A stretch of 64,000 nt of DNA from the NCBI GenBank assembly GCA_918797485.1, contig CAKKNE010000001.1, positions 3,596,001 through 3,660,000 of the forward strand, given 5' to 3'. A program made the position numbers and the translations under genes. The DNA is from Pelagomonas calceolata. Taxonomy: Eukaryota; Sar; Pelagophyceae; Pelagomonadales; Pelagomonadaceae. The notes beneath the pieces were generated by a model that made no database searches, was not told the origin of the DNA, and saw nothing but the letters and a program-made list of their open reading frames with translations. Every line of letters starts with the position of its first letter. Position 1 is the first letter of the stretch. Below are positions 1-64,000 of the stretch, in pieces.

Positions 1-70
1 GTTGGAAGGTCGCCGCGGGGCCGCGCTTCCAGGGGATCGAGGCCGTGGCGGGGGTCATAGTTTAGTTTTG

Positions 71-1015
71 CTAGCCTTTCTTACCCCCTCCTTTCTTCCC
101 GCCGCCTGACGGGTGGTGCTTCAGGATGAGCGCGATCATCATGATCGTGATCAGAAACAGTAACAAGGCGATGCAGATGCGCGGCCGCGCGGCCTTCTGG
201 TACTGCTCCGCCTTCTCGATCTCGACGACGCCTCTCCGGGTATGCTCGGCGACCTGCTCCATGTTAAAGTCGATGCGGTCCAGGATCGTCCCTTGGTCGA
301 TCACGAGAACCGCCAACTCCTTGAAGATGCCCGACAGCTCCTGGATGGACTCGGCGATCTTCCGGATTTCCTGGTCGCGCTCCTCGACGAGGTGCTCGAT
401 GTCGACGACGGCGCTCATCTGCTGCTCGTTGAACGCGACGCCCGTGTCGTTCCGCGACGACGCCGAGAGGAAGTCGAAGCCCCCGCCGGCACTGCCTTCC
501 TTTTGTGATTTTAAGCGAACCACATAATCCTTCTGCGCCCGGCGAAATTCCGTGTTCAGCGCCTGGATCCGCACGGCCACGCTCCGCTGCACGTTCGCCC
601 GGACCTTCCTTTCCGAATCGTCCGCGGCGTCGCCGCCGAAGGTCGCGACGCGCTTCAGCGTCTTCTCGCACGCTCGAAACAACTGCGTCGCGTTCTGCGA
701 CTGGCGCTCGATCTCCCGATCCAGCTCCGCCTCCCGCGATTCATCAAATGAAACCATGAGCCGCGCGCGGTGCGCCTCCTTCAGCGACTTCAGGGCGCGT
801 TCCAGCGTCGCGACGTCGGTCTCGACCTTCTCGACGACGTCGACCCAGACCGGCGGCAGCGCCGCGCGGCTCGAGGACATGGGGCTGTGCTCCTGGCTCG
901 ACCCGCGCTCGTAGCCGCCGAAGGTGCGCGCGCCGCCGAGGGACTTCTCGCGCATGGCGCGCCACTCGACGAAGGTGCGCGTGAGGTCGCGCGAGGCGCC
1001 CATTGTTGACGCCAT
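71..1015 (-). CDS. Qa-SNARE, syntaxin-16/Tlg2 type
   Basis: This is a 314-residue tail-anchored t-SNARE that should act in fusion at the trans-Golgi/endosome. The SNARE helix has the Tlg2/syntaxin-16 signature, including the stretch VLVIDQGTILDRIDFN. It is followed by EKAEQYQKAARP, a hydrophobic anchor (ICIALLLFLITIMMIALIL) and a short Gly/Lys tail. I chose the ATG at 1015. The start region (RDLTRTFVEWRAMRE) resembles the N-peptide by which Tlg2 proteins bind the SM protein Vps45. The frame stays open 44 codons further upstream, but that part is Arg/Thr-rich and unlike the family. The divergent neighbour is a methyltransferase. Family assignment is firm; organelle location is inferred from the family. 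Confidence 0.9.
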   Translation of the reverse strand: MASTMGASRDLTRTFVEWRAMREKSLGGARTFGGYERGSSQEHSPMSSSRAALPPVWVDVVEKVETDVATLERALKSLKEAHRARLMVSFDESREAELDREIERQSQNATQLFRACEKTLKRVATFGGDAADDSERKVRANVQRSVAVRIQALNTEFRRAQKDYVVRLKSQKEGSAGGGFDFLSASSRNDTGVAFNEQQMSAVVDIEHLVEERDQEIRKIAESIQELSGIFKELAVLVIDQGTILDRIDFNMEQVAEHTRRGVVEIEKAEQYQKAARPRICIALLLFLITIMMIALILKHHPSGGGKKGGGKKG

Positions 1016-1477
1016 TGTTCTTGCGCGGCGCGTCCTATGAGTTCTAGTGCGCTGCGGCCGGCGTCCTTTCGCAACAGCTGCGCTGCGCGTTCCTGAGGGT
1101 GGTGTGTCTGTGTGAGAGGTAGCCGGGCGGCCAAGCACCGGCGTCACTACGCAACAGCTGTGGCCTTCTAAGGCGTCTTTCTGCGTGTTCTATTGTTACA
1201 GCGAGTGAAATAAGGCGCCGTACACGTAAAAAAACTGTGGCCGCGGCCATATTCTAGTATGTTACCAACGCTAGTTCCATGGCTCCCAAAAACGCCGGTG
1301 TGCTCTGCTACGGCCGCACACGTAGCCACCAGGACTCGTGGTTCTCGCATCAGTGCTACGACAAGCCGTCCAGAGTATCTCACTGCTTGCCGCATACGAC
1401 TGCTGAGCAACACTGCCCTAACACAGCCGCTTGTCGAGACGACGCGTGAGCAGCTCGCCACCACAATTACGCCATCG
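1016..1477. other. Intergenic region between divergent genes, with a spaced direct repeat
   Basis: This is the head-to-head region of the SNARE gene and the methyltransferase gene. It holds two copies of a 23-bp unit at 1058-1080 and 1138-1160, matching at 20 of 23 positions and 80 bp apart; both end in GCAACAGCTG. The frame of the methyltransferase is open back to an ATG at 1259, so part of this stretch could be coding. Confidence 0.5.
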
Positions 1478-2350
1478 ATGCGACGCAATACAGTTACCTT
1501 ACTCATGCTGCACGCAGCGAGGGCGCTGCGGTGCGCCCCGCTGCGCACGCGGCGCACGCTCGCACTCCGCAGCACACAGCCTCGCATCTACGACGCCCCA
1601 ACTTTATACGACGCCGCGTTCGGCTTCCGCGATTTTGAAGATGAAGTGGATTTCCTCTGCGCAGCGCACGAAAAACATGGAAACACGGGCGGCGCGCCTT
1701 CCAAAATCCTGGAGCTGGCGGCGGGGCCGGCGCGGCACGCCGTCGAGGCGTCAAAGCGAGGCGTCGACGCGACGGCTATTGATTTGTCGGAGGCGATGGT
1801 GAAATGCGGTACACAAATTGCGAAAGAAGAGGACGTAGCACTAGACTACCGCGTGGGCGACGTGCGGGAAGCCTTGCCATTCGACAAAGTGTGCAGCGCG
1901 TGGCTGCTCCTGGGGTCCGTCGGCCATTTGTTGACGAACGACGACGCGTTACAGTGTTTCCAAAATGCACGCAAAGCGTTGGCGGACGGCGGGACACTAA
2001 TCTTGGAGCTGCCGCACCCGCGCGAGACCTTCCGCGTCGATGGCGTATCAGAGGACGGGTGGGACGTGCCCTTCGAGGGCGGCGACCTGCGCGTGCGCTG
2101 GGGTGCTGAAGACGATGTGTTTGACCCGCTCACGCAAATCAGGCAAGCTTCTGTGGCTTTCGAGGCCGACGGTACATCGATAACAGACGTCGTCCCGACG
2201 CGCGAGTACACGCTCCAGGAACTCAGGTTGTTATCAAAGGCGGCGGGATTTCGGGAAGAAGTGGCGACGTACGGCGCGCTCGACCCCGAATTCGTGGCCG
2301 CGGACGACGACGAGCTGGCGTACCGGCTTGTTGTTGTACTGACTGCGTAG
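1478..2350 (+). CDS. Class I SAM-dependent methyltransferase, probably organelle-targeted
   Basis: The predicted protein is 290 residues from the ATG at 1478. It shows a class I methyltransferase fold: motif I is ILELAAGPARHAVEASKRG, the acidic residue that follows is in ATAIDLSEAMV, then GDVREALPF, and a later strand GGTLILELPHP. The N-terminal 40 residues are rich in Arg, Leu, Ala and Thr with few acidic residues, as in a plastid or mitochondrial targeting peptide. The frame remains open to an ATG at 1259, which would add 73 residues of low-complexity sequence; I consider this less likely. The substrate cannot be told from the sequence. Confidence 0.8.
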   Translation: MRRNTVTLLMLHAARALRCAPLRTRRTLALRSTQPRIYDAPTLYDAAFGFRDFEDEVDFLCAAHEKHGNTGGAPSKILELAAGPARHAVEASKRGVDATAIDLSEAMVKCGTQIAKEEDVALDYRVGDVREALPFDKVCSAWLLLGSVGHLLTNDDALQCFQNARKALADGGTLILELPHPRETFRVDGVSEDGWDVPFEGGDLRVRWGAEDDVFDPLTQIRQASVAFEADGTSITDVVPTREYTLQELRLLSKAAGFREEVATYGALDPEFVAADDDELAYRLVVVLTA

Positions 2351-2777
2351 CGCATCGGCGACGGCGTTAATATTCTGTTTTGTGAGTGCTTGCTATCTGT
2401 CAAGGGCTAGGACTCGTGCGCGGAGCGCTCAAGTGTCGATTTTACGGTGCTAGGACTAGTGGGCGGAGCGCGGAGCGCTGAAGATTGTTCCTAGTGTGTT
2501 ACATGCCGCTAGATAAAGCGCCCGCGGCCGTAGTTTTTTGCTTGCGTTTGCGCCTTGGACCGCTGCAACCTCGTCGTCGCCGGAGACGGTAGCCCTACCA
2601 CTACTGCGCGCGGCTGCCGACGCCGAGCTGTTGCGGTGGTCTACTGGGCAAAAACTGCCGACCCGGCTTTTTGGACCAGTAGGCTGCGCGGCGGCGCTAC
2701 GCCTCACCAGGCACGCCTGCGCGGCGGCGCTACGCCTCTCCACGCACGCCGAGCGGTGAAAAAACAAAAGCACCAAG
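2351..2777. other. Intergenic region with short direct repeats
   Basis: This stretch separates two plus-strand genes. It contains a degenerate duplication around 2405-2480 (GCTAGGACT followed by GCGGAGCG), the CTAG promoter-like motif at 2491-2512, and a tandem pair of about 33 bp at roughly 2684-2748, each copy with the core CTGCGCGGCGGCGCTACGCC. I see no supported gene here. Confidence 0.5.
2491..2512 (+). promoter_or_regulatory. Intergenic CTAG-motif, copy 1
   Basis: It reads CTAGTGTGTTAC-ATG-CCGCTAG on the plus strand, one mismatch from the family core CTAGTGTCTTAC. It lies 265 bp upstream of the ATG at 2778 and points toward that gene. The role as a promoter element is inference from recurrence and orientation. 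Confidence 0.5.
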
Positions 2778-3719
2778 ATGATGCACGAAACATCCGACCT
2801 CTCCTTCGACGAGCTCGTCGACGCGGCGTGCGAGGAGCTCGACCTCGAGCTGAACCGGCCGCCGCCGCCGCCGCCGCCGCCGACGCGCCGCGAGAAACTA
2901 GCGAGGTGGTGCCGGCGCATCCTGCAGGACCGATTGAAGCCGCCGATCCAGCGGACGGCGCGCCTCGCGACGACGGTCCTCAACGCCGAGCTGCCCGTCG
3001 ACGTCGACGCCGTGTCCGGCGCGGCGCTGTCGCTCACGGCGCGCGTCGCGCACGCGGGGTTCCGGACGCTCCGCTGGACGCTGCTCGCGCCGCTCGCGCC
3101 GATCGCGTTCGCGCGGAATCGATTAAGGGCGAGGCGAGACGAGGCGCTGCCGCTGCACGCGCCCGCGCGGCCGGCGGCGCCCGCGCGGCCGCGGCGCGAC
3201 GCCCCGGCGCCCGTCGCGCTGACGCCCGACGCCGAGGCGCCGGCGCGGCCCCCGGCGTCGCCGAGCTTCGCGTCGCCCCGGCCCTCGGCGTCGCCGCAGT
3301 TCACGTCGCCCGAGGCCTACCTGCACGGCAACTACGAGGCACCTAGGCCGCCGAGCATCGCCCCGCGGCAGCTCTTCGACGAGGACGCCGAGGTGGACCT
3401 GCCGCCGGCGCGCGACGCGGCGCCGGCGCGCGTCACGCCCGACGAGCGCTTCGCGACGTCGCGGGGCGTCGGCGCGCCCAGTGTCGCAGCAGACCCCCGG
3501 GCGGGTACCACGTACCCCGGGCAGTTCCACAACAATCCCCAGCATGCGTCTCTCCGCGCCGCCGCCACTGCCGACGAGCGCTTCGCGACGTCGCGGGGCG
3601 TCGCGTCCCAGCCGCCGAAGGCCGTCATCCACACACCTCCGGCGTCGCCGGTCCGGCCGAACGGCGCCGCGGCGCTGGCGCGGAGCCCGAGCGCGGTGGA
3701 AGGCTACGCCCTGTATTAA
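2778..3719 (+). CDS. Pro/Ala-rich protein of unknown function
   Basis: This 313-residue protein has no family I recognise. It opens with an acidic stretch (SFDELVDAACEELDLEL), then eight prolines at about residues 28-35. A basic amphipathic region follows, then a long Pro/Ala/Ser-rich and probably disordered tail. The heptad-like phrase DERFATSRGV occurs twice, at about residues 219-228 and 268-277, which points to an internal duplication or a short binding motif. The start is the first of two adjacent ATGs. Strong codon bias across the whole frame supports coding. The reverse-strand and +2 frames over this gene look like shadows. Function is unknown. Confidence 0.6.
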   Translation: MMHETSDLSFDELVDAACEELDLELNRPPPPPPPPTRREKLARWCRRILQDRLKPPIQRTARLATTVLNAELPVDVDAVSGAALSLTARVAHAGFRTLRWTLLAPLAPIAFARNRLRARRDEALPLHAPARPAAPARPRRDAPAPVALTPDAEAPARPPASPSFASPRPSASPQFTSPEAYLHGNYEAPRPPSIAPRQLFDEDAEVDLPPARDAAPARVTPDERFATSRGVGAPSVAADPRAGTTYPGQFHNNPQHASLRAAATADERFATSRGVASQPPKAVIHTPPASPVRPNGAAALARSPSAVEGYALY

Positions 3720-3815
3720 TGTGACAATCTTAAACACAAGGCTCCTCGACCACGCGAGAGAGCCCGGGAGCGCGCCGCCGCCGCCGACACGCACGAAAAC
3801 AAAAACAAACAAAAG

Positions 3816-4997
3816 TCAAAACGACAGCCGCCAGACCGCGACCTTCGTGTCCTTGGAGCCCGTCGCCAGTAAATCACTGGACCAGTCGAGCGCGTTCACG
3901 GACGCGTCGTGGTAGCGCAGGACCGCCAGGCGTTTCAAAGACTTGGCCGAGAAGAGCCGCACGCGGTAGTCCCAGCCCGCGCTCGCTATTACCTTTCCGT
4001 CCCCCCTCAATGCAAGCTGGCCGACGCCCGGGTGCTGGTCGAGTTCGTTCACAGCTCCACAAGTCACGTCGAGGGACCCGTGGGGCTTCAGCAACCCGGG
4101 CTCGACGCGAAACGCCTGCGCTTTTGATTCGACGCCGCCCGCGAAGAGCAGCGTGCCTTCTTCATTAATATCGAGCGCGACGTTCGGCGACTTGAAAGCA
4201 TTTTGAGGCGTCTTCGCGCAGATTTGGGGCACGGGCATGGCCAGGTCCCAGGCCAATATACGTCCGTTCTCGTGGCCCACCAATGCTAATGGCGGTTTTG
4301 AGGACGGTTGCGTTTGCGGGAGCCAGAGCCGCATCGCCATCGCGTTGCCCAGCACGGAGGCGTCGCCCTTCCGTACCAACGTCCGGTCGCCGGCGTCGGG
4401 CGCGAGCTTCAACGCGGGTTGTGATTGGCGCGTGTCCCAGAGCAGCGTAGCCTCGGGCGGCTCCGTCGGCGCGAGCACCAAATGCCGCGCGTGGCCTTCG
4501 TGATCGCACCAGCGCTTTGCTGGTGGTGGCGTTTCCTCCTCCTCGTCGTCGTCGGAGGCTAGTTGGGCACCAATGCCGCTCTCCGCCTTTGTGCGTGGCG
4601 GCCTTGGTTGCGACGTCGATATGATAGGAGGCGCCGCGTAGTCTTCACTATGTCCGACGGTCGCGCAGCGCGCGAAGAAAAAGGAGTTCGTCGCGAGCGT
4701 CGTCGTCGGCTCTGCTAAATTCTCCAGGTCCCAGAGCCGTATTCTCCCGTCGCGCGTCTGCGTTAATAAGCCGCCGGCGTGGTCGTGCACCTCGAGGACG
4801 CCGAGCGGCGCCGCGGCCCAGTTTTGGACGGGGCGCCGCGTCGCGAGGTTCCAGAGCAAGCAATGCCCGCCCACGTCGCCCGAGACCAGTCTGTGCTCGT
4901 CGAGGAAGCGCAGCGCCGTGACGGCGTGCGAGTGGCCGCGGAGCACGAACTCGGGCTCGGGCGGGGCGCGGGCTGTCGTCAGCTGGTGCGCGGCCAT
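3816..4997 (-). CDS. WD40 protein, GNB1L/ASTRA-associated Asa1-like
   Basis: This 393-residue beta-propeller protein begins with the phrase PEPEFVLRGHSHAVTALRF, continues with LVSGDVGGHCLLWNLATRRPV, and ends with LLATGSKDTKVAVWRLSF. This order matches human GNB1L and fungal Asa1, which assist the TTT/ASTRA machinery that matures PIKK kinases such as mTOR and ATM. An acidic low-complexity insert (SDDDEEEETPPPAKR) sits at about residues 147-161. WD repeats are visible at about 18-55, 65-100, 225-260, 300-345 and 355-393. The family match is by eye, so a generic WD40 protein remains possible. Confidence 0.75.
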   Translation of the reverse strand: MAAHQLTTARAPPEPEFVLRGHSHAVTALRFLDEHRLVSGDVGGHCLLWNLATRRPVQNWAAAPLGVLEVHDHAGGLLTQTRDGRIRLWDLENLAEPTTTLATNSFFFARCATVGHSEDYAAPPIISTSQPRPPRTKAESGIGAQLASDDDEEEETPPPAKRWCDHEGHARHLVLAPTEPPEATLLWDTRQSQPALKLAPDAGDRTLVRKGDASVLGNAMAMRLWLPQTQPSSKPPLALVGHENGRILAWDLAMPVPQICAKTPQNAFKSPNVALDINEEGTLLFAGGVESKAQAFRVEPGLLKPHGSLDVTCGAVNELDQHPGVGQLALRGDGKVIASAGWDYRVRLFSAKSLKRLAVLRYHDASVNALDWSSDLLATGSKDTKVAVWRLSF

Positions 4998-5198
4998 TAT
5001 CTCTTTGCCTCGCGTCGATGGCGGCTGCTGCTGTGAAGCTGTCTGAGAGCAAAGCTAGCAAAGCTCTCAAGACGGCGCGATTGATGTTCCCTCGCTCTGG
5101 CAGAGCGCAGCACTTATTGCAGCTACCTGAAATGATGCGTTATATCCACGGATGCCAGTGGTCCAAGCGCAAAAAGACAAGCGCCGAGTGAGGCAATG

Positions 5199-5219
5199 CT
5201 AGCGGCTGTAAGACACTAG
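5199..5219 (-). promoter_or_regulatory. Intergenic CTAG-motif, copy 2
   Basis: On the minus strand it reads CTAGTGTCTTAC-AG-CCGCTAG. It lies 202 bp upstream of the WD40 gene start at 4997 and points toward it. The 4998-5238 spacer around it holds nothing else I can support apart from a GAGAGC/GCTCTC inverted repeat near 5045-5070. Confidence 0.55.
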
Positions 5220-5238
5220 CACAACTTATTTATCGCGA

Positions 5239-6756
5239 TCACCGCTTCTTCTTCCGCTTCTTTCGCTTTTTCTTGCCGTCCGACTCGTCGTCGTCGCCGT
5301 CTTCGTCGTCCCAGACGCGCTCGACGACCGAAACATCATCCGCGACCGGCAGCGGGTCGCCCGCACGGATCGCGTCCCGGACGGCCGTCGCGCTCTCGAG
5401 GACGGCGGCGAGCGCGGACAGTCGCTCGGCGTAGAGGGACGCCAGCGCCTGCTTCGCGGCGGCAAGCGCCGCCGGCGCGAGGAACACGCACTCGGCCTCG
5501 GCCGTCGCCGCGGCGTCGGCGGCGAGGTCGCTTCGCGCGGCCGTGGCGGCGGCGACGATCTCCTCCGCGTCCTGCTCGCTCGGAGCATCGCGCGCCCGCA
5601 GCGCGTCCAGCAGCAGGCGCATCGTCGCCGCGTCGTCGGGAACCGTGTGATCAACAAGCCACTCCACGAGCGGCGCCCGCGTCTCCGGCCGCTGCCACAG
5701 GGCGTCCGCCGCGAGCAAGATATCAAGAGCGCCCACCTCCGTGCGCCCGCACGCCAGCGCGGCCGCGCGGATCGCCTCGGAGCACCGCCGTAACCGTCGG
5801 TCCGAGACGTACTCGCCGCGCTCGTCCCGGAGCCACGCCCTGCAAGACGCGAGCACCGCGGCGCGACGGCGCGGGAGGCTCGCGCGCGCGCCGCCTAGCG
5901 TCTCCCTCAACGGCGCTAGCAACGCGGCGTCGTCGTCGCGAGAATCGTCGTCCGTCGGCGTCAGGAGCAGGTCGAGCGCGCCGGCGTCCGACACGGGCGC
6001 CACGGCCCGGCGGAAGAGGAAGCGGTCGAAGAGCGCGTCGTCGTCGTCGTCGTCCGCGTCGCGCAGCGCGTTCGTCGCGGCGACCGCGCTCACCAACTTC
6101 GCGGGCCGGTTCCGCGAGCCGTCGGGCCACGTCCGCTCGTTGAGGAGCTGCAGCAGCGCCGGCAGCAGCGCGCGCGCGCGAAATATTTCGTCGAGAAAGA
6201 CTACTTCCGCACTACCTGCGAAGCCGTCGGCGGCCCTTTGCGACACGTCCTCGCGGAGCGCCTTGAGCGACAGGGGCCCGAACACGTCATCGGGCGTCGT
6301 GAAGCGCGTCAGCGCGACCTCGAAGTACGAGTCGTGTTCCGAGAACAGCGCGCCGAGGCGCCGGCACAGCAGGCTCTTGCCGACCCCGGGCGGACCCACT
6401 AGCAGCACGTGCTCGCGCGTCGCGGCGCCGAGCAGCACGAGGCGCGCCTCGGCCGAACGCTCGACGAGGCCGCGCTCCAACGCGGCGGCAGCCCTCTCAA
6501 GGTCCTCGGGCGCAATCGGATAGCTTGGCGCGGCCACGACAATGTCCGTCGGTCTCAGGTCGTCGACGCCGAACGCGACCGCGGCCTTGCAGCTGATGGG
6601 CTCACCCGTGCCCGTCGCCCAGCGGAGGCCCGGTTCACTCTCCGGCATGCGCGAAGCGCTACGCTGGTGCTTCGCCGCGCCCTGCAGCATGCAGCGCTGC
6701 TGCACCAGCGCGCGGCTGAGGGCGAAGACGGACGACGTGAGGAGCGGGCGCAGCAT
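5239..6756 (-). CDS. MoxR-family AAA+ ATPase, RavA-like, probably organelle-targeted
   Basis: This is a 505-residue MoxR/RavA-type AAA+ ATPase. Walker A is GPPGVGKS at residues 121-128 and Walker B is VVFLDE at 185-190, followed by IFRA. A sensor-1-like AATN lies near 226, and the RFTTPDDVFGPLSLKAL segment is typical of RavA. In bacteria RavA works with the VWA protein ViaA as a chaperone pair acting on redox and respiratory proteins. The first 40 residues are basic, hydroxylated and lack acidic residues until about 39, which fits a mitochondrial or plastid transit peptide. The C-terminus is an acidic stretch followed by a Lys/Arg tail. A ViaA-like gene lies on the same strand at 11490-13169. 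Confidence 0.85.
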   Translation of the reverse strand: MLRPLLTSSVFALSRALVQQRCMLQGAAKHQRSASRMPESEPGLRWATGTGEPISCKAAVAFGVDDLRPTDIVVAAPSYPIAPEDLERAAAALERGLVERSAEARLVLLGAATREHVLLVGPPGVGKSLLCRRLGALFSEHDSYFEVALTRFTTPDDVFGPLSLKALREDVSQRAADGFAGSAEVVFLDEIFRARALLPALLQLLNERTWPDGSRNRPAKLVSAVAATNALRDADDDDDDALFDRFLFRRAVAPVSDAGALDLLLTPTDDDSRDDDAALLAPLRETLGGARASLPRRRAAVLASCRAWLRDERGEYVSDRRLRRCSEAIRAAALACGRTEVGALDILLAADALWQRPETRAPLVEWLVDHTVPDDAATMRLLLDALRARDAPSEQDAEEIVAAATAARSDLAADAAATAEAECVFLAPAALAAAKQALASLYAERLSALAAVLESATAVRDAIRAGDPLPVADDVSVVERVWDDEDGDDDESDGKKKRKKRKKKR

Positions 6757-6848
6757 ATCCTTGGCAGCGATTTGAAGGCCGGATCACTTCTTTTGCAAAT
6801 CGCGGAGCCACGAATAGGCACGACACCTTTGCGAGGCCAGATTGCTAG

Positions 6849-6868
6849 CTAGCGTCCTAAGACACTAG
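6849..6868 (-). promoter_or_regulatory. Intergenic CTAG-motif, copy 3
   Basis: On the minus strand it reads CTAGTGTCTTA-GGA-CGCTAG. It lies 93 bp upstream of the MoxR-like gene start at 6756, in the gene direction. The rest of the 6757-7017 spacer includes an AT-rich stretch near 6940-6975 that could be the 3' end of the gene on its right. Confidence 0.55.
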
Positions 6869-7017
6869 CCGCACTCTGGGCGCCGGGGATCTCTCGTTTC
6901 GAATGCTTTGGACGACGTAACGCATGCCTCTGCTCAATTGTAACATAGTCCAAATACATATATTATATTCCTAGGAGAAACTCTTAGAAGCGCGTCATCT
7001 CGACCGAACCACCGGAA

Positions 7018-8526
7018 CTAACCACCGCGATTGGGCGACCGTGACCCCGTTCGCCGCCGCTGGCGATTAGGCGTCGGTGTTGCGGCGGGGCGCGGGCGCG
7101 TGCGCGGCGGCGGCGACCGTTCCCGCGCGGGCGCGGGCGCGTTCGGAGCCACGGCGGCCGATGCCTCGGCCTCGTAGATCCGGCGCGCGTAAGCCTCGTC
7201 GCGCGCAATCTGGCGCTCATTATGCGCTGCGAGTTCGCGACGCTGGGCCTCCAGCGCCTCCGACGCGCTGGGCGCGGGCGCGGCGGCGACCGTCCGCCCT
7301 CTTGGCATGCGCGGTCTCACGCCGCCAGGACTCGCAATCAAGTAGTCTCTCAGAGTAGCTTGACGCGGCCCTCTGGCCGCCGGGCGTCTGGCCCTTCGCG
7401 CCCTGCGCGAGGCGGCCGGCGCCGGCGCCGGCGCTTGCGCTAATTGTTGGGCCAGTCGTCGCGCGGCGTCGGCGGCGACCGCCGCCTCCTCCCACGGCGC
7501 GGGCCACCGGCGCCGCCGCGATAGCTCCGACTCGTGAGCCCGTCTGGCGAAGTCCGCAGCGACGCGCCGCGGGTAGTCATACCGCAAAGTGAGCTGGCGC
7601 GCGATCTCTTCGCGCGACGCCAACGGCAGCCGGCCGCGCGCCATGATAACGTTCCACACGCGGGGAGCGCCCGCCGTGGCCGCCCTACGCGAAGAATTGT
7701 GCTGCGCGATGTAGCTCAACATCGCCAGGATGACGTCCTTCTGTAAACATTCCAGGCCGACCTCGCGAATCCAGCGGCCGGCGGCGCCGCCATCTCGAAG
7801 GACAACCGCTGGGATTTGCGGAAGCGGTCCAATAAATGGAAACAAGTTCCTCCTCAACAAGCGCTTCAGCTCGCCATCCAGATACGAAATGTAGAGCCAC
7901 CCTCCAAAATGCAGAACGGCCGACAGGAAAACAGACATAATCTCAGTCCGGCGGTCCCGTTGGAACCGAGCGAGAAGCCATTGTTCGCGGTCAACCGCCC
8001 GATGCACGTCCAAGTTAGAAACACGGCTCCAAATGTTCAGCATGCTTCCGCACCAGACGTCGTCCCTTGACAGATCCGCGAGGTGAAACGCGCCCAGCAC
8101 GACCAATGTGGGCTCATCTAACGTCGTCTCGTCGCGCATGAACACGTCTACCTCCAGGGACGGAAGGGCGAGCCTCTCCGTCGACATCGCTCGTACCCCA
8201 TCAGTTTTCGACCGCACGACGGTGGAGAAGCCTTTTCCCCCGTTAGCGGCGGCGTCGAACAGGTCCCTCGAGCTCACAAATGATCGCCCCACCTCGTCGC
8301 GCAACGCAAGATGCAGCTGCACCTCTTCGTCGAGTGCAACGGCCATCGATTCACCTCGGACAGCTGGAAGCTGCGCGGTGACCCCAGTGCCAGTCACGGA
8401 GAGGAAGCGCGACATCTCATTCTGCACGGGGAACATGGCACGAGAAGTCGAGGCGCCCTCGAGGCAGAGTACGGTCGCCGCGCCGGCGTCGTTGTTGCGG
8501 CGGATCACGCCGAGGGCCGCCGCCAC
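7018..8526 (-). CDS. Unknown protein with Arg/Pro/Ala-rich tail; 5' end uncertain
   Basis: The open frame encodes about 500 residues that I do not recognise. The first 300 look globular, with mixed hydrophobic segments such as EVDVFMRDETTLDEPTLVV and IMSVFLSAVLHFGGWLYI. The last 170 are Arg/Ala/Pro-rich and probably disordered. The first ATG is at 8436; the frame is open to 8526 with only a GTG there. Just upstream on the minus strand a pyrimidine-rich stretch ends in TTTCCCAG at the start of the open frame, so 8526 may be the start of a 3' exon instead of a true start. No repeat or catalytic motif is evident. Confidence 0.5.
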   Translation of the reverse strand: MAAALGVIRRNNDAGAATVLCLEGASTSRAMFPVQNEMSRFLSVTGTGVTAQLPAVRGESMAVALDEEVQLHLALRDEVGRSFVSSRDLFDAAANGGKGFSTVVRSKTDGVRAMSTERLALPSLEVDVFMRDETTLDEPTLVVLGAFHLADLSRDDVWCGSMLNIWSRVSNLDVHRAVDREQWLLARFQRDRRTEIMSVFLSAVLHFGGWLYISYLDGELKRLLRRNLFPFIGPLPQIPAVVLRDGGAAGRWIREVGLECLQKDVILAMLSYIAQHNSSRRAATAGAPRVWNVIMARGRLPLASREEIARQLTLRYDYPRRVAADFARRAHESELSRRRRWPAPWEEAAVAADAARRLAQQLAQAPAPAPAASRRARRARRPAARGPRQATLRDYLIASPGGVRPRMPRGRTVAAAPAPSASEALEAQRRELAAHNERQIARDEAYARRIYEAEASAAVAPNAPAPARERSPPPRTRPRPAATPTPNRQRRRTGSRSPNRGG

Positions 8527-8574
8527 TGGGAAATTATCACTAAAAAATAATTCGGGTAGGTTCTAGTACGCCAC

Positions 8575-8815
8575 GCGCCCGGACCTGCGCGCAGCTCGTT
8601 GGGGACTTCTCTCGGCGGCCCGGGACGGCTCTTTTCGTTGAAGGTCGGGTAGGGGAGCGCTCGGGGTAGAGGGGTGCCTCGCGACCGGCGAAGTCCCGGT
8701 AAATCAATAGTGGCCAACTCGTGCCCAGCTCGTTTGCGACGCTTCCCGGCGGCTCGGTACGGCTCGTTTCCGTCGAGGACCGAGTAGAAGAGCGCTCGAG
8801 GCGATGGGATCGGTC
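8575..8815. repeat. Two degenerate tandem repeat units
   Basis: Two units share a common order of phrases: CAGCTCGTT, then CCCGGCGGC or its variant, ACGGCTC, then a GTCG core and GAGCGCTCG. The spacer between them carries GGTAAATCAATAGTGGCC, which recurs near 9110 in altered form. The copies have diverged enough to suggest some age. The origin is unknown. Confidence 0.5.
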
Positions 8816-8855
8816 CGCGAACATAAAAGTTTTAATGTAAATATTTACTGTATTG

Positions 8856-8872
8856 AGTTCGACAGTCGAACT
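8856..8872. repeat. Perfect 17-bp palindrome followed by T-run
   Basis: AGTTCGAC-A-GTCGAACT is a perfect inverted repeat with a 1-base loop. A run of five Ts follows on the plus strand, in an AT-rich island between two genes. It resembles a terminator-like hairpin, but in a eukaryote it could equally be a 3' UTR or a protein-binding palindrome. Confidence 0.5.
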
Positions 8873-9221
8873 TTTTGCTATTTATATATTCTAGCTAAGG
8901 GACCGACGTCAGCTTGAAATAAACTATCCTCGCGGAGATAACTGTACGATGTTCGCGCGCGGACGAAACTGGTTCAAGTTCGTCACCCGAAACTCCCACC
9001 CGAACATGAAAATACTCGAGTTGCCACCTGGTCCTGGCGGCGCAGAGGTCGCCCGAACTAGAAATGGCTCTTGCGTGGCACCTCGTCGGCGCCGCGTTTT
9101 CATGTTCTGGTAAGTCAATAGTAGCCGCGCTTTGTGCCGGACTCGTCGGAGGACCTTTCCTACGATCCGTTACGCCGTGTTTCCGCTGCCGAGGAGAGCC
9201 GAGTGTGCTTGCTAGGGATGC

Positions 9222-9243
9222 CTAGTGTCTTACAGGCCGCTAG
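9222..9243 (+). promoter_or_regulatory. Intergenic CTAG-motif, copy 4
   Basis: It reads CTAGTGTCTTAC-AGG-CCGCTAG on the plus strand, 225 bp upstream of the ATG at 9468 and in the gene direction. It is a full match to the family consensus. Confidence 0.6.
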
Positions 9244-9467
9244 CCAGCGGAGCTCGAGGCCCTTTCACCTTAAATACGCCGTGCTACCACAAGCGGGCAG
9301 CGCAGTCCCAACAGGTAATTGGGGGAGTAGTCTCTAGGACGGCTCCTCGCAGCACACGAGCGCGCGGCGCTCTACGACGTCGCATCGCGCCGAACAAACA
9401 AGTAGCATAACAAGGACACGCCGAGTCCTAGGCGAAGCAAGCTCCGCGCACGCCCGCGGACGTCAAA

Positions 9468-11417
9468 ATGCCTTCGATCGAGGAGCTGGAAGCACGCGCT
9501 GAATGTAAAGTGACGCGGCCCAAGAATTATAAGGAGGCCGACGACGCGGACATCCGCGTGCTGTTCCCCGAGGTCATGAAGAACTGCGGCGACAAGCTCG
9601 CCGAATGTATGTGCGAGGACCACCAGAAGGTCGCCGCACTGGCGGCCACGTGCGTCGGCGCGTCGGACGCGTCGAACTCGTGGCTGCTGCTCGGGCACCA
9701 CAACACGGTCGAGCGCCCGTTCGAGCGTTTTTTTGCCAAGCGCTTCACCGAGGTCCCTTTTTCGCTCTTCGCGGCGGAACGCGACGCCTATTGCCGGCGG
9801 TGGTTGGCCCGCGCGGCAGCGGGCGACGTTACGGCGATTCGCTTAGTGGCGAGGCTCTATCTCGGCCACAAGCAGTGCGCGTGCGAGGCCTCGCAGCAGG
9901 TGATGGCCGCGTGTGGCGAGGACGAAGAGGAGTGCCTCGAAATCTACCGCAACCTCGTCGACACCTTGGGAACCACCATCGTGAACGTCTACGGCGAGGA
10001 GGTCGGCTACGTGCACGTCGGCCTGCTCGAGTTGCTGGCCGGCGACACCGTTCCTCCGAGATGCAGCCAGGCCAAGTCAGAGGCCAGAAACCCCTCGTTC
10101 CCCCACGTGGCCTGGGCCAAGGTGGCGGCCGACCGCAACGCCTTCGCGAAAGAGGTCAATACGGCCGACATCGCGCCCGAGCGGTTGGCGCAGTTCCGGG
10201 TGTCCTATGACACGCCGCTCAGCTCGCTCGTGAAAGTCCTCTCCGTGGCCTGGATCGATGGCAAGCGCACGATCATCGGCTGCGTCGGCGGCGAGCGCAT
10301 CGTCGCCATCCTCCACGCGCACTGTGGTCTCTACAAGGCCCGCGACGAGGCCATCGACCTCTCGAGCGTGGCGGCCTTCGACAAGACGTACGGCCCCATC
10401 CTCGTGCGCACGATGGACAAGGACTCCACGTTACGCTACGGCACCTCGCTTGGATACGAGTTCTCGCCGCCGCACCGCCTCCTCGCCGCGGCCGTCGGTG
10501 CCAAGAACCGCGAAGACTTCAAGGCCGGAACTGACGAGGCGCTCGACCCGAAACTAGTCGACTGCAACGGGTTTCCGGACTGCGAGTCGGCGCTTCGTTT
10601 CTGGCTGTTACAGTTGAGACTGCGGAAGATGCTGAACACGCCGAACGCCGTCCCGGGCAACTTACGTGCGGCCGTCCTGGCGTATTCCAAGCTCGACATT
10701 AAGTGGGCCACAAGCAAAATCGACGGTGTTACCGTCCGCCCGCTCCTCGACTACAAGAACAGCAAGAAAATTAAACAACAAGGCGGATCCGCCGACGCGC
10801 AGAAGGCGGCCGACTTCATCGAGTGCCAGTACTTGCTGTCGAACGTGGACGCGTACAGCGAGGCCTTACCATTGGCGCTGCGGGCGGCGACGTACCTCGA
10901 AGACGCCTCGGAGGGGCGCTACGACATCACCGAGGACGACCTCAAGGCCTACATCGCGGAGCGCCAGCTCGACGCGGACCGGGCCATGTTCGACTTCGAG
11001 CGCGAGAACATTCTGGGGCGGTCGCCGCGCCTGCGTCTCGCGGCGCTGCTGCGGTATTCGTCGATTCTCACGAAGGTCCAGCTGGAAGATCTCGTGAAAG
11101 ACGTCGAGTGCCTCGAGCGGACCTGGTCTGGGGCGAAGAAAAAAGGTCATAATGACGCCCCCAGCGTTAGTGCGAAGGTCCAGGCCCAGCTCCGTGCGGC
11201 GCTCGCCGAGCTCCCGGAGTCGGATCCGCCCGACCCCAACTGCCCCGTCGGCGCGCGCGTCAAGGTCGAGTTCGATGAGGACGACGCGGCCCCCGAGTTC
11301 GGCTACATCGTCGAATGCCGCGACGACAAGTACTACATCGTCTTCGACGACTACGACGCCGATGACTGGTACGAGCTCGACGAGGGCGGCCTCACGGTCC
11401 TGGGGGCCTCTGAGTGA
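9468..11417 (+). CDS. Unknown 649-residue protein with C-terminal Tudor/SH3-like module
   Basis: The protein is mostly unrecognised and looks globular and soluble. The C-terminal 55 residues start at GARVKVEFDE and include GYIVECRDDKYYIVFDDYD and WYELDEGGL. This is a small beta-barrel of the Tudor/SH3 type, as found in proteins that read modified histones or other ligands. Several Cys pairs occur in the first 160 residues (for example ECMCEDH and KQCACEASQQ) but do not form a clear zinc finger. The ATG at 9468 follows a CTAG-motif by 225 bp. Function is not assigned. Confidence 0.7.
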   Translation: MPSIEELEARAECKVTRPKNYKEADDADIRVLFPEVMKNCGDKLAECMCEDHQKVAALAATCVGASDASNSWLLLGHHNTVERPFERFFAKRFTEVPFSLFAAERDAYCRRWLARAAAGDVTAIRLVARLYLGHKQCACEASQQVMAACGEDEEECLEIYRNLVDTLGTTIVNVYGEEVGYVHVGLLELLAGDTVPPRCSQAKSEARNPSFPHVAWAKVAADRNAFAKEVNTADIAPERLAQFRVSYDTPLSSLVKVLSVAWIDGKRTIIGCVGGERIVAILHAHCGLYKARDEAIDLSSVAAFDKTYGPILVRTMDKDSTLRYGTSLGYEFSPPHRLLAAAVGAKNREDFKAGTDEALDPKLVDCNGFPDCESALRFWLLQLRLRKMLNTPNAVPGNLRAAVLAYSKLDIKWATSKIDGVTVRPLLDYKNSKKIKQQGGSADAQKAADFIECQYLLSNVDAYSEALPLALRAATYLEDASEGRYDITEDDLKAYIAERQLDADRAMFDFERENILGRSPRLRLAALLRYSSILTKVQLEDLVKDVECLERTWSGAKKKGHNDAPSVSAKVQAQLRAALAELPESDPPDPNCPVGARVKVEFDEDDAAPEFGYIVECRDDKYYIVFDDYDADDWYELDEGGLTVLGASE

Positions 11418-11489
11418 GTATTGGCGGTTTTCGCCAATGGAATCAAGACTCCGAGTCGGACGTCTACATCGAGCCGTTGGCTAGTTTCC

Positions 11490-13169
11490 TTAAAAACACA
11501 ACATTAGAATCGCCGCGGCGGCCCGTTCGAGAGCCTCGGGCGCGACGGGAAATGTCGGCGCCCCTTCTTCGTCGCTGGCCGTCGCGTAGAGTCGCGTCGA
11601 CGGGCGTCCGCGCCCGCGCTTTGGCGTCGGCGCCGGCGCCGCGGCGTAGAGCGCCCCACCCCGCTTCGTCGTCGCCGCCGGCGCAGGCGCCGCCGACGCC
11701 TCGCGCAAAAGCGTCAGGTCGTCGTGCGCCGCCAGGAAGGTGCTAATGTCGTCGCAGAGCACGCCCATGGGCGAATCCGGCGCCGCGTTGCGGAACGCGT
11801 CGGTCGCCGGGTCGTCGAGGCGCGACCGGCCCACGAGCAGGCCGTGGACGCGGAGCCCGCGCGCCGCGCGGAGCCGGTCCAGCGCGGACAACGTCCCCTC
11901 ATCCGCCGGCGGGTCGAGGAGCTCGCCGTCGGACACGAGCAAAATGTCCGCGTCGGCGAGCTCCGAGCTGCCCTCCTCGCCGCGCTCGATCGCCGCGACG
12001 GCCCGGCGGAGCGGACCGACGACGTCGGTGCCGCCGCCGAAGCCCCGCTCGAGGAAGTCCAGCAGCCGGTCGACGTCCGCCGCCGTCGCTCCGACGCCCG
12101 GACACCGGACCTCGGCCAACTCGTCCGCCGCGCCGAAGGCCAGCACCAATCCGCTTCGCTTCTGCGCCGCCGCCACGCGGCACGCCGCCAGCGCGACCGC
12201 CTTCGCCACCGCCTCCCGGCCGCCGGCCATGGAGTAGGACGTGTCCACGCAGACGACGAGCGGCCCGCGCCGGCCGCGCGGCAGCACGGCGCGCCTCCTG
12301 GCAAAAACTGACCGCGCCTCGTCCAACCCGGCCGGCGCCGCCTCGACGAGCGTCCGCGACGCGTACTTCGCGCGGAAGAGCCGCTCGGCGTCGCCGTCGG
12401 CGACGAGCAGCAGCCGATCGTGGGCTGCTAAACTGGCGACATCACGTCCGAGCGTCGCGCCGTCGACGCCGTCGCGGGCGCCCGAAGACGCGTCGCAGGC
12501 GCCCACCGAACCCGCGGAGGACGGCCGCCGCGTCGAGCCCTGGCGCGGCCGGCCGTCCTCCGCCGTCGTGCGCCGGCCCAGCGACTCGAGGAGCGGGACG
12601 AGCTCGCGGATGTCCCGCAGCTTCTTCGCCAACGCGTCGAGCGTGGCGAAGCTGCCGGCGCGGCGCGCGAACCTGCCGCGGCTACCTTGTGACGCCGCGG
12701 TGCCCATCCAGGCCGCGATCTCGTCGTCCAGCAACGCGTCGATGACGGGCCCCGCGGCATCGCCGTAGACGGCCTCGACGGCGCTGACTGCGGCGACCGT
12801 CGGCGCCAGGGGTGGCTCTACGTGCTCTTCGTCTGTTGTTGTCGTGGCAGCATCAATGAGGGCCAGCAAAGCAAGATCGGCCAGTCGATGGTGTCTCCCA
12901 ACCACGCGCGCGACGGGCCCGAATGCTACGAGGCACGCCGCGCGCGTCGGCTTGTCGGGCCACGTCACCTCGTCGAGCGTTTCGTCGGGGACGCGTCCTT
13001 CCAGGAAGCACTGCCGCCAGAGCGCTGCGCCGCTCACGGCATTTTGCAGCGTGTCTAGCGTAGCACGCTTCGCTATCGATTGTTGAACTGCTGGCGCCAG
13101 TGCTTGCAGGCTGAGCGTTTGCAGTGCGGAGCAGCACGTGAGCAGGAGCGCGCGCATGAGTGCACGCAT
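11490..13169 (-). CDS. VWA-domain protein, ViaA/CoxE-like
   Basis: This 559-residue protein has a C-terminal von Willebrand A domain. The metal-ion-dependent adhesion site is visible as DTSYS at about residues 309-313, GGGTD near 380 and LLVSDGE near 412. GGTD and SDG at these positions, and an all-helical N-terminal half, match ViaA/CoxE-type VWA proteins that partner MoxR ATPases. The ATG at 13169 was chosen because the upstream start codon would be TTG. The N-terminus (MRALMRALLLTCCSALQTLSL) looks like a targeting or signal sequence. The end (PTFPVAPEALERAAAAILMLCF) resembles the MoxR protein's own phrase YPIAPEDLERAAAALE. A RavA-like ATPase lies 4.7 kb away on the same strand. Confidence 0.8.
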   Translation of the reverse strand: MRALMRALLLTCCSALQTLSLQALAPAVQQSIAKRATLDTLQNAVSGAALWRQCFLEGRVPDETLDEVTWPDKPTRAACLVAFGPVARVVGRHHRLADLALLALIDAATTTTDEEHVEPPLAPTVAAVSAVEAVYGDAAGPVIDALLDDEIAAWMGTAASQGSRGRFARRAGSFATLDALAKKLRDIRELVPLLESLGRRTTAEDGRPRQGSTRRPSSAGSVGACDASSGARDGVDGATLGRDVASLAAHDRLLLVADGDAERLFRAKYASRTLVEAAPAGLDEARSVFARRRAVLPRGRRGPLVVCVDTSYSMAGGREAVAKAVALAACRVAAAQKRSGLVLAFGAADELAEVRCPGVGATAADVDRLLDFLERGFGGGTDVVGPLRRAVAAIERGEEGSSELADADILLVSDGELLDPPADEGTLSALDRLRAARGLRVHGLLVGRSRLDDPATDAFRNAAPDSPMGVLCDDISTFLAAHDDLTLLREASAAPAPAATTKRGGALYAAAPAPTPKRGRGRPSTRLYATASDEEGAPTFPVAPEALERAAAAILMLCF

Positions 13170-13519
13170 GAGTGCTAGCTCCAATTAGTCTGCCTCTGAG
13201 GTATATCGATGTGGACTGCCACGATGCCACGATTGCAGCAGCCTGCACGCTGAGCTAGCGGCGTAAGACACTAGGAAGCAAGCCAGTTCCACATCCTGAT
13301 GGGGGGCGTCCCAAAAAAAAGGGGGGGGCGTGCGAGTCCATGCGACTCAGCCCTTGCGTCCTAGTCCAGCCGGACGGGTGGGCCCGGGGGGAGCGGGAGG
13401 GGTACGGGGAACCCTGCGACGTAACTAGCCTCAGCCTCAGCAAGCTGGTCGTAGCACCGTAAAAACGTGGCGAGACAAGCAGCGGATTGTTTGCGAGTCG
13501 TAGTCATTATCAACAACAG
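13170..13519. other. Intergenic region with homopolymer tracts
   Basis: The spacer separates two minus-strand genes. It holds the CTAG motif at 13255-13274, an A8-G8 run around 13313-13328, and a G-rich stretch at about 13380-13410. No gene is seen. Confidence 0.5.
13255..13274 (-). promoter_or_regulatory. Intergenic CTAG-motif, copy 5
   Basis: On the minus strand it reads CTAGTGTCTTAC-G-CCGCTAG. It lies 85 bp upstream of the VWA gene start at 13169 and points toward it. Confidence 0.6.
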
Positions 13520-16500
13520 TTAGGAATCCTCCCCCTCGGCGTCGACGTCGACGCGCCGCCACACCGTCCCCCGCGCGTGCAGCGAGAGCTTGTATTTGGG
13601 ATGGACGTGCTTGGGCCGCCGGTCCGTCTCATCCACGCGCTCGAAGGCGTTCTCCTGGTCGCCGGCGAGGCGCACGAGCGACCGCAGCTCGGCGTAGACG
13701 TGGTACGCCGGAAGCGAGGTCGACGACCGGCGCTTTTTCTTCTTGTCCGGGAACGGGCCGCGGAGCGACGCCACGATGCAGCGGTCGCCGGCGCCGTCGA
13801 CCTCGAGGGTCGTGTCCTTCTGCCAGATGATCTCAACCGTGTCGCCCTCGGCGGGAAACATGGCGGCGAGCTCGGCGCCGGTGGGCGACGCCGGCGGCGC
13901 GCGCTCGGCGAGCGAGAACCTCGTCGGCTCCGGCGCCGGTATCGGCGCCGGCGAGAAGAAGGGCTCGCGGGGCGCCGGCTTCGGCGAGAAGTGCTCGCGG
14001 ACGGATGCGGGCGGCGCGGGCGCCGGCTTCGGCGCCGGGGCCCGCCGCGGCGCGCGGCCGCTCTCCTCCGTCACGACGGAGGCGGTGCCGTCGGCCTCGG
14101 GCGCGGGCGCCATGGCCGCGTCGTCCTGCGTCTCGTCCAGCACGATGATCTCGGCCGCCGCCGGCGCTCGCCGTCCCGACGTCGTGACGCGGTTCGCCGC
14201 CCGAGACGGCGTCGGCCAGCCGTTGTCGTCGTCGTCGTCGTCGTCGTCCTCGTCGTCCCGGGGGCGCTTCCCCGCGGGCTTGGGCGTTGGCCGCGACGCC
14301 GGCGCCCTCTCTAACCACTCGTCGTCGTCGTCGTCGTCTGGCCGCGGCGAAGGCTTGGTAGGCTGCGGCGACGGAGCCGGCGCGGGCTGCCGACCGACCA
14401 CGTCCCAGGCCGCCGGCGGCGGCGCTGCGCAGACCGCGAGGTGCCGCCTGAGCGCCGGCAGGTTGCGCTCCGAACTACCGCAGCGGTGGCACGCGAGCGC
14501 CTCGTCGTTGGAGCCTCTCAGCGCGTCCGCGAGCGCGCCGTTCTCAATCGCCCGTTCCACGACCGACGCGTCGACGAAGCGGTCCGTCGCGAACGAGAGG
14601 AAGTGCTTCTTTTGCTTGATGAATTCCGAGTCGAGGTCGACGGAAATGACGTGGACGTGGAGGGGCTCGAGCGACGGCCGCGCGTGGTAGCCGACGCGGC
14701 AGGGCGTCCCCAGCGCTTCCGCCGCCGCGCGGCAGAACGCGTGCAACTTTTGGAGAGCGGGCAGGTGCTCGCGGCGGAGGTCGCGGACGCTCGCCACACG
14801 ACTTAGAGCCGTCCCGGGCGCCGCGAGCCCGAGCAGGTGCCGCCGCGCCTTCGGGTAGCCGTCGTAGACTAAACGGCCGTCGCGACTCGAGGCGTAGGCG
14901 AGGCTCGCGTGCGGCGGCCGCAGCGCGCGCTTCCAGTCATGTGATCGCGGCGGCACGCCGGGGAACGCGTAGGCCGGGAAGGCGACCGCATCTTCATCAT
15001 CATCTGACGAGTCCGAGAGGATGTCGCGCTTCTTTTTACGTCGCTTCGGCGCGGGCGCCTCGGGCTGGGTCTCGTCGACCGCGATGACGTCGGGCGGCGC
15101 CGGCGCCGGCGCTACAGCGGGCTCGGGCTCGGGCGGCGGCGCCAGCGCTGCGGGTGCGGGCGCCGGCGCTGCGGGTGCTGGCGGCGGCGCCGGTGCGGGC
15201 GCCGCCGCGCGGCGCACGGCCCTCTGTTTAGCGAGCCGGCGCCGCTGGGCCACGGGCAGGAGCGCGTCGAGCCGCGTGAGTACGTCGCGGAACCAGGCCG
15301 GCGTGCAGGCGAGCCGCTCCCAGAACGCCACGAAGAAGACGACGCGGCCGTGGTCGATGCTCGGTAGCACGAGGTCGCCGCGCGCCTCGGACCGGTCGCA
15401 GACGAGCTCGAGGGCGCGGCGCCACATGCCCAGCGGCCCGCGCTCGAGCAGCACCGGCGCGAGCTCCTCCGTGACGCACGTCTCGGGCGGCGGCTCGCTC
15501 GCGCCGCAGAGTTCCGTCGGGAAGGCCCACCAGGCCCAGTGGGACCGCTTCTCGCCGTGGGCCTCGAGCTCCTCCACGATCCGCGGCAGCTCCGCCGCCT
15601 GGCGCTCGAGGAGCGCGCGGAGGCGCGGGTCCTCGATGTCCGCGAAGGGGTCCTCGTCCGTGTACGTCTCCGGGTACGTCTCCGCGGGCCACGGCGCCGG
15701 CGCCGGGGCCGCCTCGTCCTGCTGCGTCCAATCGAAGGGCGCGCGCGGCTCCGGCGCCGGAAACGCGTCCTCGCCCTGCGTCTGCGAGTCCAGGGCGACG
15801 ACCTCGAAGGGCGGCAGCTCCGCGCTCGGAGTCCGCGGCTCCGGCGCCGGGAACTCGTCCGGCGGTGGAGCGGCCTCGTTTTGCGTCTGCGAGTCGACGG
15901 GCACGAGCTCGAAGGGCGGCAGCTGAGGCTCGGGCGCCGGGAAGTCGCGCGGCGGCGCGAGCTCGTCCTGCGTCTGCGTGTCAACGTAGTCGAGGCCGAA
16001 CTCGACTTGATCCGAGGCCACGCGCGGCGCGGGCGCGGGGAAGTCCGCGGGCGCCGGCGCCGGCACTGCGACAGGCTCAAAGGCCGGCGACTCCTCCATC
16101 CCAGAAGCAGGGTGCCGCCCTTCGAAGAACTCGACCTCGGTGTGAAACGCGAGGCCGTTCGCCTCGGCGAAGCGCCGGTCGTCGCGCTCCCTGCCGCCGC
16201 CGCCGCCGAGGTCGCCGACGTACGTGTGGGCTTCACCTGTAACACCGAGCGCCTTTTGGACCGCGCGCCACATGCCCGTCGGCGCGTTTGGGCCTCTTTT
16301 ATGGCAGTCGCCTTCTTTATTTGTTAAAGCGATCACAACCAACAAAGGAATGTCCTCACCTAGCGATTCGGCGAAGGCCTCGAGCCGCCGCAGCTTGGCG
16401 CCTAAATGCGCGGCGCGCTTCTCCGCTTGCCAGTTCGCCGTATGTGCTATTGATTCGTTCGTCGCTATATATAAAGCGGCGCCGGAGTCGTGGAGGCGCC

Positions 16501-17983
16501 TTAGCACCTCGACCTGGTGCGCGTAGCGCTCGACGTGGGCGACGTGCTTGGAACCGTGCGTCCTTACTGACAACGTCCCGTCAAAATCAAAACCGTAGGT
16601 CACGGTCGCCTGTCGAGGCGCCCCGTGGAATTGACAACCCATGAGCTGGCCGTCTGAGGAAGCGCGCCACGGGTCCTGTAGTGCGATACCGAGGGCCTCG
16701 TCTTGCGTGAGCGGCCACCGCGAATCATCGCTGGGAGCGTCGGGGTCGACGAGCTCGAACTCGGGAGGTGGAGGGGCCGTGTGCGTCACGACGGGGATGT
16801 CCCTGGTCCTGATCTCCGCGCGCATGGCGGCCTCATCTAGCATCCGTCGTCCCGCGGCGGTCGCCGCGCGGAAGGCCGCCGTCTTTTCGATGACCATGGC
16901 GCCGTCTGAACTCAGATCGCCACACACAACAAACTCCGCGCTCTCGACCTTGTCAATAATGGAAGCGCCGGCGTCGGCGACCTCGTTTCGTATGGAATCG
17001 GATACGTCTCCAATAAAGGCGACGCGCACGTCGCGCAGAGGTTGCCGGGAAGGTATGTCCGCGACGACGCGCGCGGACTCGTAGGGCGCGGCGACGACCT
17101 TGACGACGACCGACCGCGCTCGACACGAGCCGTGGCCCCCGAACTCGCGGCCCGCGGCCTTCATCTTGCCCGTCTCCTGCGCGAGGTCGTCGCCCCGCCC
17201 GTTCGCGCGATATAACGAGACGTGGTACTGCTTGCTGTTCTTGAGCTTGACGGTGGATGGCATCTCGAGGTCGCAGGCCAGGTCGTATAACGGCGCCGCC
17301 TCTTCCATTCCAAACCCGAGCGCGAGGCAGCGGTCCCAGGGCTTCGGCGGACCGTACTGGATGCGCGATAATGTTGGTACGGACGACCTTAATCTAATTT
17401 GTGAGGCCTCGCGTCCCGTACATCTACCTTCAGCTAATGTAATATGGAGGTGCTCCTCGGGGAAGCGGCACTGTTCTCTCACTTCTTCGGCGCAGGCGTC
17501 TCCGACAACCCTTCGGTACTCGACCGCATCGCTATCACCCCGATCGACCATCAACAGTACACAAAACCGCTGTTCTTCGTCCTGGGACATCGGCGTCTCC
17601 ACTGAACACGCGAGCTCCTGCGAGTCCGGCACGGCCCACTCATGATCTTGGATCGAGGCGAGGGGGCCCTGGGCGCCGTTCGCCAGGGACGACGCGAGCC
17701 AGGCCTCGTGCACGAGTGATGCCCTCGGACAGTCTTGATGCACGCGAAACGCGAGCGGCGGGTCCGGGCCCACGCAGCTGATCACATAAGATGCATCTGT
17801 ATGAGCTTCCAGCGCCCCTTGCATGCACTGGCCCCTTTGCAGTGCTACAAACGACGCGGTCCCGACCTTCGTCTCCCACAGAGCTCTTTGCGGCTTCGCG
17901 GCGCCTATCACCACAATTTTCAGAGAGGCGAAGCGCGGCTGGCCCTGTTTCGGCGCGTCGGCCTTCTTCTTCTTCTTCGCCAT
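13520..17983 (-). CDS. Multi-domain DNA-end-processing protein: BRCT, 2H phosphoesterase, BRCT, PNKP phosphatase, aprataxin HIT, zinc finger
   Basis: The protein has 1487 residues. A BRCT-like domain spans about 20-118. A 2H phosphoesterase follows, with its two motifs H180-I-T-L and H254-V-S-L. A second BRCT-like domain is at about 316-395. A PNKP-type 3' phosphatase spans about 455-625, with DFDGT at 466-470 and a late GD at 590. A DUF1810-like segment (EKRSHWAWWAFP) lies at about 790-905. An aprataxin-like HIT domain spans about 1015-1150, with YPKARRH, RVGYHARPS and HVHVIS; the first His of the HxHxH triad is Pro (P1107). A C2HC finger is at 1165-1185. The linkers carry repeated DSQTQ/DETQ phrases. 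This fits repair of blocked DNA ends. I see no polynucleotide kinase P-loop. Domain calls are by eye; the fusion lies in one uninterrupted frame. Confidence 0.85.
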   Translation of the reverse strand: MAKKKKKADAPKQGQPRFASLKIVVIGAAKPQRALWETKVGTASFVALQRGQCMQGALEAHTDASYVISCVGPDPPLAFRVHQDCPRASLVHEAWLASSLANGAQGPLASIQDHEWAVPDSQELACSVETPMSQDEEQRFCVLLMVDRGDSDAVEYRRVVGDACAEEVREQCRFPEEHLHITLAEGRCTGREASQIRLRSSVPTLSRIQYGPPKPWDRCLALGFGMEEAAPLYDLACDLEMPSTVKLKNSKQYHVSLYRANGRGDDLAQETGKMKAAGREFGGHGSCRARSVVVKVVAAPYESARVVADIPSRQPLRDVRVAFIGDVSDSIRNEVADAGASIIDKVESAEFVVCGDLSSDGAMVIEKTAAFRAATAAGRRMLDEAAMRAEIRTRDIPVVTHTAPPPPEFELVDPDAPSDDSRWPLTQDEALGIALQDPWRASSDGQLMGCQFHGAPRQATVTYGFDFDGTLSVRTHGSKHVAHVERYAHQVEVLRRLHDSGAALYIATNESIAHTANWQAEKRAAHLGAKLRRLEAFAESLGEDIPLLVVIALTNKEGDCHKRGPNAPTGMWRAVQKALGVTGEAHTYVGDLGGGGGRERDDRRFAEANGLAFHTEVEFFEGRHPASGMEESPAFEPVAVPAPAPADFPAPAPRVASDQVEFGLDYVDTQTQDELAPPRDFPAPEPQLPPFELVPVDSQTQNEAAPPPDEFPAPEPRTPSAELPPFEVVALDSQTQGEDAFPAPEPRAPFDWTQQDEAAPAPAPWPAETYPETYTDEDPFADIEDPRLRALLERQAAELPRIVEELEAHGEKRSHWAWWAFPTELCGASEPPPETCVTEELAPVLLERGPLGMWRRALELVCDRSEARGDLVLPSIDHGRVVFFVAFWERLACTPAWFRDVLTRLDALLPVAQRRRLAKQRAVRRAAAPAPAPPPAPAAPAPAPAALAPPPEPEPAVAPAPAPPDVIAVDETQPEAPAPKRRKKKRDILSDSSDDDEDAVAFPAYAFPGVPPRSHDWKRALRPPHASLAYASSRDGRLVYDGYPKARRHLLGLAAPGTALSRVASVRDLRREHLPALQKLHAFCRAAAEALGTPCRVGYHARPSLEPLHVHVISVDLDSEFIKQKKHFLSFATDRFVDASVVERAIENGALADALRGSNDEALACHRCGSSERNLPALRRHLAVCAAPPPAAWDVVGRQPAPAPSPQPTKPSPRPDDDDDDEWLERAPASRPTPKPAGKRPRDDEDDDDDDDDNGWPTPSRAANRVTTSGRRAPAAAEIIVLDETQDDAAMAPAPEADGTASVVTEESGRAPRRAPAPKPAPAPPASVREHFSPKPAPREPFFSPAPIPAPEPTRFSLAERAPPASPTGAELAAMFPAEGDTVEIIWQKDTTLEVDGAGDRCIVASLRGPFPDKKKKRRSSTSLPAYHVYAELRSLVRLAGDQENAFERVDETDRRPKHVHPKYKLSLHARGTVWRRVDVDAEGEDS

Positions 17984-18614
17984 GGCGTTCGGCGCGCGGC
18001 GTCCGCGTCCGCGCCGGCGTTTTTAGCTGTGCTTCGCTGGCGCTGCTGAGAGCTGCTGGGCGACGCAGCGTTTTTTGGCGGCTCCTCGGTGACCACGGCC
18101 GTACGCGCGCGCCGCGTCTAGTGTCTCCGCAGCGGTGTTTGGCAGCCGTGCGCGTTCCCCGCGGCTCGTTTTCACGCGGCCGCGCAAGCAGGCCACTAAT
18201 GACAGCGTCACTGGACCGCTGCGACGCTCAGCGGGCCGCGCGTCGCGCCGCGAGCGCACAGACCAAAGCGGAGCAAAATCGATTCACGAGGAGGTTCGCG
18301 ACCCCCTATTTGAAAAGTCAGGCGAGACTTCTTCGTCTGCAATGGCACTGGAACTCTCCCACCGCAAGAAGGCTTCCGCGGACGCTAGCGGTGTTAAGAC
18401 ACTAGCAAAAGCAAAGCAAGGCGGCGCCGCCGTCCAAAGCGCCACTGTGGCCTCATCGCTGCACGCCGACGCCCGTCTGCACTCATTTGTGATCAGTAGT
18501 CACCCACGCATCACTGCTGAGGCAACGGAGGCCGCGCGCCAGCCACAGGAGAGGGCAGGCCTCTTGCAGCACCGCAGCGAGAAACGCCGCGACGCCTCTG
18601 CGCAGCCGTAAGCC
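17984..18614. other. Divergent promoter region of the end-processing gene and MCM6
   Basis: Two DNA-metabolism genes are head-to-head across this 631-bp region. It contains the CTAG motif at 18385-18405 and a half-copy (CTAGTGTCTCC) at about 18117 in the MCM6 direction. Nothing else is supported. Confidence 0.5.
18385..18405 (-). promoter_or_regulatory. Intergenic CTAG-motif, copy 6
   Basis: On the minus strand it reads CTAGTGTCTTA-ACA-CCGCTAG. It is 402 bp upstream of the end-processing gene start at 17983 and points toward it. It is also 210 bp upstream of the MCM6 start, in the reverse orientation. Confidence 0.55.
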
Positions 18615-21164
18615 ATGGCCACCACAACAACAGCGGCGGTAGCCAACGAATCGACGGAGCGAGAAACGGACACGCAGGTCGAGGAGCGCTTCTGCCGCTT
18701 CCTGCTCGACTACTCCGCGGCAAGCGTGGGAGACGAAACAGCCAGGGAGCCCGACGCGCGGCCCTACGTGCAACAATTAGAAAGGATGGTCACCGACGAA
18801 GAAAGCTCAACGGTGAGAGTCGACTTTTTCGAGCTAGATGCGTTCGACGGCGAGCTAGCTTTGGCAGTAGAAAGTGAATACTACCGTTTTGAACCTTGTG
18901 TAAGGGCGGGAGCGAAACGAGCCTACCGAGAAGTGAGGGCACGAGTCACGACGGGCGAAGACCGGCGGCCGGGCCAGGCGGATCCGGTCGACGCGAAGAC
19001 GTTCTTCGTCGCGTTTCGTAATTTGAAATCAGCGCCGGAGAAGCTCCGGGATCTGCGATGTGATAAAATTGGTACGTTGGTCCAATGTCGAGCTGTAGTT
19101 ACGAGAACCTCAGATGTGAGACCGGAACTACTCGCTGGTAGCTTCCTATGCCTGAAATGTGGATTGGAAGCCCCGGAAGTGCCCCAACAGATGAGGTACA
19201 CGACCCCGACCATCTGTCGGAACCCCCAGTGCAACAACGCCTCGAAAAATAAATGGCAATTACAAATGGACCGGAGCAAGTTCGCCGACTGGCAGCGAAT
19301 TCGGGTCCAGGAGGCCACCGATGAAATACCGGCCGGTTCCTTGCCTCGCTCGTTGGATGTCATCGTGCGCGACGAGATGGTCGAGCAAGTGAAGGCGGGG
19401 GATAAAATTGTCGCTACTGGTTGCCCTTGTGTGGTCCCCGATGCCGGGGGTTTGGCTCGGGCCGGAGAAAATGCTGTTGCAGGAAGGTTAAACAACATGG
19501 CGCAAGGCGTTACCGGTGCGCAATCGGTAGCGGGTACGCGCGAAATGACCTATAAGATGCTGTTCTCGGCTTGTGGTGTCGAGCGAGCCGAAGAGGCAGA
19601 TGGCAGAGGTAGGGATGATGACGAGGCCGACGACGCCCTGAGGCAGTTGAAATCCGCGGGAGGCGCATTGGATGGTGTGGAAGACATCGTGACGCCTCGC
19701 GACGCGAAGGACGCGCTCACCGCGAAGAAGATGCGCCAACGACCGAGGTTGTATGACGCTCTAGCTGAAAGCATAGCGCCCGCCGTGTTCGGCCATAAGG
19801 ATATAAAACATGGCATACTCCTACAGTTGGTTGGAGGCGTGGCCAAACAGACGCACGAGGGCATCAAGCTGCGAGGTACGATCAACGTCTGTGTCGTTGG
19901 TGATCCTTCTACCGCAAAATCACAGTTTTTGAAGTACGTCCATACCTTTCTCAGTAGAAGTGTATATACGTCGGGCAAAGCCGCGTCAGCCGCAGGATTG
20001 ACCGCATGTATAGCACGAGATAGTGAAACAGGAGAATTCGGCGTCGAGGCAGGAGCTTTAATGTTGGCGGACAACGGCATTTGCTGCATCGACGAGTTCG
20101 ACAAGATGGATGCCACCGACCAGGTCGCGATCCACGAGGCCATGGAGCAGCAGACTATTTCCATCACGAAAGCGGGCATCCAAGCGAATCTCAACGCGAG
20201 GACCGCCATCCTAGCCGCGGCGAACCCGAAGCACGGCCGCTACGACCGCACGAAGACGCTCAAAGCGAACGTGGACATGACGATGCCGATCATGTCGCGG
20301 TTCGACCTGTTTTTCATCGTCATCGACGACTGCGACGAAGTTACCGATCGGAACGTGGCCAAGCACATCGTCGACGTCGCCGCCGGCGAGGCGCGGGCCC
20401 TCGATGCGCCTTTTACCATCGATGAGTTACGGTCGTATATTCGCGTGGCCAAGAAGATCCAACCTGTGATCACGGATGCTGCCGCTAAGACCTTGGTGGC
20501 TTGTTATAGGCAGTTGCGGCAGAATGATGTTGTTGGTAGATCTAAAACCGCTTATAGAGTCACGGTAAGACAGCTCGAATCTTTAGTACGACTCTCAGAA
20601 GCGCATGCCAGGATACATCTCAGTCAGACCGTGGAGCCGGACAACGTCAAAGAAGCTTTTAGGTTGTTGAAAAGATCTATCATTTCCGTCGAGAGCGAAT
20701 CAGTGCTATTGGAAGAAATCGACGAGGATGATCTAGAAGCTGCTGCTGCCGTAGAGATACCAAATGTAGGAGAGAAGCGTCCCGCCGAAGATGAGCCGGA
20801 GTCGCCCGCGAAGCCCGCTCCTACCGAAGACTCGCCAGCGAAGCCGCCTCCGAAGAAGAAGGCCAAGGTCCAGCTGTCCTACGAGGACTATACGCGCTAC
20901 CGGGCACTGATTACTACTCATTTGCGATCTAGAGCGACGTTGGACGGTGTCCCAGGCTTGAAGAGGAGTGCGGTGGTCGACTGGTACCTCAAAACCCATG
21001 CCGACGAGGTGGGCGAGGAGACGGCAGCACATGCGAAATTACTCAAGCAGATCCTGAAGCGCCTGCAGAAGGACGATTTAGTTATAGTGGTGGCGCACGA
21101 AGACAATGAGCCGGTATTAGCGGTGCACCCGAACGTGGACGTGGCGGACGCGTCGGCGGCGTAG
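18615..21164 (+). CDS. MCM6: MCM6, subunit of the replicative helicase
   Basis: This 849-residue subunit of the MCM2-7 helicase unwinds DNA at replication forks in the nucleus. The zinc-binding motif uses C179, C182, C201 and C206. Walker A is GDPSTAKS at about 429-436, Walker B is CCIDEFDKM at about 490-498, and the arginine finger is SRFD at about 561-564. The phrase AFRLLKRSIISVESESV after the AAA+ domain identifies MCM6 among the paralogues. A C-terminal winged-helix segment follows an acidic, Lys/Pro-rich linker. The length is normal for the family and there is no intron. Confidence 0.97.
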   Translation: MATTTTAAVANESTERETDTQVEERFCRFLLDYSAASVGDETAREPDARPYVQQLERMVTDEESSTVRVDFFELDAFDGELALAVESEYYRFEPCVRAGAKRAYREVRARVTTGEDRRPGQADPVDAKTFFVAFRNLKSAPEKLRDLRCDKIGTLVQCRAVVTRTSDVRPELLAGSFLCLKCGLEAPEVPQQMRYTTPTICRNPQCNNASKNKWQLQMDRSKFADWQRIRVQEATDEIPAGSLPRSLDVIVRDEMVEQVKAGDKIVATGCPCVVPDAGGLARAGENAVAGRLNNMAQGVTGAQSVAGTREMTYKMLFSACGVERAEEADGRGRDDDEADDALRQLKSAGGALDGVEDIVTPRDAKDALTAKKMRQRPRLYDALAESIAPAVFGHKDIKHGILLQLVGGVAKQTHEGIKLRGTINVCVVGDPSTAKSQFLKYVHTFLSRSVYTSGKAASAAGLTACIARDSETGEFGVEAGALMLADNGICCIDEFDKMDATDQVAIHEAMEQQTISITKAGIQANLNARTAILAAANPKHGRYDRTKTLKANVDMTMPIMSRFDLFFIVIDDCDEVTDRNVAKHIVDVAAGEARALDAPFTIDELRSYIRVAKKIQPVITDAAAKTLVACYRQLRQNDVVGRSKTAYRVTVRQLESLVRLSEAHARIHLSQTVEPDNVKEAFRLLKRSIISVESESVLLEEIDEDDLEAAAAVEIPNVGEKRPAEDEPESPAKPAPTEDSPAKPPPKKKAKVQLSYEDYTRYRALITTHLRSRATLDGVPGLKRSAVVDWYLKTHADEVGEETAAHAKLLKQILKRLQKDDLVIVVAHEDNEPVLAVHPNVDVADASAA

Positions 21165-21275
21165 TCGGGTAAGCTATTCTTAACACAGATGTTCTTAGGT
21201 TCGACCGTTCCCGGCCGATCGATGCCGCCGTCTGACGCCGTCGCCGCAGAGAATGCGCCGCGGCGATGGCATGCA

Positions 21276-22652
21276 CTAGAAGCCACATCCCTTCACGTCC
21301 TCGTGACTCACCTCCGAGTGGCCGCTCCGCGCGTTGCACTGGAAGTTCGTGCCCAAACTAACAATGTAGTGGAGCCAGAACGACGGGATGTAGAGCGCGT
21401 CGCCCGGTTCGAGGATCACCTCGAAGCCCCTCATCTGTGACCAGCGAGGGAACTTGGTCAAATCTACCGGCCTTGACCAGTCGATGGCCGAGTGTCGCCC
21501 AGAAGGGTGGCCCTTCGGCAACAAGTATGTATTGGCGCATTCCGAGGGCTTCGCCATGACATACCGACGTCGTCCACTATTAGCGTGACCTGTGGACGAT
21601 GGAGGCCCACCCAGCTCGACCACAATATTACGACTCCCATCGAAGTGCGCCTCGGCGATGATGCCCGCGTAGCCAAATCTACAGTGGACGCCCTTGGATA
21701 ATCTAGGATAAGGCATAAACACCGGGTCCTCCTTCGCAAATACCGGTATATCTCTTACCGTAGTGTCGGGCGGAGACACGCGGAAGTAGTAGTGCTCCTC
21801 GAGTATCGAGGTATTTCTCGCTATCAGGGCACGACTTAACCACTCGTTGTACGTCATCCGCACGTCGTTCGTCGGCGGCCGCCAGCCCCGCAAATGACCT
21901 CGTGAGCCACCATAGTACATGAAGTGGTTATCATCGGACTTTTCGGCCTTGTACTTCTTCGTACCTAGCCTTCTTTCGAGGAAGCCGGGCGTCGACCAAT
22001 CTTTTGCGACCTTGTCTAGAATTGCATTATTTTCAACAATAAACGGGACCTCGGCCTTTCTAAAAGCTTGAGCTTGCTTTATCTGGACGGGGTCGCGATA
22101 GTCGAAGCGACACAAGCTCATAAAGTGTCTAGGAGGAACTAGAATAGAGTCGGGCGGCCAGTTCTGTACAATGTCTGTCAGTAAGTAGTCTCTAGGGTAG
22201 TTCTTTGGTGGTTCGAGGCCAAACGACGAGCAGTTCCCGCGGATGGGATCTACAGAAATCGAATCGGTCGTGACGTGATAACCTAACCGTCTCGCATGTG
22301 CCTCACCTGCAAGGTAGGCGGGCCGCCGCCGCGCGACTAGCGGCTTCCCTTCCATATAAATGCCGCCGGGCTCCGAGGACGCGCGCCATTGGCCTCCCCA
22401 CGACGCGCCTTCCCGGAACGGTCTCACACCGTCAGCCTGGCGCTTCTCGCGCGTGTCCGCCTTCGGGGCGTAGGGCTTCGAGGGAGCCGCGTAGACCTCC
22501 TCTTGATTTACCAGAGACGCCGCGCAGCAATAGACGACGAAGGCTAGGCCGGCAATGATGCCGAGAGCCCGTAACCTTCGTTGTGGAGACTTTTTGCGGC
22601 CTTTGCCGTTCCGGTAGTCCTCGAGCCGCTGCTCGAAACGTTTTTTAGGCAT
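21276..22652 (-). CDS. JmjC/cupin-type hydroxylase-like membrane protein
   Basis: The 458-residue protein starts with a basic cytosolic tail and one membrane segment (ALGIIAGLAFVVYCCAASLV, about residues 29-48), so it is a type II membrane protein. The lumenal part ends in a JmjC/cupin-8-like fold: YAGIIAEAHFDGSRNIVVELGG carries the H-x-D pair for Fe(II), and PGDALYIPSFWLHYIVSLG carries the distal His. Such proteins are usually 2-oxoglutarate hydroxylases; a secretory-pathway substrate is inferred from topology. Only 4 bp separate this start from the stop of the next upstream gene on the same strand. Confidence 0.8.
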   Translation of the reverse strand: MPKKRFEQRLEDYRNGKGRKKSPQRRLRALGIIAGLAFVVYCCAASLVNQEEVYAAPSKPYAPKADTREKRQADGVRPFREGASWGGQWRASSEPGGIYMEGKPLVARRRPAYLAGEAHARRLGYHVTTDSISVDPIRGNCSSFGLEPPKNYPRDYLLTDIVQNWPPDSILVPPRHFMSLCRFDYRDPVQIKQAQAFRKAEVPFIVENNAILDKVAKDWSTPGFLERRLGTKKYKAEKSDDNHFMYYGGSRGHLRGWRPPTNDVRMTYNEWLSRALIARNTSILEEHYYFRVSPPDTTVRDIPVFAKEDPVFMPYPRLSKGVHCRFGYAGIIAEAHFDGSRNIVVELGGPPSSTGHANSGRRRYVMAKPSECANTYLLPKGHPSGRHSAIDWSRPVDLTKFPRWSQMRGFEVILEPGDALYIPSFWLHYIVSLGTNFQCNARSGHSEVSHEDVKGCGF

Positions 22653-22656
22653 CCTC

Positions 22657-22881
22657 TCAGAGTCCTACCGAGGCCTCAACCGACAAAGGGTCCGCGGGCC
22701 GCTCCTCGAAGAGCCAGCGCGTCTCCTCGAGCTTCTTCGCGTCCTCGCGCACCTTTTCCAGATTCGTCTCGAGGAGCTGCGCCTCCGTCTTTTTTGCGTC
22801 ACAACCGGGCACGGCCTTGTTCGCCTGCGCGAGCCAGTAGTCGGCGCTGTCCTCCTTGGCGTCCCTGGCCGGCTGCGGCAT
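22657..22881 (-). CDS. Small charged helical protein of 74 residues
   Basis: A short frame encodes a Lys/Glu-rich protein with a probable coiled-coil segment (AKKTEAQLLETNLEKVREDAKKLEETRW). It begins at a clear ATG at 22881 and stops 4 bp before the start codon of the JmjC gene, on the same strand. The composition is unlike the Arg-rich antisense shadows of this genome, which supports coding. It could instead be an upstream exon or upstream frame of the JmjC transcript. I do not recognise a family. Confidence 0.5.
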   Translation of the reverse strand: MPQPARDAKEDSADYWLAQANKAVPGCDAKKTEAQLLETNLEKVREDAKKLEETRWLFEERPADPLSVEASVGL

Positions 22882-23312
22882 GCCCGCGTGCGGCCGGGCT
22901 GTCTTGTGGTCGAGCGCTGTGTACGCGCTGATGAGCTCCTAGCGTGCGCAGTGCTCAGGGTACTATGCGCAAACGATCAATGCGTACTGCGTATTGCCGT
23001 TACGTCGCGTGCGCCCAGCTAGAGCAAAACCGCGGCCTGCAGCTAGCGGCATGTAAGACACTAGGATTATCCGCGCGCACAGCTCCGGCACACAGCGTTT
23101 TGGCAAAGTGGCTAGCGGTTGGAGCGGGTTTGTGCTTCTCGGGTCCGGACTAGCTAGATTCGTCCTCTAGACGCTCGCGCGAGTCGCGGGTTTCGAGCTC
23201 GACAGCGTTTGGACTCGTGGTCCGCCTAGGAGGGTACCCACCGCCAAGGGCAACGCGCGCGGCGACCCATGGACAGCGACTTAGTATCCGTTCGTTTAAG
23301 CAGGGGGAGGCC
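22882..23312. other. Intergenic region with CTAG motif
   Basis: This 431-bp spacer lies between minus-strand genes. It holds the CTAG motif at 23043-23064; nothing else is supported. Confidence 0.45.
23043..23064 (-). promoter_or_regulatory. Intergenic CTAG-motif, copy 7
   Basis: On the minus strand it reads CTAGTGTCTTAC-ATG-CCGCTAG. It is 162 bp upstream of the start at 22881 and points toward that gene. It is a full consensus match. Confidence 0.6.
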
Positions 23313-23843
23313 CTAGATGATCGAGAGCCGGTTCGACTGGATGTTCTCGATGTAGGCCGGCGCGCGCGCGCGCCCCTTGCGGTCCCGGTTCCGCAGCTTC
23401 AGCGAGTCCACCTTCTCGTGGCAGGTGCCGACGCGCGACTCGCCGCCGTCCGGCCAGTGCGCGCCCCAGTAGTTCCCGGGGACGACGCCGAGGTGCTTCG
23501 GCGTGTGCGACCGCCGGGCCGTGGGAATGGCGAAGCCGCCGTAGGTCACGCCGTTGAACGGCTTCGCGAAGCGCACGGTCTGGCCCGTGCCCGGGCGGCT
23601 GCCGATCGACGACGAGCGCCCGGTGCCGGGCCGCGACCCCCGGCTCGACACGCGCGATCTAGGTGTGCGCGACTTCTGGGACATTTGCGACGGCGGCCGG
23701 CTCCTTCCGACAAGTTTGGCCTCGGTCACGGCGGCCATATGATCAAAAAGGGCCTCGCCCTCGAGGCCGCGGGCTTGCGCGAGGATGAACTCGAGCTTGA
23801 GGTTCCGCCGGATCTCGTCGCGGGACGACTGGGCGGCGCCCAT
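23313..23843 (-). CDS. Small basic protein, candidate N-myristoylated
   Basis: From the ATG at 23843 the protein has 176 residues and starts MGAAQSSRDE, a good match to an N-myristoylation signal (Gly2, small residue at 6). A helical segment (EIRRNLKLEFILAQARGLEGEALFDHMAAVTEAKLVG) is followed by a Ser/Arg/Pro-rich region in which SRPGTG occurs twice. Then comes FNGVTYGGFAIPTARRSHTPKHLGVVPGNYWG, whose style recalls flagellar or cytoskeleton-associated small proteins. The frame is open to 24140, but that part is basic low-complexity sequence. Function is unknown. Confidence 0.65.
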   Translation of the reverse strand: MGAAQSSRDEIRRNLKLEFILAQARGLEGEALFDHMAAVTEAKLVGRSRPPSQMSQKSRTPRSRVSSRGSRPGTGRSSSIGSRPGTGQTVRFAKPFNGVTYGGFAIPTARRSHTPKHLGVVPGNYWGAHWPDGGESRVGTCHEKVDSLKLRNRDRKGRARAPAYIENIQSNRLSII

Positions 23844-24446
23844 TCTCTCCAACGGATCTCTGGGAGCGCCCTCGCCTCGCGGCTCGAGTGGATCTCTGTG
23901 GGAGAGAGCCTCTGCTGGTTTGGGGCTGGGCTGCCCCGTCCCGGCCTGACGTTTTCGCTGTGTCTGGCTGCGTCCGGGTCGTCTCCCTCGATGCGCCGGG
24001 CGGTGCGTCTGGCCTCCCGTGGCCTCGTATTTGGCTCCCCGCTGCCCCGCGCTGCCCCTCCTTAAAATCCCCCTGCTGAGAGCGTTTCGTGCCGCGGCGT
24101 TTGCGGAGCTGTAGAAGTAGTAGAGGAAGGCTGGAGACACGTCGAGAATGCTAGGAAGGCGGTTTTGGGAGGCCCGTTTTCATCGACTCAGTGTATGGTG
24201 GGTACCTCAGACGCGATGCGCTGGACTCGATTGCTCTCACTGCCAGCACAGCCAATTTGCATCGTACAGCAGCAGCACAGCCGCATTCGTCTCACGCGAT
24301 CCCTATGCTGCAAGAAAACACGCTCCAGCAAGCCCTCGCGTCGCTGCTGAGCTCCCAGAAAGAGCACATCGTTGCATTGCAACACGCCATCGCGCAAAAC
24401 CACGTCGCCAACAACGTTCCGCTGCCGCCTGATCTGCACGCTTGCA
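23844..24446. other. Divergent intergenic region
   Basis: This 603-bp stretch lies between the minus-strand small basic protein and the plus-strand SfsA-like gene. Several frames are open across it on both strands but none has a recognisable product. It probably holds both promoters. Confidence 0.4.
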
Positions 24447-25424
24447 ATGGCCAAGCGCACAGCGACCCTCACGCCGAAGCCAAGTAAGGGTGCGAAGCGC
24501 GCCAAGTCCGTGCTGCGCACCGAGCCGCTCTCCAGCGAGGCGCTCTTCACGCTCGGCGGCGACGACGCGACGCACGCGCTCGTCGAGGCGGAGGTCGTGC
24601 GTCGGCCCTCGCAGCGGAACCGCAGTCCTTACGTCGCGGACATAAGAGTCGCTGGCCGCGAGGCGATCTGCCACGTACCTTCATTAGATCTGGGCGGGAA
24701 ATGCGTCGCGGGCTCGACGATCCTCGTCAAACCGGCGCTCGACACGAAGGGCAACCTCGTCGGCCCCGACGCCGTCAACCCCAAGTACGGGACGCCGAAG
24801 TGCGAGTTCCACTGCCAGCTCGCCAAGCTCCCGGGAGGCGGTTGGGTGGGGGCGCATCCGTCTCTCGGGGAAAAGGCGGCGGTGGCTTTGCTGCAGCGGT
24901 CGCCGGTGCTGGGAGATGTTTGGACCGGAGACCGAGCTAAAGCGGAGATCCGCCGCGAGGTCACGGGCCCGCGCGGCCAGGACATGCGGGCGGATTTTGT
25001 CGTGTCCGGTTCTGGCAAGGACTGCGTCCTCGAGGTGAAGACGGTCGTTGATGCCTCGGTCGATAGCGGTGTCGCCGCCGAGGAGGAGGAGAACGGACCG
25101 ACCGCTGCTCTGTTCCCCTGGGGCTCGAAGAATCAAAAAGGCCCGGAGGGTGAAAAGGTCGTCTCCGCCCGCGCCATCAAGCACGTCGACGCGCTCGCGG
25201 CGATCGCGGAGGAGGGCGTCGCGTCCGCCGCAGTGCTCTTCATCGTGGCGCGCGGCGACTGCAGCTCTTTCCGGCCCCACGCGGCGCGCTGCCCGTCCTT
25301 CGCCGCGCACCTGAAGGCTGCCAAGAAAGCCGGCGTGACCCTCGTCGCGCGGAGGATCCGCTGGGACGTGCGAGACGGCGTCGCCCACGCCTTCGACGAC
25401 GGCGCAATCCCCGTCGATGTCTAA
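24447..25424 (+). CDS. SfsA-family protein
   Basis: This 325-residue protein has the SfsA core: RADFVVSG followed by CVLEVKTVV (the acidic residue and ExK of a PD-(D/E)XK nuclease-like fold), then ALFPWGSKNQKG, AIKHVDALAAI, and AVLFIVARGDCSSFRPHAARCPSFAAHLKAAKKAGVTLVA. SfsA is common in bacteria and archaea, where it is called sugar fermentation stimulation protein and is thought to bind DNA. The ATG at 24447 gives a basic Lys-rich start (MAKRTATLTPKPSKGAKRAK) resembling a nuclear or organelle signal. A bacterial or plastid origin is possible, but codon use looks like that of the neighbours. Confidence 0.8.
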   Translation: MAKRTATLTPKPSKGAKRAKSVLRTEPLSSEALFTLGGDDATHALVEAEVVRRPSQRNRSPYVADIRVAGREAICHVPSLDLGGKCVAGSTILVKPALDTKGNLVGPDAVNPKYGTPKCEFHCQLAKLPGGGWVGAHPSLGEKAAVALLQRSPVLGDVWTGDRAKAEIRREVTGPRGQDMRADFVVSGSGKDCVLEVKTVVDASVDSGVAAEEEENGPTAALFPWGSKNQKGPEGEKVVSARAIKHVDALAAIAEEGVASAAVLFIVARGDCSSFRPHAARCPSFAAHLKAAKKAGVTLVARRIRWDVRDGVAHAFDDGAIPVDV

Positions 25425-25449
25425 ATTCATGATTGCTTTGCTTAGATGA

Positions 25450-26191
25450 TTACCCATACGCGTTCGACGGCGCGGAGCGGTGGAAGTGCACGAGGCGCCA
25501 GCGGCCGAGCGCCGCGTCCGAGGCGGCATCGCACCTTCTCCAGACGCGGGTCTCCTCGGTCCGCGTCGTCGCCTGTGTGGAAATCAACCAGTTGTGTCGG
25601 GTGCACGCGATGACGCGGCCTTGCTGGCTCCGTCGAGCGTGAGAGACCCACCCCGCCACGCCATCGAGCAGGCGTCGCGTCGATGGCGTGGAGGTCGACG
25701 CGACGATTCAGCAGAACGCGCCGTAAAAATTTGATTTCCACACAGGTCGTCGCGCGGCCCCGCTGCTGCAACCTTACATAGGTCACCACCGCGGCGTCGC
25801 CGAAGACGCGGTAGCGCGGCTCGACGATCGTCGAGGCACTCGCGGGTTCGCCGCCCGCCTCGAGCTCGAAGTAGTACTTGTGGAAGGCCTTGCCCGTCAC
25901 GAGGTGGCCGCAGGCCTCGGGCTCGAAGGCCGTGACGCCGTCGTCGACGAGGACCGAGTACGTCAACTTGTCTCCACTTTGTATCGCGTCGAGGAGGCGT
26001 TGATTCACAATCTCCAGGTCGCGCACGTCCTGCTGGTCGCGTAGCTGATCCGCGGCGCCGATGGGCGACGGGACCGCCGGCACCGTGGCCTCGGGCGCGC
26101 GCGGCACCGGCCGCGGCGGCGTGTCGACGAGGCGCGGCGCCTGCGCCGTGCCCGGCGGCGGGAACGACGAGAAGCTGTTCGCGAAGGACAT
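25450..26191 (-). CDS. CaMKII-association-domain protein (SnoaL/NTF2-like fold), split by an introner
   Basis: Two exons, 26191-25742 and 25572-25450, give a 190-residue protein. It has a Pro-rich N-terminus, then an association domain of the CaMKII type (an NTF2-like fold that oligomerises): LEIVNQRLLDAIQSGDKLTYSVLVDD, HKYYFELE, AVVTYVRLQQ. After the intron it continues with EETRVWRR and GRWRLVHFHRS, the classic C-terminal signature. Reading straight through the intron gives an unrelated Arg-rich end, so splicing is needed to restore the domain. No kinase domain is present. The donor is CTGT|GTGG and the acceptor is CACACAG|GCG. Confidence 0.85.
25573..25745 (+). mobile_element. Introner element, copy 1 (173 bp)
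   Basis: Terminal inverted repeats CTGTGTGGAAATCAA and TTGATTTCCACACAG bound the element. It is flanked by a perfect 8-bp target duplication, GTCGTCGC, at 25565-25572 and 25746-25753. It lies antisense to its consensus orientation within the association-domain gene, and the intron removed is 25573-25741. It is a non-autonomous DNA-transposon-like intron with no coding capacity. It is the longest of four copies here. Confidence 0.92.
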
Positions 26192-26791
26192 CGGTGTGCT
26201 GCTGCGAGCTGGGTCCGCGGCCCTGTGCTGCTGAGGCTTGTTGCTGATACTATAAATGCAATCGGAAGCCTGGCACACGAAAGCTCGTCGAAAGCGTGAA
26301 CAACAGCTCGTCGTCGCCTCGAAAATGTGATCAATGCGAGCGCCACCTAGCCTTTTTTGCAAGCCTCTCCAAGGCCAAGCTCTCAAGGCCAGCAGAAGGC
26401 CAGCGGACGGCGTTTTGTGTCGCCCGATGGCTCCCAGAGAGGGCATACGGCTCTGGAACGCAGTGAAAAACCGTCACCCTAGTGTCTTTGCGACGCTAGC
26501 CTCGTCGGCGACCGAGTCCAAAAAGGCCATATTACGCGGTCAGCTACCGCGTGCTGAGGCCATCGAGCAGCGCCAGACCTCTTGAGACAAAGCGCTTGCA
26601 GCGCCTGTCTCGAAAGAGCCGCTCGCACCACAGCAAGCGCGATCGCCGGACCTCCTCTCATTTGAGAGCAGCGCCAGCGACCGCAGAGCACACCCTCGAG
26701 CACTCGTCGAGCGCTCGGGCCCGCGTCAGCGCCCGTCCGGCGGCCCGCAGTAGCGGCAATCCGGGCGAAGCGCGGGACGCGGTAGAGCACA
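26192..26791. other. Divergent intergenic region
   Basis: This 600-bp region lies between the association-domain gene (minus) and eIF3c (plus). It holds the CTAG motif at 26479-26499 and no supported gene. Confidence 0.45.
26479..26499 (+). promoter_or_regulatory. Intergenic CTAG-motif, copy 8 (weaker)
   Basis: It reads CTAGTGTCTTT-GCGA-CGCTAG on the plus strand, 293 bp upstream of the eIF3c start and in its direction. It keeps both CTAG ends and nine of the first ten core bases are exact, with divergence in the middle. Confidence 0.45.
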
Positions 26792-29700
26792 ATGTCTCGT
26801 TTTTGGGCCGGGGACGACTCCGGCAGCTCCTCGGCCGAATCCGATTCGGGTTCCGAGAGCGAACAAGAAAAGAAGGTCCAAACCAATCGCTGGGCGGCTG
26901 TGAGCGACTCCGATTCATCCGATGAGGGCGAGCGCGTCGTCCGAAGCGCCAAGGACAAGGCCTGGGACGGCATGAAGGCCGTGGTCAGCAAGATCTCGAA
27001 CGCGCGGAAGATTAATGATTGGCACGAGATGCAGACGCAATTCGACCTCTTGAACAAGCAGGTGGACAAAGCTAAGACCCATATCCAAAAGGAAGGGTTA
27101 CCTCGCTTCTACATCCGCACCCTAGCTGAATTGGAGGATTCTCTGGATGTCGCCCTCAAGGACAAGGAGGCCCAGAAGAAGATGAGCAAGGCGAACGGGC
27201 GCGCTCTCAATAGGATGAAGCTGCAGCTCAGACGCCACAACAAGGAGTTCGAGGCCAAGATTACGGAGTACCGGGCGAACCCCGACGCCGAGGAGGAGTC
27301 CGCATCTTCCTCCAGCAGTGAAGAGTCCTCCTCGTCGGAAGACGAATCGTCGTCTGACGAAAGTTCTGATGAAGAGTCCGTAGAAGAAAAGCCGAAGAAA
27401 GTGCAGAAGAACCTCGAAGACATGGACTCCGACGACTGGGCCTCGTCCTCGGACGAATCGGAATCATCGTCGTCGGAAGACGAGGACACCGGCGAGCTCA
27501 AAGGTAGAGCTAGATGGCTCAAGCGCACCGTCACGACGACGAAGCGAGTCAAGAAGGAACGCGTGATCGAGAAGAAGAAGGAGAAGAAAGTTATCGAAGA
27601 GGTGAAGAAGGACAAGAAGGGCCTCGTGTCGTCGTTGCGATTGGACGCCATCCAGACGGGCGCCGACTTCGACAAAAAATTGACGGAAGTGATGGCCGCT
27701 AGAGGCAGGAAGGGCACGGACCCGCGCGACCTGAAACAGGCCCTCGAGGTGCTCGCGAAGGCCGCCCAGGAGAAGTTCGGGTTTCATCGGGAACTGCAGT
27801 GCTGCATGCACCTCATCGCGAGTCATTTCGACAGCAACCGCACGATCGACGACTACATGGACGTGCCGACGTGGCGGGCCTGTCATGGGCAACTCACGAA
27901 GGCCTGTTCGATCCTCGAAGCGCATCCCCAGGCTACGCTGGGCACCGTGGACGACGATGAGCTTGCAGATTTGGCATTGGCGGCGATGCTGGTGCTGACT
28001 CAGAGCAAAAAATGAGCTTCAACGTGACGTGGTCGCGGCGATGGCGTCTTCATGAGACCGCACCGCCTCGACGCCGTCGATGCGCCTCGTGAGAGTAGTT
28101 TCGTGACGGTGTCGTTCCCACACAGGCCAAGAAGAAGAAAGGGGCTGTTGAAGAGGAGCCCGAGGAGGAGGAGGAGCCGAAGGAGGTCATTGATACGGAG
28201 GCGCCTCCTGATGAGGCTGGTTGTGTCAAGGTCGTGGGTAACTTATTGACGTATGTGACTCGCCTCGAGGACGAGTATGTCAAGTCGTTACAACACATCA
28301 ACCCGCACACGCAGGAGTATGTAGCTAGGTTGAGGGATGAGAGACCGCTGGAGGAACTCGCTGGTTCCATCCAGGCTTACTACGATAGAAGTGGTAGTAC
28401 GGAGACGGCCGCGACGGTGGCACTGTTGCGCATAGAACACATGTACTACAAGCACGATAGTATCGCGGAAGCTGTCCGAGATGCGCAGGCGTTCCGGGCG
28501 GCCTGGGGCTCTAGGGACGACGTGCACGCGGCGTCGCGCAAGGCGACCGCCGGCGTGTCAACTGTGGAGAAGTCACACCCGGGTTCTTGGCTCGGCGCGC
28601 CGACGACGCCTTCCACCGATAGTTGTGATACGGCCAAGTCCCTGAAGGAGCTGTGTGGTTATGTGTATGATCATGGCGACGACCGCTGCCGCACGCGAGC
28701 GTTACTTTGTCATGTGGCCCACCACGCGCTGCACGGCCGCTTCCACGCCGCGCGCGACTTGCTATTGATGTCTCACCTCCAAGAAGTAGCGCATGATGCT
28801 GATATAGAAACTCAAATCCTCTACAACCGGGCCATGGTCCTCCTCGGGCTGTGCGCGTTCCGGTCGGGCTTGGTCCACGACGCCCACTCGTGCCTGGCCG
28901 AGATCTGCTCGTCGCGGGTGAAGGAACTGCTGGCCCAGGGCGTCCAGAGCGCGCGCTGGTCCGACAAGAGCGACGAACAGGAGAAGGCCGAGCGCCGAAG
29001 GCAGACGCCCTACCACATGCACGTCAACCTGGATTTACTTGAATGTTGCCATTTAACTTCAGCAATGTTGTTAGAAGTGCCGGCGATGGTCGTCGAGGAG
29101 GCTAGGAACAAGCAGTTGCGCGGCGCGCCGCCGCGCACGCGCGTGACCTCGCGCCACTTCCGGAAACACATGGACATCTTCTCGCGACAAGTCTTCACGG
29201 GGCCGCCCGAGAATACCAGAGATCACATCCTCTGTGCTGCCAAGGCTCTTGCGTTAGGCGACTGGCGCGAGTGCGCGCGACTCGTCGTGGAACTGGACGT
29301 CTGGGACCTCATCCCGGGCACGGGCGAAGCGGAGAAGGTCAAGGCCATGGTGCGCGAGAAGATCAAGGCCGAAGCTTTACGCACTTATTTGTTCGCGCGC
29401 GCGGACGCGTACGACGCGTTGTCCCTAGAACGCCTGTGTGCCACGTTCGAGATGCCCGAGAGAACGGCCCACGGTCTGGTCTCCAAGATGATGATCACGA
29501 AGGAGCTGCGGGGCGCCTGGGACCAGCCGACGAAGACGATCGTGCTCCGAAGACTCGAGCCGTCGCCGGTGCAAGCGTTGGCGCTGGCCTACGCCGACCG
29601 ATGTGCTGCCTTAGTGGATGCGAACGAACGCCTCCTCGACGCGCGCGCGGGCGGCAAGGGCTACAAGGACGACCGGAGGGACTGGGACCACGAAAACGGG

Positions 29701-29895
29701 GGCAACAAGAAGAACCGCTGGGGCGGCAGAGGTGGTAGAGGCGGCGACTACGGCGGCCGGGGCCGGGGGCGCGGCCGGGGCAAGGGCCGGGGGCGCGGCC
29801 GCCGCGGCTCGAACTCGAACTACGTGCAGCGCAAGTACGGGAACAAGAAGTACGGCGACCAGGACCGGCGCGCGGCGTCGGCGCGCCGCTGGTAG
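26792..29895 (+). CDS. EIF3C: Translation initiation factor eIF3 subunit c, two exons
   Basis: Exon 1 (26792 to about 27991) begins MSRFWAGDDSGSS, the conserved eIF3c start, then has the acidic Ser/Glu-rich N-terminus and the middle domain. Exon 2 (28126-29895) carries TYVTRLEDEYVKSLQ, HTQEYVARL, LLCHVAHHALHGRFHAARDLLLMSHLQ and the C-terminal PCI domain, ending in a Gly/Arg-rich tail. Together they make about 989 residues of the scaffold subunit of eIF3. The acceptor CCCACACAG|GCC is clear. The donor is uncertain: the only in-frame GT before the stop at 28012 is CTG|GTGCTG at 27992. The family is certain; the exact junction needs a transcript. Confidence 0.93.
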
Positions 29896-30529
29896 GGCGT
29901 TCCGATTCCTTCCCTGGCGCGTAAGGCGGGGTTCACTCTTAGACCTAACGACGAATCTCGGATTTACGCGAGCCTGAGGGTGGTCACGATGGATCTGAGA
30001 GAGGGGAGGGGGTGAACGCAGTCGCGCCGGCCCTGAGGACCGACACGAGGTGGGGATGCGTGGGGAATGTCGCGCGTCTTTCGTGACCCAGATGACGACA
30101 GTATCGCCCGAAGGATTGACGAGAAGCGGCGGCGTCGGAAAGCCCGCCGACTGTGAGGCCGGCGGGCGGTGGAGGCGTGTTGGTGCGCACGGCAAAATCG
30201 CCTACCTTCTTTTGCGCTCTGTTAATCTTCACTGGCAGCATGCAATTTTTCATTTTTGCCCTGCTGAGGGATCGGACAGCTACTAGCAGTCTTGGCCCAC
30301 CCCCAGTAATCGTCCGACGCGCGGCGACGCCTGCCTGCGACGCGCGGCGGCGAGTCCGCCGCGTCCAACGCCACGTCCGCTTGGACCCGAGGGACCGAGG
30401 CCGAGTGGGAGTCCGCGCCAGGGTGCAGTTTACGCACAGCGTAATTTACGTCCTATCCGCGTGAAATGCTTCAAGCATGCCGTGCTACACAGAGGGCTCC
30501 CCGGGGCCGAAGTGAACAAATACTATGTG
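29896..30529. other. Convergent intergenic region
   Basis: This 634-bp stretch is tail-to-tail between eIF3c and the YHS gene. It includes a GC-rich inverted repeat with arms CGCGGCGG/CCGCCGCG near 30340-30362. Short open frames on both strands have no recognisable product. Confidence 0.4.
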
Positions 30530-31981
30530 TTACCAGCAGTACGCCTTGTCGACGGACGCGTGCAGCGCCGTGGTCGTGGCGGGGCACGCGTCCCTCAAAC
30601 TCGAAAAATGAGCGGACAAACAAGACGAGCAGTCGTCGAAGACCCCGACCGCGTTCGCGCCCTGCACCGCACCACATTTATCATCAAGGGCCGCCAGGCA
30701 GCCCGCCTCGATCGTTTTGGCGGGCGTCGCGTCGTTTATCTGTTGCGGTTGTAGCGTGCACGTCCGCGCGACCGGCGGGCCGTAGTTTTGGGACGTGCAG
30801 TCCACCGACACGGGACCGGTTAAGTCCCCATCACCGTACCAGGCGGCCCAGCGCTCGTCCGCTCTCTGTCTATTAGTCTCGAAGTCGTCCAGGAACGCGG
30901 CCATCACTTCGGGCAAAAATGCGAAGTAGAGCCTACCATCTCTGATGATCCAGTTCTCTACCGACGTCGGCGGTCCCATGACGTCGGCGGCCCAGGGCCA
31001 GCCCTCTTCTGGCGCGGCGACGTCCATGCCCACCGTGCCGCCCCATTCCTCATGATCCGGACCGCGCTCGAAGGCCATCCCATAGGAGCAGAAGCCGCCG
31101 TAGGCCGGTAGGTACTTCGCGGGGTTCGCCGCGAAGGTGGCTCGAGATAACGCTGAAGCGAAGTGGAAGGTCGATTCATAATTGTTCCCTCGATCGTCAG
31201 TGGTTGTTAATTGAAACGGGTACTTGGAGGAGCCCTCGACGGGAGAAGCACCTTCCTCCAAGGAAAAGAACGCGACAACATCCACGCCGCCGACGGCGGG
31301 CACGCCCTTGTCCGTTCTAAAACATTGCGTGTTGTACAGCTCGCCCGAACACCGCGGCGCCGCGACCAACAATTCCCAATTCTGCGACGCTTTCGCCATG
31401 TTCGCCGCGAAGTCCCGCCCGAACAACCGCAGCGCTTCGGGCCCCCGGAAGACCAGCAACTGGCCATCATGAATGAGCCACTGGTCGGGGTCTGTACCCA
31501 TGGCCTTCAGGTCCTTGACCGACAGACTTCGCTGGGGCATCTTGGCGTCGGAGCCCGTCAGCGCGAAGGGGCAGAAGCCTCCTAGCAAGGGGGCGAACGT
31601 TTCCGGCGCTTGCATGAATAGATCCCTATTTTTTGTGGATGAGAACCAGAACCGGAAGCCATTGTATTCAGCGACGATGTCGGGCTTGCCCTGGATTGCT
31701 CTAGATCCTGTTTGCAGTGATCGGTAGGCCACGACGTCGGCGCCGCCCAGGACTGGGCTTTGGGCTTCATTGCAGAACTCGGCGATGAAGCCGCCTTCAT
31801 TATTACATTGCGCTTGCGCTTTCATGGACATCACTTGCGTGGTGTTTGAAAGAGCTAAAAGGGAGAGGCTCCAGAGGGCCACAAAAGCTCCCGCTGCTGC
31901 GGCCCGCCGTCTCACATAAGGTCGCCGCGCTGGTCTAGCTGCTTCCGGCGCGTCGACGGCGCCGTAGAGGTGGGCGTCCAT
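30530..31981 (-). CDS. Membrane-anchored protein with two YHS-like domains and Cys-rich C-terminus
   Basis: This 483-residue protein has a basic N-terminus and one hydrophobic segment (AAGAFVALWSLSLLALSNTTQV, about 29-50), so it is secreted or type II anchored. Two YHS-like modules follow. The first is GGADVVAYRSL, FRFWFSSTKNRDLFMQAPETFAPLLGGFC (about 78-140). The second is GGVDVVAFFSLEEG, STFHFASALSRATFAANPAKYLPAYGGFC (about 226-300). The C-terminal 110 residues hold ten Cys, which suggests an oxidised lumenal domain. YHS modules often bind metals such as copper; that role is inference. The tandem pair indicates an internal duplication. Confidence 0.75.
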   Translation of the reverse strand: MDAHLYGAVDAPEAARPARRPYVRRRAAAAGAFVALWSLSLLALSNTTQVMSMKAQAQCNNEGGFIAEFCNEAQSPVLGGADVVAYRSLQTGSRAIQGKPDIVAEYNGFRFWFSSTKNRDLFMQAPETFAPLLGGFCPFALTGSDAKMPQRSLSVKDLKAMGTDPDQWLIHDGQLLVFRGPEALRLFGRDFAANMAKASQNWELLVAAPRCSGELYNTQCFRTDKGVPAVGGVDVVAFFSLEEGASPVEGSSKYPFQLTTTDDRGNNYESTFHFASALSRATFAANPAKYLPAYGGFCSYGMAFERGPDHEEWGGTVGMDVAAPEEGWPWAADVMGPPTSVENWIIRDGRLYFAFLPEVMAAFLDDFETNRQRADERWAAWYGDGDLTGPVSVDCTSQNYGPPVARTCTLQPQQINDATPAKTIEAGCLAALDDKCGAVQGANAVGVFDDCSSCLSAHFSSLRDACPATTTALHASVDKAYCW

Positions 31982-32626
31982 CGTTTAGCTGTCGAAATAG
32001 CTCGCTTTCGCCGCTGGGGGCTGCCTCGGGGCAGCGTCGCCCTCGTTTTACGAGCTCGCGCAGCCCGAGTGCTCGTAATCGAAACGAGGGAAATACCCTA
32101 GTTACAGGCGCGGCGCGCGCGAAGAAGATGCGAGAAGGCCCTCGCCGGCGCCGCCGGGACGGCGAGACGGGGAGGGTGCCACCCGTCCAGTCGATGGCGC
32201 CAATGGGATGAGCGTGCGCGGCTCCGGCGGCCGCGCTCGGCCGGGACTCGCGCTTGCGCAAAGCCACGTCTGCCCAGGCTTGAGTATGATTCGAATTCAA
32301 TGCAGCCGTCGGTTTTGTTTCGATGCGCAGTGCTAGTGTTGCGACACACTAGCTCCTGCTTTTGGCAGTCTGGCTGCTGCTCTGTCGCTGCCACAGCACT
32401 GATTCGCTTTCGTCGTGGCATCGTTTTGCACTGCTGCGACAACTGTCCGAAAGCGCCGCGGACAGCAAAAGCAAAACCGCACGCGTGCGACCCAATAGTG
32501 TTGGTGCTCTCAGAGTGCTCAATTGAACAAGCTCGCGAAGGCATCGAACGGTGCAAACAAACGCGTTGCAGAGCCTCTGTGGAGCCCTGGCCTCGTGCCC
32601 CGTGAATCTCAGGAGCAATAACAAAA
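31982..32626. other. Divergent intergenic region
   Basis: This 645-bp region lies between the YHS gene and the MATE transporter. It contains a palindromic variant of the CTAG motif at 32333-32352. No gene is supported. Confidence 0.45.
32333..32352. promoter_or_regulatory. Palindromic CTAG-motif variant, copy 9
   Basis: CTAGTGT-TGCGAC-ACACTAG has perfect 7-bp inverted arms. It looks like two CTAGTGT half-sites facing each other between two divergent genes, which fits a bidirectional arrangement. Confidence 0.45.
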
Positions 32627-34033
32627 ATGCAGCCCCCAACCTCGCTCCTCGCGGCCTCGCGCGCGAGGCAGGGCTACGGCATCGTGCACGCCGCGCCCCA
32701 GCCCACAGAATCACTCGACAGCAAGATTTTAAGTATTGCGGCACCTTCATTACTCGCACTAGCTTTGGACCCCGTCCTCGCGGCGGTGGACGTCGCCTTC
32801 GTCGGTAGGTGCGGCGAAAACAGCGGCGCCGTCCCGCTCGCGGCCGTCGCCGCCTCGACGGGCTTTTTTGGATTTGTTTTTAGTGCCACGAACTGCTTCG
32901 CCTCAGCGGGAACGCCCCTCGTGGCCAAGGCTGAAGTAGACGACGGCGAGGCCGCCGCTTTACGGTTGGGTGGCGCCATCGTCAAGGCCGCCGCTTTAAC
33001 GGGCGTGCTGCTCTGCCTCTTCTCCGAATTGATAGCACCCCAGGCCATGGCGCTCTTCGCTCCATCAAACTTGATCGACGAGTCGGTAGCGTTCACACGA
33101 CTTAGAGGTATCTCGGCGCCGGCCGTCGTGGGAGCTGCCGCTTTAAATGGCGTGCTGCGCGGCGTCGGCGACCCGCGCGCTGCGTTAGATGCTGCTGCTT
33201 TAGCTGCCCTGATCAACGTTTGCCTAGATGTTGTACTCGTGTGGCAATTAGGACTGAACCCGAACGGCGCCGCGATCGGCACGGCATGTGCGGAGTGGGT
33301 CGCGTTGCTATATCTCGCTCTACGCTTCGCGAAGCGTTCAACTGGCGTCGAGGCCCTTCCTCTCGGAAAAGGATTGGAGACGTTCGCTACCGCCGCTCTG
33401 GCGACGCTAGTCCGAACCCTATGTCTGCAGGCTTTCTTGGCGGCAACGACGGCCTTCATTTCCGTCACGAGTGCGGACCCGACGCTGTTGGCGGCGCATC
33501 TGGTCCTGAAGCAGTTTTATATCATTATGAGCTTTGTCACGGACGCTCTAGCTATCGCGGCGCAGCAGCTCGTGGCCGCGGCGCCGTCTACCCTTGAAGC
33601 GCGACAACGGGCGACGCGTTTACTAGGATGGGGCTTCGTGACCGGTGTCGTCCTGGCGGCTTTATTATATGTCATCCCACCTTCCTTACTCACGGACGAT
33701 GCACGAGTCGCAGAAGAAGCGTCTATTGAACTATTGAGGATCGTGGCCCCTTTACAACTCCTTTCGTCGTTGGTCTTTGTGGGCGACGGCATCTTACAGG
33801 GCTCGCGCGACTTCAAGTTCGAGGCCTTTGCGGTCGCGCTGGCTTCCGTGGGAGGCGCCGCGGTGTTGATCCTGGAACAGCGGCCGCCCGACGGCGCGCT
33901 GGCGACGGCGTGGGACGCCGTCGCCGTGCTGAACGCCCTGCGCTTTTTGACGTTCGCTGGGCGGTTTTATCTGAGAGGACCTCTCCTTGATTCGGACGAG
34001 GCTGACGCGGAGGCGCCGCCAGAGGTGAAGTAA
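32627..34033 (+). CDS. MATE-family transporter
   Basis: This 468-residue multidrug and toxic-compound extrusion transporter has about 12 membrane segments in two pseudo-repeated halves. Family phrases include IAAPSLLALALDPVLAAVDVAFVGR near the start, LNGVLRGVGDPRAA near 170, and VGDGILQGSRDFKFEA near 385. The sequence is closer to the DinF/EDS5-like branch often found in plastid or inner membranes than to the yeast Erc1 type. The N-terminal 30 residues (MQPPTSLLAASRARQGYG) could be a short targeting peptide. The transported compound is unknown. Confidence 0.9.
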   Translation: MQPPTSLLAASRARQGYGIVHAAPQPTESLDSKILSIAAPSLLALALDPVLAAVDVAFVGRCGENSGAVPLAAVAASTGFFGFVFSATNCFASAGTPLVAKAEVDDGEAAALRLGGAIVKAAALTGVLLCLFSELIAPQAMALFAPSNLIDESVAFTRLRGISAPAVVGAAALNGVLRGVGDPRAALDAAALAALINVCLDVVLVWQLGLNPNGAAIGTACAEWVALLYLALRFAKRSTGVEALPLGKGLETFATAALATLVRTLCLQAFLAATTAFISVTSADPTLLAAHLVLKQFYIIMSFVTDALAIAAQQLVAAAPSTLEARQRATRLLGWGFVTGVVLAALLYVIPPSLLTDDARVAEEASIELLRIVAPLQLLSSLVFVGDGILQGSRDFKFEAFAVALASVGGAAVLILEQRPPDGALATAWDAVAVLNALRFLTFAGRFYLRGPLLDSDEADAEAPPEVK

Positions 34034-34196
34034 CTTATTTGTCCGTGTGGTCTCATCGATTTGCGATCAGTTCCATTGCTAGGACTATACTGGCGAGGAG
34101 ACTTAGAGTACTCCCCGGCGGGTTCGGTGGCGTCGTGCGCACCGTGTGGATTGTGCAAGCGAGCGAGAGGAGGGGTAAACAAGGGGAACAGTTTTT

Positions 34197-35615
34197 TCAT
34201 CGAGAGCCGTCCATGCGCAGCGTCGGCTGGAGCACGTCGACCTCGGGCGCCACGGCGACACGCAGCCGCCGCAGCGTCGAGACGGCAGACCGCTGGACGT
34301 CGGCGTCCTTGTGGGACCGCGCGGCCCTCTGTAAGGGCCGCGCGACGCCGAACGCTAATAAATGAGGCACGTTCTTGTCGTCCAGACTCAAGTTGTGCAG
34401 CACCAAACACCCGCATCGCACTAGCTTTTCCGATTCGGGGAAGTGGCGCATCGCCGCCAAGACCCCGCGGACGACGCGCGCGTGGGCCGCGTTCTCGCCG
34501 CAGTCCATCGTGTTCGTCGAGACCGAGCCGGCCTCGGGGATGACGAGGTTGATGAGGGCGAATAGTGCTCTAAATTGCACCTCGAGCGTGGACGGATGGT
34601 GCGCCATCGCGGCTAACACAGCATCTAGACCATCGAGAGCCAGCAACGCGAGTTTCTGCTGATGATTTAAAGCCAAATTCACCAGCGACCAACAGCCCAT
34701 GGCCTGCACATTTGAGTTTTTGAGGTGCACGCGCATACTTCTAAGGACAGCCGCGATGCCGCCCGACTCCCCCAGAAATGCGTCCAAGCCTCGAGACGCC
34801 ATGCCCCGGTGGTACACCATGCCCTCGGCGCCGCCGATCGGTCTGGCCAAGAACACGACGCAGTGCAACGCCACGACCTGCACGTCGTCGCACTCGTCGA
34901 ACTTCCAGAGAGCTCTCACTACGGATGACGCGACGCCACAATCGAGGGCGTTCTTGCGAAACGTCTCGCAGTGGAGTCTGTCAGCTAATGTTCTAAAGCA
35001 TCGGACTTGCACACCCGCGACTCGAGCATGATCAGACATGATCCGCGCGATGTCGGCGATCGGCGCGGTGTCCACACTATCAGTCGCCTCGACGACCGTT
35101 CTATGTAATCGCCTTAAAGCGTTGACGGGCCGATGCTCCAAATCACTCCGGTGGATGCGCCACGGCGTCGAGCTGCAGAGGTGGGCCCAGACCTCCCGGT
35201 TCTTCGTGACTCTATCTCTCAGTTGTCTACAGGCAGGATTGGCGGCCGCTCTATGGCGCGCCTTCGGATCCAAGTAGCCGAGCACGTAAAGCATGAGGTC
35301 CGGCGTCAATTCCACGTAGACCTCCGGGCGTCTATGTGCGAGTAGCGTCGTTCCGAACTCCGGCGCCGGCGGCTTCCGCGGCGACGGCGGCGCATTAGTA
35401 GCCTCCCAGCTCATGGCCGAGGAGACGGAGAGGTCGTCTTCCGACTCGTCGTCGGAGCCGCGCCTCCCTCTTATGAAGAGGCCGAGGGGCGACTGGCGTC
35501 GTCTCCCTCGAGAACGGGACCGGTGGCGCCGCCTTCCGCGCGAGGATCTGGGCGAGGTCTTGGGCACGCAATTGGTGTGTGCCCCGGGGGCGGTCGTCGA
35601 CATGGTCGAGCCCAT
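34197..35615 (-). CDS. F-box-like protein with armadillo/HEAT repeats
   Basis: From the ATG at 35615 the protein has 472 residues. An Arg/Ser-rich disordered N-terminus is followed by an F-box-like helix set (ELTPDLMLYVLGYLDPKARHRAAANPACRQLRD, about 105-140). Armadillo-type repeats then run from about 165 to the end, for example VQAMGCWSLVNLALNHQQKLALLAL and VQFRALFALINLVIP. This suggests a substrate adaptor of an SCF ubiquitin ligase, or simply an ARM scaffold. The frame is open upstream to a GTG at 35705 with no ATG. Confidence 0.7.
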   Translation of the reverse strand: MGSTMSTTAPGAHTNCVPKTSPRSSRGRRRHRSRSRGRRRQSPLGLFIRGRRGSDDESEDDLSVSSAMSWEATNAPPSPRKPPAPEFGTTLLAHRRPEVYVELTPDLMLYVLGYLDPKARHRAAANPACRQLRDRVTKNREVWAHLCSSTPWRIHRSDLEHRPVNALRRLHRTVVEATDSVDTAPIADIARIMSDHARVAGVQVRCFRTLADRLHCETFRKNALDCGVASSVVRALWKFDECDDVQVVALHCVVFLARPIGGAEGMVYHRGMASRGLDAFLGESGGIAAVLRSMRVHLKNSNVQAMGCWSLVNLALNHQQKLALLALDGLDAVLAAMAHHPSTLEVQFRALFALINLVIPEAGSVSTNTMDCGENAAHARVVRGVLAAMRHFPESEKLVRCGCLVLHNLSLDDKNVPHLLAFGVARPLQRAARSHKDADVQRSAVSTLRRLRVAVAPEVDVLQPTLRMDGSR

Positions 35616-36436
35616 GGTTGGCTTTGGTTTTTGAGTGCTGTTTCTCGGGTCTAGAGGTGCCGCCTGCTGTTCGTCTTCTCCCGCGGCGCGAGAACCCTTT
35701 CTCACGCGCTTCTTGACGTCCGAGCGCTTTTATGTGCGCGATAGGGTCTCCGTACGCGCTGTCCTGCAGCTTTGCGCGGTGTGTAGTCGCGCGACCGCGG
35801 CAAAGGAGCGACGGCTGTTGGATGGGCCCAGAAGGTCGACTTTCAGCGCGCCGAGCGTCGTTTGCTGCAGTTTTTTTTCTGGTACGCGCCGCGAGGGACC
35901 TCGAGAAGCTCTGCAACGAGTCTTGCGTTAAACGAACCAGCGCAAGCAGCTCTTTTAACAGCAGGAGGTCGGCGGTCTTCCGCCGCCGGATCGGACCCGA
36001 ATTAAATGATTTACACATTTTCGGAATTAATTTTTATTTATTTATTGCCACAAATGCCTTCAAGAATTCCAAAGGGCGAAGCGCCGGCGCGCGTCGCCCG
36101 CAGGAAGGCTCGCCCAAGAGCCCCTAGCGACGCCTTCCGACCGATCCTGCCGCCGGCGGAGGCTCGCGCGGGCAACAAACAACTTAAAATTGGCCGCCCG
36201 GGGACCGGTAGATTGGAGATTGGATGGCTCTGGAAGGGTCTGATTGGAGATTGGAGGTGTCCCTCTATGCCCGGCGCCTGTTGCCGCTCCGGCTTCGTTG
36301 TTGGAATTTGTCTTGAAAAAAAGCTCCGCTGCGGCGCGCGCGCGTTGGGCTGCGACGACGCGCACGGTGAACTTGGGCTGTGAGACTTGCGCGCACGCGC
36401 CAGTCTGAAGCGCTGCGACGCGCACAAATTGATTAG
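35616..36436. other. Long divergent intergenic region with AT-rich island
   Basis: This 821-bp stretch has no supported gene. An AT-rich island (TTTTTATTTATTTATTG) lies at about 36030-36048. A duplicated phrase (GATTGGAGATTGGA) occurs twice between 36212 and 36260. Open frames here are Arg/Ser-rich and look spurious. Confidence 0.45.
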
Positions 36437-36946
36437 ATGAAGCGCCACAGCCTCGACGACGAGAGCACGCACCCGGGCAGCCTCATCGCGGGGTCGCGCC
36501 TGCCGCCGAAGCGCGGGCTGACCTGGCCCGGGAGCACGTTGGTCCCTTCCTACTCCGTGGAGAGCGACTACGCGCCCGGCCCGTGGTCGGCCGCGGCGGC
36601 GGCCGCCGACGAGGCCGCGGCGGAGCTCGATCCCGTGCGCGCCGCGCCGGAGGCGATCTCGAGGTCGCAGCCAGATTTTGGGGGGAAGCGGCCGCTCTCG
36701 CCGTTCAAGCAGCGCGTCGCCCAGGCGCGCGCGCAGGAGCTAGAGCCGATCGACGACGACGCGGCGGCGCCGACGTGCTGGTTCTGCGGGCTGGGCGGCG
36801 GCACGGAGGCGAGCGACGCGGCGCCGGACGCTTCCGTGACGATCCTGGACGCGCTGGGCTTCCGAAGCGACGCAGAGTCGGCGGCGGCGTCGTGGACCAC
36901 GGACTCGTGGTTCAGCGCGAGCGGGGCCGTGCCGCCTCCGAAATAA
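36437..36946 (+). CDS. Unknown small acidic protein
   Basis: This 169-residue protein has no family I recognise. It has a Pro/Ser-rich N-terminus, an Ala-rich helix (about 52-65), LSPFKQRVAQARAQELEPIDDD, and a CWFC dicysteine pair at about residue 113. The stop lies 10 bp from the stop of the convergent kelch gene, so the two 3' ends must overlap in transcripts. Codon use matches the neighbours. Confidence 0.55.
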   Translation: MKRHSLDDESTHPGSLIAGSRLPPKRGLTWPGSTLVPSYSVESDYAPGPWSAAAAAADEAAAELDPVRAAPEAISRSQPDFGGKRPLSPFKQRVAQARAQELEPIDDDAAAPTCWFCGLGGGTEASDAAPDASVTILDALGFRSDAESAAASWTTDSWFSASGAVPPPK

Positions 36947-36956
36947 GTTGTTGTAT

Positions 36957-38357
36957 TCACAGTGACAAGTTACTAAACCCCCCCACGTCCTCATCCAAGA
37001 ACGAGAAGACGCTCATGTCGTCGCGGCCCGCGTGCGCGTCCGCTGTGTTATCGTAGGCGCGGCCGCCGAAGACGACGACGCCGACGTCGACGCCGACGAC
37101 CCCGACGCAGGCCGTGTGGCCGCCGCAGGCGTGCGGCATGCGACAGCACGCCGCCTCGCAGCGCCACGCCGTCTCATCAGTCCGCGTCAGCACGTAGCAC
37201 GAGTCGACGTCCTCCTCGCGCGGCCGGTCGACGTCCTCCGGGAGCCACGCCGTCATGACCCCGCCGCCGCAGACGAAGACCGTATCATGAGCGACGCGGC
37301 ACGCCGCGTGCCCGCCGCGCGGCGGGAACGGCGCCGGGCCCGCGAAGGAGAGCTCCGCCCAGCGCACGGTGCCCCGCACTATACGCAGCTCGTAGGCGCG
37401 TTCCGTGCAGTACGTGAGGCTGATGCCGCGGCCGCCGTCGAGCTCCTCGCTACTGATGGACGGCGCAAAGGTGTAGCCCCCCGCCACGAGGAACCTATCA
37501 CCACCCAAAGGCGTGCACGAGTGCCGGTAGACGGCCGGCGGCGGCTGGCCCTCGGCCGCGTGCACTAAAGCGCGAACGCCCTTCTCATCAGTAATCTGGA
37601 GCAGCTCGACGTCGTTCGTCGCCCTAAAGACCTGGCCAGAGTTCGACGCGCCCCCGAATATAACAATGACGTCGTCGCGGCCCTCCAACCCCACCGCCGA
37701 GTGGCCCCACGCGCGCCACGGCCGGTCGCTGTTTGTTGATGAGAAGCCGTCGCAGACCTTCGTCCACTTCACTTCGTTGTTCAGTGCGAGGCGCCAGACG
37801 TCGCCGAGCGCGCCGCGGCCGTCGCCTCCTCCCACGACAACCATGGCGTCCCCCAGCAGCGTCGCCGTGTGCGCGCGCCGCGGCGCCGGGCCGGCCACGT
37901 CCACCAGACGCCACGCGGTTGTTGTCACATCAAAACGCCAGACGTCACTGTGATAGCGCGCCCCGTCCCGCCCGCCAAAGACCCAGAGGCCGCCGCTATA
38001 CGCCACGGCCGAGTGGCCGAAGCGTTTGGTGGGGCGGTCGCCCCCTAAATCAATCCGCGCGAAGCGCCCCGCGCGCGCCCGCCGCCGCGCCGCCGCGCAC
38101 TTTTGTGGAAGCAGCGCGCGCGCGGCGTCCTCCCTCAGACCGGGCGGCACGACGCCGAGGAGGCGGTGCTTTTGCGCGTAGGCCGCCGCCCGCGCGAAGG
38201 GCTTGGCCACTGTTGCGGCCTTTGATAGGGCCGCGTCGTCGCCGTAGTCGAGCACGCGGCCCACGAGGTCGGGGTCGCTGAGCGGGGTTGTTGCTTTCTG
38301 CGGCACCGTCGCGTCCTCGTCGCCGAGGCCGGGCGACGGCGCGTCGAAGAGTGCCAT
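36957..38357 (-). CDS. Kelch-repeat beta-propeller protein, possible F-box-like N-terminus
   Basis: This 466-residue protein has an N-terminal helical segment (LSDPDLVGRVLDYGDDAALSKAATVAKPFARAA) similar in style to an F-box. Kelch repeats with the GG pairs follow: RFGHSAVAYSGGLWVFGG, RRAHTATLLGDAMVVVGGGDG, AWGHSAVGLEGRDDVIVIFGG, YRHSCTPLGGDRFLVAGG, RGGHAACRVAHDTVFVCGGG and GGHTACVGVVGVDVGVVVFGG. Six blades make a complete propeller. It is likely a protein-interaction module, perhaps of a ubiquitin ligase. It is convergent with the small gene to its left. Confidence 0.82.
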   Translation of the reverse strand: MALFDAPSPGLGDEDATVPQKATTPLSDPDLVGRVLDYGDDAALSKAATVAKPFARAAAYAQKHRLLGVVPPGLREDAARALLPQKCAAARRRARAGRFARIDLGGDRPTKRFGHSAVAYSGGLWVFGGRDGARYHSDVWRFDVTTTAWRLVDVAGPAPRRAHTATLLGDAMVVVGGGDGRGALGDVWRLALNNEVKWTKVCDGFSSTNSDRPWRAWGHSAVGLEGRDDVIVIFGGASNSGQVFRATNDVELLQITDEKGVRALVHAAEGQPPPAVYRHSCTPLGGDRFLVAGGYTFAPSISSEELDGGRGISLTYCTERAYELRIVRGTVRWAELSFAGPAPFPPRGGHAACRVAHDTVFVCGGGVMTAWLPEDVDRPREEDVDSCYVLTRTDETAWRCEAACCRMPHACGGHTACVGVVGVDVGVVVFGGRAYDNTADAHAGRDDMSVFSFLDEDVGGFSNLSL

Positions 38358-38653
38358 TGGCTAACGTTTTGCTCCCGCGCGCTCGATATATCGATGCAGG
38401 TTCTCAGTCCCCCTGTGGGGCTTGCTGCTGTAGAGACTCCCGCAGTGCCAAGCTGCAGTTGTCTGCGTAGCCGTGCTGGCCTTCGCGACAGTGCAAACGC
38501 AGCTGAGCTTTGCCAATTGCTGGTCTATTGCGCAGTGAGTGAGTGACCTTTTTTGGGCGCGCGAGGCTGAAAGCTAGTGTGTCTATGATCTAGAGGCGAT
38601 CAGGGTCTCCCGAAGCTCCGCCCACTGTTGTAGCACCGTAACAGAAAATAAAC
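38358..38653. other. Short intergenic spacer
   Basis: The 296-bp spacer between two minus-strand genes holds a weak CTAG-motif relative at 38574-38593 (CTAGTGTGTCTATGATCTAG) in the opposite orientation to both genes. It may be chance. Confidence 0.35.
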
Positions 38654-39331
38654 CTACCCATCGACGACTCCGCACGCCTCCACGACAACTTTCTCCACTG
38701 GCACGCCGCGCTGCGTGTAGAGCGAGTCGTGCAGGTGGCGGACCACGTCGAGGCCCTCGACGAGCCGACCGAATGCGACGCATCGCCCGTCGAGGTGCGG
38801 CGCCGGTTCGATAGTAACATAAAACTGCGACCCGTTGCCGTCGACGCCGGAACTCGCCATCGTCAGCAGCCCGGGCTCCGCGTGCGGCACGAAGAAGCCC
38901 TCGTCCGCGAAGAGCGGCCGGTCCGCGAACGCGCTGCGCGAGCCGCCGGGCGCGTCCGGGAGGGCGCCGCCGAGGAGGCCCACGCCCTTCACGACCCGGC
39001 GCGCGAACGTCGATTGGGCGTACGACGCCCCGCTCGGCGCGTCGCCGGAGCACAGGAGGCGAAAGTTCTCGCTCGTCTCCGGGAGGAGCTCGTCCAGCAG
39101 CTCGACGACGAGCCGTCCCGCTCGCTGGCCGTCGACGCTGACCTCGAGGAAGCACCGGGAACGAGTTTTTGCCTCGGGTGCGTCCCAGTCGAAACTTTCG
39201 CCGCCGGGGCTGGGCCGGAGGAAGCCCTCCGGGCCGCGCGCGGCGTAGCGCTGGTACCAGCCGCGCGAGTGCGTGCCGAGCGCACGCCGCGGCCGCGCGA
39301 GGCGCCGCGCGGCGTCACGGATTCGTCGCAT
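38654..39331 (-). CDS. Divergent cyclophilin-type peptidyl-prolyl isomerase
   Basis: From the ATG at 39331 the protein has 225 residues. A basic, Arg-rich N-terminus (MRRIRDAARRLARPRRAL) suggests mitochondrial targeting. The cyclophilin fold is visible: LEVSVDGQRAGRLVVELLDELLPETSENFRLLC, then DGNGSQFYVTIEPAPHLDGRCVAFGRLVEGLDVV. The usual FHRVIKG core reads FARRVVKG with a one-residue shift and no His, and the GGD that follows is GGALPD, so activity may be reduced. The upstream in-frame start would be GTG. Confidence 0.8.
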   Translation of the reverse strand: MRRIRDAARRLARPRRALGTHSRGWYQRYAARGPEGFLRPSPGGESFDWDAPEAKTRSRCFLEVSVDGQRAGRLVVELLDELLPETSENFRLLCSGDAPSGASYAQSTFARRVVKGVGLLGGALPDAPGGSRSAFADRPLFADEGFFVPHAEPGLLTMASSGVDGNGSQFYVTIEPAPHLDGRCVAFGRLVEGLDVVRHLHDSLYTQRGVPVEKVVVEACGVVDG

Positions 39332-39790
39332 CGCTGGACTGTCGCTTGCTGTCTTGACTCGCACTACTGCCTCGGAGGACGCTTATCGCTTTGCGCGCTG
39401 CGCCGCGTCGGTGGCGTGCTCGCTGGCAAGAGAGCCTGCTCTCCCAGGCGTGTCAGCGGCGGCGGAAGTTGTCGCGCGCGTGCGCAGCAGTACGAGACGG
39501 TCGAGATGCGTGCAGACGCAGCCGCCAATGGCGCGTATGCAACGCAGGACGCCGCAAACCAGGCTAGGTGTCAATAGACACACTAGCCTGCCTGTGCTTT
39601 GCTGCTGTGTGCTTGGGAGGGCCTAAGGACGACCCCCGTACGGCAAAACAGGCCTCCGGAGCCGCCCCCAGCGCCACGTCCGACTCGGCACAGAACTGAG
39701 TGGGCTAGAGGCCTAGAACCCCCTGCCGCAAGTGGTGGTGCTGCCGCTGCGGTGCTCGCACGGGTCCAAGTCTAAGCTTAGACCAACAAA
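39332..39790. other. Divergent intergenic region
   Basis: This 459-bp region lies between the cyclophilin (minus) and a membrane protein (plus). It carries a CTAG-motif variant at 39564-39586 and no supported gene. Confidence 0.4.
39564..39586. promoter_or_regulatory. CTAG-motif variant, copy 10
   Basis: It reads CTAGGTGTC-AATAG-ACACACTAG, a near-palindrome with CTAG at both ends and ACACTAG on the right. It lies 204 bp before the plus gene at 39791 and 232 bp before the minus gene at 39331. Confidence 0.4.
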
Positions 39791-40951
39791 ATGGACGAAG
39801 AAGACGACCAGTCCTCCATCGTCGAGAGTTTGAGAGGCGGCCGCCCGGCGCCCCTCGCGCGCCCGCTCCTCGACGACGCCGCAGATGAGCATTCAGACTC
39901 AGTAGAGGTACTGTTTGCCGAAACAGCAAGAGCCCAGCGCCGCGCGACGGACCTGGAGTCCGCGTCGCCGCACTTCGCTTGTGTAATAGGCGCGTTCTCC
40001 CATAGAGCGACGGCCGCCATGCTCGCGCCGCTCTGGTTCGCGACGCTCGTGGGGCCCTACTTCACGGGCCCGTCGCTGTTTATTGGCGACGGCGGCTGGC
40101 TCGGTGGTTTGGCTTTAACAGCAGCTATCATATCGGTCCCGCTGCAGTACTGGATTAGACATTTAGCGAACAACTGGCCGTCGTCGTACGACGCGTGTCT
40201 GCGGGCCCGCGTCCCTGAAGACGAGGAGGGCGAAGGCACGTCGGCCTCCCTGGAAGTCGCGACGAAGTCTGCAAAGCCGCCCGGTTCGACGATGCTGCGC
40301 CTCGCGGCGGTGCTCGCGCCGCTTTTATCAGTTCTAGGATTTGCGCTCGCCATCGCATTTTATGTTGATGACGTCGAGGGCGCCGCGTGCCTGCGGGTGC
40401 GGACTGACCAGGGCGTCGAGTACGTCGACCGGACCCCCTACTACCCGTGGGACTGCGCCTGGGAAAGCGCGGCGTCGCTCTGCGCGCGGCTGGCCGGCGC
40501 CGTCTGCGCGCCTTTGTCAATTCTACCGCCGGCGGCGTTCGCGGCGCACGCTCTGGCATTGCGGGCGGCGCTGCGGCGCGGCGGAGGTGAGGAGGAGGCG
40601 GCGCCGAAGGCCTTGGTCGACGACGCGAACGACCTCTGGCGGCCCGCCTCAGCTGTGTGGTTCCTGGCATGTTCAGTATTTATGGTGCTCGGCGCGCGCG
40701 ACGCGTGTCGTGGGCCGTCGGCGCGCGGCTGGCTCGCGCGGCACGATCGAGGCGCCGCGGCGGCTGTCTTTGTTTTCGCGGGAGCCGCCGCCGCAGCCCC
40801 GGCGCTCCTGGTCGTCCGGGCGAACGCGGCGCGGCGGGAAGACGACGCGCCGGCGTTCGTGTCGCCGCTGCTCGCGTCGCCGGCGCGCGCGCTCGTCGTG
40901 TGCGCGGGCGTCGTGGGCTGCGGGGTGGTTGCCGCACGTATAAGTTCGTAG
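39791..40951 (+). CDS. Multi-pass membrane protein of unknown function
   Basis: This 386-residue protein has about seven hydrophobic segments, for example TAAMLAPLWFATLVGPYF, LRLAAVLAPLLSVLGFALAIAFYV, and the last LVVCAGVVGCGVVAARIS at the C-terminus. The N-terminal 60 residues are acidic and probably cytosolic. A conserved-looking pair of segments around YYPWDCAWE and DACRGPSARGW contains paired Cys residues that may be lumenal. I do not recognise a family. Confidence 0.65.
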   Translation: MDEEDDQSSIVESLRGGRPAPLARPLLDDAADEHSDSVEVLFAETARAQRRATDLESASPHFACVIGAFSHRATAAMLAPLWFATLVGPYFTGPSLFIGDGGWLGGLALTAAIISVPLQYWIRHLANNWPSSYDACLRARVPEDEEGEGTSASLEVATKSAKPPGSTMLRLAAVLAPLLSVLGFALAIAFYVDDVEGAACLRVRTDQGVEYVDRTPYYPWDCAWESAASLCARLAGAVCAPLSILPPAAFAAHALALRAALRRGGGEEEAAPKALVDDANDLWRPASAVWFLACSVFMVLGARDACRGPSARGWLARHDRGAAAAVFVFAGAAAAAPALLVVRANAARREDDAPAFVSPLLASPARALVVCAGVVGCGVVAARISS

Positions 40952-41307
40952 TGTGCTCGTCAGGCATCGCGCGAAAGGTCGGAAAACCGCCGCGACGACG
41001 GACCGCTTTCCTAGCCCGACGGACGGACGGTCTCGGGGGAGCGGGAGCCCTTGAAAGCCGTCGATCTCAGTGCAATCCGGGCGCAGGGATGCCTCCAGGG
41101 CTCCTGACTTCCTCGAAAAACCCGAACCCGAACCTAATCCGAGATTTTTGCGCAGCTTGCGCGTCGCGTCTTGCGCAAGCAAAAGATGCGGAACACGTAG
41201 CAAGCATCCGCAGCGGATCGCCTAGTCCATTTATCCGGCTGCCCTGCGCCGTGCAGCCGCAGCACGCATCGATTTACCAGCGGGTGACAGAGGCCAGGGT
41301 CAGGGTC
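40952..41307. other. Intergenic region between two plus-strand genes
   Basis: This 356-bp spacer has no supported gene. The frame of the next gene is open throughout, back to inside the membrane-protein gene, but the translation is Arg-rich and uninformative. Confidence 0.4.
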
Positions 41308-42768
41308 ATGCCTCGGCTGCGCGGCGCGGCCATGCTGCTCGTCGTGACGGCGGCAGCCAATACCACAAAAACAAACCAAACCAAGAGCCTCGCGGCCGTC
41401 GTCGAGGACGCCATGAAGGCCTCAGTCAAGCAGTACAAACAGGTGAAGACAAAGGAGGACGCGGCACAAATCGTGCGCGACATCTTTTCCGTACCGAGCA
41501 AGGAGGAGACGAACCTCGGGAAAATCCTGATCCTGAACGGGAAGGTGTTCGCCAATAGGCACGAGGGCAAGGTCTACGGCCACTTGGTCAATACGGCGCG
41601 CGCCCTGATGGAGAAAAACGACGTGGGCAACCTGGCCTACCTCCACGAGTCGGGGGCCTCGGGCCGGTGCGCCACGAACCAAACCGGCAAGAAAATTACA
41701 GATTTACCATCGACGTTGATCGCGCGGGACGGCTACTCTTCTTCTAGGTGTGGTGTATTGGTGCCGAACCCGTATTTTGGCAATTTTGACCACCGGCAAG
41801 GGGAGGACGACCGGCTCCTGCGCGCGGCCGCTTTAAATGAATACGACGCGCGCACACCTAGAGCGTTCTGGCGCGGCCACCTCCGCCAGATGCGGTCCGT
41901 GCATACAAAGGAGGGCGTGTTGTACGACAAGAACGAGAAGCCTTGGAAGGTGCACCGCTTCTGCGAGCGCGAGAACGGCAACATCGCGCGCTTCCAGGGT
42001 TTTTTGTTGACATTACAACGGCCCCACCTGTTCGACGTAAAAGCCCAAAAGATCGATGGGGAAAATCGGTGGTTTACCCCTTCATATCTGCGCCGGCACA
42101 ACTGCACCCGCGGCCTCTTTGATGAAATGCGGCCGGGCTACCTTGAAGAATTACTAGCGAAATTCAAAAACGGGGGTGCGCAGGAGGCCAAACACACCGC
42201 CCCCGTCGACTACGCCAAGTACAGGATCCTGGCGCACTTCCCGGGCGGCACGAGCGGATCATATAGCAGAAACCTGAACCACCTCTGGGCCATGGGCGCG
42301 CCGGTCATGATCTGGGACCACCCGGCCCAGGAGCACTACTACGCCGCCCTCGAGGACGGCGTGACGCACGTCGTGTTCAACGCGACGACCGCCTTCGGCG
42401 TTGCGGAGCACCTTATAAGGCACAAAAGAGGTTTCACAAAGCGACTGCGCGATGGGGCTGCGAGGGTGCAGCGGGAGCTAACCTGCGCTCAATGTTTGAA
42501 CCGTTATTTCCTTGCGACCCTCGCGGAGCTGCGGCAACGCTTCCGCGGCGACCTCGCGCTGGGCAGCCGCGAGGCCGCGCGGGCGACGCTCCGCGGCGTC
42601 AACTGCTCGGGCCACGATTTGGTCGAGTACGTGGCCGACGACCGGATGACGATGTCCACAAAAAGTACGGACCGGGGCATCCGGTCGCTGCCGCCGGCGA
42701 CGACGCGGGCGGAGAAGGGCGAGGACCCGCGCTGCCTCGCCGTCCTCGACCGCGCGTTCGGTGTGTGA
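41308..42768 (+). CDS. Glycosyltransferase family 90 (CAP10-like) protein
   Basis: From the ATG at 41308 the protein has 486 residues, with a short hydrophobic start (MPRLRGAAMLLVVTAAA) acting as a signal peptide. CAP10/GT90 features are RAFWRGHL at about 188 and YAKYRILAHFPGGTSGSYSRNLNHLWAMGAPVMIWDHPAQEHYYAALEDGVTHVVF at about 300-355. That segment is the nucleotide-sugar binding core seen in POGLUT and fungal CAP10 proteins. Several sequons (NTT, NQT, NCT, NAT, NCS) fit passage through the ER. The donor and acceptor sugars are unknown. The frame is open to 40657, but the part before 41308 does not look like this family. Confidence 0.75.
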   Translation: MPRLRGAAMLLVVTAAANTTKTNQTKSLAAVVEDAMKASVKQYKQVKTKEDAAQIVRDIFSVPSKEETNLGKILILNGKVFANRHEGKVYGHLVNTARALMEKNDVGNLAYLHESGASGRCATNQTGKKITDLPSTLIARDGYSSSRCGVLVPNPYFGNFDHRQGEDDRLLRAAALNEYDARTPRAFWRGHLRQMRSVHTKEGVLYDKNEKPWKVHRFCERENGNIARFQGFLLTLQRPHLFDVKAQKIDGENRWFTPSYLRRHNCTRGLFDEMRPGYLEELLAKFKNGGAQEAKHTAPVDYAKYRILAHFPGGTSGSYSRNLNHLWAMGAPVMIWDHPAQEHYYAALEDGVTHVVFNATTAFGVAEHLIRHKRGFTKRLRDGAARVQRELTCAQCLNRYFLATLAELRQRFRGDLALGSREAARATLRGVNCSGHDLVEYVADDRMTMSTKSTDRGIRSLPPATTRAEKGEDPRCLAVLDRAFGV

Positions 42769-42806
42769 GTTTTCGTGTAAGACAGAGTTCATGTTAGGCT
42801 ATAAAT

Positions 42807-45800
42807 TTAAGTACCCGTCACCCTGTCTTTCCATTCCTCCCCCGTGATGCCCTCCCGGAAATATGAATGGGCCGCAACGAAGCCCGCGGGCGGTCCGTGC
42901 CTAAAGGGCCGGTCCCCCAGGTTCACGGCGCACGCGAAGCCGTAGCCTCCCGTCACCGCCGGCGCGAGGCCGTTCTCGGGCATGGTGATGCCGCGGAACG
43001 CGACGCCGTCGGGGCCGCTCCACACTCCATTCAGTGCGAAGGAGAGGTCGCCGCGCGCTAGGTCCGCCGCGCATCCGATGACGTCGCCGTCGCGCCACTT
43101 TCGCGCCGTCCGGTACGGCGTATCACCGCCGGCCCATTTTTTCAAGCGGATGCCGTCAACGCCCCATGAGACCTGGTCGTCGCCGACGCCGTCGCCGGAC
43201 TCCTGGTCGCACCGCACGACGGTGCCGATCCAGCCCAGCTGGACGACCCCCACGCACCGCTCGATGACGACCTCGAAGAAGACGCGCGCGTTCCGCGGGG
43301 CCCGGGCCCGTTCTGCGCACAACCTGTGTAGAAATCAAGATTTCACGGCGCCTTCGTGCTGACATGTCACGTCAACCTCAACGCCATCGACGCGACGTCT
43401 GCACACCCGACGCACTGGTTGATTTCCACACAGCGCAAAACGTGTTAAACCCGACGAAGCTGCACCGATGGTTCTCTTCACCGACGGTCGACTGCGTCGG
43501 CCGGCCGCGCACGCGCTCGAGGGGGCACCGTTCTAACCGAACCTGACGGCGGGCCCGTTTCCGTTCCACGGCGACCCAGCGGTCCGAGGAGTACGCCGTG
43601 AGATTGGCGTCGGTCGAAAGCACGCCCTTGAGGTCCGCGGCCGTACATATTTCCCCTGGGAACAGTGCGGTCGTCGTCGCGCCGGCCGCGAGGAGGATCC
43701 GGGCGCAGGCGCAGTGGCCGCCCGTCACTGCATGCGCGAGCGGCGTGACGCCGCAGCAGTCCCTCGCCTCGACGGACCCCTCGGCGCTCAGCAGCAACCG
43801 CAACACGGCCGAGTTGCCGTGCTGCGCTGTCAGATGCACGGCCGTCCGCCCGTCTAAAGCAGAAGAATTCGTCGACGCCCCGTGCCGCAGCAGGTGGTGC
43901 GCCACGCGCGCCGCGCGCCCTCGCGCGTCGGACGCGTGCCGCGCCGCGCCGGCCTCTGCGGCGATCATGAGCGCCGTCCTACCGAGGTCGTCGCGCATCT
44001 CGACGCACTGCGGCTGCCGCCGCACGAGCACGCGCGTGACATCAGCATTCGCCCCGTAGGCGGCGTTCATCAGCGGCGTGCAGCCGTCCTCGGCGTCGGC
44101 GCGCGACGCGTCGGCGCCGTGGTCCAGCAGGATCTCAACTACCAGAGCGTGGCCGCAGAGCGCCGCGACGCCGAGGGCCGTGTCGCCGTTCCTGTCCTTC
44201 GCCTCGACATCGACGCCTCTTTCTAGAAGGAGGAAAGCGCATTCTGCTCGGCCCTGGCTTGCCGCACACAACAAAGCCGTGTAGCCACCTCCGTCCTTGC
44301 GCTGGGGGTCCGCGCCGCGCTCCAGTAATAATGAAGCCACCTCCCTGGATCCGTGGCAGCACGCCGCCATGAGCGCGCTCCAGCCGTCGCCGAGGCAGCC
44401 ATCGACGTCGGCGCCGTGGTCCAAGAGCAACCGCGCGACCTCGACGTGGCCGTAGTTGCACGCCGCCAGCAGCGCCGTGTAGCCGTCGGCCGTCGCGTCG
44501 CCCACGAAATCTGTGGAGACGCCGTCGAGTAGTAATGCGGCGACGTCGGCGTGGCCGTCCTTGGCGCAGGCCATGAGCGCCGTATACCCATCTCGTGTCT
44601 TCGCTCTTCTATTCGCACCCCGCTCCACCAAAATCTCGCACACGTCCGCATGACCGTTCTGCGCGGCGAGCATCAGGCCCGTCCAGCCTTCATCATCAGC
44701 ATAAGCCGGGTCGGCGCCGGCCTCGATCAGGACGCGGGCCACCTCCGCGAACCCCGAGAACGCCGCGGCCTGGAGCGCCGTCGCGCCGTTCGCGCCGCGG
44801 ACCGTGCTCCGCAACGCCGCGTGGCGACATAGCAGGGCCAGCGTCTCCGGCTTGTTGGCCCGCCCCGCGGCCCGCAGCACGCAGACGCCGCGCGCATCCG
44901 TCCGCGTCGCGTCGCCGCCGACCCGGTCCAACAGGAACCGGCAGCACACTGTGGAAGGCGCCTGCACGGCGGCGTGCAGCGGCGACGAGGGGAAGCCCCG
45001 ACCAGTCGGGTCGCAGCTGAACTCGTCCACGAGAGCCGCGACGACGGCGACGCGGCCCGCGCGCGCCGCCGCGCAGAGCGCCGCGAAGCAAACCTTCGCG
45101 AAGCGCGCTCGCGCCGGCGCGTCGGCGTCGGCCGGGGCCTCGAGCGTCGCCCGGTACGGTTCCAGCCGCTTGGCCGCCCACTTTATCTTCCTTTTCGGAG
45201 GGAGCCGCCCCTCCGTGGCTTCGTTCTCCACGTAGAGCTCGCACGCGTCGAGGAGGTCACGCTGCCGCGCGGTGATGTGAAAGACGGGCGTGGACCGGAA
45301 GCAGCGCAGCCAGTTGTCGCCCGCGCTCTCGTCGAGCGATCTCGTGGTCGCGGCGCGCTCGGAGGGGAGCAGCGCGGCCGCCTGGGCGAGCACCGATGCC
45401 TGGTGGCCCGTGGCGCAGCAGGTGTACCTCGAGGCGCCCCTCCTCGCGAGCACGCGCGCACACTCCGCGCGGCCCTCGCGCGCGGCCCGGTGGACGATGC
45501 CGTCGTGGCGCTTCGCCGACACGGGCGTGATCAGGTCGACGCCCCGCGCCGTCCCCAGCTCGTCGAGGAACGCGGCGCAGCCCTCGGTCGCCGCCGCGCG
45601 GCACAAGGCCGCGACACCGCACCGCACCGCGCGGCGGACGCGCCACCGGGCCACGACTAATGGCGTGGCGGCCTCCGCCCGCCGCCACGCCTCCGAGTTC
45701 CGCGGCGCGCCGACCGCGACGAGCCGCACGGCGACCGACGACGTGTTGTCCTGCGACGGTCGTACGACCTGTGTTGAAATCAACCAGTGAGTTGGATGAT

Positions 45801-47038
45801 ATCGCGTCAATGGCGTGGGGCGCCTGAAATTATATGATTTCCACACAGTTCATGACAGTGCAGGGCCGCGTCGACGCGCCGCCGTGCTCTTCGCAGAGTA
45901 AGACGTGGTCGCCGGCCGCGAGGGGCTTCGCCGCCGCCGCCAGCGCGTCCAGGTACTTGCCGCGCGCCTCCGACGCGGCGGCTTCGAACGCGTAGAGCTG
46001 CGGCAAGCGGAACGAGCGCTTCTGCCACCGCGACGACGCGTAGGAGCCCTTGGGGCCCGCCAGCAGCTCTGCGGTGCGCTTGCGCGCAACGAGCGCCGCG
46101 AGCAAGCGCGGATGCGCCACCTCGATGGTGTCGTCGCCCGCGGCGGCGAAGGGCGGGGCCTGGCCGCGAAGGGCGAGCTCGAACCACGCGCGCGGGTCGG
46201 CGCCCCGCCGCGACGCGCGATCCTGGCGGCTCGCGGCGGCCGAGCGCGGCGCGGCGGCGCAGGCGCGCCGCACGGCCTCCAGCGTCATGCGGCCATCCTC
46301 GACGTCGGCCGCCGCGGCGCCCACGGCGAGGATGAGGTCGAGGGCCTGGCACAAGGGGACGTCCAGCGCTTCGGCCGTCCGCCCGCCCATCTCGTCGAGC
46401 GCCGCCGCGAGAGCAACGAGCTCGTGCTGCAGGCGGTTGCCGTCGGACGCCTGCTGGGCCGTGGTCTCGAGGGCGAGGCGCCGGACCACGCGGCGCGCCC
46501 GCGCCGCCGGGCCCAGCTTCGACGTGTCTAGAATGAGCACGCCGCAGTCGGCCAGCGCGTCCGCGGCGCCCGTCGCCACGACGCGCACGCCGGGGGGCGC
46601 GGCCTGCGGCCGGTAGAGCCCGCCCTCGGTCGCTTCGAGTGCGACGTTCGCGTGGGTCCCGTCCGCCGCCTCGATCACGACGAGGCGTCGGTCCGCAGCC
46701 GCCATTGAGAGCTTCCGCCGCGACGCGTGGGACCTCACCAGAGACGCCAAGGGCTGGGCCTCCGTCGCTGTCGTGAGCGCCAATTTCACAGGCGTGCGGG
46801 CCGCCTCGGCGCACGTCCTGGACGTCGCGTCGAGCGCGGCCAGCGGCGCCGCGCACCCGCACCACTCCACCAGCTGCGCCACGAGGTTGAAATGCGTCGC
46901 GTCCCTGGTGAGGACGCGCTCGAGGCAGGCGGCGCCCGGTTTTGTCGTGGGGCGTTTGTTGCTGGCCGCCGGTTCCGCGCGTGTGCTAGCCGCTGGTGCG
47001 GGCTCGCGGCGCTTGCGTGTGCTGGGTTTGCGGGCCAT
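42807..47038 (-). CDS. Ankyrin-repeat and SPRY-domain protein, three exons separated by two introners
   Basis: Exons are 47038-45845, 45768-43430 and 43323-42807, total 4050 nt for 1349 residues. Both junctions keep frame (phases 0 and 2). Exon 1 holds an F-box-like segment near residue 60 (VAQLVEWCGCAAPLAALDATSRTC) and a helical domain. Exon 2 holds a long ankyrin array; typical units are GYTALMACAKDGHADVAALLLDGV, GWSALMAACCHGSREVASLLLERGADP and GNTALGVAALCGHALVVEILLDHGA in style. Exon 3 is a complete SPRY domain (FEVVIERCVGVVQLGW, GDVIGCAADLARGDLSFALNGVW, GLAPAVTGGYGFACAVNLG). If read without splicing it breaks into three apparent genes whose edges are translated transposon sequence. The likely role is a binding scaffold or ubiquitin-ligase adaptor. 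Confidence 0.87.
43324..43433 (-). mobile_element. Introner element, copy 2 (110 bp)
   Basis: Ends are CTGTGTAGAAATCAA (plus strand left, one substitution) and TTGATTTCCACACAG (right). The flanking 8-mers are CGCACAAC and CGCAAAAC, a target duplication with one mismatch. The element lies in sense orientation to the ankyrin-SPRY gene. The intron removed is 43324-43429, with donor CTGT|GTGG and acceptor TACACAG|G. Confidence 0.9.
45769..45848 (+). mobile_element. Introner element, copy 3 (80 bp, minimal)
   Basis: Ends are CTGTGTTGAAATCAA and TGATTTCCACACAG with only about 50 bp between them, including the family core CGCGTCAATGGCGTGGGGCG. Flanking 8-mers match at 4 of 8 positions, so the duplication has decayed. 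It lies antisense to the gene. The spliced intron is 45769-45844, only 76 nt. Confidence 0.85.
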
Positions 47039-47373
47039 TTTTTTGCTTTACGTGCTGGGTTATATTGATGCCTTTCCAATGGTTTCCTACCCAGTGGTTC
47101 CTAAGTAAAGAGCTTGACTAGTTCTAGGTCGCTGCGGCTGCGAGGCTCTCTCAGAAATGCTGTCGAGAAAATTCTTTAGCGTGTGACCGCAGTGACTCGA
47201 GCAACGCGTGCGTCGCATCTGAAAATGCTAGTATCTAAGTGTCGCTAGCTTCACGCGGCGGCTGCCGCGCTGTTGCGGATAAGAATTCGTGGAGACGTCG
47301 TACCTATCCGTCCGTCGATTATACCAAGAGCTCGCGAACTGCCGTGCCGTGCTAAAAAAACCATACCACACGG
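47039..47373. other. Divergent intergenic region
   Basis: This 335-bp region lies between the ankyrin-SPRY gene and NPRL3. It carries a CTAG-motif relative at 47228-47248. Nothing else is supported. Confidence 0.4.
47228..47248 (+). promoter_or_regulatory. CTAG-motif relative, copy 11
   Basis: It reads CTAGTATCTAA-GTGT-CGCTAG on the plus strand, 126 bp upstream of the NPRL3 start and in its direction. It has three changes from the core. Confidence 0.4.
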
Positions 47374-48894
47374 ATGGAGGCCCCAGGCGTGCGCCTCCGC
47401 GGCTTAGCCCTGGTAGTAGAAAAGGACGCCGGCCCGCGCTTAGCGCTGCGCTACGACCCCTGCCCCGACTGCGACGAGGGGCGCCTCTTCCGCGACCTCA
47501 GCCCTACGGACCTGGCCAAGCTCTTCTCGCAGCCGCGCGCGAAGACGGACCAGCTCGTCGAGGTGCAGCTCGACGGTTTATTAGTAGTGAGCTGCCCGGC
47601 CGAGGTCGGAGACGTGGCGGAGAATGAAGATGAAGTCGTCTGGGGCGAGGTCGACGTGGCTGCCGACGCCGCGGCACCGCCGCCGCCGCGCCTCAAGCGC
47701 TTCGACGTGCTCTGGGCGGCGACGGCCGCGCGCGCGGGCGACCTTAATAACGCCTGGACGCTCGAGTCGTTGGAAAGAGCGGCGAAGGACGTGCGCGCGG
47801 CGCTGCGGCATGAAGAAAGACGCTGCGGCTACGTTTCCAGAGAGAGCGCGGCGATGCTCGCCGCGGACGATTGTTCGATCGAGGCGCTGAAAAAGGCGTC
47901 TTCATTAGCACGGGAGCTTTCACAAGTACTGGACGGGGCGATGGCGCACGGCGCCGCGGCGGCCAAATTTAATGGATGGGTCGCCGTGCGCAGCCGCCTC
48001 GCGCCGATGGTAACGGGGGGAGACGACGAGAATGCTGATGAAGACGACGACGAGGAGGAAGAAGCGCCGGGTGACGACGAACATGCGGGCGAGAGCGACG
48101 ATGATGATGTTGAGGATACGGCGTCGGAGAACGACGAAGACGACGTCGATCCAAGATTAGCGGCGGCGCGGCGCGCTCGTAGAAGGCGGACCCGGCGGAG
48201 ATATAGGCCCTACGAAACTTTATTACTCCTCGAGGACGCCGCATCCACGCTACGCGACTTACCGAGAGACGCGGCGCCTCAATTAAGAGCGCTGGTCGCG
48301 CACGCGGACCCCTTCGCCACCTTCCACGCCATCGCGGCGAGGGCGGGTTTACCATTGCCGCGCGTTTATAGATTGGCGCGCCACCTGTGCGAGTGGAAGC
48401 GCGCGCGCGTCATCGCGGTCGTGCGGCCCGACGCCGTCTACGCTGTTGATGAGGTGCCCTCATCAATCCCGGTGGACGCGCGCGACGCGGTGCGCGCGTC
48501 GGACGCCATGATTCTCGCCGCCTTCGGCCCGTGCAAGCGCCTGGGCGATGCATTGGATGTGCTGGAAACTACCAGAGGGCGCGACGCCGCGACGGAGCGC
48601 GTGCTTGCGTTATTACGGCGGGGCGCGCTGCGCGAGCTCCACACGTACGTCTTGCGCGTCGACGCGGCGCCGCCTCCCGGTTTGGGAGCGGTCGCGACGG
48701 CGGCGCGCGGCAAGCCGGCGCGGGGCGAGCGGTCGGACCACCTTCGTTTATTGCACGTGTTCCGGGCGCTGTCGCCCTGCTTCGACGGGCAGCACTCGCT
48801 GCTCGAGATGATGTGGCGCCAGGACCTGTCCCAGGCGGAAGTGGATGCGGCGCTGCGGGCGTTCTCGGATTTGGTGGTGACGGTGCAGCGGTAG
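47374..48894 (+). CDS. NPRL3: NPRL3, GATOR1 complex subunit
   Basis: This 506-residue protein belongs to the Npr3 family, a subunit of GATOR1 that restrains TORC1 when amino acids are scarce. The N-terminal longin-like start LRGLALVVEKDAGPRLALRYDP matches the family. An acidic low-complexity insert spans about 208-255. The middle signature is PYETLLLLEDAASTLRDLPRDAAPQLRALV followed by PRVYRLARHLCEWKRARVI. The C-terminus FDGQHSLLEMMWRQDLSQAEVDAALRAFSDLVVTV matches the end of human and yeast Npr3. No intron is seen. Confidence 0.9.
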   Translation: MEAPGVRLRGLALVVEKDAGPRLALRYDPCPDCDEGRLFRDLSPTDLAKLFSQPRAKTDQLVEVQLDGLLVVSCPAEVGDVAENEDEVVWGEVDVAADAAAPPPPRLKRFDVLWAATAARAGDLNNAWTLESLERAAKDVRAALRHEERRCGYVSRESAAMLAADDCSIEALKKASSLARELSQVLDGAMAHGAAAAKFNGWVAVRSRLAPMVTGGDDENADEDDDEEEEAPGDDEHAGESDDDDVEDTASENDEDDVDPRLAAARRARRRRTRRRYRPYETLLLLEDAASTLRDLPRDAAPQLRALVAHADPFATFHAIAARAGLPLPRVYRLARHLCEWKRARVIAVVRPDAVYAVDEVPSSIPVDARDAVRASDAMILAAFGPCKRLGDALDVLETTRGRDAATERVLALLRRGALRELHTYVLRVDAAPPPGLGAVATAARGKPARGERSDHLRLLHVFRALSPCFDGQHSLLEMMWRQDLSQAEVDAALRAFSDLVVTVQR

Positions 48895-49201
48895 TATGTG
48901 TGCCGCTGTATAAGTCTGTTGTGTAAAAACGAGTTTTCGCGGGAGAACCCGTTTTGGGGTGCAATTGCGCGGGCAGAATTGAAATTAATTGAGCATCCGG
49001 CCGCGCTACGCGCTGCTACAGGCAAACGCAGACCTCAGGGTCTCGACGGGGTCTAAAGCACACAGCGCTGCGCTGCGCTCGGTCGGCAAGGCCCGCGGTT
49101 TGTTAGCTTAGGCATAGAGCAGCCAGAGCAGCGCTCAGTACCGCGCGCGCCGCTGAAGAACTGGTTGAGCTGTCAGGCTCGCACGCGGCCTCGCCGTAGA
49201 A
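48895..49201. other. Intergenic region with 3' hairpin
   Basis: The spacer between two plus-strand genes holds an imperfect hairpin at about 48926-48957, with arms AAAACGAGTTTTC and GAGAACCCGTTTT (11 of 13 pairs), about 30 bp after the NPRL3 stop. It may be a 3' UTR element. No gene is seen. Confidence 0.45.
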
Positions 49202-51409
49202 ATGGACAACCGCTGCAACTGCGCGAACTGCCGCCGCGCGAGGAGGGCGCAGGCGTCGCCCGTCGACACGAGTTTTGATGGATGGGTCGTACTGAGAGAT
49301 TTAGTCGACGAACTGCTAAACGGGGACGCGCCGGGCGAGGCCCTGGCCGCGCTGCGCCGCATGGTCGACGACTACGCCTTCGACGAGGCCGGCGAGGCCT
49401 TGGTGAGGGCGCCGGGCGCCGTCGAGGCGCTTTTAAACCATGTGACGGACGCCGCCCATCGGGAGACGGCCGTGAGCATCCTCGCGAGTTGTGTGAGGGC
49501 GGACCCCGAGGAGTGCGGGCCGGCGGCGCGGGGCGAACTGGCCGAGCCTTTGGTGGATGTCTTCATCGACCACGTCACGGCGCTCCACCGGCACGGCCGC
49601 CACCACGAGAACGCGACGCTTGCCCTCCTCGCCGTCGCCGAGTGCCCGCGCTGGGCGTTATCGGAGGAGGACGACGACGATGAGGACGAGTACACGTGGG
49701 GCGAGGACGGTTTACCAAGGCGCAAGCGGCGGCGGCGCGACGAGGACGCGGCCGAGGCCGACGCGAACTTCGGGGCTTATGTGGCTGCGCCGCTCGCCGC
49801 AGTATTAAAATGCGGCGACGGCGACGCGCGGCGCGACGCGCTCCAGACGCTCGCTTCCATAAGGCTCGAGAGCGGGCCGGAGCGGCCCCATATTGATTAT
49901 CCTGGCCGCAGCGCGGGCCGCTGCGACTGCTCGCCGCGCGTCGGGCGCCTGGTCGAGGCGGGCGTCGTCGCGCCCCTCGCGGCTGTTTTATTGAGGGGCC
50001 ACGGACCGACCGAGCCGGACCCGGAGGACGAGGAAGACTGGGACGAGACGGTGCTCTTCGCGCTGGCGGCGCAGTGCTGCACGCGGCTCCTCGCGGAGGC
50101 GAAGGCGGCCTTCGCGCCGCTCGCCGCCGCGGGCGCCGCGACGCCTCTGGCAAATGCCGTCGTCGCCTTCGCGACGGTTGAAGATGATGACATGGAGGTG
50201 TTTGTGCACGCTTGCGACGCCGCTTCTGCATTATTCGCCCACGCCGCCACCACCTCAATGGTGTTGGATGAAAGAGGATGTGCCGTGCAGCAAGCTAGAG
50301 ATGATGACGGCGTCTTGCAGAGTTTTCTGGATGCGGGCGCCGTCGAGGCCTGCGTGGCGGCGCTCGACCACCCGGAACGGGAAGAGCGCCGCGCCGCGGC
50401 CGTCAATCTTTTGTCAGAGTTCTGCTCGTTCGGGGACGGAGCATCGAGGGTTGTGCGAGAAGCGAACGGCGTGACCAAATTCGTGGAACTGTTGGGAGAG
50501 GACCCTGATGATCATACCGAGACGGCCGCTAACGACCTGTTCACGGCGACGGCGCGCGTCGTCGAGGGCCTGGCGACGGACGACGGCGATCGAGCCGATG
50601 CTTTGGTGGCGGCGGGCGCGCTGCGGCCGCTGAAGCGCGCGGTCGTGGATTCCGTGCGCTACGTGTATTCTGATCGAATACATACGGCGTCGAACAGGCG
50701 AAGAGAGACGTTCCTGCGGGCGGCGATCGCCGCGAACGCTCTAGGCAACGTCGCGGAGCACTCGCCGCCGCCGCCGCCGCCGCCGCGCCGCAAGGGCAAG
50801 GGGCGCGGCGGGCGCCGCCTGCCGTCGCGCGCGATGCGCGTCGCGGCCGACGACGAGCAGGAGCGGGACGGCGACAAGTCGTTCGTCGAGGCGCTCGTCT
50901 TCGTTTTAAGGTTGGCGCCGCCGCGCTACGCGCAGCCGCCCTTCCGCGAGGCGCTGGCCGAGCTGAAGACGTCGGCGACGTGGTGCCTCGCGTCGCTCTG
51001 CGCGCACGACGGGCCGCGGCAGGTCGTCTATGATGCCGACGCGATTCCGCCGCTCGTGGCGCTCCTCGTCGACGCCGAGAATGATTCTAGGTACATCCAC
51101 GACTTCGCCTATCCTGGTTTGAGGCACTCGTTCCGCGAGTACGTTTGCGGCGTCCTTTCCTGCTGTCACGCCATCGCCGCGACATTCGCAACACACAGGT
51201 ACGCGGCGATGGCGCTTCACCGCCTCGCGCGCGTGTCCGCGGCCGCGCGCAAGGACGTCGCGACGCCGGCCGTGATCAGCACGCTGCGCGAGTTCGTCGC
51301 CGCCGAGGACCCGGGCACGGCCGCCGTGGCCCGCACCGCGCTCTCGGAGCTCGGGCTCAGCGTGCCGACGCGGACGATCCCACGCCGGAAGTGCCGACGC
51401 TTGGGCTAA
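49202..51409 (+). CDS. Armadillo-repeat protein
   Basis: This 735-residue helical-repeat protein begins with a Cys cluster (CNCANCRRARR), then ARM/HEAT-like repeats throughout. Examples are EALAALRRMVDDYAFDEAGEALV, HRETAVSILASCVRADPEECGP, ALFALAAQCCTRLLAEAKAAF and EERRAAAVNLLSEFCSFGDGA. A low-complexity insert of prolines and Arg/Lys lies near residues 523-545. It is likely a scaffold. A second ARM-type protein occurs at 34197-35615, but the two are not obviously close copies. Confidence 0.75.
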   Translation: MDNRCNCANCRRARRAQASPVDTSFDGWVVLRDLVDELLNGDAPGEALAALRRMVDDYAFDEAGEALVRAPGAVEALLNHVTDAAHRETAVSILASCVRADPEECGPAARGELAEPLVDVFIDHVTALHRHGRHHENATLALLAVAECPRWALSEEDDDDEDEYTWGEDGLPRRKRRRRDEDAAEADANFGAYVAAPLAAVLKCGDGDARRDALQTLASIRLESGPERPHIDYPGRSAGRCDCSPRVGRLVEAGVVAPLAAVLLRGHGPTEPDPEDEEDWDETVLFALAAQCCTRLLAEAKAAFAPLAAAGAATPLANAVVAFATVEDDDMEVFVHACDAASALFAHAATTSMVLDERGCAVQQARDDDGVLQSFLDAGAVEACVAALDHPEREERRAAAVNLLSEFCSFGDGASRVVREANGVTKFVELLGEDPDDHTETAANDLFTATARVVEGLATDDGDRADALVAAGALRPLKRAVVDSVRYVYSDRIHTASNRRRETFLRAAIAANALGNVAEHSPPPPPPPRRKGKGRGGRRLPSRAMRVAADDEQERDGDKSFVEALVFVLRLAPPRYAQPPFREALAELKTSATWCLASLCAHDGPRQVVYDADAIPPLVALLVDAENDSRYIHDFAYPGLRHSFREYVCGVLSCCHAIAATFATHRYAAMALHRLARVSAAARKDVATPAVISTLREFVAAEDPGTAAVARTALSELGLSVPTRTIPRRKCRRLG

Positions 51410-51448
51410 GGACCCCTGTATTTACTCAGGCTAGTACTTTTAGTACAC

Positions 51449-53206
51449 TTACCTCTTCCGCCGTTTCGCAGCTGGCTTGCGCGTGGGCAGCCTTTTCTTC
51501 GCGGCCGGCTTGCGGACCGGCTTCGGCTTCGGGTGGAAGCGGACGGGCTCGGCCCAGGTCAGGAAGTTGTCCACGAAGCACTCGTGCGGGTCGGAGCCGA
51601 AGAGGTAGCCGCGCGCGATCCGCTCGTGCTGCGCCCAGACGAAGAACGGCTGCGCCATGTCGTGCATGTCTCCCCGTGGCCCTGCTGGAAAACTGGGCAT
51701 GGCGTACTCCCGCTCCCCTAGCGCGACGCCGCCGAAGACCGTGTCCGGTATCTCCTGCGCGTCGTTCTCGGGCAGCGCCGCCTTCAGCGCGCGCCCGGAC
51801 GCCAGAGCTTCCAAAGGTGGCGCCTCGGCCCCAAAGAGCACCTCCGGTGGCACGGCCTCCTCGTAGAAGCTTAGCACCGAATGGGGCGCCTCGGCGTCGA
51901 CGCGGTGCGGCCACGGCTGCGTCGGCGCGAGGACCATGCCGCCCCACCAGTCGCTCGAGCCCATGAGCTCGTCCTTGACGCCGTACAGCAATTCGTCGCG
52001 GACCGCGTCCATTACATTCGATTCGCCGAACGCGAGGCCGAGCACCCTAGAACGCCAGCGGTCGTCGTCTCCCTCGCCGTTCCCGCACTCGTCGTGTCTT
52101 CCTAAAATGGCAAAGGGGCGGCCGCGCGCCGCCCCTCTGGGCGCCGCGACCGGCGCGACGTGGACGCTGCACACGGGGCCCGTCGATTCGACCAATGAAC
52201 ACCGCGGGTAGCCGTCGTCGTCGTCGTCGCTGCCGGAATCGTCATTGCCCCGCGCGAGAGCGAACTTTTTTTCCTGGTGCAGGAGGCGCGCGAGCACCGC
52301 CGGGGACGGACGGCCCTGGAGCCACCGGTCGAGCTTGACGAGGTTCCGGTCCGCGAGGATGGCTCGCAAAGACGGCCGCTCGCCCGGGCCGTCCTCGACC
52401 AACGACCCATCTGCGATCAGCGACCCATGACCATAGGAACCGCCCTCGGCGCGCCGTCGGATCTCGGCGTCGCACTCGCCGATGAGCGCGCCGAGCTGAG
52501 TAATCATCATGGCCGCGACGGCGCGGTCCTGGCCCACCGCACCCTCGCGCCGGGCCTCGGACCTGGCCTCGCCCTCGCCGCCGTCGCGCGCGGCGACGGC
52601 CTCACTTAATCTCGCCTCGAGCTCGTCCTGGCCCAGCGCCCGGAGGTCGACGCCCGCCTCGGCGCAGGACATGACCGGAGTCAACTCCGCGACCTTCAGA
52701 GCCTTCAGGACTAACGACGGCGTCATATACCGCAGCGAATTCGCGTATCTTCTCCGTTCCCGATCCAACATTGTACAACAGCAGCTTCTTAACTCCTTCT
52801 GGAGGCCCGGGCCCATCTCCCTCAACTCAATGTCGCCCGCGGAGCCGTACGATCGCACCAGACCCAAGATCTCGGCCGGCAGGGAATGCGCCAGGGCCCA
52901 GGAGCCATCTCTCGAATCCGTCCCGCGGAACATCCTCAAAATCAACTCCCCGACGCCGTCCGCCGCCGCGTCGGCGTCGCGCTTCCGTTCGTAAATGCCG
53001 CATAAGAGCAATCCGCGGTTCTGTCTCCCTTCGCCGTCGTCCGAGTCTTCGTCGTTGGTCGTGCTTGGCAGCTCGGCGCGCCACTTCGGCGCGACGTAGA
53101 CGGCGTGGTAGCGCTTCCGCTGCCGCCGCTGCGCGCGCTCGCGGCGCTCGTCGTAGAAGCGCTCGTCGACCGTGTCGTCGAAGGCCTGGACGGAGTCGTC
53201 CTCCAT
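51449..53206 (-). CDS. Unknown 585-residue protein with basic C-terminus
   Basis: I do not recognise this protein. A segment at about 105-165 (LAHSLPAEILGLVRSYGSAGDIELREMGPGLQKELRSCC) resembles the hydrophobic helices of an F-box or a related substrate adaptor. The middle is rich in charged helices. The last 35 residues are Lys/Arg/Pro-rich (KPKPVRKPAAKKRLPTRKPA) and could be a nuclear or nucleolar signal. The start is the ATG at 53206. It converges on the ARM gene, with 39 bp between stops. Confidence 0.65.
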   Translation of the reverse strand: MEDDSVQAFDDTVDERFYDERRERAQRRQRKRYHAVYVAPKWRAELPSTTNDEDSDDGEGRQNRGLLLCGIYERKRDADAAADGVGELILRMFRGTDSRDGSWALAHSLPAEILGLVRSYGSAGDIELREMGPGLQKELRSCCCTMLDRERRRYANSLRYMTPSLVLKALKVAELTPVMSCAEAGVDLRALGQDELEARLSEAVAARDGGEGEARSEARREGAVGQDRAVAAMMITQLGALIGECDAEIRRRAEGGSYGHGSLIADGSLVEDGPGERPSLRAILADRNLVKLDRWLQGRPSPAVLARLLHQEKKFALARGNDDSGSDDDDDGYPRCSLVESTGPVCSVHVAPVAAPRGAARGRPFAILGRHDECGNGEGDDDRWRSRVLGLAFGESNVMDAVRDELLYGVKDELMGSSDWWGGMVLAPTQPWPHRVDAEAPHSVLSFYEEAVPPEVLFGAEAPPLEALASGRALKAALPENDAQEIPDTVFGGVALGEREYAMPSFPAGPRGDMHDMAQPFFVWAQHERIARGYLFGSDPHECFVDNFLTWAEPVRFHPKPKPVRKPAAKKRLPTRKPAAKRRKR

Positions 53207-53662
53207 ATTTTATCTGTGCTTTGCGCGCGCTGCGGCGATGCGCTAGGGCCGTTACCGGTCCTTACTGGTCGAGGCCCGTCGCACGGCAGCGGTTTTAGGC
53301 TGCACTGAGGGGACCGCTGTGCCGCTGGCTAACGCTGAAGGTTGCGCTCTTCAGGATTTCTGCGACAGCGACAGGCGATCTCTTTTTGTCCACCACTGGT
53401 CTTGAAACGAGCACAGGAGCGGAGCTTGCACCCTTTGGCAAGCGCCGCGCCGATAATTAGCTAGCGGTCTGTAAGACACTAGCAAGGACCTCTCCGAACC
53501 GCTCTCGTCCTTGACCCAGGACTCGGAGGCCATCCAACGCGACCCCAGAAGCCTCTGGGAAGATGGTTACTGCACACACAAAATGTATCTTCTCAATTTC
53601 CTGAGGCGAGGCAGCCCTCCCATCGACGTAGCAGCAGCAGCTTTCTGCGTGTTGGTGGCACT
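53207..53662. other. Divergent intergenic region
   Basis: This 456-bp region is head-to-head between the unknown minus-strand gene and the polyketide synthase gene. It carries the CTAG motif at 53461-53482; no gene is supported. Confidence 0.45.
53461..53482 (-). promoter_or_regulatory. Intergenic CTAG-motif, copy 12
   Basis: On the minus strand it reads CTAGTGTCTTAC-AGA-CCGCTAG, 255 bp upstream of the start at 53206 and pointing toward it. It is a full consensus match. Confidence 0.6.
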
Positions 53663-55093
53663 ATGGACACCATGGAGACCATCGAGGTGGCCTCGGGCCT
53701 CTCCATCGAGCTCAAGCTTTGCGTGGCAGCTATCGTCGTGCTCGCAACCATGCTTGTGCTGACAATGGTGAGTTTCCCTTCCCAGCCCAGAGAGGCAGCC
53801 CGACCGCTGCGCACGCGGCACAACGCACGTACTGACGGTGCAGCACGCACACACACCGCACCAGACGCCGTCGACGCACTTTACCACATTCTATCGCGCG
53901 CGCGCGCCTGACGTGACGTGACGTGACGTGATATCGCGCAGGCCGCCCCGAAGAAGGAACAAAAGCTCATCCCCACCATCATGGGCATGGCCACGGGCAA
54001 CCCGCCCTACCGCGCGAGCCAAGAACAAGCTTTGCAGGTCGCCGAGAGCTGCCCCGAGTGCACGTCCATCAAACCGGTCCTCGCGCGCATCTACGGCAAT
54101 TCCAGAATTGACTACCGCTACATGGCCGTGCCCGACTTCACGCCGGAGCAGCGCTTGGAGGGCGACGACAACTTCTTCGACGACGACCTGAACTTTCGCA
54201 TGCCCGTGGAGAAGAGACTGGACAAGTTTAGGGAGGTCGCCGTGCCGCTCGTGACGGACGTGTGTGCTAGAGCGCTGAAGGACGCCGGCGTGCAAGCTAG
54301 CGAGATCGGGAAGCTTGTGGTTGTTTCTTCCACTGGTTTCTTGGGCCCGGGCCTGGACTGCTCGCTCATCAAGACCCTCGGACTCGAAAGGAGTGTCGAC
54401 CGTTCACTCATCGGCTTCATGGGCTGCGCGGCGGCCATGAACGGGTTTCGGGTGGCGAACGACTACGCCGCGTCGCATCCCGGCAAATTGGCTCTCATGG
54501 TCTGCGTCGAAATTTCGTCGGTGCACACGACGTTTGATGATAACGTGAATGATGCCATCTTACATGCGATCTTCGCGGACGGCTGTGCTGCTGCGGTGAT
54601 CAGTGGAGAGAAGCCCGGCTCCGCCAAAGCCAAGGGCAAGTTCGGCATCGTCGACACGCACGGCTGGCTCATGGAGGGCACCGAGGACGGCATCACGCTG
54701 TCGATCAACGAGAACGGCATCTCGTGCATCCTGTCCAAATACCTACCGCAGTACATCGCCAAGAACATGGGCGGCTACGTCGAGTCCTTCCTGGGCATGC
54801 ACAACCTCCAGAAGAGCGACATGGACTTCTGGGCCATCCACCCCGGTGGGAGGCGGATCATCGAGGAGGCGCAGAACGGTTTGGGGCTGTCCGAGGAGCA
54901 GGCGAAGTACTCCTGGAACGTGCTGTCGAACTACGGCAACATGCTCTCGCCGTCCGTGATGTTCGTCCTGGAACTGATCCTGAACGACCACAAGAAGGCC
55001 CTGGCGAAGGGTGAAAGAGGATTGAAGCAGGGCATCGCGTTCTCGTTTAGCCCCGGCGTCGGCGCCGAGGGCGTCCTCATCAAGGTCATGTAG
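53663..55093 (+). CDS. Type III polyketide synthase (chalcone-synthase superfamily) with N-terminal membrane anchor, two exons
   Basis: Exon 1 (53663-53767) encodes a membrane segment (LKLCVAAIVVLATMLVLTM). Exon 2 (53942-55093) continues in frame with AAPKKEQK and the enzyme, total 418 residues. The donor ATG|GTGAGT and the acceptor GCGCAG|GCC are canonical; the 174-nt intron carries a TGACG microsatellite. The catalytic triad of the superfamily is visible: C197 in GFMGCAAAMNG, H335 in WAIHPGGRRII and N368 in YGNMLSPSV. The enzyme condenses malonyl-CoA onto a starter acyl-CoA; the product is unknown. The anchor suggests placement on the ER or another membrane. Starting translation at 53981 instead would remove the anchor. 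Confidence 0.9.
53912..53932. repeat. TGACG microsatellite inside the PKS intron
   Basis: Four tandem copies of the pentamer ACGTG/TGACG end about 10 bp before the acceptor. The repeat occupies the branch-point region, so length change could affect splicing. Confidence 0.6.
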
Positions 55094-55241
55094 TCGTCGT
55101 CGTTTCCCGTTTTCCCTTCCACGACTTAAGATTACGCTGTATCTCGGACAGCCGCGGCGGCGATGGCGTTTAGGGTTACTTTAATCTTAGTACACGCGCG
55201 CGCTAGGAGTCTTGTCCGGTGCGGCGCACCGGACGCCGCGC

Positions 55242-55490
55242 TCAGAGCCCTTCGAACGGGTCGCTGCTCGGCGCCTTGTTCATTGCTGATGGTGTCGGCG
55301 GCGCGTCGGACGCCATCGCGGCCATCGAGCCCTCCTTGGGCGCGGTTTGTGGCGCGTCCTTTTTCATCTGCTCGAGGCTCGCGAGGACGTCGTCCTCCGT
55401 CACTGATACCTTGTTCACTCTTTGCGCTGGTTCGGCCGGCTTTTGCACGGCGGGCGCGGCCATGGCTTGGAGGAAATCGCTGCTGGACAT
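55242..55490 (-). CDS. Small 82-residue protein ending in DPFEGL
   Basis: A short frame starts MSSSDFLQAM, is rich in Ala, Pro, Ser and Met, and has one helix (VTEDDVLASLEQMKKDA). It ends SSDPFEGL. A DPF tripeptide can bind the clathrin adaptor AP2, but a single copy is weak evidence. Codon bias supports coding. No family is recognised. The 148 bp between this stop and the polyketide synthase stop hold the two 3' ends. Confidence 0.5.
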   Translation of the reverse strand: MSSSDFLQAMAAPAVQKPAEPAQRVNKVSVTEDDVLASLEQMKKDAPQTAPKEGSMAAMASDAPPTPSAMNKAPSSDPFEGL

Positions 55491-55970
55491 GCTTGTCGTG
55501 TGAGAGGTTCAGATCTTTGGGCTGCACTTGACTGTGAGATGCTTGTGTCGCGTGCGCCGCTCAGAGCCTGTGGGCTGCACTCGTGTGTGCGGAGGTTACG
55601 CGTGCTGTGGGCTGCTGTGCGTGGTTGCAGCTGCTAGGCGTGATCGATGACGAGCAATGCTGGCGTCGTCTGGCGTTGGGTGTCCTTTTACGTCTCTTTT
55701 AGCCACGTTTTGCGCAACGCACCACTCTCAGGACGAGCTCTAGTGGGTCGATACGCTAGCACAACAACCGTTTCAGGCGTCGCCGCACGACGTCGTGTCG
55801 TCGCTGGACGCCTGCAGGCGTCTGTTGTTACGTCTCCGGCCGACGCTCTCAATGAGCACAGCCTGCAATCTTGGACGCTGGGGAACGTGTAGGTGCGTCT
55901 TGTAAGGACGTTAGCTCGATCATACGTCGCTATGAACCCGCATTAACGAGCCCTGACGAAAAACGCAGCG
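55491..55970. other. Divergent intergenic region
   Basis: This 480-bp region lies between the small minus-strand gene and the CRAL-TRIO gene. A CTAG-motif relative (CTAGTGGGTCGATACGCTAG, 55740-55759) lies 211 bp upstream of the plus gene, in its direction. No gene is supported. Confidence 0.4.
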
Positions 55971-57209
55971 ATGCGCGCGATCCTAGCCCTGCTGCTCATG
56001 GTGAGCCAAGCTGCAGCCCTGCAGACGCCAGGCCGCAGCGCGTTGCGGCTAAGGGGAGGATCCGACGAAGTGGTCCAGCAAGAGCAGACCAACGCCACGA
56101 GGTCGGACTACGTCGTCAAGGGCACCATCGGCGCCGCCGGCACGGGCGCGCTCGTCTGGGGTGCGAAAGCAACACTCAATTTCTTGGGACGGCGGCGCGC
56201 TGCAGAAAGGCGGCGCGCGCGGAGCATTGCCGTGCGCGCGCGGCGTTTCTTACGAAGCGGCCTCGCCTTCACGAAAACGGTCTCGACACGCGGGAAGACG
56301 GTCGCGGCGCACTGCACAACGCGCTGCACAACGCTGGGCGCGCGCGCGTGTGCACCACTGTATGATTGCGCGTCGACGTACGCCGCGCGGAGCTGCCTTC
56401 TTACGTTGCGGGTGGCCGAGTTCAACAACCGCACCGCGTCGCGCTTGTTTGCTTTCATCAATACACCAATAAAACCGGCCACGGCCCGGAGCCAACTGAA
56501 AGCTGTATTACGACAAGAATTGAGGATGCGCCCTTCATTATTGAGGGACGCTCGAAAAGGTAAATTGGCCCTCGACGACGCTTGTTTAGAGAGATATCTG
56601 GCTGCGGCGAAATGGAGCTTAGATTTTCCCGATAGACCCGTCGTCGACGCCATCGGCGCCACGGCGGCCTGGCGCGCTTCCACAGTTGCCGCGCGCGCGC
56701 CCGACTCCATTCGCGCAGAGCCGGCATGGCGACGGTTTTTTTGGAGTGCTGGCGTGAAGACGCGGCGGAAAGAAGCGGTCCTCGTCCTGCACGCGAGGCA
56801 CGCGGTGGATGCGCCCCTCTCACATTTGATAAGAGTGATAGAAGGAGGCTGTCGCTCTACACAACGCGCCTGTGTCGTCTTAGACGCGCGCGGCGCGCCG
56901 TCCTCATCATTATTTGACGTCGCGAAGAAGATGCAGAAGGCTTTACCGGTCTTCCAGGCGCACTACCCGGGGCGGTTGGGCCGCGTCGTCGTGTTGGAAG
57001 GTGGACGGCCCGTTTCTCTGATATGGGGCGTGCTCTCGAAGCTTTGTGATGAGGAGGCGAAAGCTCGCATCGCTTTCGTCGACTCGCTGGACCAATTGGA
57101 TGCAATTGTCAGTGTCGCCGAGCTGAACGGGCGAGATGCGGTCTTCGCGGAGACGTCTAGGCTGGCTCAGGAATCACAGGCGGAGGCGCCGCACACGCTC
57201 TACCTCTAA
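55971..57209 (+). CDS. CRAL-TRIO/Sec14-like lipid-binding protein with signal peptide
   Basis: This 412-residue protein starts with a signal peptide (MRAILALLLMVSQAAALQTP) followed by the phrase SALRLRGG. A basic helical region (about 70-110) precedes a Sec14-like domain: a CRAL-TRIO-N helix set with DDACLERYLAAAKWSL (about 200-216), then ACVVLDARGAPSSSLFDVAKKMQKALPVFQAHYPGRLGRVVVLEGGRPVSLIWGVLSKLCDEEAKARIAFVD (about 290-360), which includes the lipid-exchange gate region. Such proteins carry phosphatidylinositol or other lipids. Secretory or plastid routing is inferred from the leader. Confidence 0.78.
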   Translation: MRAILALLLMVSQAAALQTPGRSALRLRGGSDEVVQQEQTNATRSDYVVKGTIGAAGTGALVWGAKATLNFLGRRRAAERRRARSIAVRARRFLRSGLAFTKTVSTRGKTVAAHCTTRCTTLGARACAPLYDCASTYAARSCLLTLRVAEFNNRTASRLFAFINTPIKPATARSQLKAVLRQELRMRPSLLRDARKGKLALDDACLERYLAAAKWSLDFPDRPVVDAIGATAAWRASTVAARAPDSIRAEPAWRRFFWSAGVKTRRKEAVLVLHARHAVDAPLSHLIRVIEGGCRSTQRACVVLDARGAPSSSLFDVAKKMQKALPVFQAHYPGRLGRVVVLEGGRPVSLIWGVLSKLCDEEAKARIAFVDSLDQLDAIVSVAELNGRDAVFAETSRLAQESQAEAPHTLYL

Positions 57210-57275
57210 TAACACATGTTTTACTAGTATTCCGGACGCGTCGTCGGCGCGCGGGCGGACGCCGTCGACGCGACC

Positions 57276-58598
57276 CTAGATCTCGTCCGTCGCGTCCTTC
57301 TTGGTCGTGACGATGTCCTCGGCGTCGTCGTCGGCCGACTTCGCCAAAAGCATCAACGCCTTCTCCCGCATCTCCTCCTGGCGTTTCTTCTGCTCGGCGA
57401 GCTTCTCTCGGCGAATGCGCTCGGCCTCCAAAGCTGCCTCCTCCCGTTTCAAAGCGATGGTCTCCTTGACGCTCTCGACATACGTGTTGAGCTTCACCGC
57501 GAGTCTGACAGCAAAGGCCGCGTCGCGGTCCTGCGTGCGTCTCGCAGCATCCTTCGCCTTCTCGGCCAAAGCAAACTCAATACATTCCTTGAAGGTCATG
57601 CCGTTGTTCTGGTTCCAGTCGCGCGTGTCGCGCGTGCCGTCGGGGTATACTAGTGCTCCCGAGCCGTTGATCTTGCCTGCACTGAATCTACCGATGAAAC
57701 TATATCCAGTAGTCGGTGATGTGAGTTCGCCTCGCCCGTGATATTTCCCTCGGTACCAGTCCCCGACATAAGTAACACCCGACGGTTGGATGAGCGTACC
57801 CTCGCCGTGCCTCTTCCCCTCCTTCCACTGGCCGTCATATATCTGGCCCGTATGGTAGGTCATCTTGCCCTCGCCGTCGGGCTTGCCGAAGCGCCAGTGG
57901 CCCCGGTATACCGTACCGCCGGGGTACTGCGCCTTGCCCTCGCCGTGAGGTTTACCGTCCTTGAAGACACCGACATACAAGCACCCGTCCGCAAACTTGT
58001 ATCTACCTCCCCCATGAGGCTTGCCGTCCTTCCACAGGCCATCATAACTGTAGTGATGCTCGTTGCCTTCGCTGTTCAGGACATTGTTTCGCGGTGGCGC
58101 TAAGCCGGGCGGCCCGTGCTCCTCCTTCTTATATCCAATGACCCACTTCGGCGTCACCAAGGGTTTGAACGTCTTCCCTTTAGCCCCTTCCTTGTCGGGC
58201 GACAATTGAGCGGCTAACGCCCCTAATGAATCCTTCACCTCCTTGAGCTTCATCTCCTCCTTCGACATGACTTCTTTGGTCGGTCGATTGTACTGGTCGA
58301 ACTTTCGCGCTTTTATGAGATTTTGGTAGATGTCGTCCGAGACCGCGCCGTGCGGCATCCGATCCGACGCCGTAGAATCTTTGATGTGATCGAGATGCTT
58401 CTTGCGCGACGTGATGCCGGCCTTCCGCATCAGCGTCCTATATATCCTCTGCTTCTTCTCCTCGGCTTTCCGTTTGGCCCTTTCTTCCTTGCGCCGGCGC
58501 TCGGCGTAAATTTTTTGCGCAGCTTCCGTCATGGACTCGGGCTCGTTGTCGAGGTCCGCGGCGAGGGCCGCCTGGGCCCGGCGCTGGCGCTCGTTCAT
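57276..58598 (-). CDS. MORN-repeat protein
   Basis: This 440-residue protein has charged coiled-coil ends flanking seven MORN repeats at about 190-345. Examples are YDGLWKDGKPHGGGRYKFADG, YVGVFKDGKPHGEGKAQYPGG, YRGHWRFGKPDGEGKMTYHTG and YDGQWKEGKRHGEGTLIQPSG in style. MORN proteins often link membranes to cytoskeleton or flagellar structures. The start is ATG at 58598, facing the small membrane gene. Confidence 0.88.
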   Translation of the reverse strand: MNERQRRAQAALAADLDNEPESMTEAAQKIYAERRRKEERAKRKAEEKKQRIYRTLMRKAGITSRKKHLDHIKDSTASDRMPHGAVSDDIYQNLIKARKFDQYNRPTKEVMSKEEMKLKEVKDSLGALAAQLSPDKEGAKGKTFKPLVTPKWVIGYKKEEHGPPGLAPPRNNVLNSEGNEHHYSYDGLWKDGKPHGGGRYKFADGCLYVGVFKDGKPHGEGKAQYPGGTVYRGHWRFGKPDGEGKMTYHTGQIYDGQWKEGKRHGEGTLIQPSGVTYVGDWYRGKYHGRGELTSPTTGYSFIGRFSAGKINGSGALVYPDGTRDTRDWNQNNGMTFKECIEFALAEKAKDAARRTQDRDAAFAVRLAVKLNTYVESVKETIALKREEAALEAERIRREKLAEQKKRQEEMREKALMLLAKSADDDAEDIVTTKKDATDEI

Positions 58599-58919
58599 GG
58601 TGCTTTTATCGGTGCCGGTGCTGTGTCGTGGGCATGGTGCTGGGGCGTCCTTTCATGGCCCGGGCGCGCGGCGGCGGCGGTCCGTGGGCGTTTGTAATGC
58701 GCCTGCCGAGCTGTGTTGGCTGCCCCGGGCAGCGGTGGCGCCGAATGAGCGGTAATTGAGCGCTGTTGGCCGCTGTTGGGCAGCTCCCAGCACAGCGCAA
58801 ACTGGGCAGATATTGGGCAGCCTAACCGATCTAAGCGCCCGCACGCACGCGCAGCGTAAACGAGGCACCGCACCCGTTCTCTGGCACCGCGCCCGGCGCC
58901 GCCGCCGCCGCGCCGCGCC
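58599..58919. other. Divergent intergenic region
   Basis: This 321-bp head-to-head region contains a short repeated phrase, CTGTTGG followed by GGGCAG, several times between 58760 and 58822. No gene is supported. Confidence 0.4.
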
Positions 58920-59402
58920 ATGCGGCGCCTCCTCACCGTCATGCTCCTCATGACAGCCCATGCGCAGACGGACGCGCCGACGCCCCGACCCCAGACCCCA
59001 CCGACGGACACGCCGCGGCCGACGCCATCGCCATCACCTAGGCCGCGCAACTGGACGCCGTCGCCCACGCGGTCGCCGAAGCCGACGCTGCCGCCGACGT
59101 TATCCTTTTCGCCCACGTTCGCGCCGTCGCCGGCACCGTCCGTGTCGCCGTCGGCGGCCCCCTCACCGCACCCGACGCCCCAGCCCCAGACGGCCGCGCC
59201 GACGCAGAAGCCGATTCCCGAGAAGTTTCCGTTTTACTTCACGGTCGCTGGTGTGGAGGTCATGAAGACGCAGATCACGTTCCTGAACTCGCTTTGTGCT
59301 TGCGTCTTCGTGGGCGGGACGCTGCGGCATTTGTATGATAGTTTATGGCGGCCGAAGATGTCGCTCGTCGAGGGCGGGCTGCGGAGCAACCGGCGGTTCT
59401 AA
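58920..59402 (+). CDS. Signal peptide, Pro/Ser/Thr stalk, and membrane segment; may be the 5' exon of a larger gene
   Basis: The 160-residue frame begins with a signal peptide (MRRLLTVMLLMTAHAQ), then about 85 residues of Pro/Thr/Ser mucin-like stalk. After that come FYFTVAGVEVMKTQITFLNSLCACVFVGGTLRHLYDSLW, with one membrane helix, and a short basic end. The stalk composition suggests heavy O-glycosylation outside the cell. The downstream exon at 59780-60293 has two more membrane helices. A GTATGA donor-like site lies at 59332, so both could be parts of one gene. Confidence 0.6.
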   Translation: MRRLLTVMLLMTAHAQTDAPTPRPQTPPTDTPRPTPSPSPRPRNWTPSPTRSPKPTLPPTLSFSPTFAPSPAPSVSPSAAPSPHPTPQPQTAAPTQKPIPEKFPFYFTVAGVEVMKTQITFLNSLCACVFVGGTLRHLYDSLWRPKMSLVEGGLRSNRRF

Positions 59403-59672
59403 GGCTTTTGTTTGTGTGTGTGATTCTTGTGGTTTCTTCCGTTGGCCGGCCGCGTTGGGTTTCTCTGTAGCGTAGGATATCTCGTAGGACCGCCGGCCGC
59501 GCATCGGGCAGCGCACGCTCGCGAGGTCGAAGACGCCGGCGCGCCGCGTCCGTCCGGGATAGTGAGTGCCCTCGCCGAGATCTGGTTTGTGGCGTAGCTA
59601 GGGCTGCGGCAACGCTCCTAGTGCTCCTTCCTAGCGTGCTCTGCTGAAACAGCCTAAGCGCGAGGTCGAGGC
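59403..59672. other. Spacer before introner copy 4
   Basis: This 270-bp stretch has no supported gene on its own. A pyrimidine-rich tract followed by AAACAG at about 59646-59652 could be a splice acceptor. It may be intron or 5' leader of the gene to its right. Confidence 0.35.
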
Positions 59673-59779
59673 CTGTGTGGAAATCAACCAGTGTGTCGGG
59701 TGCGCTGGCTCCGTCGAGCGGTGAGGAACCGGCACCGCCACGCCATCGAACGCGCCGTAAAATTTTGATTTCCGCACAG
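59673..59779 (+). mobile_element. Introner element, copy 4 (107 bp)
   Basis: Ends are CTGTGTGGAAATCAA and TTGATTTCCGCACAG (one change). A perfect 8-bp target duplication, GTCGAGGC, flanks it at 59665-59672 and 59780-59787. Its interior matches copy 1 closely (GTGTCGGGTGC, GCTGGCTCCGTCGAGCG, CGCCACGCCATCGA, CGCGCCGTAAAA), so it is probably among the younger copies. Confidence 0.92.
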
Positions 59780-60293
59780 GTCGAGGCGATCGACTCGCCG
59801 AACAACAACGGAGTGGGCCTACGGCTGGGCGTCTTTGGATGTGCTGTTGGTGGCGATCCTCGCGACGGCCATTCAATTGCCTCGACTCGTGAGGATGTTG
59901 GTGAGGGGGCCGTGCAAGGAGGTCGACGGGGCATTGTCCGCATTCATGGAGAATGCCCTCGGTGGTGATACCACCTGCTTTAGATTGGCCGTGCGCATCC
60001 GCCCGGGAATGGTGTTCCTCGCGTTCGTCGCAGTCTTGCATATGGTCTTCGGCGCGCTCGCGGCGCACAACGGGAACACGGCCGTGGCCGAGCGCGTCGC
60101 CGCCGAGACCGACCTGCCCGTCAAGCGCCGGTCCTCGTTCGAGCCCGAGGCCGCCGAGGCCGCCGAGGAGGTCAAGGAGGACGACAAGTCGGACGAAAAG
60201 AAGGGCTTCAGCATGTGGGAGAGCATCTCGCGCAGCGTGACACCGCCGGCGCCCGGCACCGAGTCGCCCATCCACGTGAAGATCGAGGAGTAA
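59780..60293 (+). CDS. 3' exon of a small membrane protein; 5' end unresolved
   Basis: The open frame (codons from 59781) encodes WAYGWASLDVLLVAILATAIQLPRLV and RPGMVFLAFVAVLHMVFGALAAH as two membrane helices, then an acidic, Glu/Lys-rich tail ending in HVKIEE. There is no ATG between the introner and the first helix, so the start lies upstream of the introner, or an in-frame TTG or a later ATG is used. The splice phase after introner copy 4 (donor CTGT|GTGG) is compatible with this frame, but the preceding in-frame stop at about 59643 demands a further upstream junction. No family is recognised. Confidence 0.55.
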
Positions 60294-60378
60294 GAAGTTA
60301 CTACACATAGACATTTACTTCGTTTCGGGGAGTGACGCGGACCGCGCCGCGGCGATGGCGTGCAGGGAAGAAGAGCAT

Positions 60379-61764
60379 TCACCGCCGCCGCGCCAGGACG
60401 AGCGCCACTCCGACGCCGATCGCCGCACCGAGCGCGATATCCCGCCGGCGCTGCACGACGTCGCGCGGCGGCATGACGTCGCGCGGCGGCGGCTCCGTCG
60501 GGGCCGGCGGCGGCGCGGGCGGCCGCTTCGTCGGGTCGCTCTCGATGGAGCCCGAGGACTTGTAGCGAGGCGCCTCAAAGAAGGGCCGCAGGTAGGCGTC
60601 GGGGTGCGAGATCTCGCCCCGCAGCGAGACGCCAACGAGCTCGCGGACCGCGTCCATGTCGCCGGGGTACCTTCCGAAGAGATACGCGAGCTTGGTCGCG
60701 GCCGCCTCCGTCGTCATGTCCCCCGCCGCGACGACACCTTCCTCTTCCAATAGCCTTCCTACTTCGTACGTCGCCAGGACCACGCCGCCGCGTTTACACT
60801 GCGTCGTCGCCACTACCAATACATTGTGCGACCGCGCCGCGCGCAGCGCCTTCAATAGACCCGCGCGCCGCGCCGGCGCCGTGCCCGTCCCATACAACTC
60901 CAACACGACGGCCCTTAATTCGTCCGACTCGAGGCAGCGTAGTAAGGCCTTATCGTCGAAGCCGGGGACCATGCGAAAAACCAAGATCTTCGTCTCCATC
61001 TGCGTGAACGCTTTACACCTTTGTTCTGAGGAAGGCGCCAGCGCCAGGTCGTACCTTGCTCTGAGTGCGACGCCGCACGACGCGAGTGGCGGGAAGTTCG
61101 GCGAGTCGTAGGCCGACAAAGCAAGCGCGTCGACCTTCGTCGTGCGGTTGCCCCGGAGTAATCGATCCCCAAAAAACACGACGACCTCGCTCGGGCCCGC
61201 GTGCGCAAAGATCAAAGCCATCACGAGGTTGCGCCGCGCGTCCGAATAGCTCTCGGCGAAGGGGATCATGCTCCCCGTCAGCACTACTGGTTTTGATAAG
61301 TTTTCCAGCATGAAACTCAGCGCCGACGCGCAGTAGGCCATCGTGTCCGTGCCCATAATCACAACGAACCCGTCGAACTGGTTGTGCGACTGCGCGATGT
61401 CCTGCGCTATCCTACGCCAGTCCTGCGGCACCATGTCCGCGCTGTCCAAGAGAGGGGCATATTCGACAACTTCGTAGGCCGGCATGCGCCTTTCTCGTAA
61501 CTCTGGCATCAATCTCATCTGCTCGGCGAGGTAGCCCGCCTTCGGCTCGAGCGAGCCTCTCTGATTCGGCTTCATGCCCATGGTGCCGCCCGTCAATAAT
61601 ACCAGCACCCTACCATCTCTATCGCTGTCGTCGAGCTCGTCCGTACCATGTAAATTCGTCGCACTGTTGGACGAGGTGATGCGGTGCGGCAGGCCGAGCG
61701 GCTTGAAGGGCGGCTTGCCGGTGAGGGATTCGTCCATGCTTTTGCCGGTTAACGATTCGTCCAT
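60379..61764 (-). CDS. Type I L-asparaginase-like amidohydrolase with C-terminal membrane anchor
   Basis: This 461-residue protein has the asparaginase core: LLTGGTMGM with T61, GTDTMAYCASALSFML at about 138-153, VVLTGSMIPFAESYSDARRNL, and VVLELYGTGTAPA. The two conserved threonine motifs (TGGT and GTDT) are intact, so activity on asparagine is likely. After a Pro-rich linker the C-terminus is DIALGAAIGVGVALVLARRR, a tail anchor with a basic end, as on mitochondrial outer membrane or ER proteins. The first 17 residues contain a perfect repeat, MDESLTGK twice, from a 27-bp tandem duplication. Confidence 0.88.
   Translation of the reverse strand: MDESLTGKSMDESLTGKPPFKPLGLPHRITSSNSATNLHGTDELDDSDRDGRVLVLLTGGTMGMKPNQRGSLEPKAGYLAEQMRLMPELRERRMPAYEVVEYAPLLDSADMVPQDWRRIAQDIAQSHNQFDGFVVIMGTDTMAYCASALSFMLENLSKPVVLTGSMIPFAESYSDARRNLVMALIFAHAGPSEVVVFFGDRLLRGNRTTKVDALALSAYDSPNFPPLASCGVALRARYDLALAPSSEQRCKAFTQMETKILVFRMVPGFDDKALLRCLESDELRAVVLELYGTGTAPARRAGLLKALRAARSHNVLVVATTQCKRGGVVLATYEVGRLLEEEGVVAAGDMTTEAAATKLAYLFGRYPGDMDAVRELVGVSLRGEISHPDAYLRPFFEAPRYKSSGSIESDPTKRPPAPPPAPTEPPPRDVMPPRDVVQRRRDIALGAAIGVGVALVLARRR
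61711..61764. repeat. 27-bp tandem duplication at the asparaginase start
   Basis: Two copies of a 27-bp unit encode MDESLTGK followed by Ser or Pro. Each copy begins with an ATG, so initiation could occur at either without changing the enzyme core. The near identity of the copies suggests a recent event. Confidence 0.7.
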
Positions 61765-62304
61765 GCTTTTGACTGCTGCGCTTTATCGTGTACGTCGCGT
61801 ACAGCGTCAAGAGATTGCAAGGCACTGCTGCAGGCAGGAGAGCTTGGGAGTGCTCGCGTCTTGAGCAATGCTCCGCAGCCGTGGCTATCAGAGACAACAA
61901 ATGGAGTCGTGTGGGCTCTTTTATGCTCGTGCAGTCCGCCAAGGCAGCGCACGATTGTGAGGTCGCAGAGCAAAATCTCGAGGCAGGAGAGGCAGGAGAG
62001 ATCCACGGTTTCTCTCTTGGACATTCACGGGACGCTTCAGAGATTCATACAGGTAGTCTTTGAGCGCTCAACACCCTAGCGGAAGGTAAGACACTAGCAA
62101 ACTCGAGCAAAGCAAAATCGGCAGCTCTGCAGCTCTCCGCGAGCCCGCTAGGCATCCCTGGCAGTACCTAGAGGCCGGGCGGCACCCATCCAAAGAGTAA
62201 AAAAGAATTGAGACAGCGACAGTCCTCGGGAAGGGCCGGCGGAACGCCAAAGCAAGCAAAGTGAGCAGCACCCCGAAACGAGGAGCGGGGCAAGCGGGGA
62301 CGCG
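61765..62304. other. Divergent intergenic region
   Basis: This 540-bp region is head-to-head between the asparaginase and the GNAT-PHD gene. It carries the CTAG motif at 62076-62097 and an A-rich stretch with repeated GCAAA phrases at about 62095-62115 and 62248-62260. No gene is supported. Confidence 0.45.
62076..62097 (-). promoter_or_regulatory. Intergenic CTAG-motif, copy 13
   Basis: On the minus strand it reads CTAGTGTCTTAC-CTT-CCGCTAG, 312 bp upstream of the asparaginase start and pointing toward it. It is also 208 bp upstream of the GNAT gene on the other side. Confidence 0.6.
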
Positions 62305-64000
62305 ATGGCCGAGTCCCCGACGGACAGCGCCACGCTGCCCGACGCCAACGACGACAAGCGCTCAACAAAAAGCGCCGGCAACGCCAAGGGCATCGTGCAC
62401 TTGGAATACGTCGCGCCGGACGTGGACACCCTAGACATCACGCAATTGTCCTTCGAGTTCATAAGCGCGGAGCGCTGCGCGAAGGAGACGGGCGGCGTTG
62501 ACGCGCCAGAAACAAACGCGCGGGCTGTTACAAGATTAGTAGGAGCGTACATCCCCGCGGTTGATGGGCCGACCTATATGAGGAGCGGCGATTATTCCGC
62601 GATCGCTCTGACAGCCCCTTCAAAAATAAATGGAAATGGTGTTGTGGTAGGCGGCTGCGTGTTTAGACCACAAGCCCATGCTTTTAGGGGAGGCACGTGC
62701 CGCTTCATCGAGCTCGCTCTATTTGCGGTGGAGAACCTGTGCCAAGGTCGATCCCTAGGAAGGCAATTGATGGCCTACCTCAAAAGGCATGCGGTGGACA
62801 ACTACCAGGCCCAATCTATATTGACGTTCGCGGACTACAAGGCGTTCGCGTTTTTTAAGAGGGTAGGGTATGATCGAAGAATCAAGACGCCGGCGGCGGT
62901 CTGGCGGGCGCACTGCGTCCACTACAACGGCGCGGCCGTCTGCGAGACGCGGCTCGAAGGTCTGGAGGAGGAGGAGCGGCGAAGGGGCATGCCCCCCGTC
63001 CCAAAAGCATGCCGGATCATCCCCTGCACGTCGGGCCAGCCGAACTGCTACTGTCGGAGCGGACGAACGCGGGCCATCGCGCGCTACGACGGCGCGACGG
63101 GCGAAGAGCTCGCCGTCTACTGTGGCGCGGCTGATGCCGCGCGCAAGTTAGGCCTGGCGGCGTGCTCCGTGACGCACGTCACCAATGGTTTAGCTGAATC
63201 GGCAGGTGGTCACCACTTCCGGTATATTAATGAAGTGGCATGGCTGAATTCCGGTTCAAGGGCAGTGTTAGAACTAGCAAGGGACGGCAGCGTGAAGCAC
63301 GAGCACCCGTCGTGCAACGCCGCGGCCAATCGATTATTTGGGAAGAACACGCGGAAGAACGGTTCCATAGGCGAGTGCTGCAACGGCTATATTGACCACG
63401 TCGACGGCCACGTCTTCCGCTGGGCGGAGCCGCGCATTAACGGCTGCGACTACTGCGGGTCCGACGCCGACGCTGCTACCTTGTTATTGTGTGATGGTAT
63501 TGACGGGCGCTGCGGCGCGACGGCCCACGTCGCCTGCCTCGGCCTGACGGCGACGCCCACCGGCGACCATTTTTGTGATCGGTGCCAGGAACGACTGGAC
63601 GCGGGCTGGTCGGCGACACAACCCGTTCCTAGAAAACTGCCGCGGGGCTACTTCAAGGATAGGAGAGGCGTCACGCCCCAGCCCGTATTAAGGGCGCGCG
63701 CCGAGGACGCGCAGCGCGCGCTCGACGCCGCGCGGCCCACGAAACCGCCGCCGCCGCCCAAACCAATTGTCATCGAGGGCCCGCGCCGGCGCAAGGCCAC
63801 GAAGCGGTTGGGGGAAGACCCCGACGAGGTCGAGGCGCCTGTAAAAAGACGCGCGCCGAGCGCGCCGCGGCGGCCGCGCAATTCGGCGCCGCGGCGGCCG
63901 CGGACGGCGATCAAGCTCAAGGCCGTCTGCGCCGACGCCTTCTTGGAAAGCGGAACCCTCTGCGACCTCTGCGCGCGGCCGGACGGCCGCATGGTCGCGT
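62305..64000 (+). CDS. GNAT acetyltransferase with intron-nuclease-type DNA-binding repeats and PHD finger; truncated by window edge
   Basis: The frame is open from the ATG at 62305 to the window end (565 codons and still open). Residues about 90-195 form a GCN5-type acetyltransferase: VVVGGCVFR, FIELALFAVENLCQGRSLGRQLMAYLKRHA, ILTFADYKAFAFFKRVGYDRRI. Two helix-turn-helix-like repeats of the NUMOD1/IENR1 kind follow (DAARKLGLAACSVTHVTNG then AGGHHFRY, and CNAAANRLFGKNTRKNGSIGECCNG then GHVFRW). A PHD finger comes next (CDYCGS, LLLCDG, CGATAHVACLGL, FCDRC). Then comes a Pro/Arg-rich linker and the start of another Cys-rich finger (CDLCARPDGRMV). It is likely a chromatin-acting acetyltransferase. 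Confidence 0.85.
   Translation, partial: MAESPTDSATLPDANDDKRSTKSAGNAKGIVHLEYVAPDVDTLDITQLSFEFISAERCAKETGGVDAPETNARAVTRLVGAYIPAVDGPTYMRSGDYSAIALTAPSKINGNGVVVGGCVFRPQAHAFRGGTCRFIELALFAVENLCQGRSLGRQLMAYLKRHAVDNYQAQSILTFADYKAFAFFKRVGYDRRIKTPAAVWRAHCVHYNGAAVCETRLEGLEEEERRRGMPPVPKACRIIPCTSGQPNCYCRSGRTRAIARYDGATGEELAVYCGAADAARKLGLAACSVTHVTNGLAESAGGHHFRYINEVAWLNSGSRAVLELARDGSVKHEHPSCNAAANRLFGKNTRKNGSIGECCNGYIDHVDGHVFRWAEPRINGCDYCGSDADAATLLLCDGIDGRCGATAHVACLGLTATPTGDHFCDRCQERLDAGWSATQPVPRKLPRGYFKDRRGVTPQPVLRARAEDAQRALDAARPTKPPPPPKPIVIEGPRRRKATKRLGEDPDEVEAPVKRRAPSAPRRPRNSAPRRPRTAIKLKAVCADAFLESGTLCDLCARPDGRMVA

What the first reader, a model, noticed from the sequence alone, without database searches (positions are those of the whole stretch)
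25573..59779. Introner family with one inverted repeat encoding both splice sites
Four elements (25573-25745, 43324-43433, 45769-45848, 59673-59779) share the inverted repeat CTGTGTGGAAATCAA and an internal core. Two have perfect 8-bp target duplications and one has 7 of 8. The sequence CTGTGTG holds a GT donor, and its reverse complement CACACAG ends in the AG acceptor, so one terminal sequence supplies both splice sites. Retained bases are 8 (duplication) plus 4 (CTGT) = 12, so insertion followed by splicing keeps frame; this holds at all three junctions that can be tested. Introner elements in pelagophytes and Micromonas are established knowledge; the frame arithmetic here is read directly from this sequence.
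Basis: partly seen in the sequence, partly recalled or inferred. Interest (0 to 1): 0.88.

Follow-up and report, generated by a model that had tools for sequence, protein, structure and literature searches.

The report
Algal introner borrowing its splice donor
Short mobile DNA elements scattered through a marine alga's genes look like ready-made introns that carry only the downstream splice site and borrow the upstream one from the host DNA they duplicate on landing, so the protein should stay unchanged instead of gaining four amino acids as first proposed.

Summary
The four elements are real and belong to a genome-wide family: 1,721 exact copies of the 13-base repeat against 1 for the reversed control, in a 32.4-Mb genome whose size and contig count match Pelagomonas calceolata. 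They look like introners: mostly 8-bp duplications, both orientations, and frame restored in 73 of 78 same-strand cases.

The proposed splicing is not supported. Of 103 copies with a confident coding strand, 102 have GT (74) or GC (28) at the start of the upstream duplication; the antisense end has this in 27. So the donor comes from the duplication, the repeat supplies the acceptor, and splicing adds 0, not 12, nucleotides. Homologues agree: the four extra residues are absent from the one close orthologue spanning elements 2 and 3, and 0 of 120 listed proteins show them at element 1, where 26 show the clean junction. The modal intron would be 203 + 8 = 211 nt, near the published peak "around 210"; the 12-nt model gives 199.

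This is a known introner mode. The "+12" arithmetic is already published, for an Aureococcus metagenome genome. I examined no RNA.

The parts
25573..25745 (-). Element 1 (173 bp), in a minus-strand CaMKII-association-domain gene; predicted intron 25573-25753 (181 nt), GC-AG
   Evidence: Perfect TIRs and 8/8 duplication; the spliced reading finds homologues with the clean junction
25746..25753 (-). Element 1, duplication copy 1 on the coding strand (GCGACGAC): proposed co-opted GC donor
25565..25572 (-). Element 1, duplication copy 2 (exonic, follows the CACACAG acceptor)
25450..26191 (-). Host gene of element 1, 186 aa after removal of the predicted intron
   Evidence: homologues carry PF08332
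43324..43433 (-). Element 2 (110 bp); predicted intron 43324-43441 (118 nt), GT-AG, phase 2
43434..43441 (-). Element 2, duplication copy 1 (GTTTTGCG): proposed donor
43316..43323 (-). Element 2, duplication copy 2 (GTTGTGCG)
45769..45848 (-). Element 3 (80 bp); predicted intron 45769-45856 (88 nt), GT-AG, phase 0; duplication only 4/8
45849..45856 (-). Element 3, copy 1 (GTCATGAA): proposed donor
45761..45768 (-). Element 3, copy 2 (GTCGTACG)
42807..47038 (-). Host gene of elements 2 and 3, 1,341 aa after removal of both predicted introns (ankyrin repeats, SPRY)
   Evidence: orthologue P0010 (75% identity, 99% coverage) carries ankyrin families and PF00622
59673..59779 (+). Element 4 (107 bp), 8/8 duplication GTCGAGGC at 59665-59672 and 59780-59787; flanks not scored as coding, splicing not testable
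   Evidence: (score -7.4, one stop)

Best explanation
A family of non-autonomous, MITE-like DNA elements that act as introns. Insertion duplicates 8 bp of host DNA. Each end carries the same inverted repeat, so whichever way the element lands the coding strand reads ...TTGATTTCCACACAG at its 3' end: a compact acceptor. The donor is not in the element; it is the GT or GC that happens to begin the upstream copy of the duplicated 8 bp. Splicing at |GY......-element-AG| removes one duplication plus the element and restores the original coding sequence. Insertions whose coding-strand duplication lacks GY are presumably purged. Shown by sequence: family, duplications, GY bias, frame, homologue junctions. 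Inferred: actual splicing, selection, transposase. That TTGAT and TTTCC act as branch point and pyrimidine tract is a guess.
For: 102 of 103 confident coding-strand duplications start GT (74) or GC (28), against 27 of 103 at the antisense end (76 sense-only, 1 antisense-only, 26 both; sign test 1e-21). Strand was called from codon usage outside the duplications. Genome-wide, 1,074 of 1,721 exact TIR ends have GY at the outer end of the adjacent 8 bases and 537 of 1,721 have both GY and RC; if both ends are equivalent (RC alone was not counted) about 94% have GY on one strand, against about 31% from base composition (my arithmetic). Frame is restored in 73 of 78 cases with both flanks coding on one strand. 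In 49 confident cases with mismatched copies, position 2 is better as a donor in copy 1 in 8 and worse in 0 (T/C 5, C/A 2, T/A 1). GT:GC is 74:28 at the sense end against 8:19 at the antisense end (Fisher p 7.8e-5). Phases 51/22/30 fit GY availability per codon phase in 20 window ORFs (p 0.28) and not a uniform spread (p 0.0015). Homologues. Modal length 203 in 21 of 132, so 211 nt, against the published peak 'around 210 bp' (PMC9481584).
Against: No RNA reads were seen. Homologues show the clean coding sequence, but I cannot tell whether they are transcripts or empty-site alleles. One confident case, L121, has TT in copy 1 and GT in copy 2. Donors lack a +3 to +5 consensus: GTRAG in 0 of 103, GTRA in 5 of 103. 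Twenty-nine of 132 elements were dropped as not confidently coding; 25 of these have GY at one end or the other, so part of the GY signal may be insertion preference. In the XRN gene, the two more distant homologues P0004 and P0007 are about 3 residues longer near junction 2. One of the Pfam comparisons favours the +12 reading slightly (23.9 against 23.6 bits), outside the junction.
Confidence: 0.93

Rival explanations
1. One reading: the TIR supplies both splice sites (CTGT|GTGG donor, CACACAG| acceptor), so 12 nt (8 + 4) are added per insertion.
For: Frame-neutral; the GT is present in the repeat; published for an Aureococcus sp. family (PMC9860276 Fig. 2F/G legend).
Against: Does not predict GY at the coding-strand duplication start (102 of 103). 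The four extra residues are absent in homologues (and P0001/P0003). Stop codon in 2 of 103. Predicted modal intron 199 nt, not about 210. Pfam scores drop for three of five genes with the insert (sulfate transporter 50.8 to 45.7, ABC 101.1 to 99.5, XRN 81.1 to 79.4 bits); for PGM the change is 0.1-0.2 bits and for the acyltransferase it is reversed (23.6 to 23.9).
Confidence: 0.03
2. Both donors are used: mainly the duplication GY, with CTGT|GTGG as an in-frame alternative giving a +4-residue isoform, perhaps more often where the duplication offers only GC.
For: The alternative GT is present and in frame in every intact copy; GC donors are 28 of 103.
Against: No database protein with the +4 junction among 120 listed for element 1, itself a GC case.
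Confidence: 0.15
3. The elements are ordinary MITEs that are not spliced, and the GY bias is transposase target preference.
For: Perfect duplications on the coding strand lean towards a palindrome-like GYCGCGRC; 25 of 29 elements without a confident coding call still have GY at one end.
Against: A target preference cannot know the coding strand: 76 sense-only against 1 antisense-only. Frames match across the element in 73 of 78.
Confidence: 0.03

Closest known systems
Introners of Aureococcus anophagefferens and Micromonas pusilla (Huff, Zilberman and Roy 2016, Nature)
   Same: Short non-autonomous DNA elements; one splice site carried, the other co-opted from the duplication, exact removal (recalled; paper not held). 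PMC9860276 says earlier reports show no change in mRNA length; PMC7789003 says A. anophagefferens introners have direct repeats and TIRs of constant length.
   Different: Different species; I could not compare TIR sequences.
Introners of Aureococcus sp. TARA_AOS_82_MAG_00129, family 4 (Gozashti et al. 2022, PMC9860276, Fig. 2F/G)
   Different: There both splice sites are said to be carried and 12 bp added. Here that is tested and not met. The MAG sequence was not seen, so same-family status is unknown.
Introners of Symbiodinium microadriaticum (PMC9860276, Fig. 2B)
   Same: TIRs; [quoted passage not shown]
   Different: 4-bp duplications there, 8-bp here.
Introner elements of Pelagomonas calceolata mentioned in PMC9481584
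   Same: Very probably the same elements: intron-length peak around 210 bp, against 211 nt here.
   Different: The passages seen give only the peak; the mechanism was not in the main-text passages, and supplements were not read.
Amoebophrya introners (PMC7789003)
   Same: Inverted repeats predicted to fold the intron into a hairpin; direct repeats at the borders.
   Different: Mostly non-GT-AG borders and 3-5 nt direct repeats there.

Membership tests
Introner (intron-generating element) | Many near-identical copies spread through genes of one genome | tested here: met
   1,721 exact TIRs, 506 perfect pairs of 30-184 gap; 103 of 132 sampled in confidently coding flanks
Introner (intron-generating element) | Copies are spliced out of mRNA | not testable with these tools
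   No RNA reads available; indirect support from frame and GY and homologue junctions
DNA-transposon introner with TIR and TSD | Terminal inverted repeats and fixed-length target duplication | tested here: met
   8 of 8 identical in 67 of 132, at least 6 of 8 in 111 of 132
Co-opting introner (Huff 2016 mode) | One splice site carried, the other taken from the duplication, no net change of mRNA | tested here: met
   102 of 103 against 27 of 103; homologue junctions. At DNA and protein level only
Both-sites-carried introner (Gozashti 2022 Fig. 2F mode) | Donor inside the element, 12 nt added | tested here: not met
hAT-derived MITE | TIR shared with an autonomous hAT element | tested here: not met
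   The one hAT dimerisation-domain hit lies between TIRs CAGGGCAGCAGAAG with duplication TTGCTCGC; no introner TIR at 3 mismatches or fewer in the 9 kb fetched
MULE- or KDZ-mobilised element | A cognate transposase in the genome | tested here: inconclusive
   MULE: 0 here, control rang in 3 of 14. KDZ: 0 here, control rang in 0 of 14, so not informative. P-element and Merlin families not searched
Introner | Insertion in nucleosome linkers | not tested
   No nucleosome data used

The most novel reading that the evidence does not exclude
The donor is chosen by position and not by sequence: the repeat pair folds the pre-mRNA into a hairpin, and the spliceosome uses whatever GY sits 8 nt upstream of the stem, with no GTRAG consensus (0 of 103) and with GC in 27%. 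The published '+12 nt' mode in Aureococcus sp. could then be an artefact of gene models that accept only GT-AG: where the duplication offers GC, the next in-frame GT is the one 4 bases into the repeat.
Probability: 0.2. Interest if true: 0.65.

Novelty: new member of a known kind. Interest (0 to 1): 0.42.

Why it matters
It replaces an attractive mechanism with the better-supported one, in an alga described by the literature seen here only through an intron-length peak. If confirmed by RNA, a family with hundreds of exact-ended copies, a fixed acceptor and naturally randomised donors is a ready-made assay for how little a eukaryotic spliceosome needs at a 5' splice site: G plus T or C seems almost enough, with GT favoured about six-fold over GC relative to the antisense end. 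It also puts a question mark over the reported 12-bp-adding introners in a related genome.

Tried and rejected
TIR-encoded donor with 12 nt retained: rejected.

Frame arithmetic as a discriminator: useless, since 0 and 12 are both in frame; reported as such.

Autonomous partner: the one hAT hit has other TIRs; MULE and KDZ gave no match (KDZ control silent). The mobilising transposase is unidentified.

Pfam scoring of both models: weak discriminator. Six gene pairs were printed, five were submitted; three favour exact removal, one is flat (0.1-0.2 bits), one is flat with a slight reverse (23.6 against 23.9 bits), its matched stretch lying outside the junction.

Element 1, distant homologues: 89 of the 120 listed proteins (192 found) fell outside my patterns, either not covering the site or too distant; some distant ones (such as P0052, P0053, P0055) have a longer loop there, so only close relatives are informative.

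Hairpin: 39 of 40 randomly chosen confident elements pair at least 10 of 12 terminal bases, mean z -5.2 on 20 shuffles each. Any inverted repeat would do this; not evidence of function.

Invariant AG acceptor (103 of 103): not independent, because the sample was picked for intact repeats.

My subfamily sorting of right ends left 91 of 132 as 'other' and is not used.

U1 snRNA: two matches below the gathering score, C1:553941-554112 and C1:5464782-5464959; their 5' ends could not be read. No Rfam family reached its threshold in the window.

Sample: 132 distinct elements, mostly exact pairs from contigs C1 and C2 with a few from C3, plus neighbours found at up to 2 mismatches. Elements 1 and 4 of the window fell outside the confident 103: element 1 because the 150-nt flank runs past its gene's end, element 4 because its flanks do not score as coding. 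In the frame test 12 of 90 pairs were set aside because the two flanks scored best on different strands.
Full report
WHAT WAS CHECKED. The four elements exist as described. Five of eight ends carry CTGTGTGGAAATC exactly and three have one mismatch. Duplications are 8/8, 7/8, 4/8 and 8/8 in order of position. The loose window count (15 against 8.94 expected, 4 of 100 shuffles reaching it) is weak by itself, but the genome holds 878 + 843 exact copies against 1 + 0 for the reversed pattern and 506 perfect opposed pairs with gaps of 30-184 bases.

WHERE IT IS. The genome has 32,445,274 bases in 8 contigs. PMC9481584 (passages) describes Pelagomonas calceolata RCC100 as six nuclear contigs totalling 32.4 Mb plus a plastid and a mitochondrial contig, and reports an intron-length peak around 210 bp, likened to the introner elements of Aureococcus anophagefferens.

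HOW THE SPLICE MODEL WAS TESTED. For 132 distinct elements I called the coding strand from codon usage of 150-nt flanks, leaving out the duplications (codon table from 31 long window ORFs). Both models (0 or 12 nt retained) keep frame, so the call does not favour either. 103 passed (score over 8, margin over 8, no stop); 29 were dropped. Among the 103, the upstream duplication starts with GT in 74, GC in 28 and TT in 1. The same position read on the antisense strand is GT or GC in 27. By pairs: 76 sense-only, 1 antisense-only, 26 both. A target preference cannot distinguish coding from non-coding strand, so this is a signature of the donor. The whole-genome counts fit: 1,074 of 1,721 exact TIR ends have GY in that position and 537 have GY together with RC at the inner end. 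If the two ends are equivalent, which I did not count separately, about 94% of ends have a usable GY on one strand.

SUPPORT FROM THE DUPLICATIONS THEMSELVES. Where the two copies have diverged (49 confident cases), position 2 differs in 8: in all 8 the upstream copy has the better donor letter. At position 1 there is one difference, in the other direction (L121, TT upstream, GT downstream). GT outnumbers GC 74:28 at the sense end but 8:19 at the antisense end (p 7.8e-5). Intron phases 51/22/30 follow the availability of GY in codons of 20 window ORFs (p 0.28), not a uniform spread (p 0.0015).

HOMOLOGUES. Elements 2 and 3 sit in one minus-strand gene (42807-47038, 1,341 aa after removal). Its orthologue P0010 (75% identity, 99% coverage) aligns across both junctions without the four residues that the 12-nt model adds. 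Element 1 sits in a minus-strand CaMKII-association-domain gene (25450-26191). Of the 120 proteins listed (192 found), 26 show the clean junction, 5 read into an element at exactly this site, 0 show the four extra residues, and 89 do not cover the site or fall outside my patterns; distant relatives vary in loop length here. In a third gene, XRN-like, on locus L024, with a GC-type and a GT-type element, all five homologues covering the first junction lack the four residues (P0006 has one extra), and five of seven lack them at the second; the other two, P0004 and P0007, are more distant (57% and 46% identity) and about 3 residues longer there. I cannot tell whether the clean proteins come from transcripts or from alleles without the element; both mean that removing exactly one duplication plus the element gives the ancestral sequence. 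Pfam scores agree weakly.

LENGTH. The commonest element length is 203 bp (21 of 132). Exact removal makes the intron 211 nt; the 12-nt model makes it 199. The published peak, from gene models built partly on transcripts, is 'around 210'.

ORIENTATION. Elements lie 53:43 in the two orientations relative to the coding strand, 7 unclear; full-length ones 12:13, 1 unclear. Because both ends are the same repeat, the acceptor is present either way round.

WHAT REMAINS ODD. Donors have no usual context beyond GY: GTRAG in 0 of 103 and GTRA in 5. The repeats fold the intron into a hairpin (39 of 40), as any inverted repeat must, and a similar fold was proposed for Amoebophrya introners (PMC7789003, passages). 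Whether the stem helps to choose the donor is open. My sampled elements were picked for intact repeats, so decay of the repeats could not be studied.

PRIOR WORK. PMC9860276 (section 4 read in two parts, section 29, and passages) already lists families that carry the 3' site and co-opt the 5' site from the duplication (Fig. 2B), and an Aureococcus sp. family said to carry both sites and add 12 bp, 4 + 8 (Fig. 2F/G). Huff et al. 2016 is not held and is cited from recall and through others. A search for Pelagomonas with introner found one paper in this library.

VERDICT. A real, large, young-looking introner family; a new member of a known kind. The donor claim and the 12-nt claim are not supported.

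Noticed in passing
L123:3050-6700 (G000:C4:4499549-4503199): A separate hAT-like element: 14 of 14 TIR CAGGGCAGCAGAAG, exact 8-bp duplication TTGCTCGC, and a 721-aa open frame with a hAT dimerisation domain. Its ends differ from the introner's.
   Followed up: partly
window 25573-25745: Five database proteins (P0029, P0030, P0031, P0033, P0035) read into an element at exactly this site, with differing continuations, which suggests that the insertion is shared and diverging, or polymorphic, in related populations.
   Followed up: partly
G000:C1:553941-554112 and G000:C1:5464782-5464959: Two U1 snRNA-like matches, 64.3 and 58 bits, below the 69.5-bit gathering score; could not be read.
   Followed up: no
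window 59673-59779: Element 4 lies just upstream of a plus-strand stretch that reads as a membrane-protein-like frame; it may sit at the edge of another intron or exon. Not resolved.
   Followed up: no
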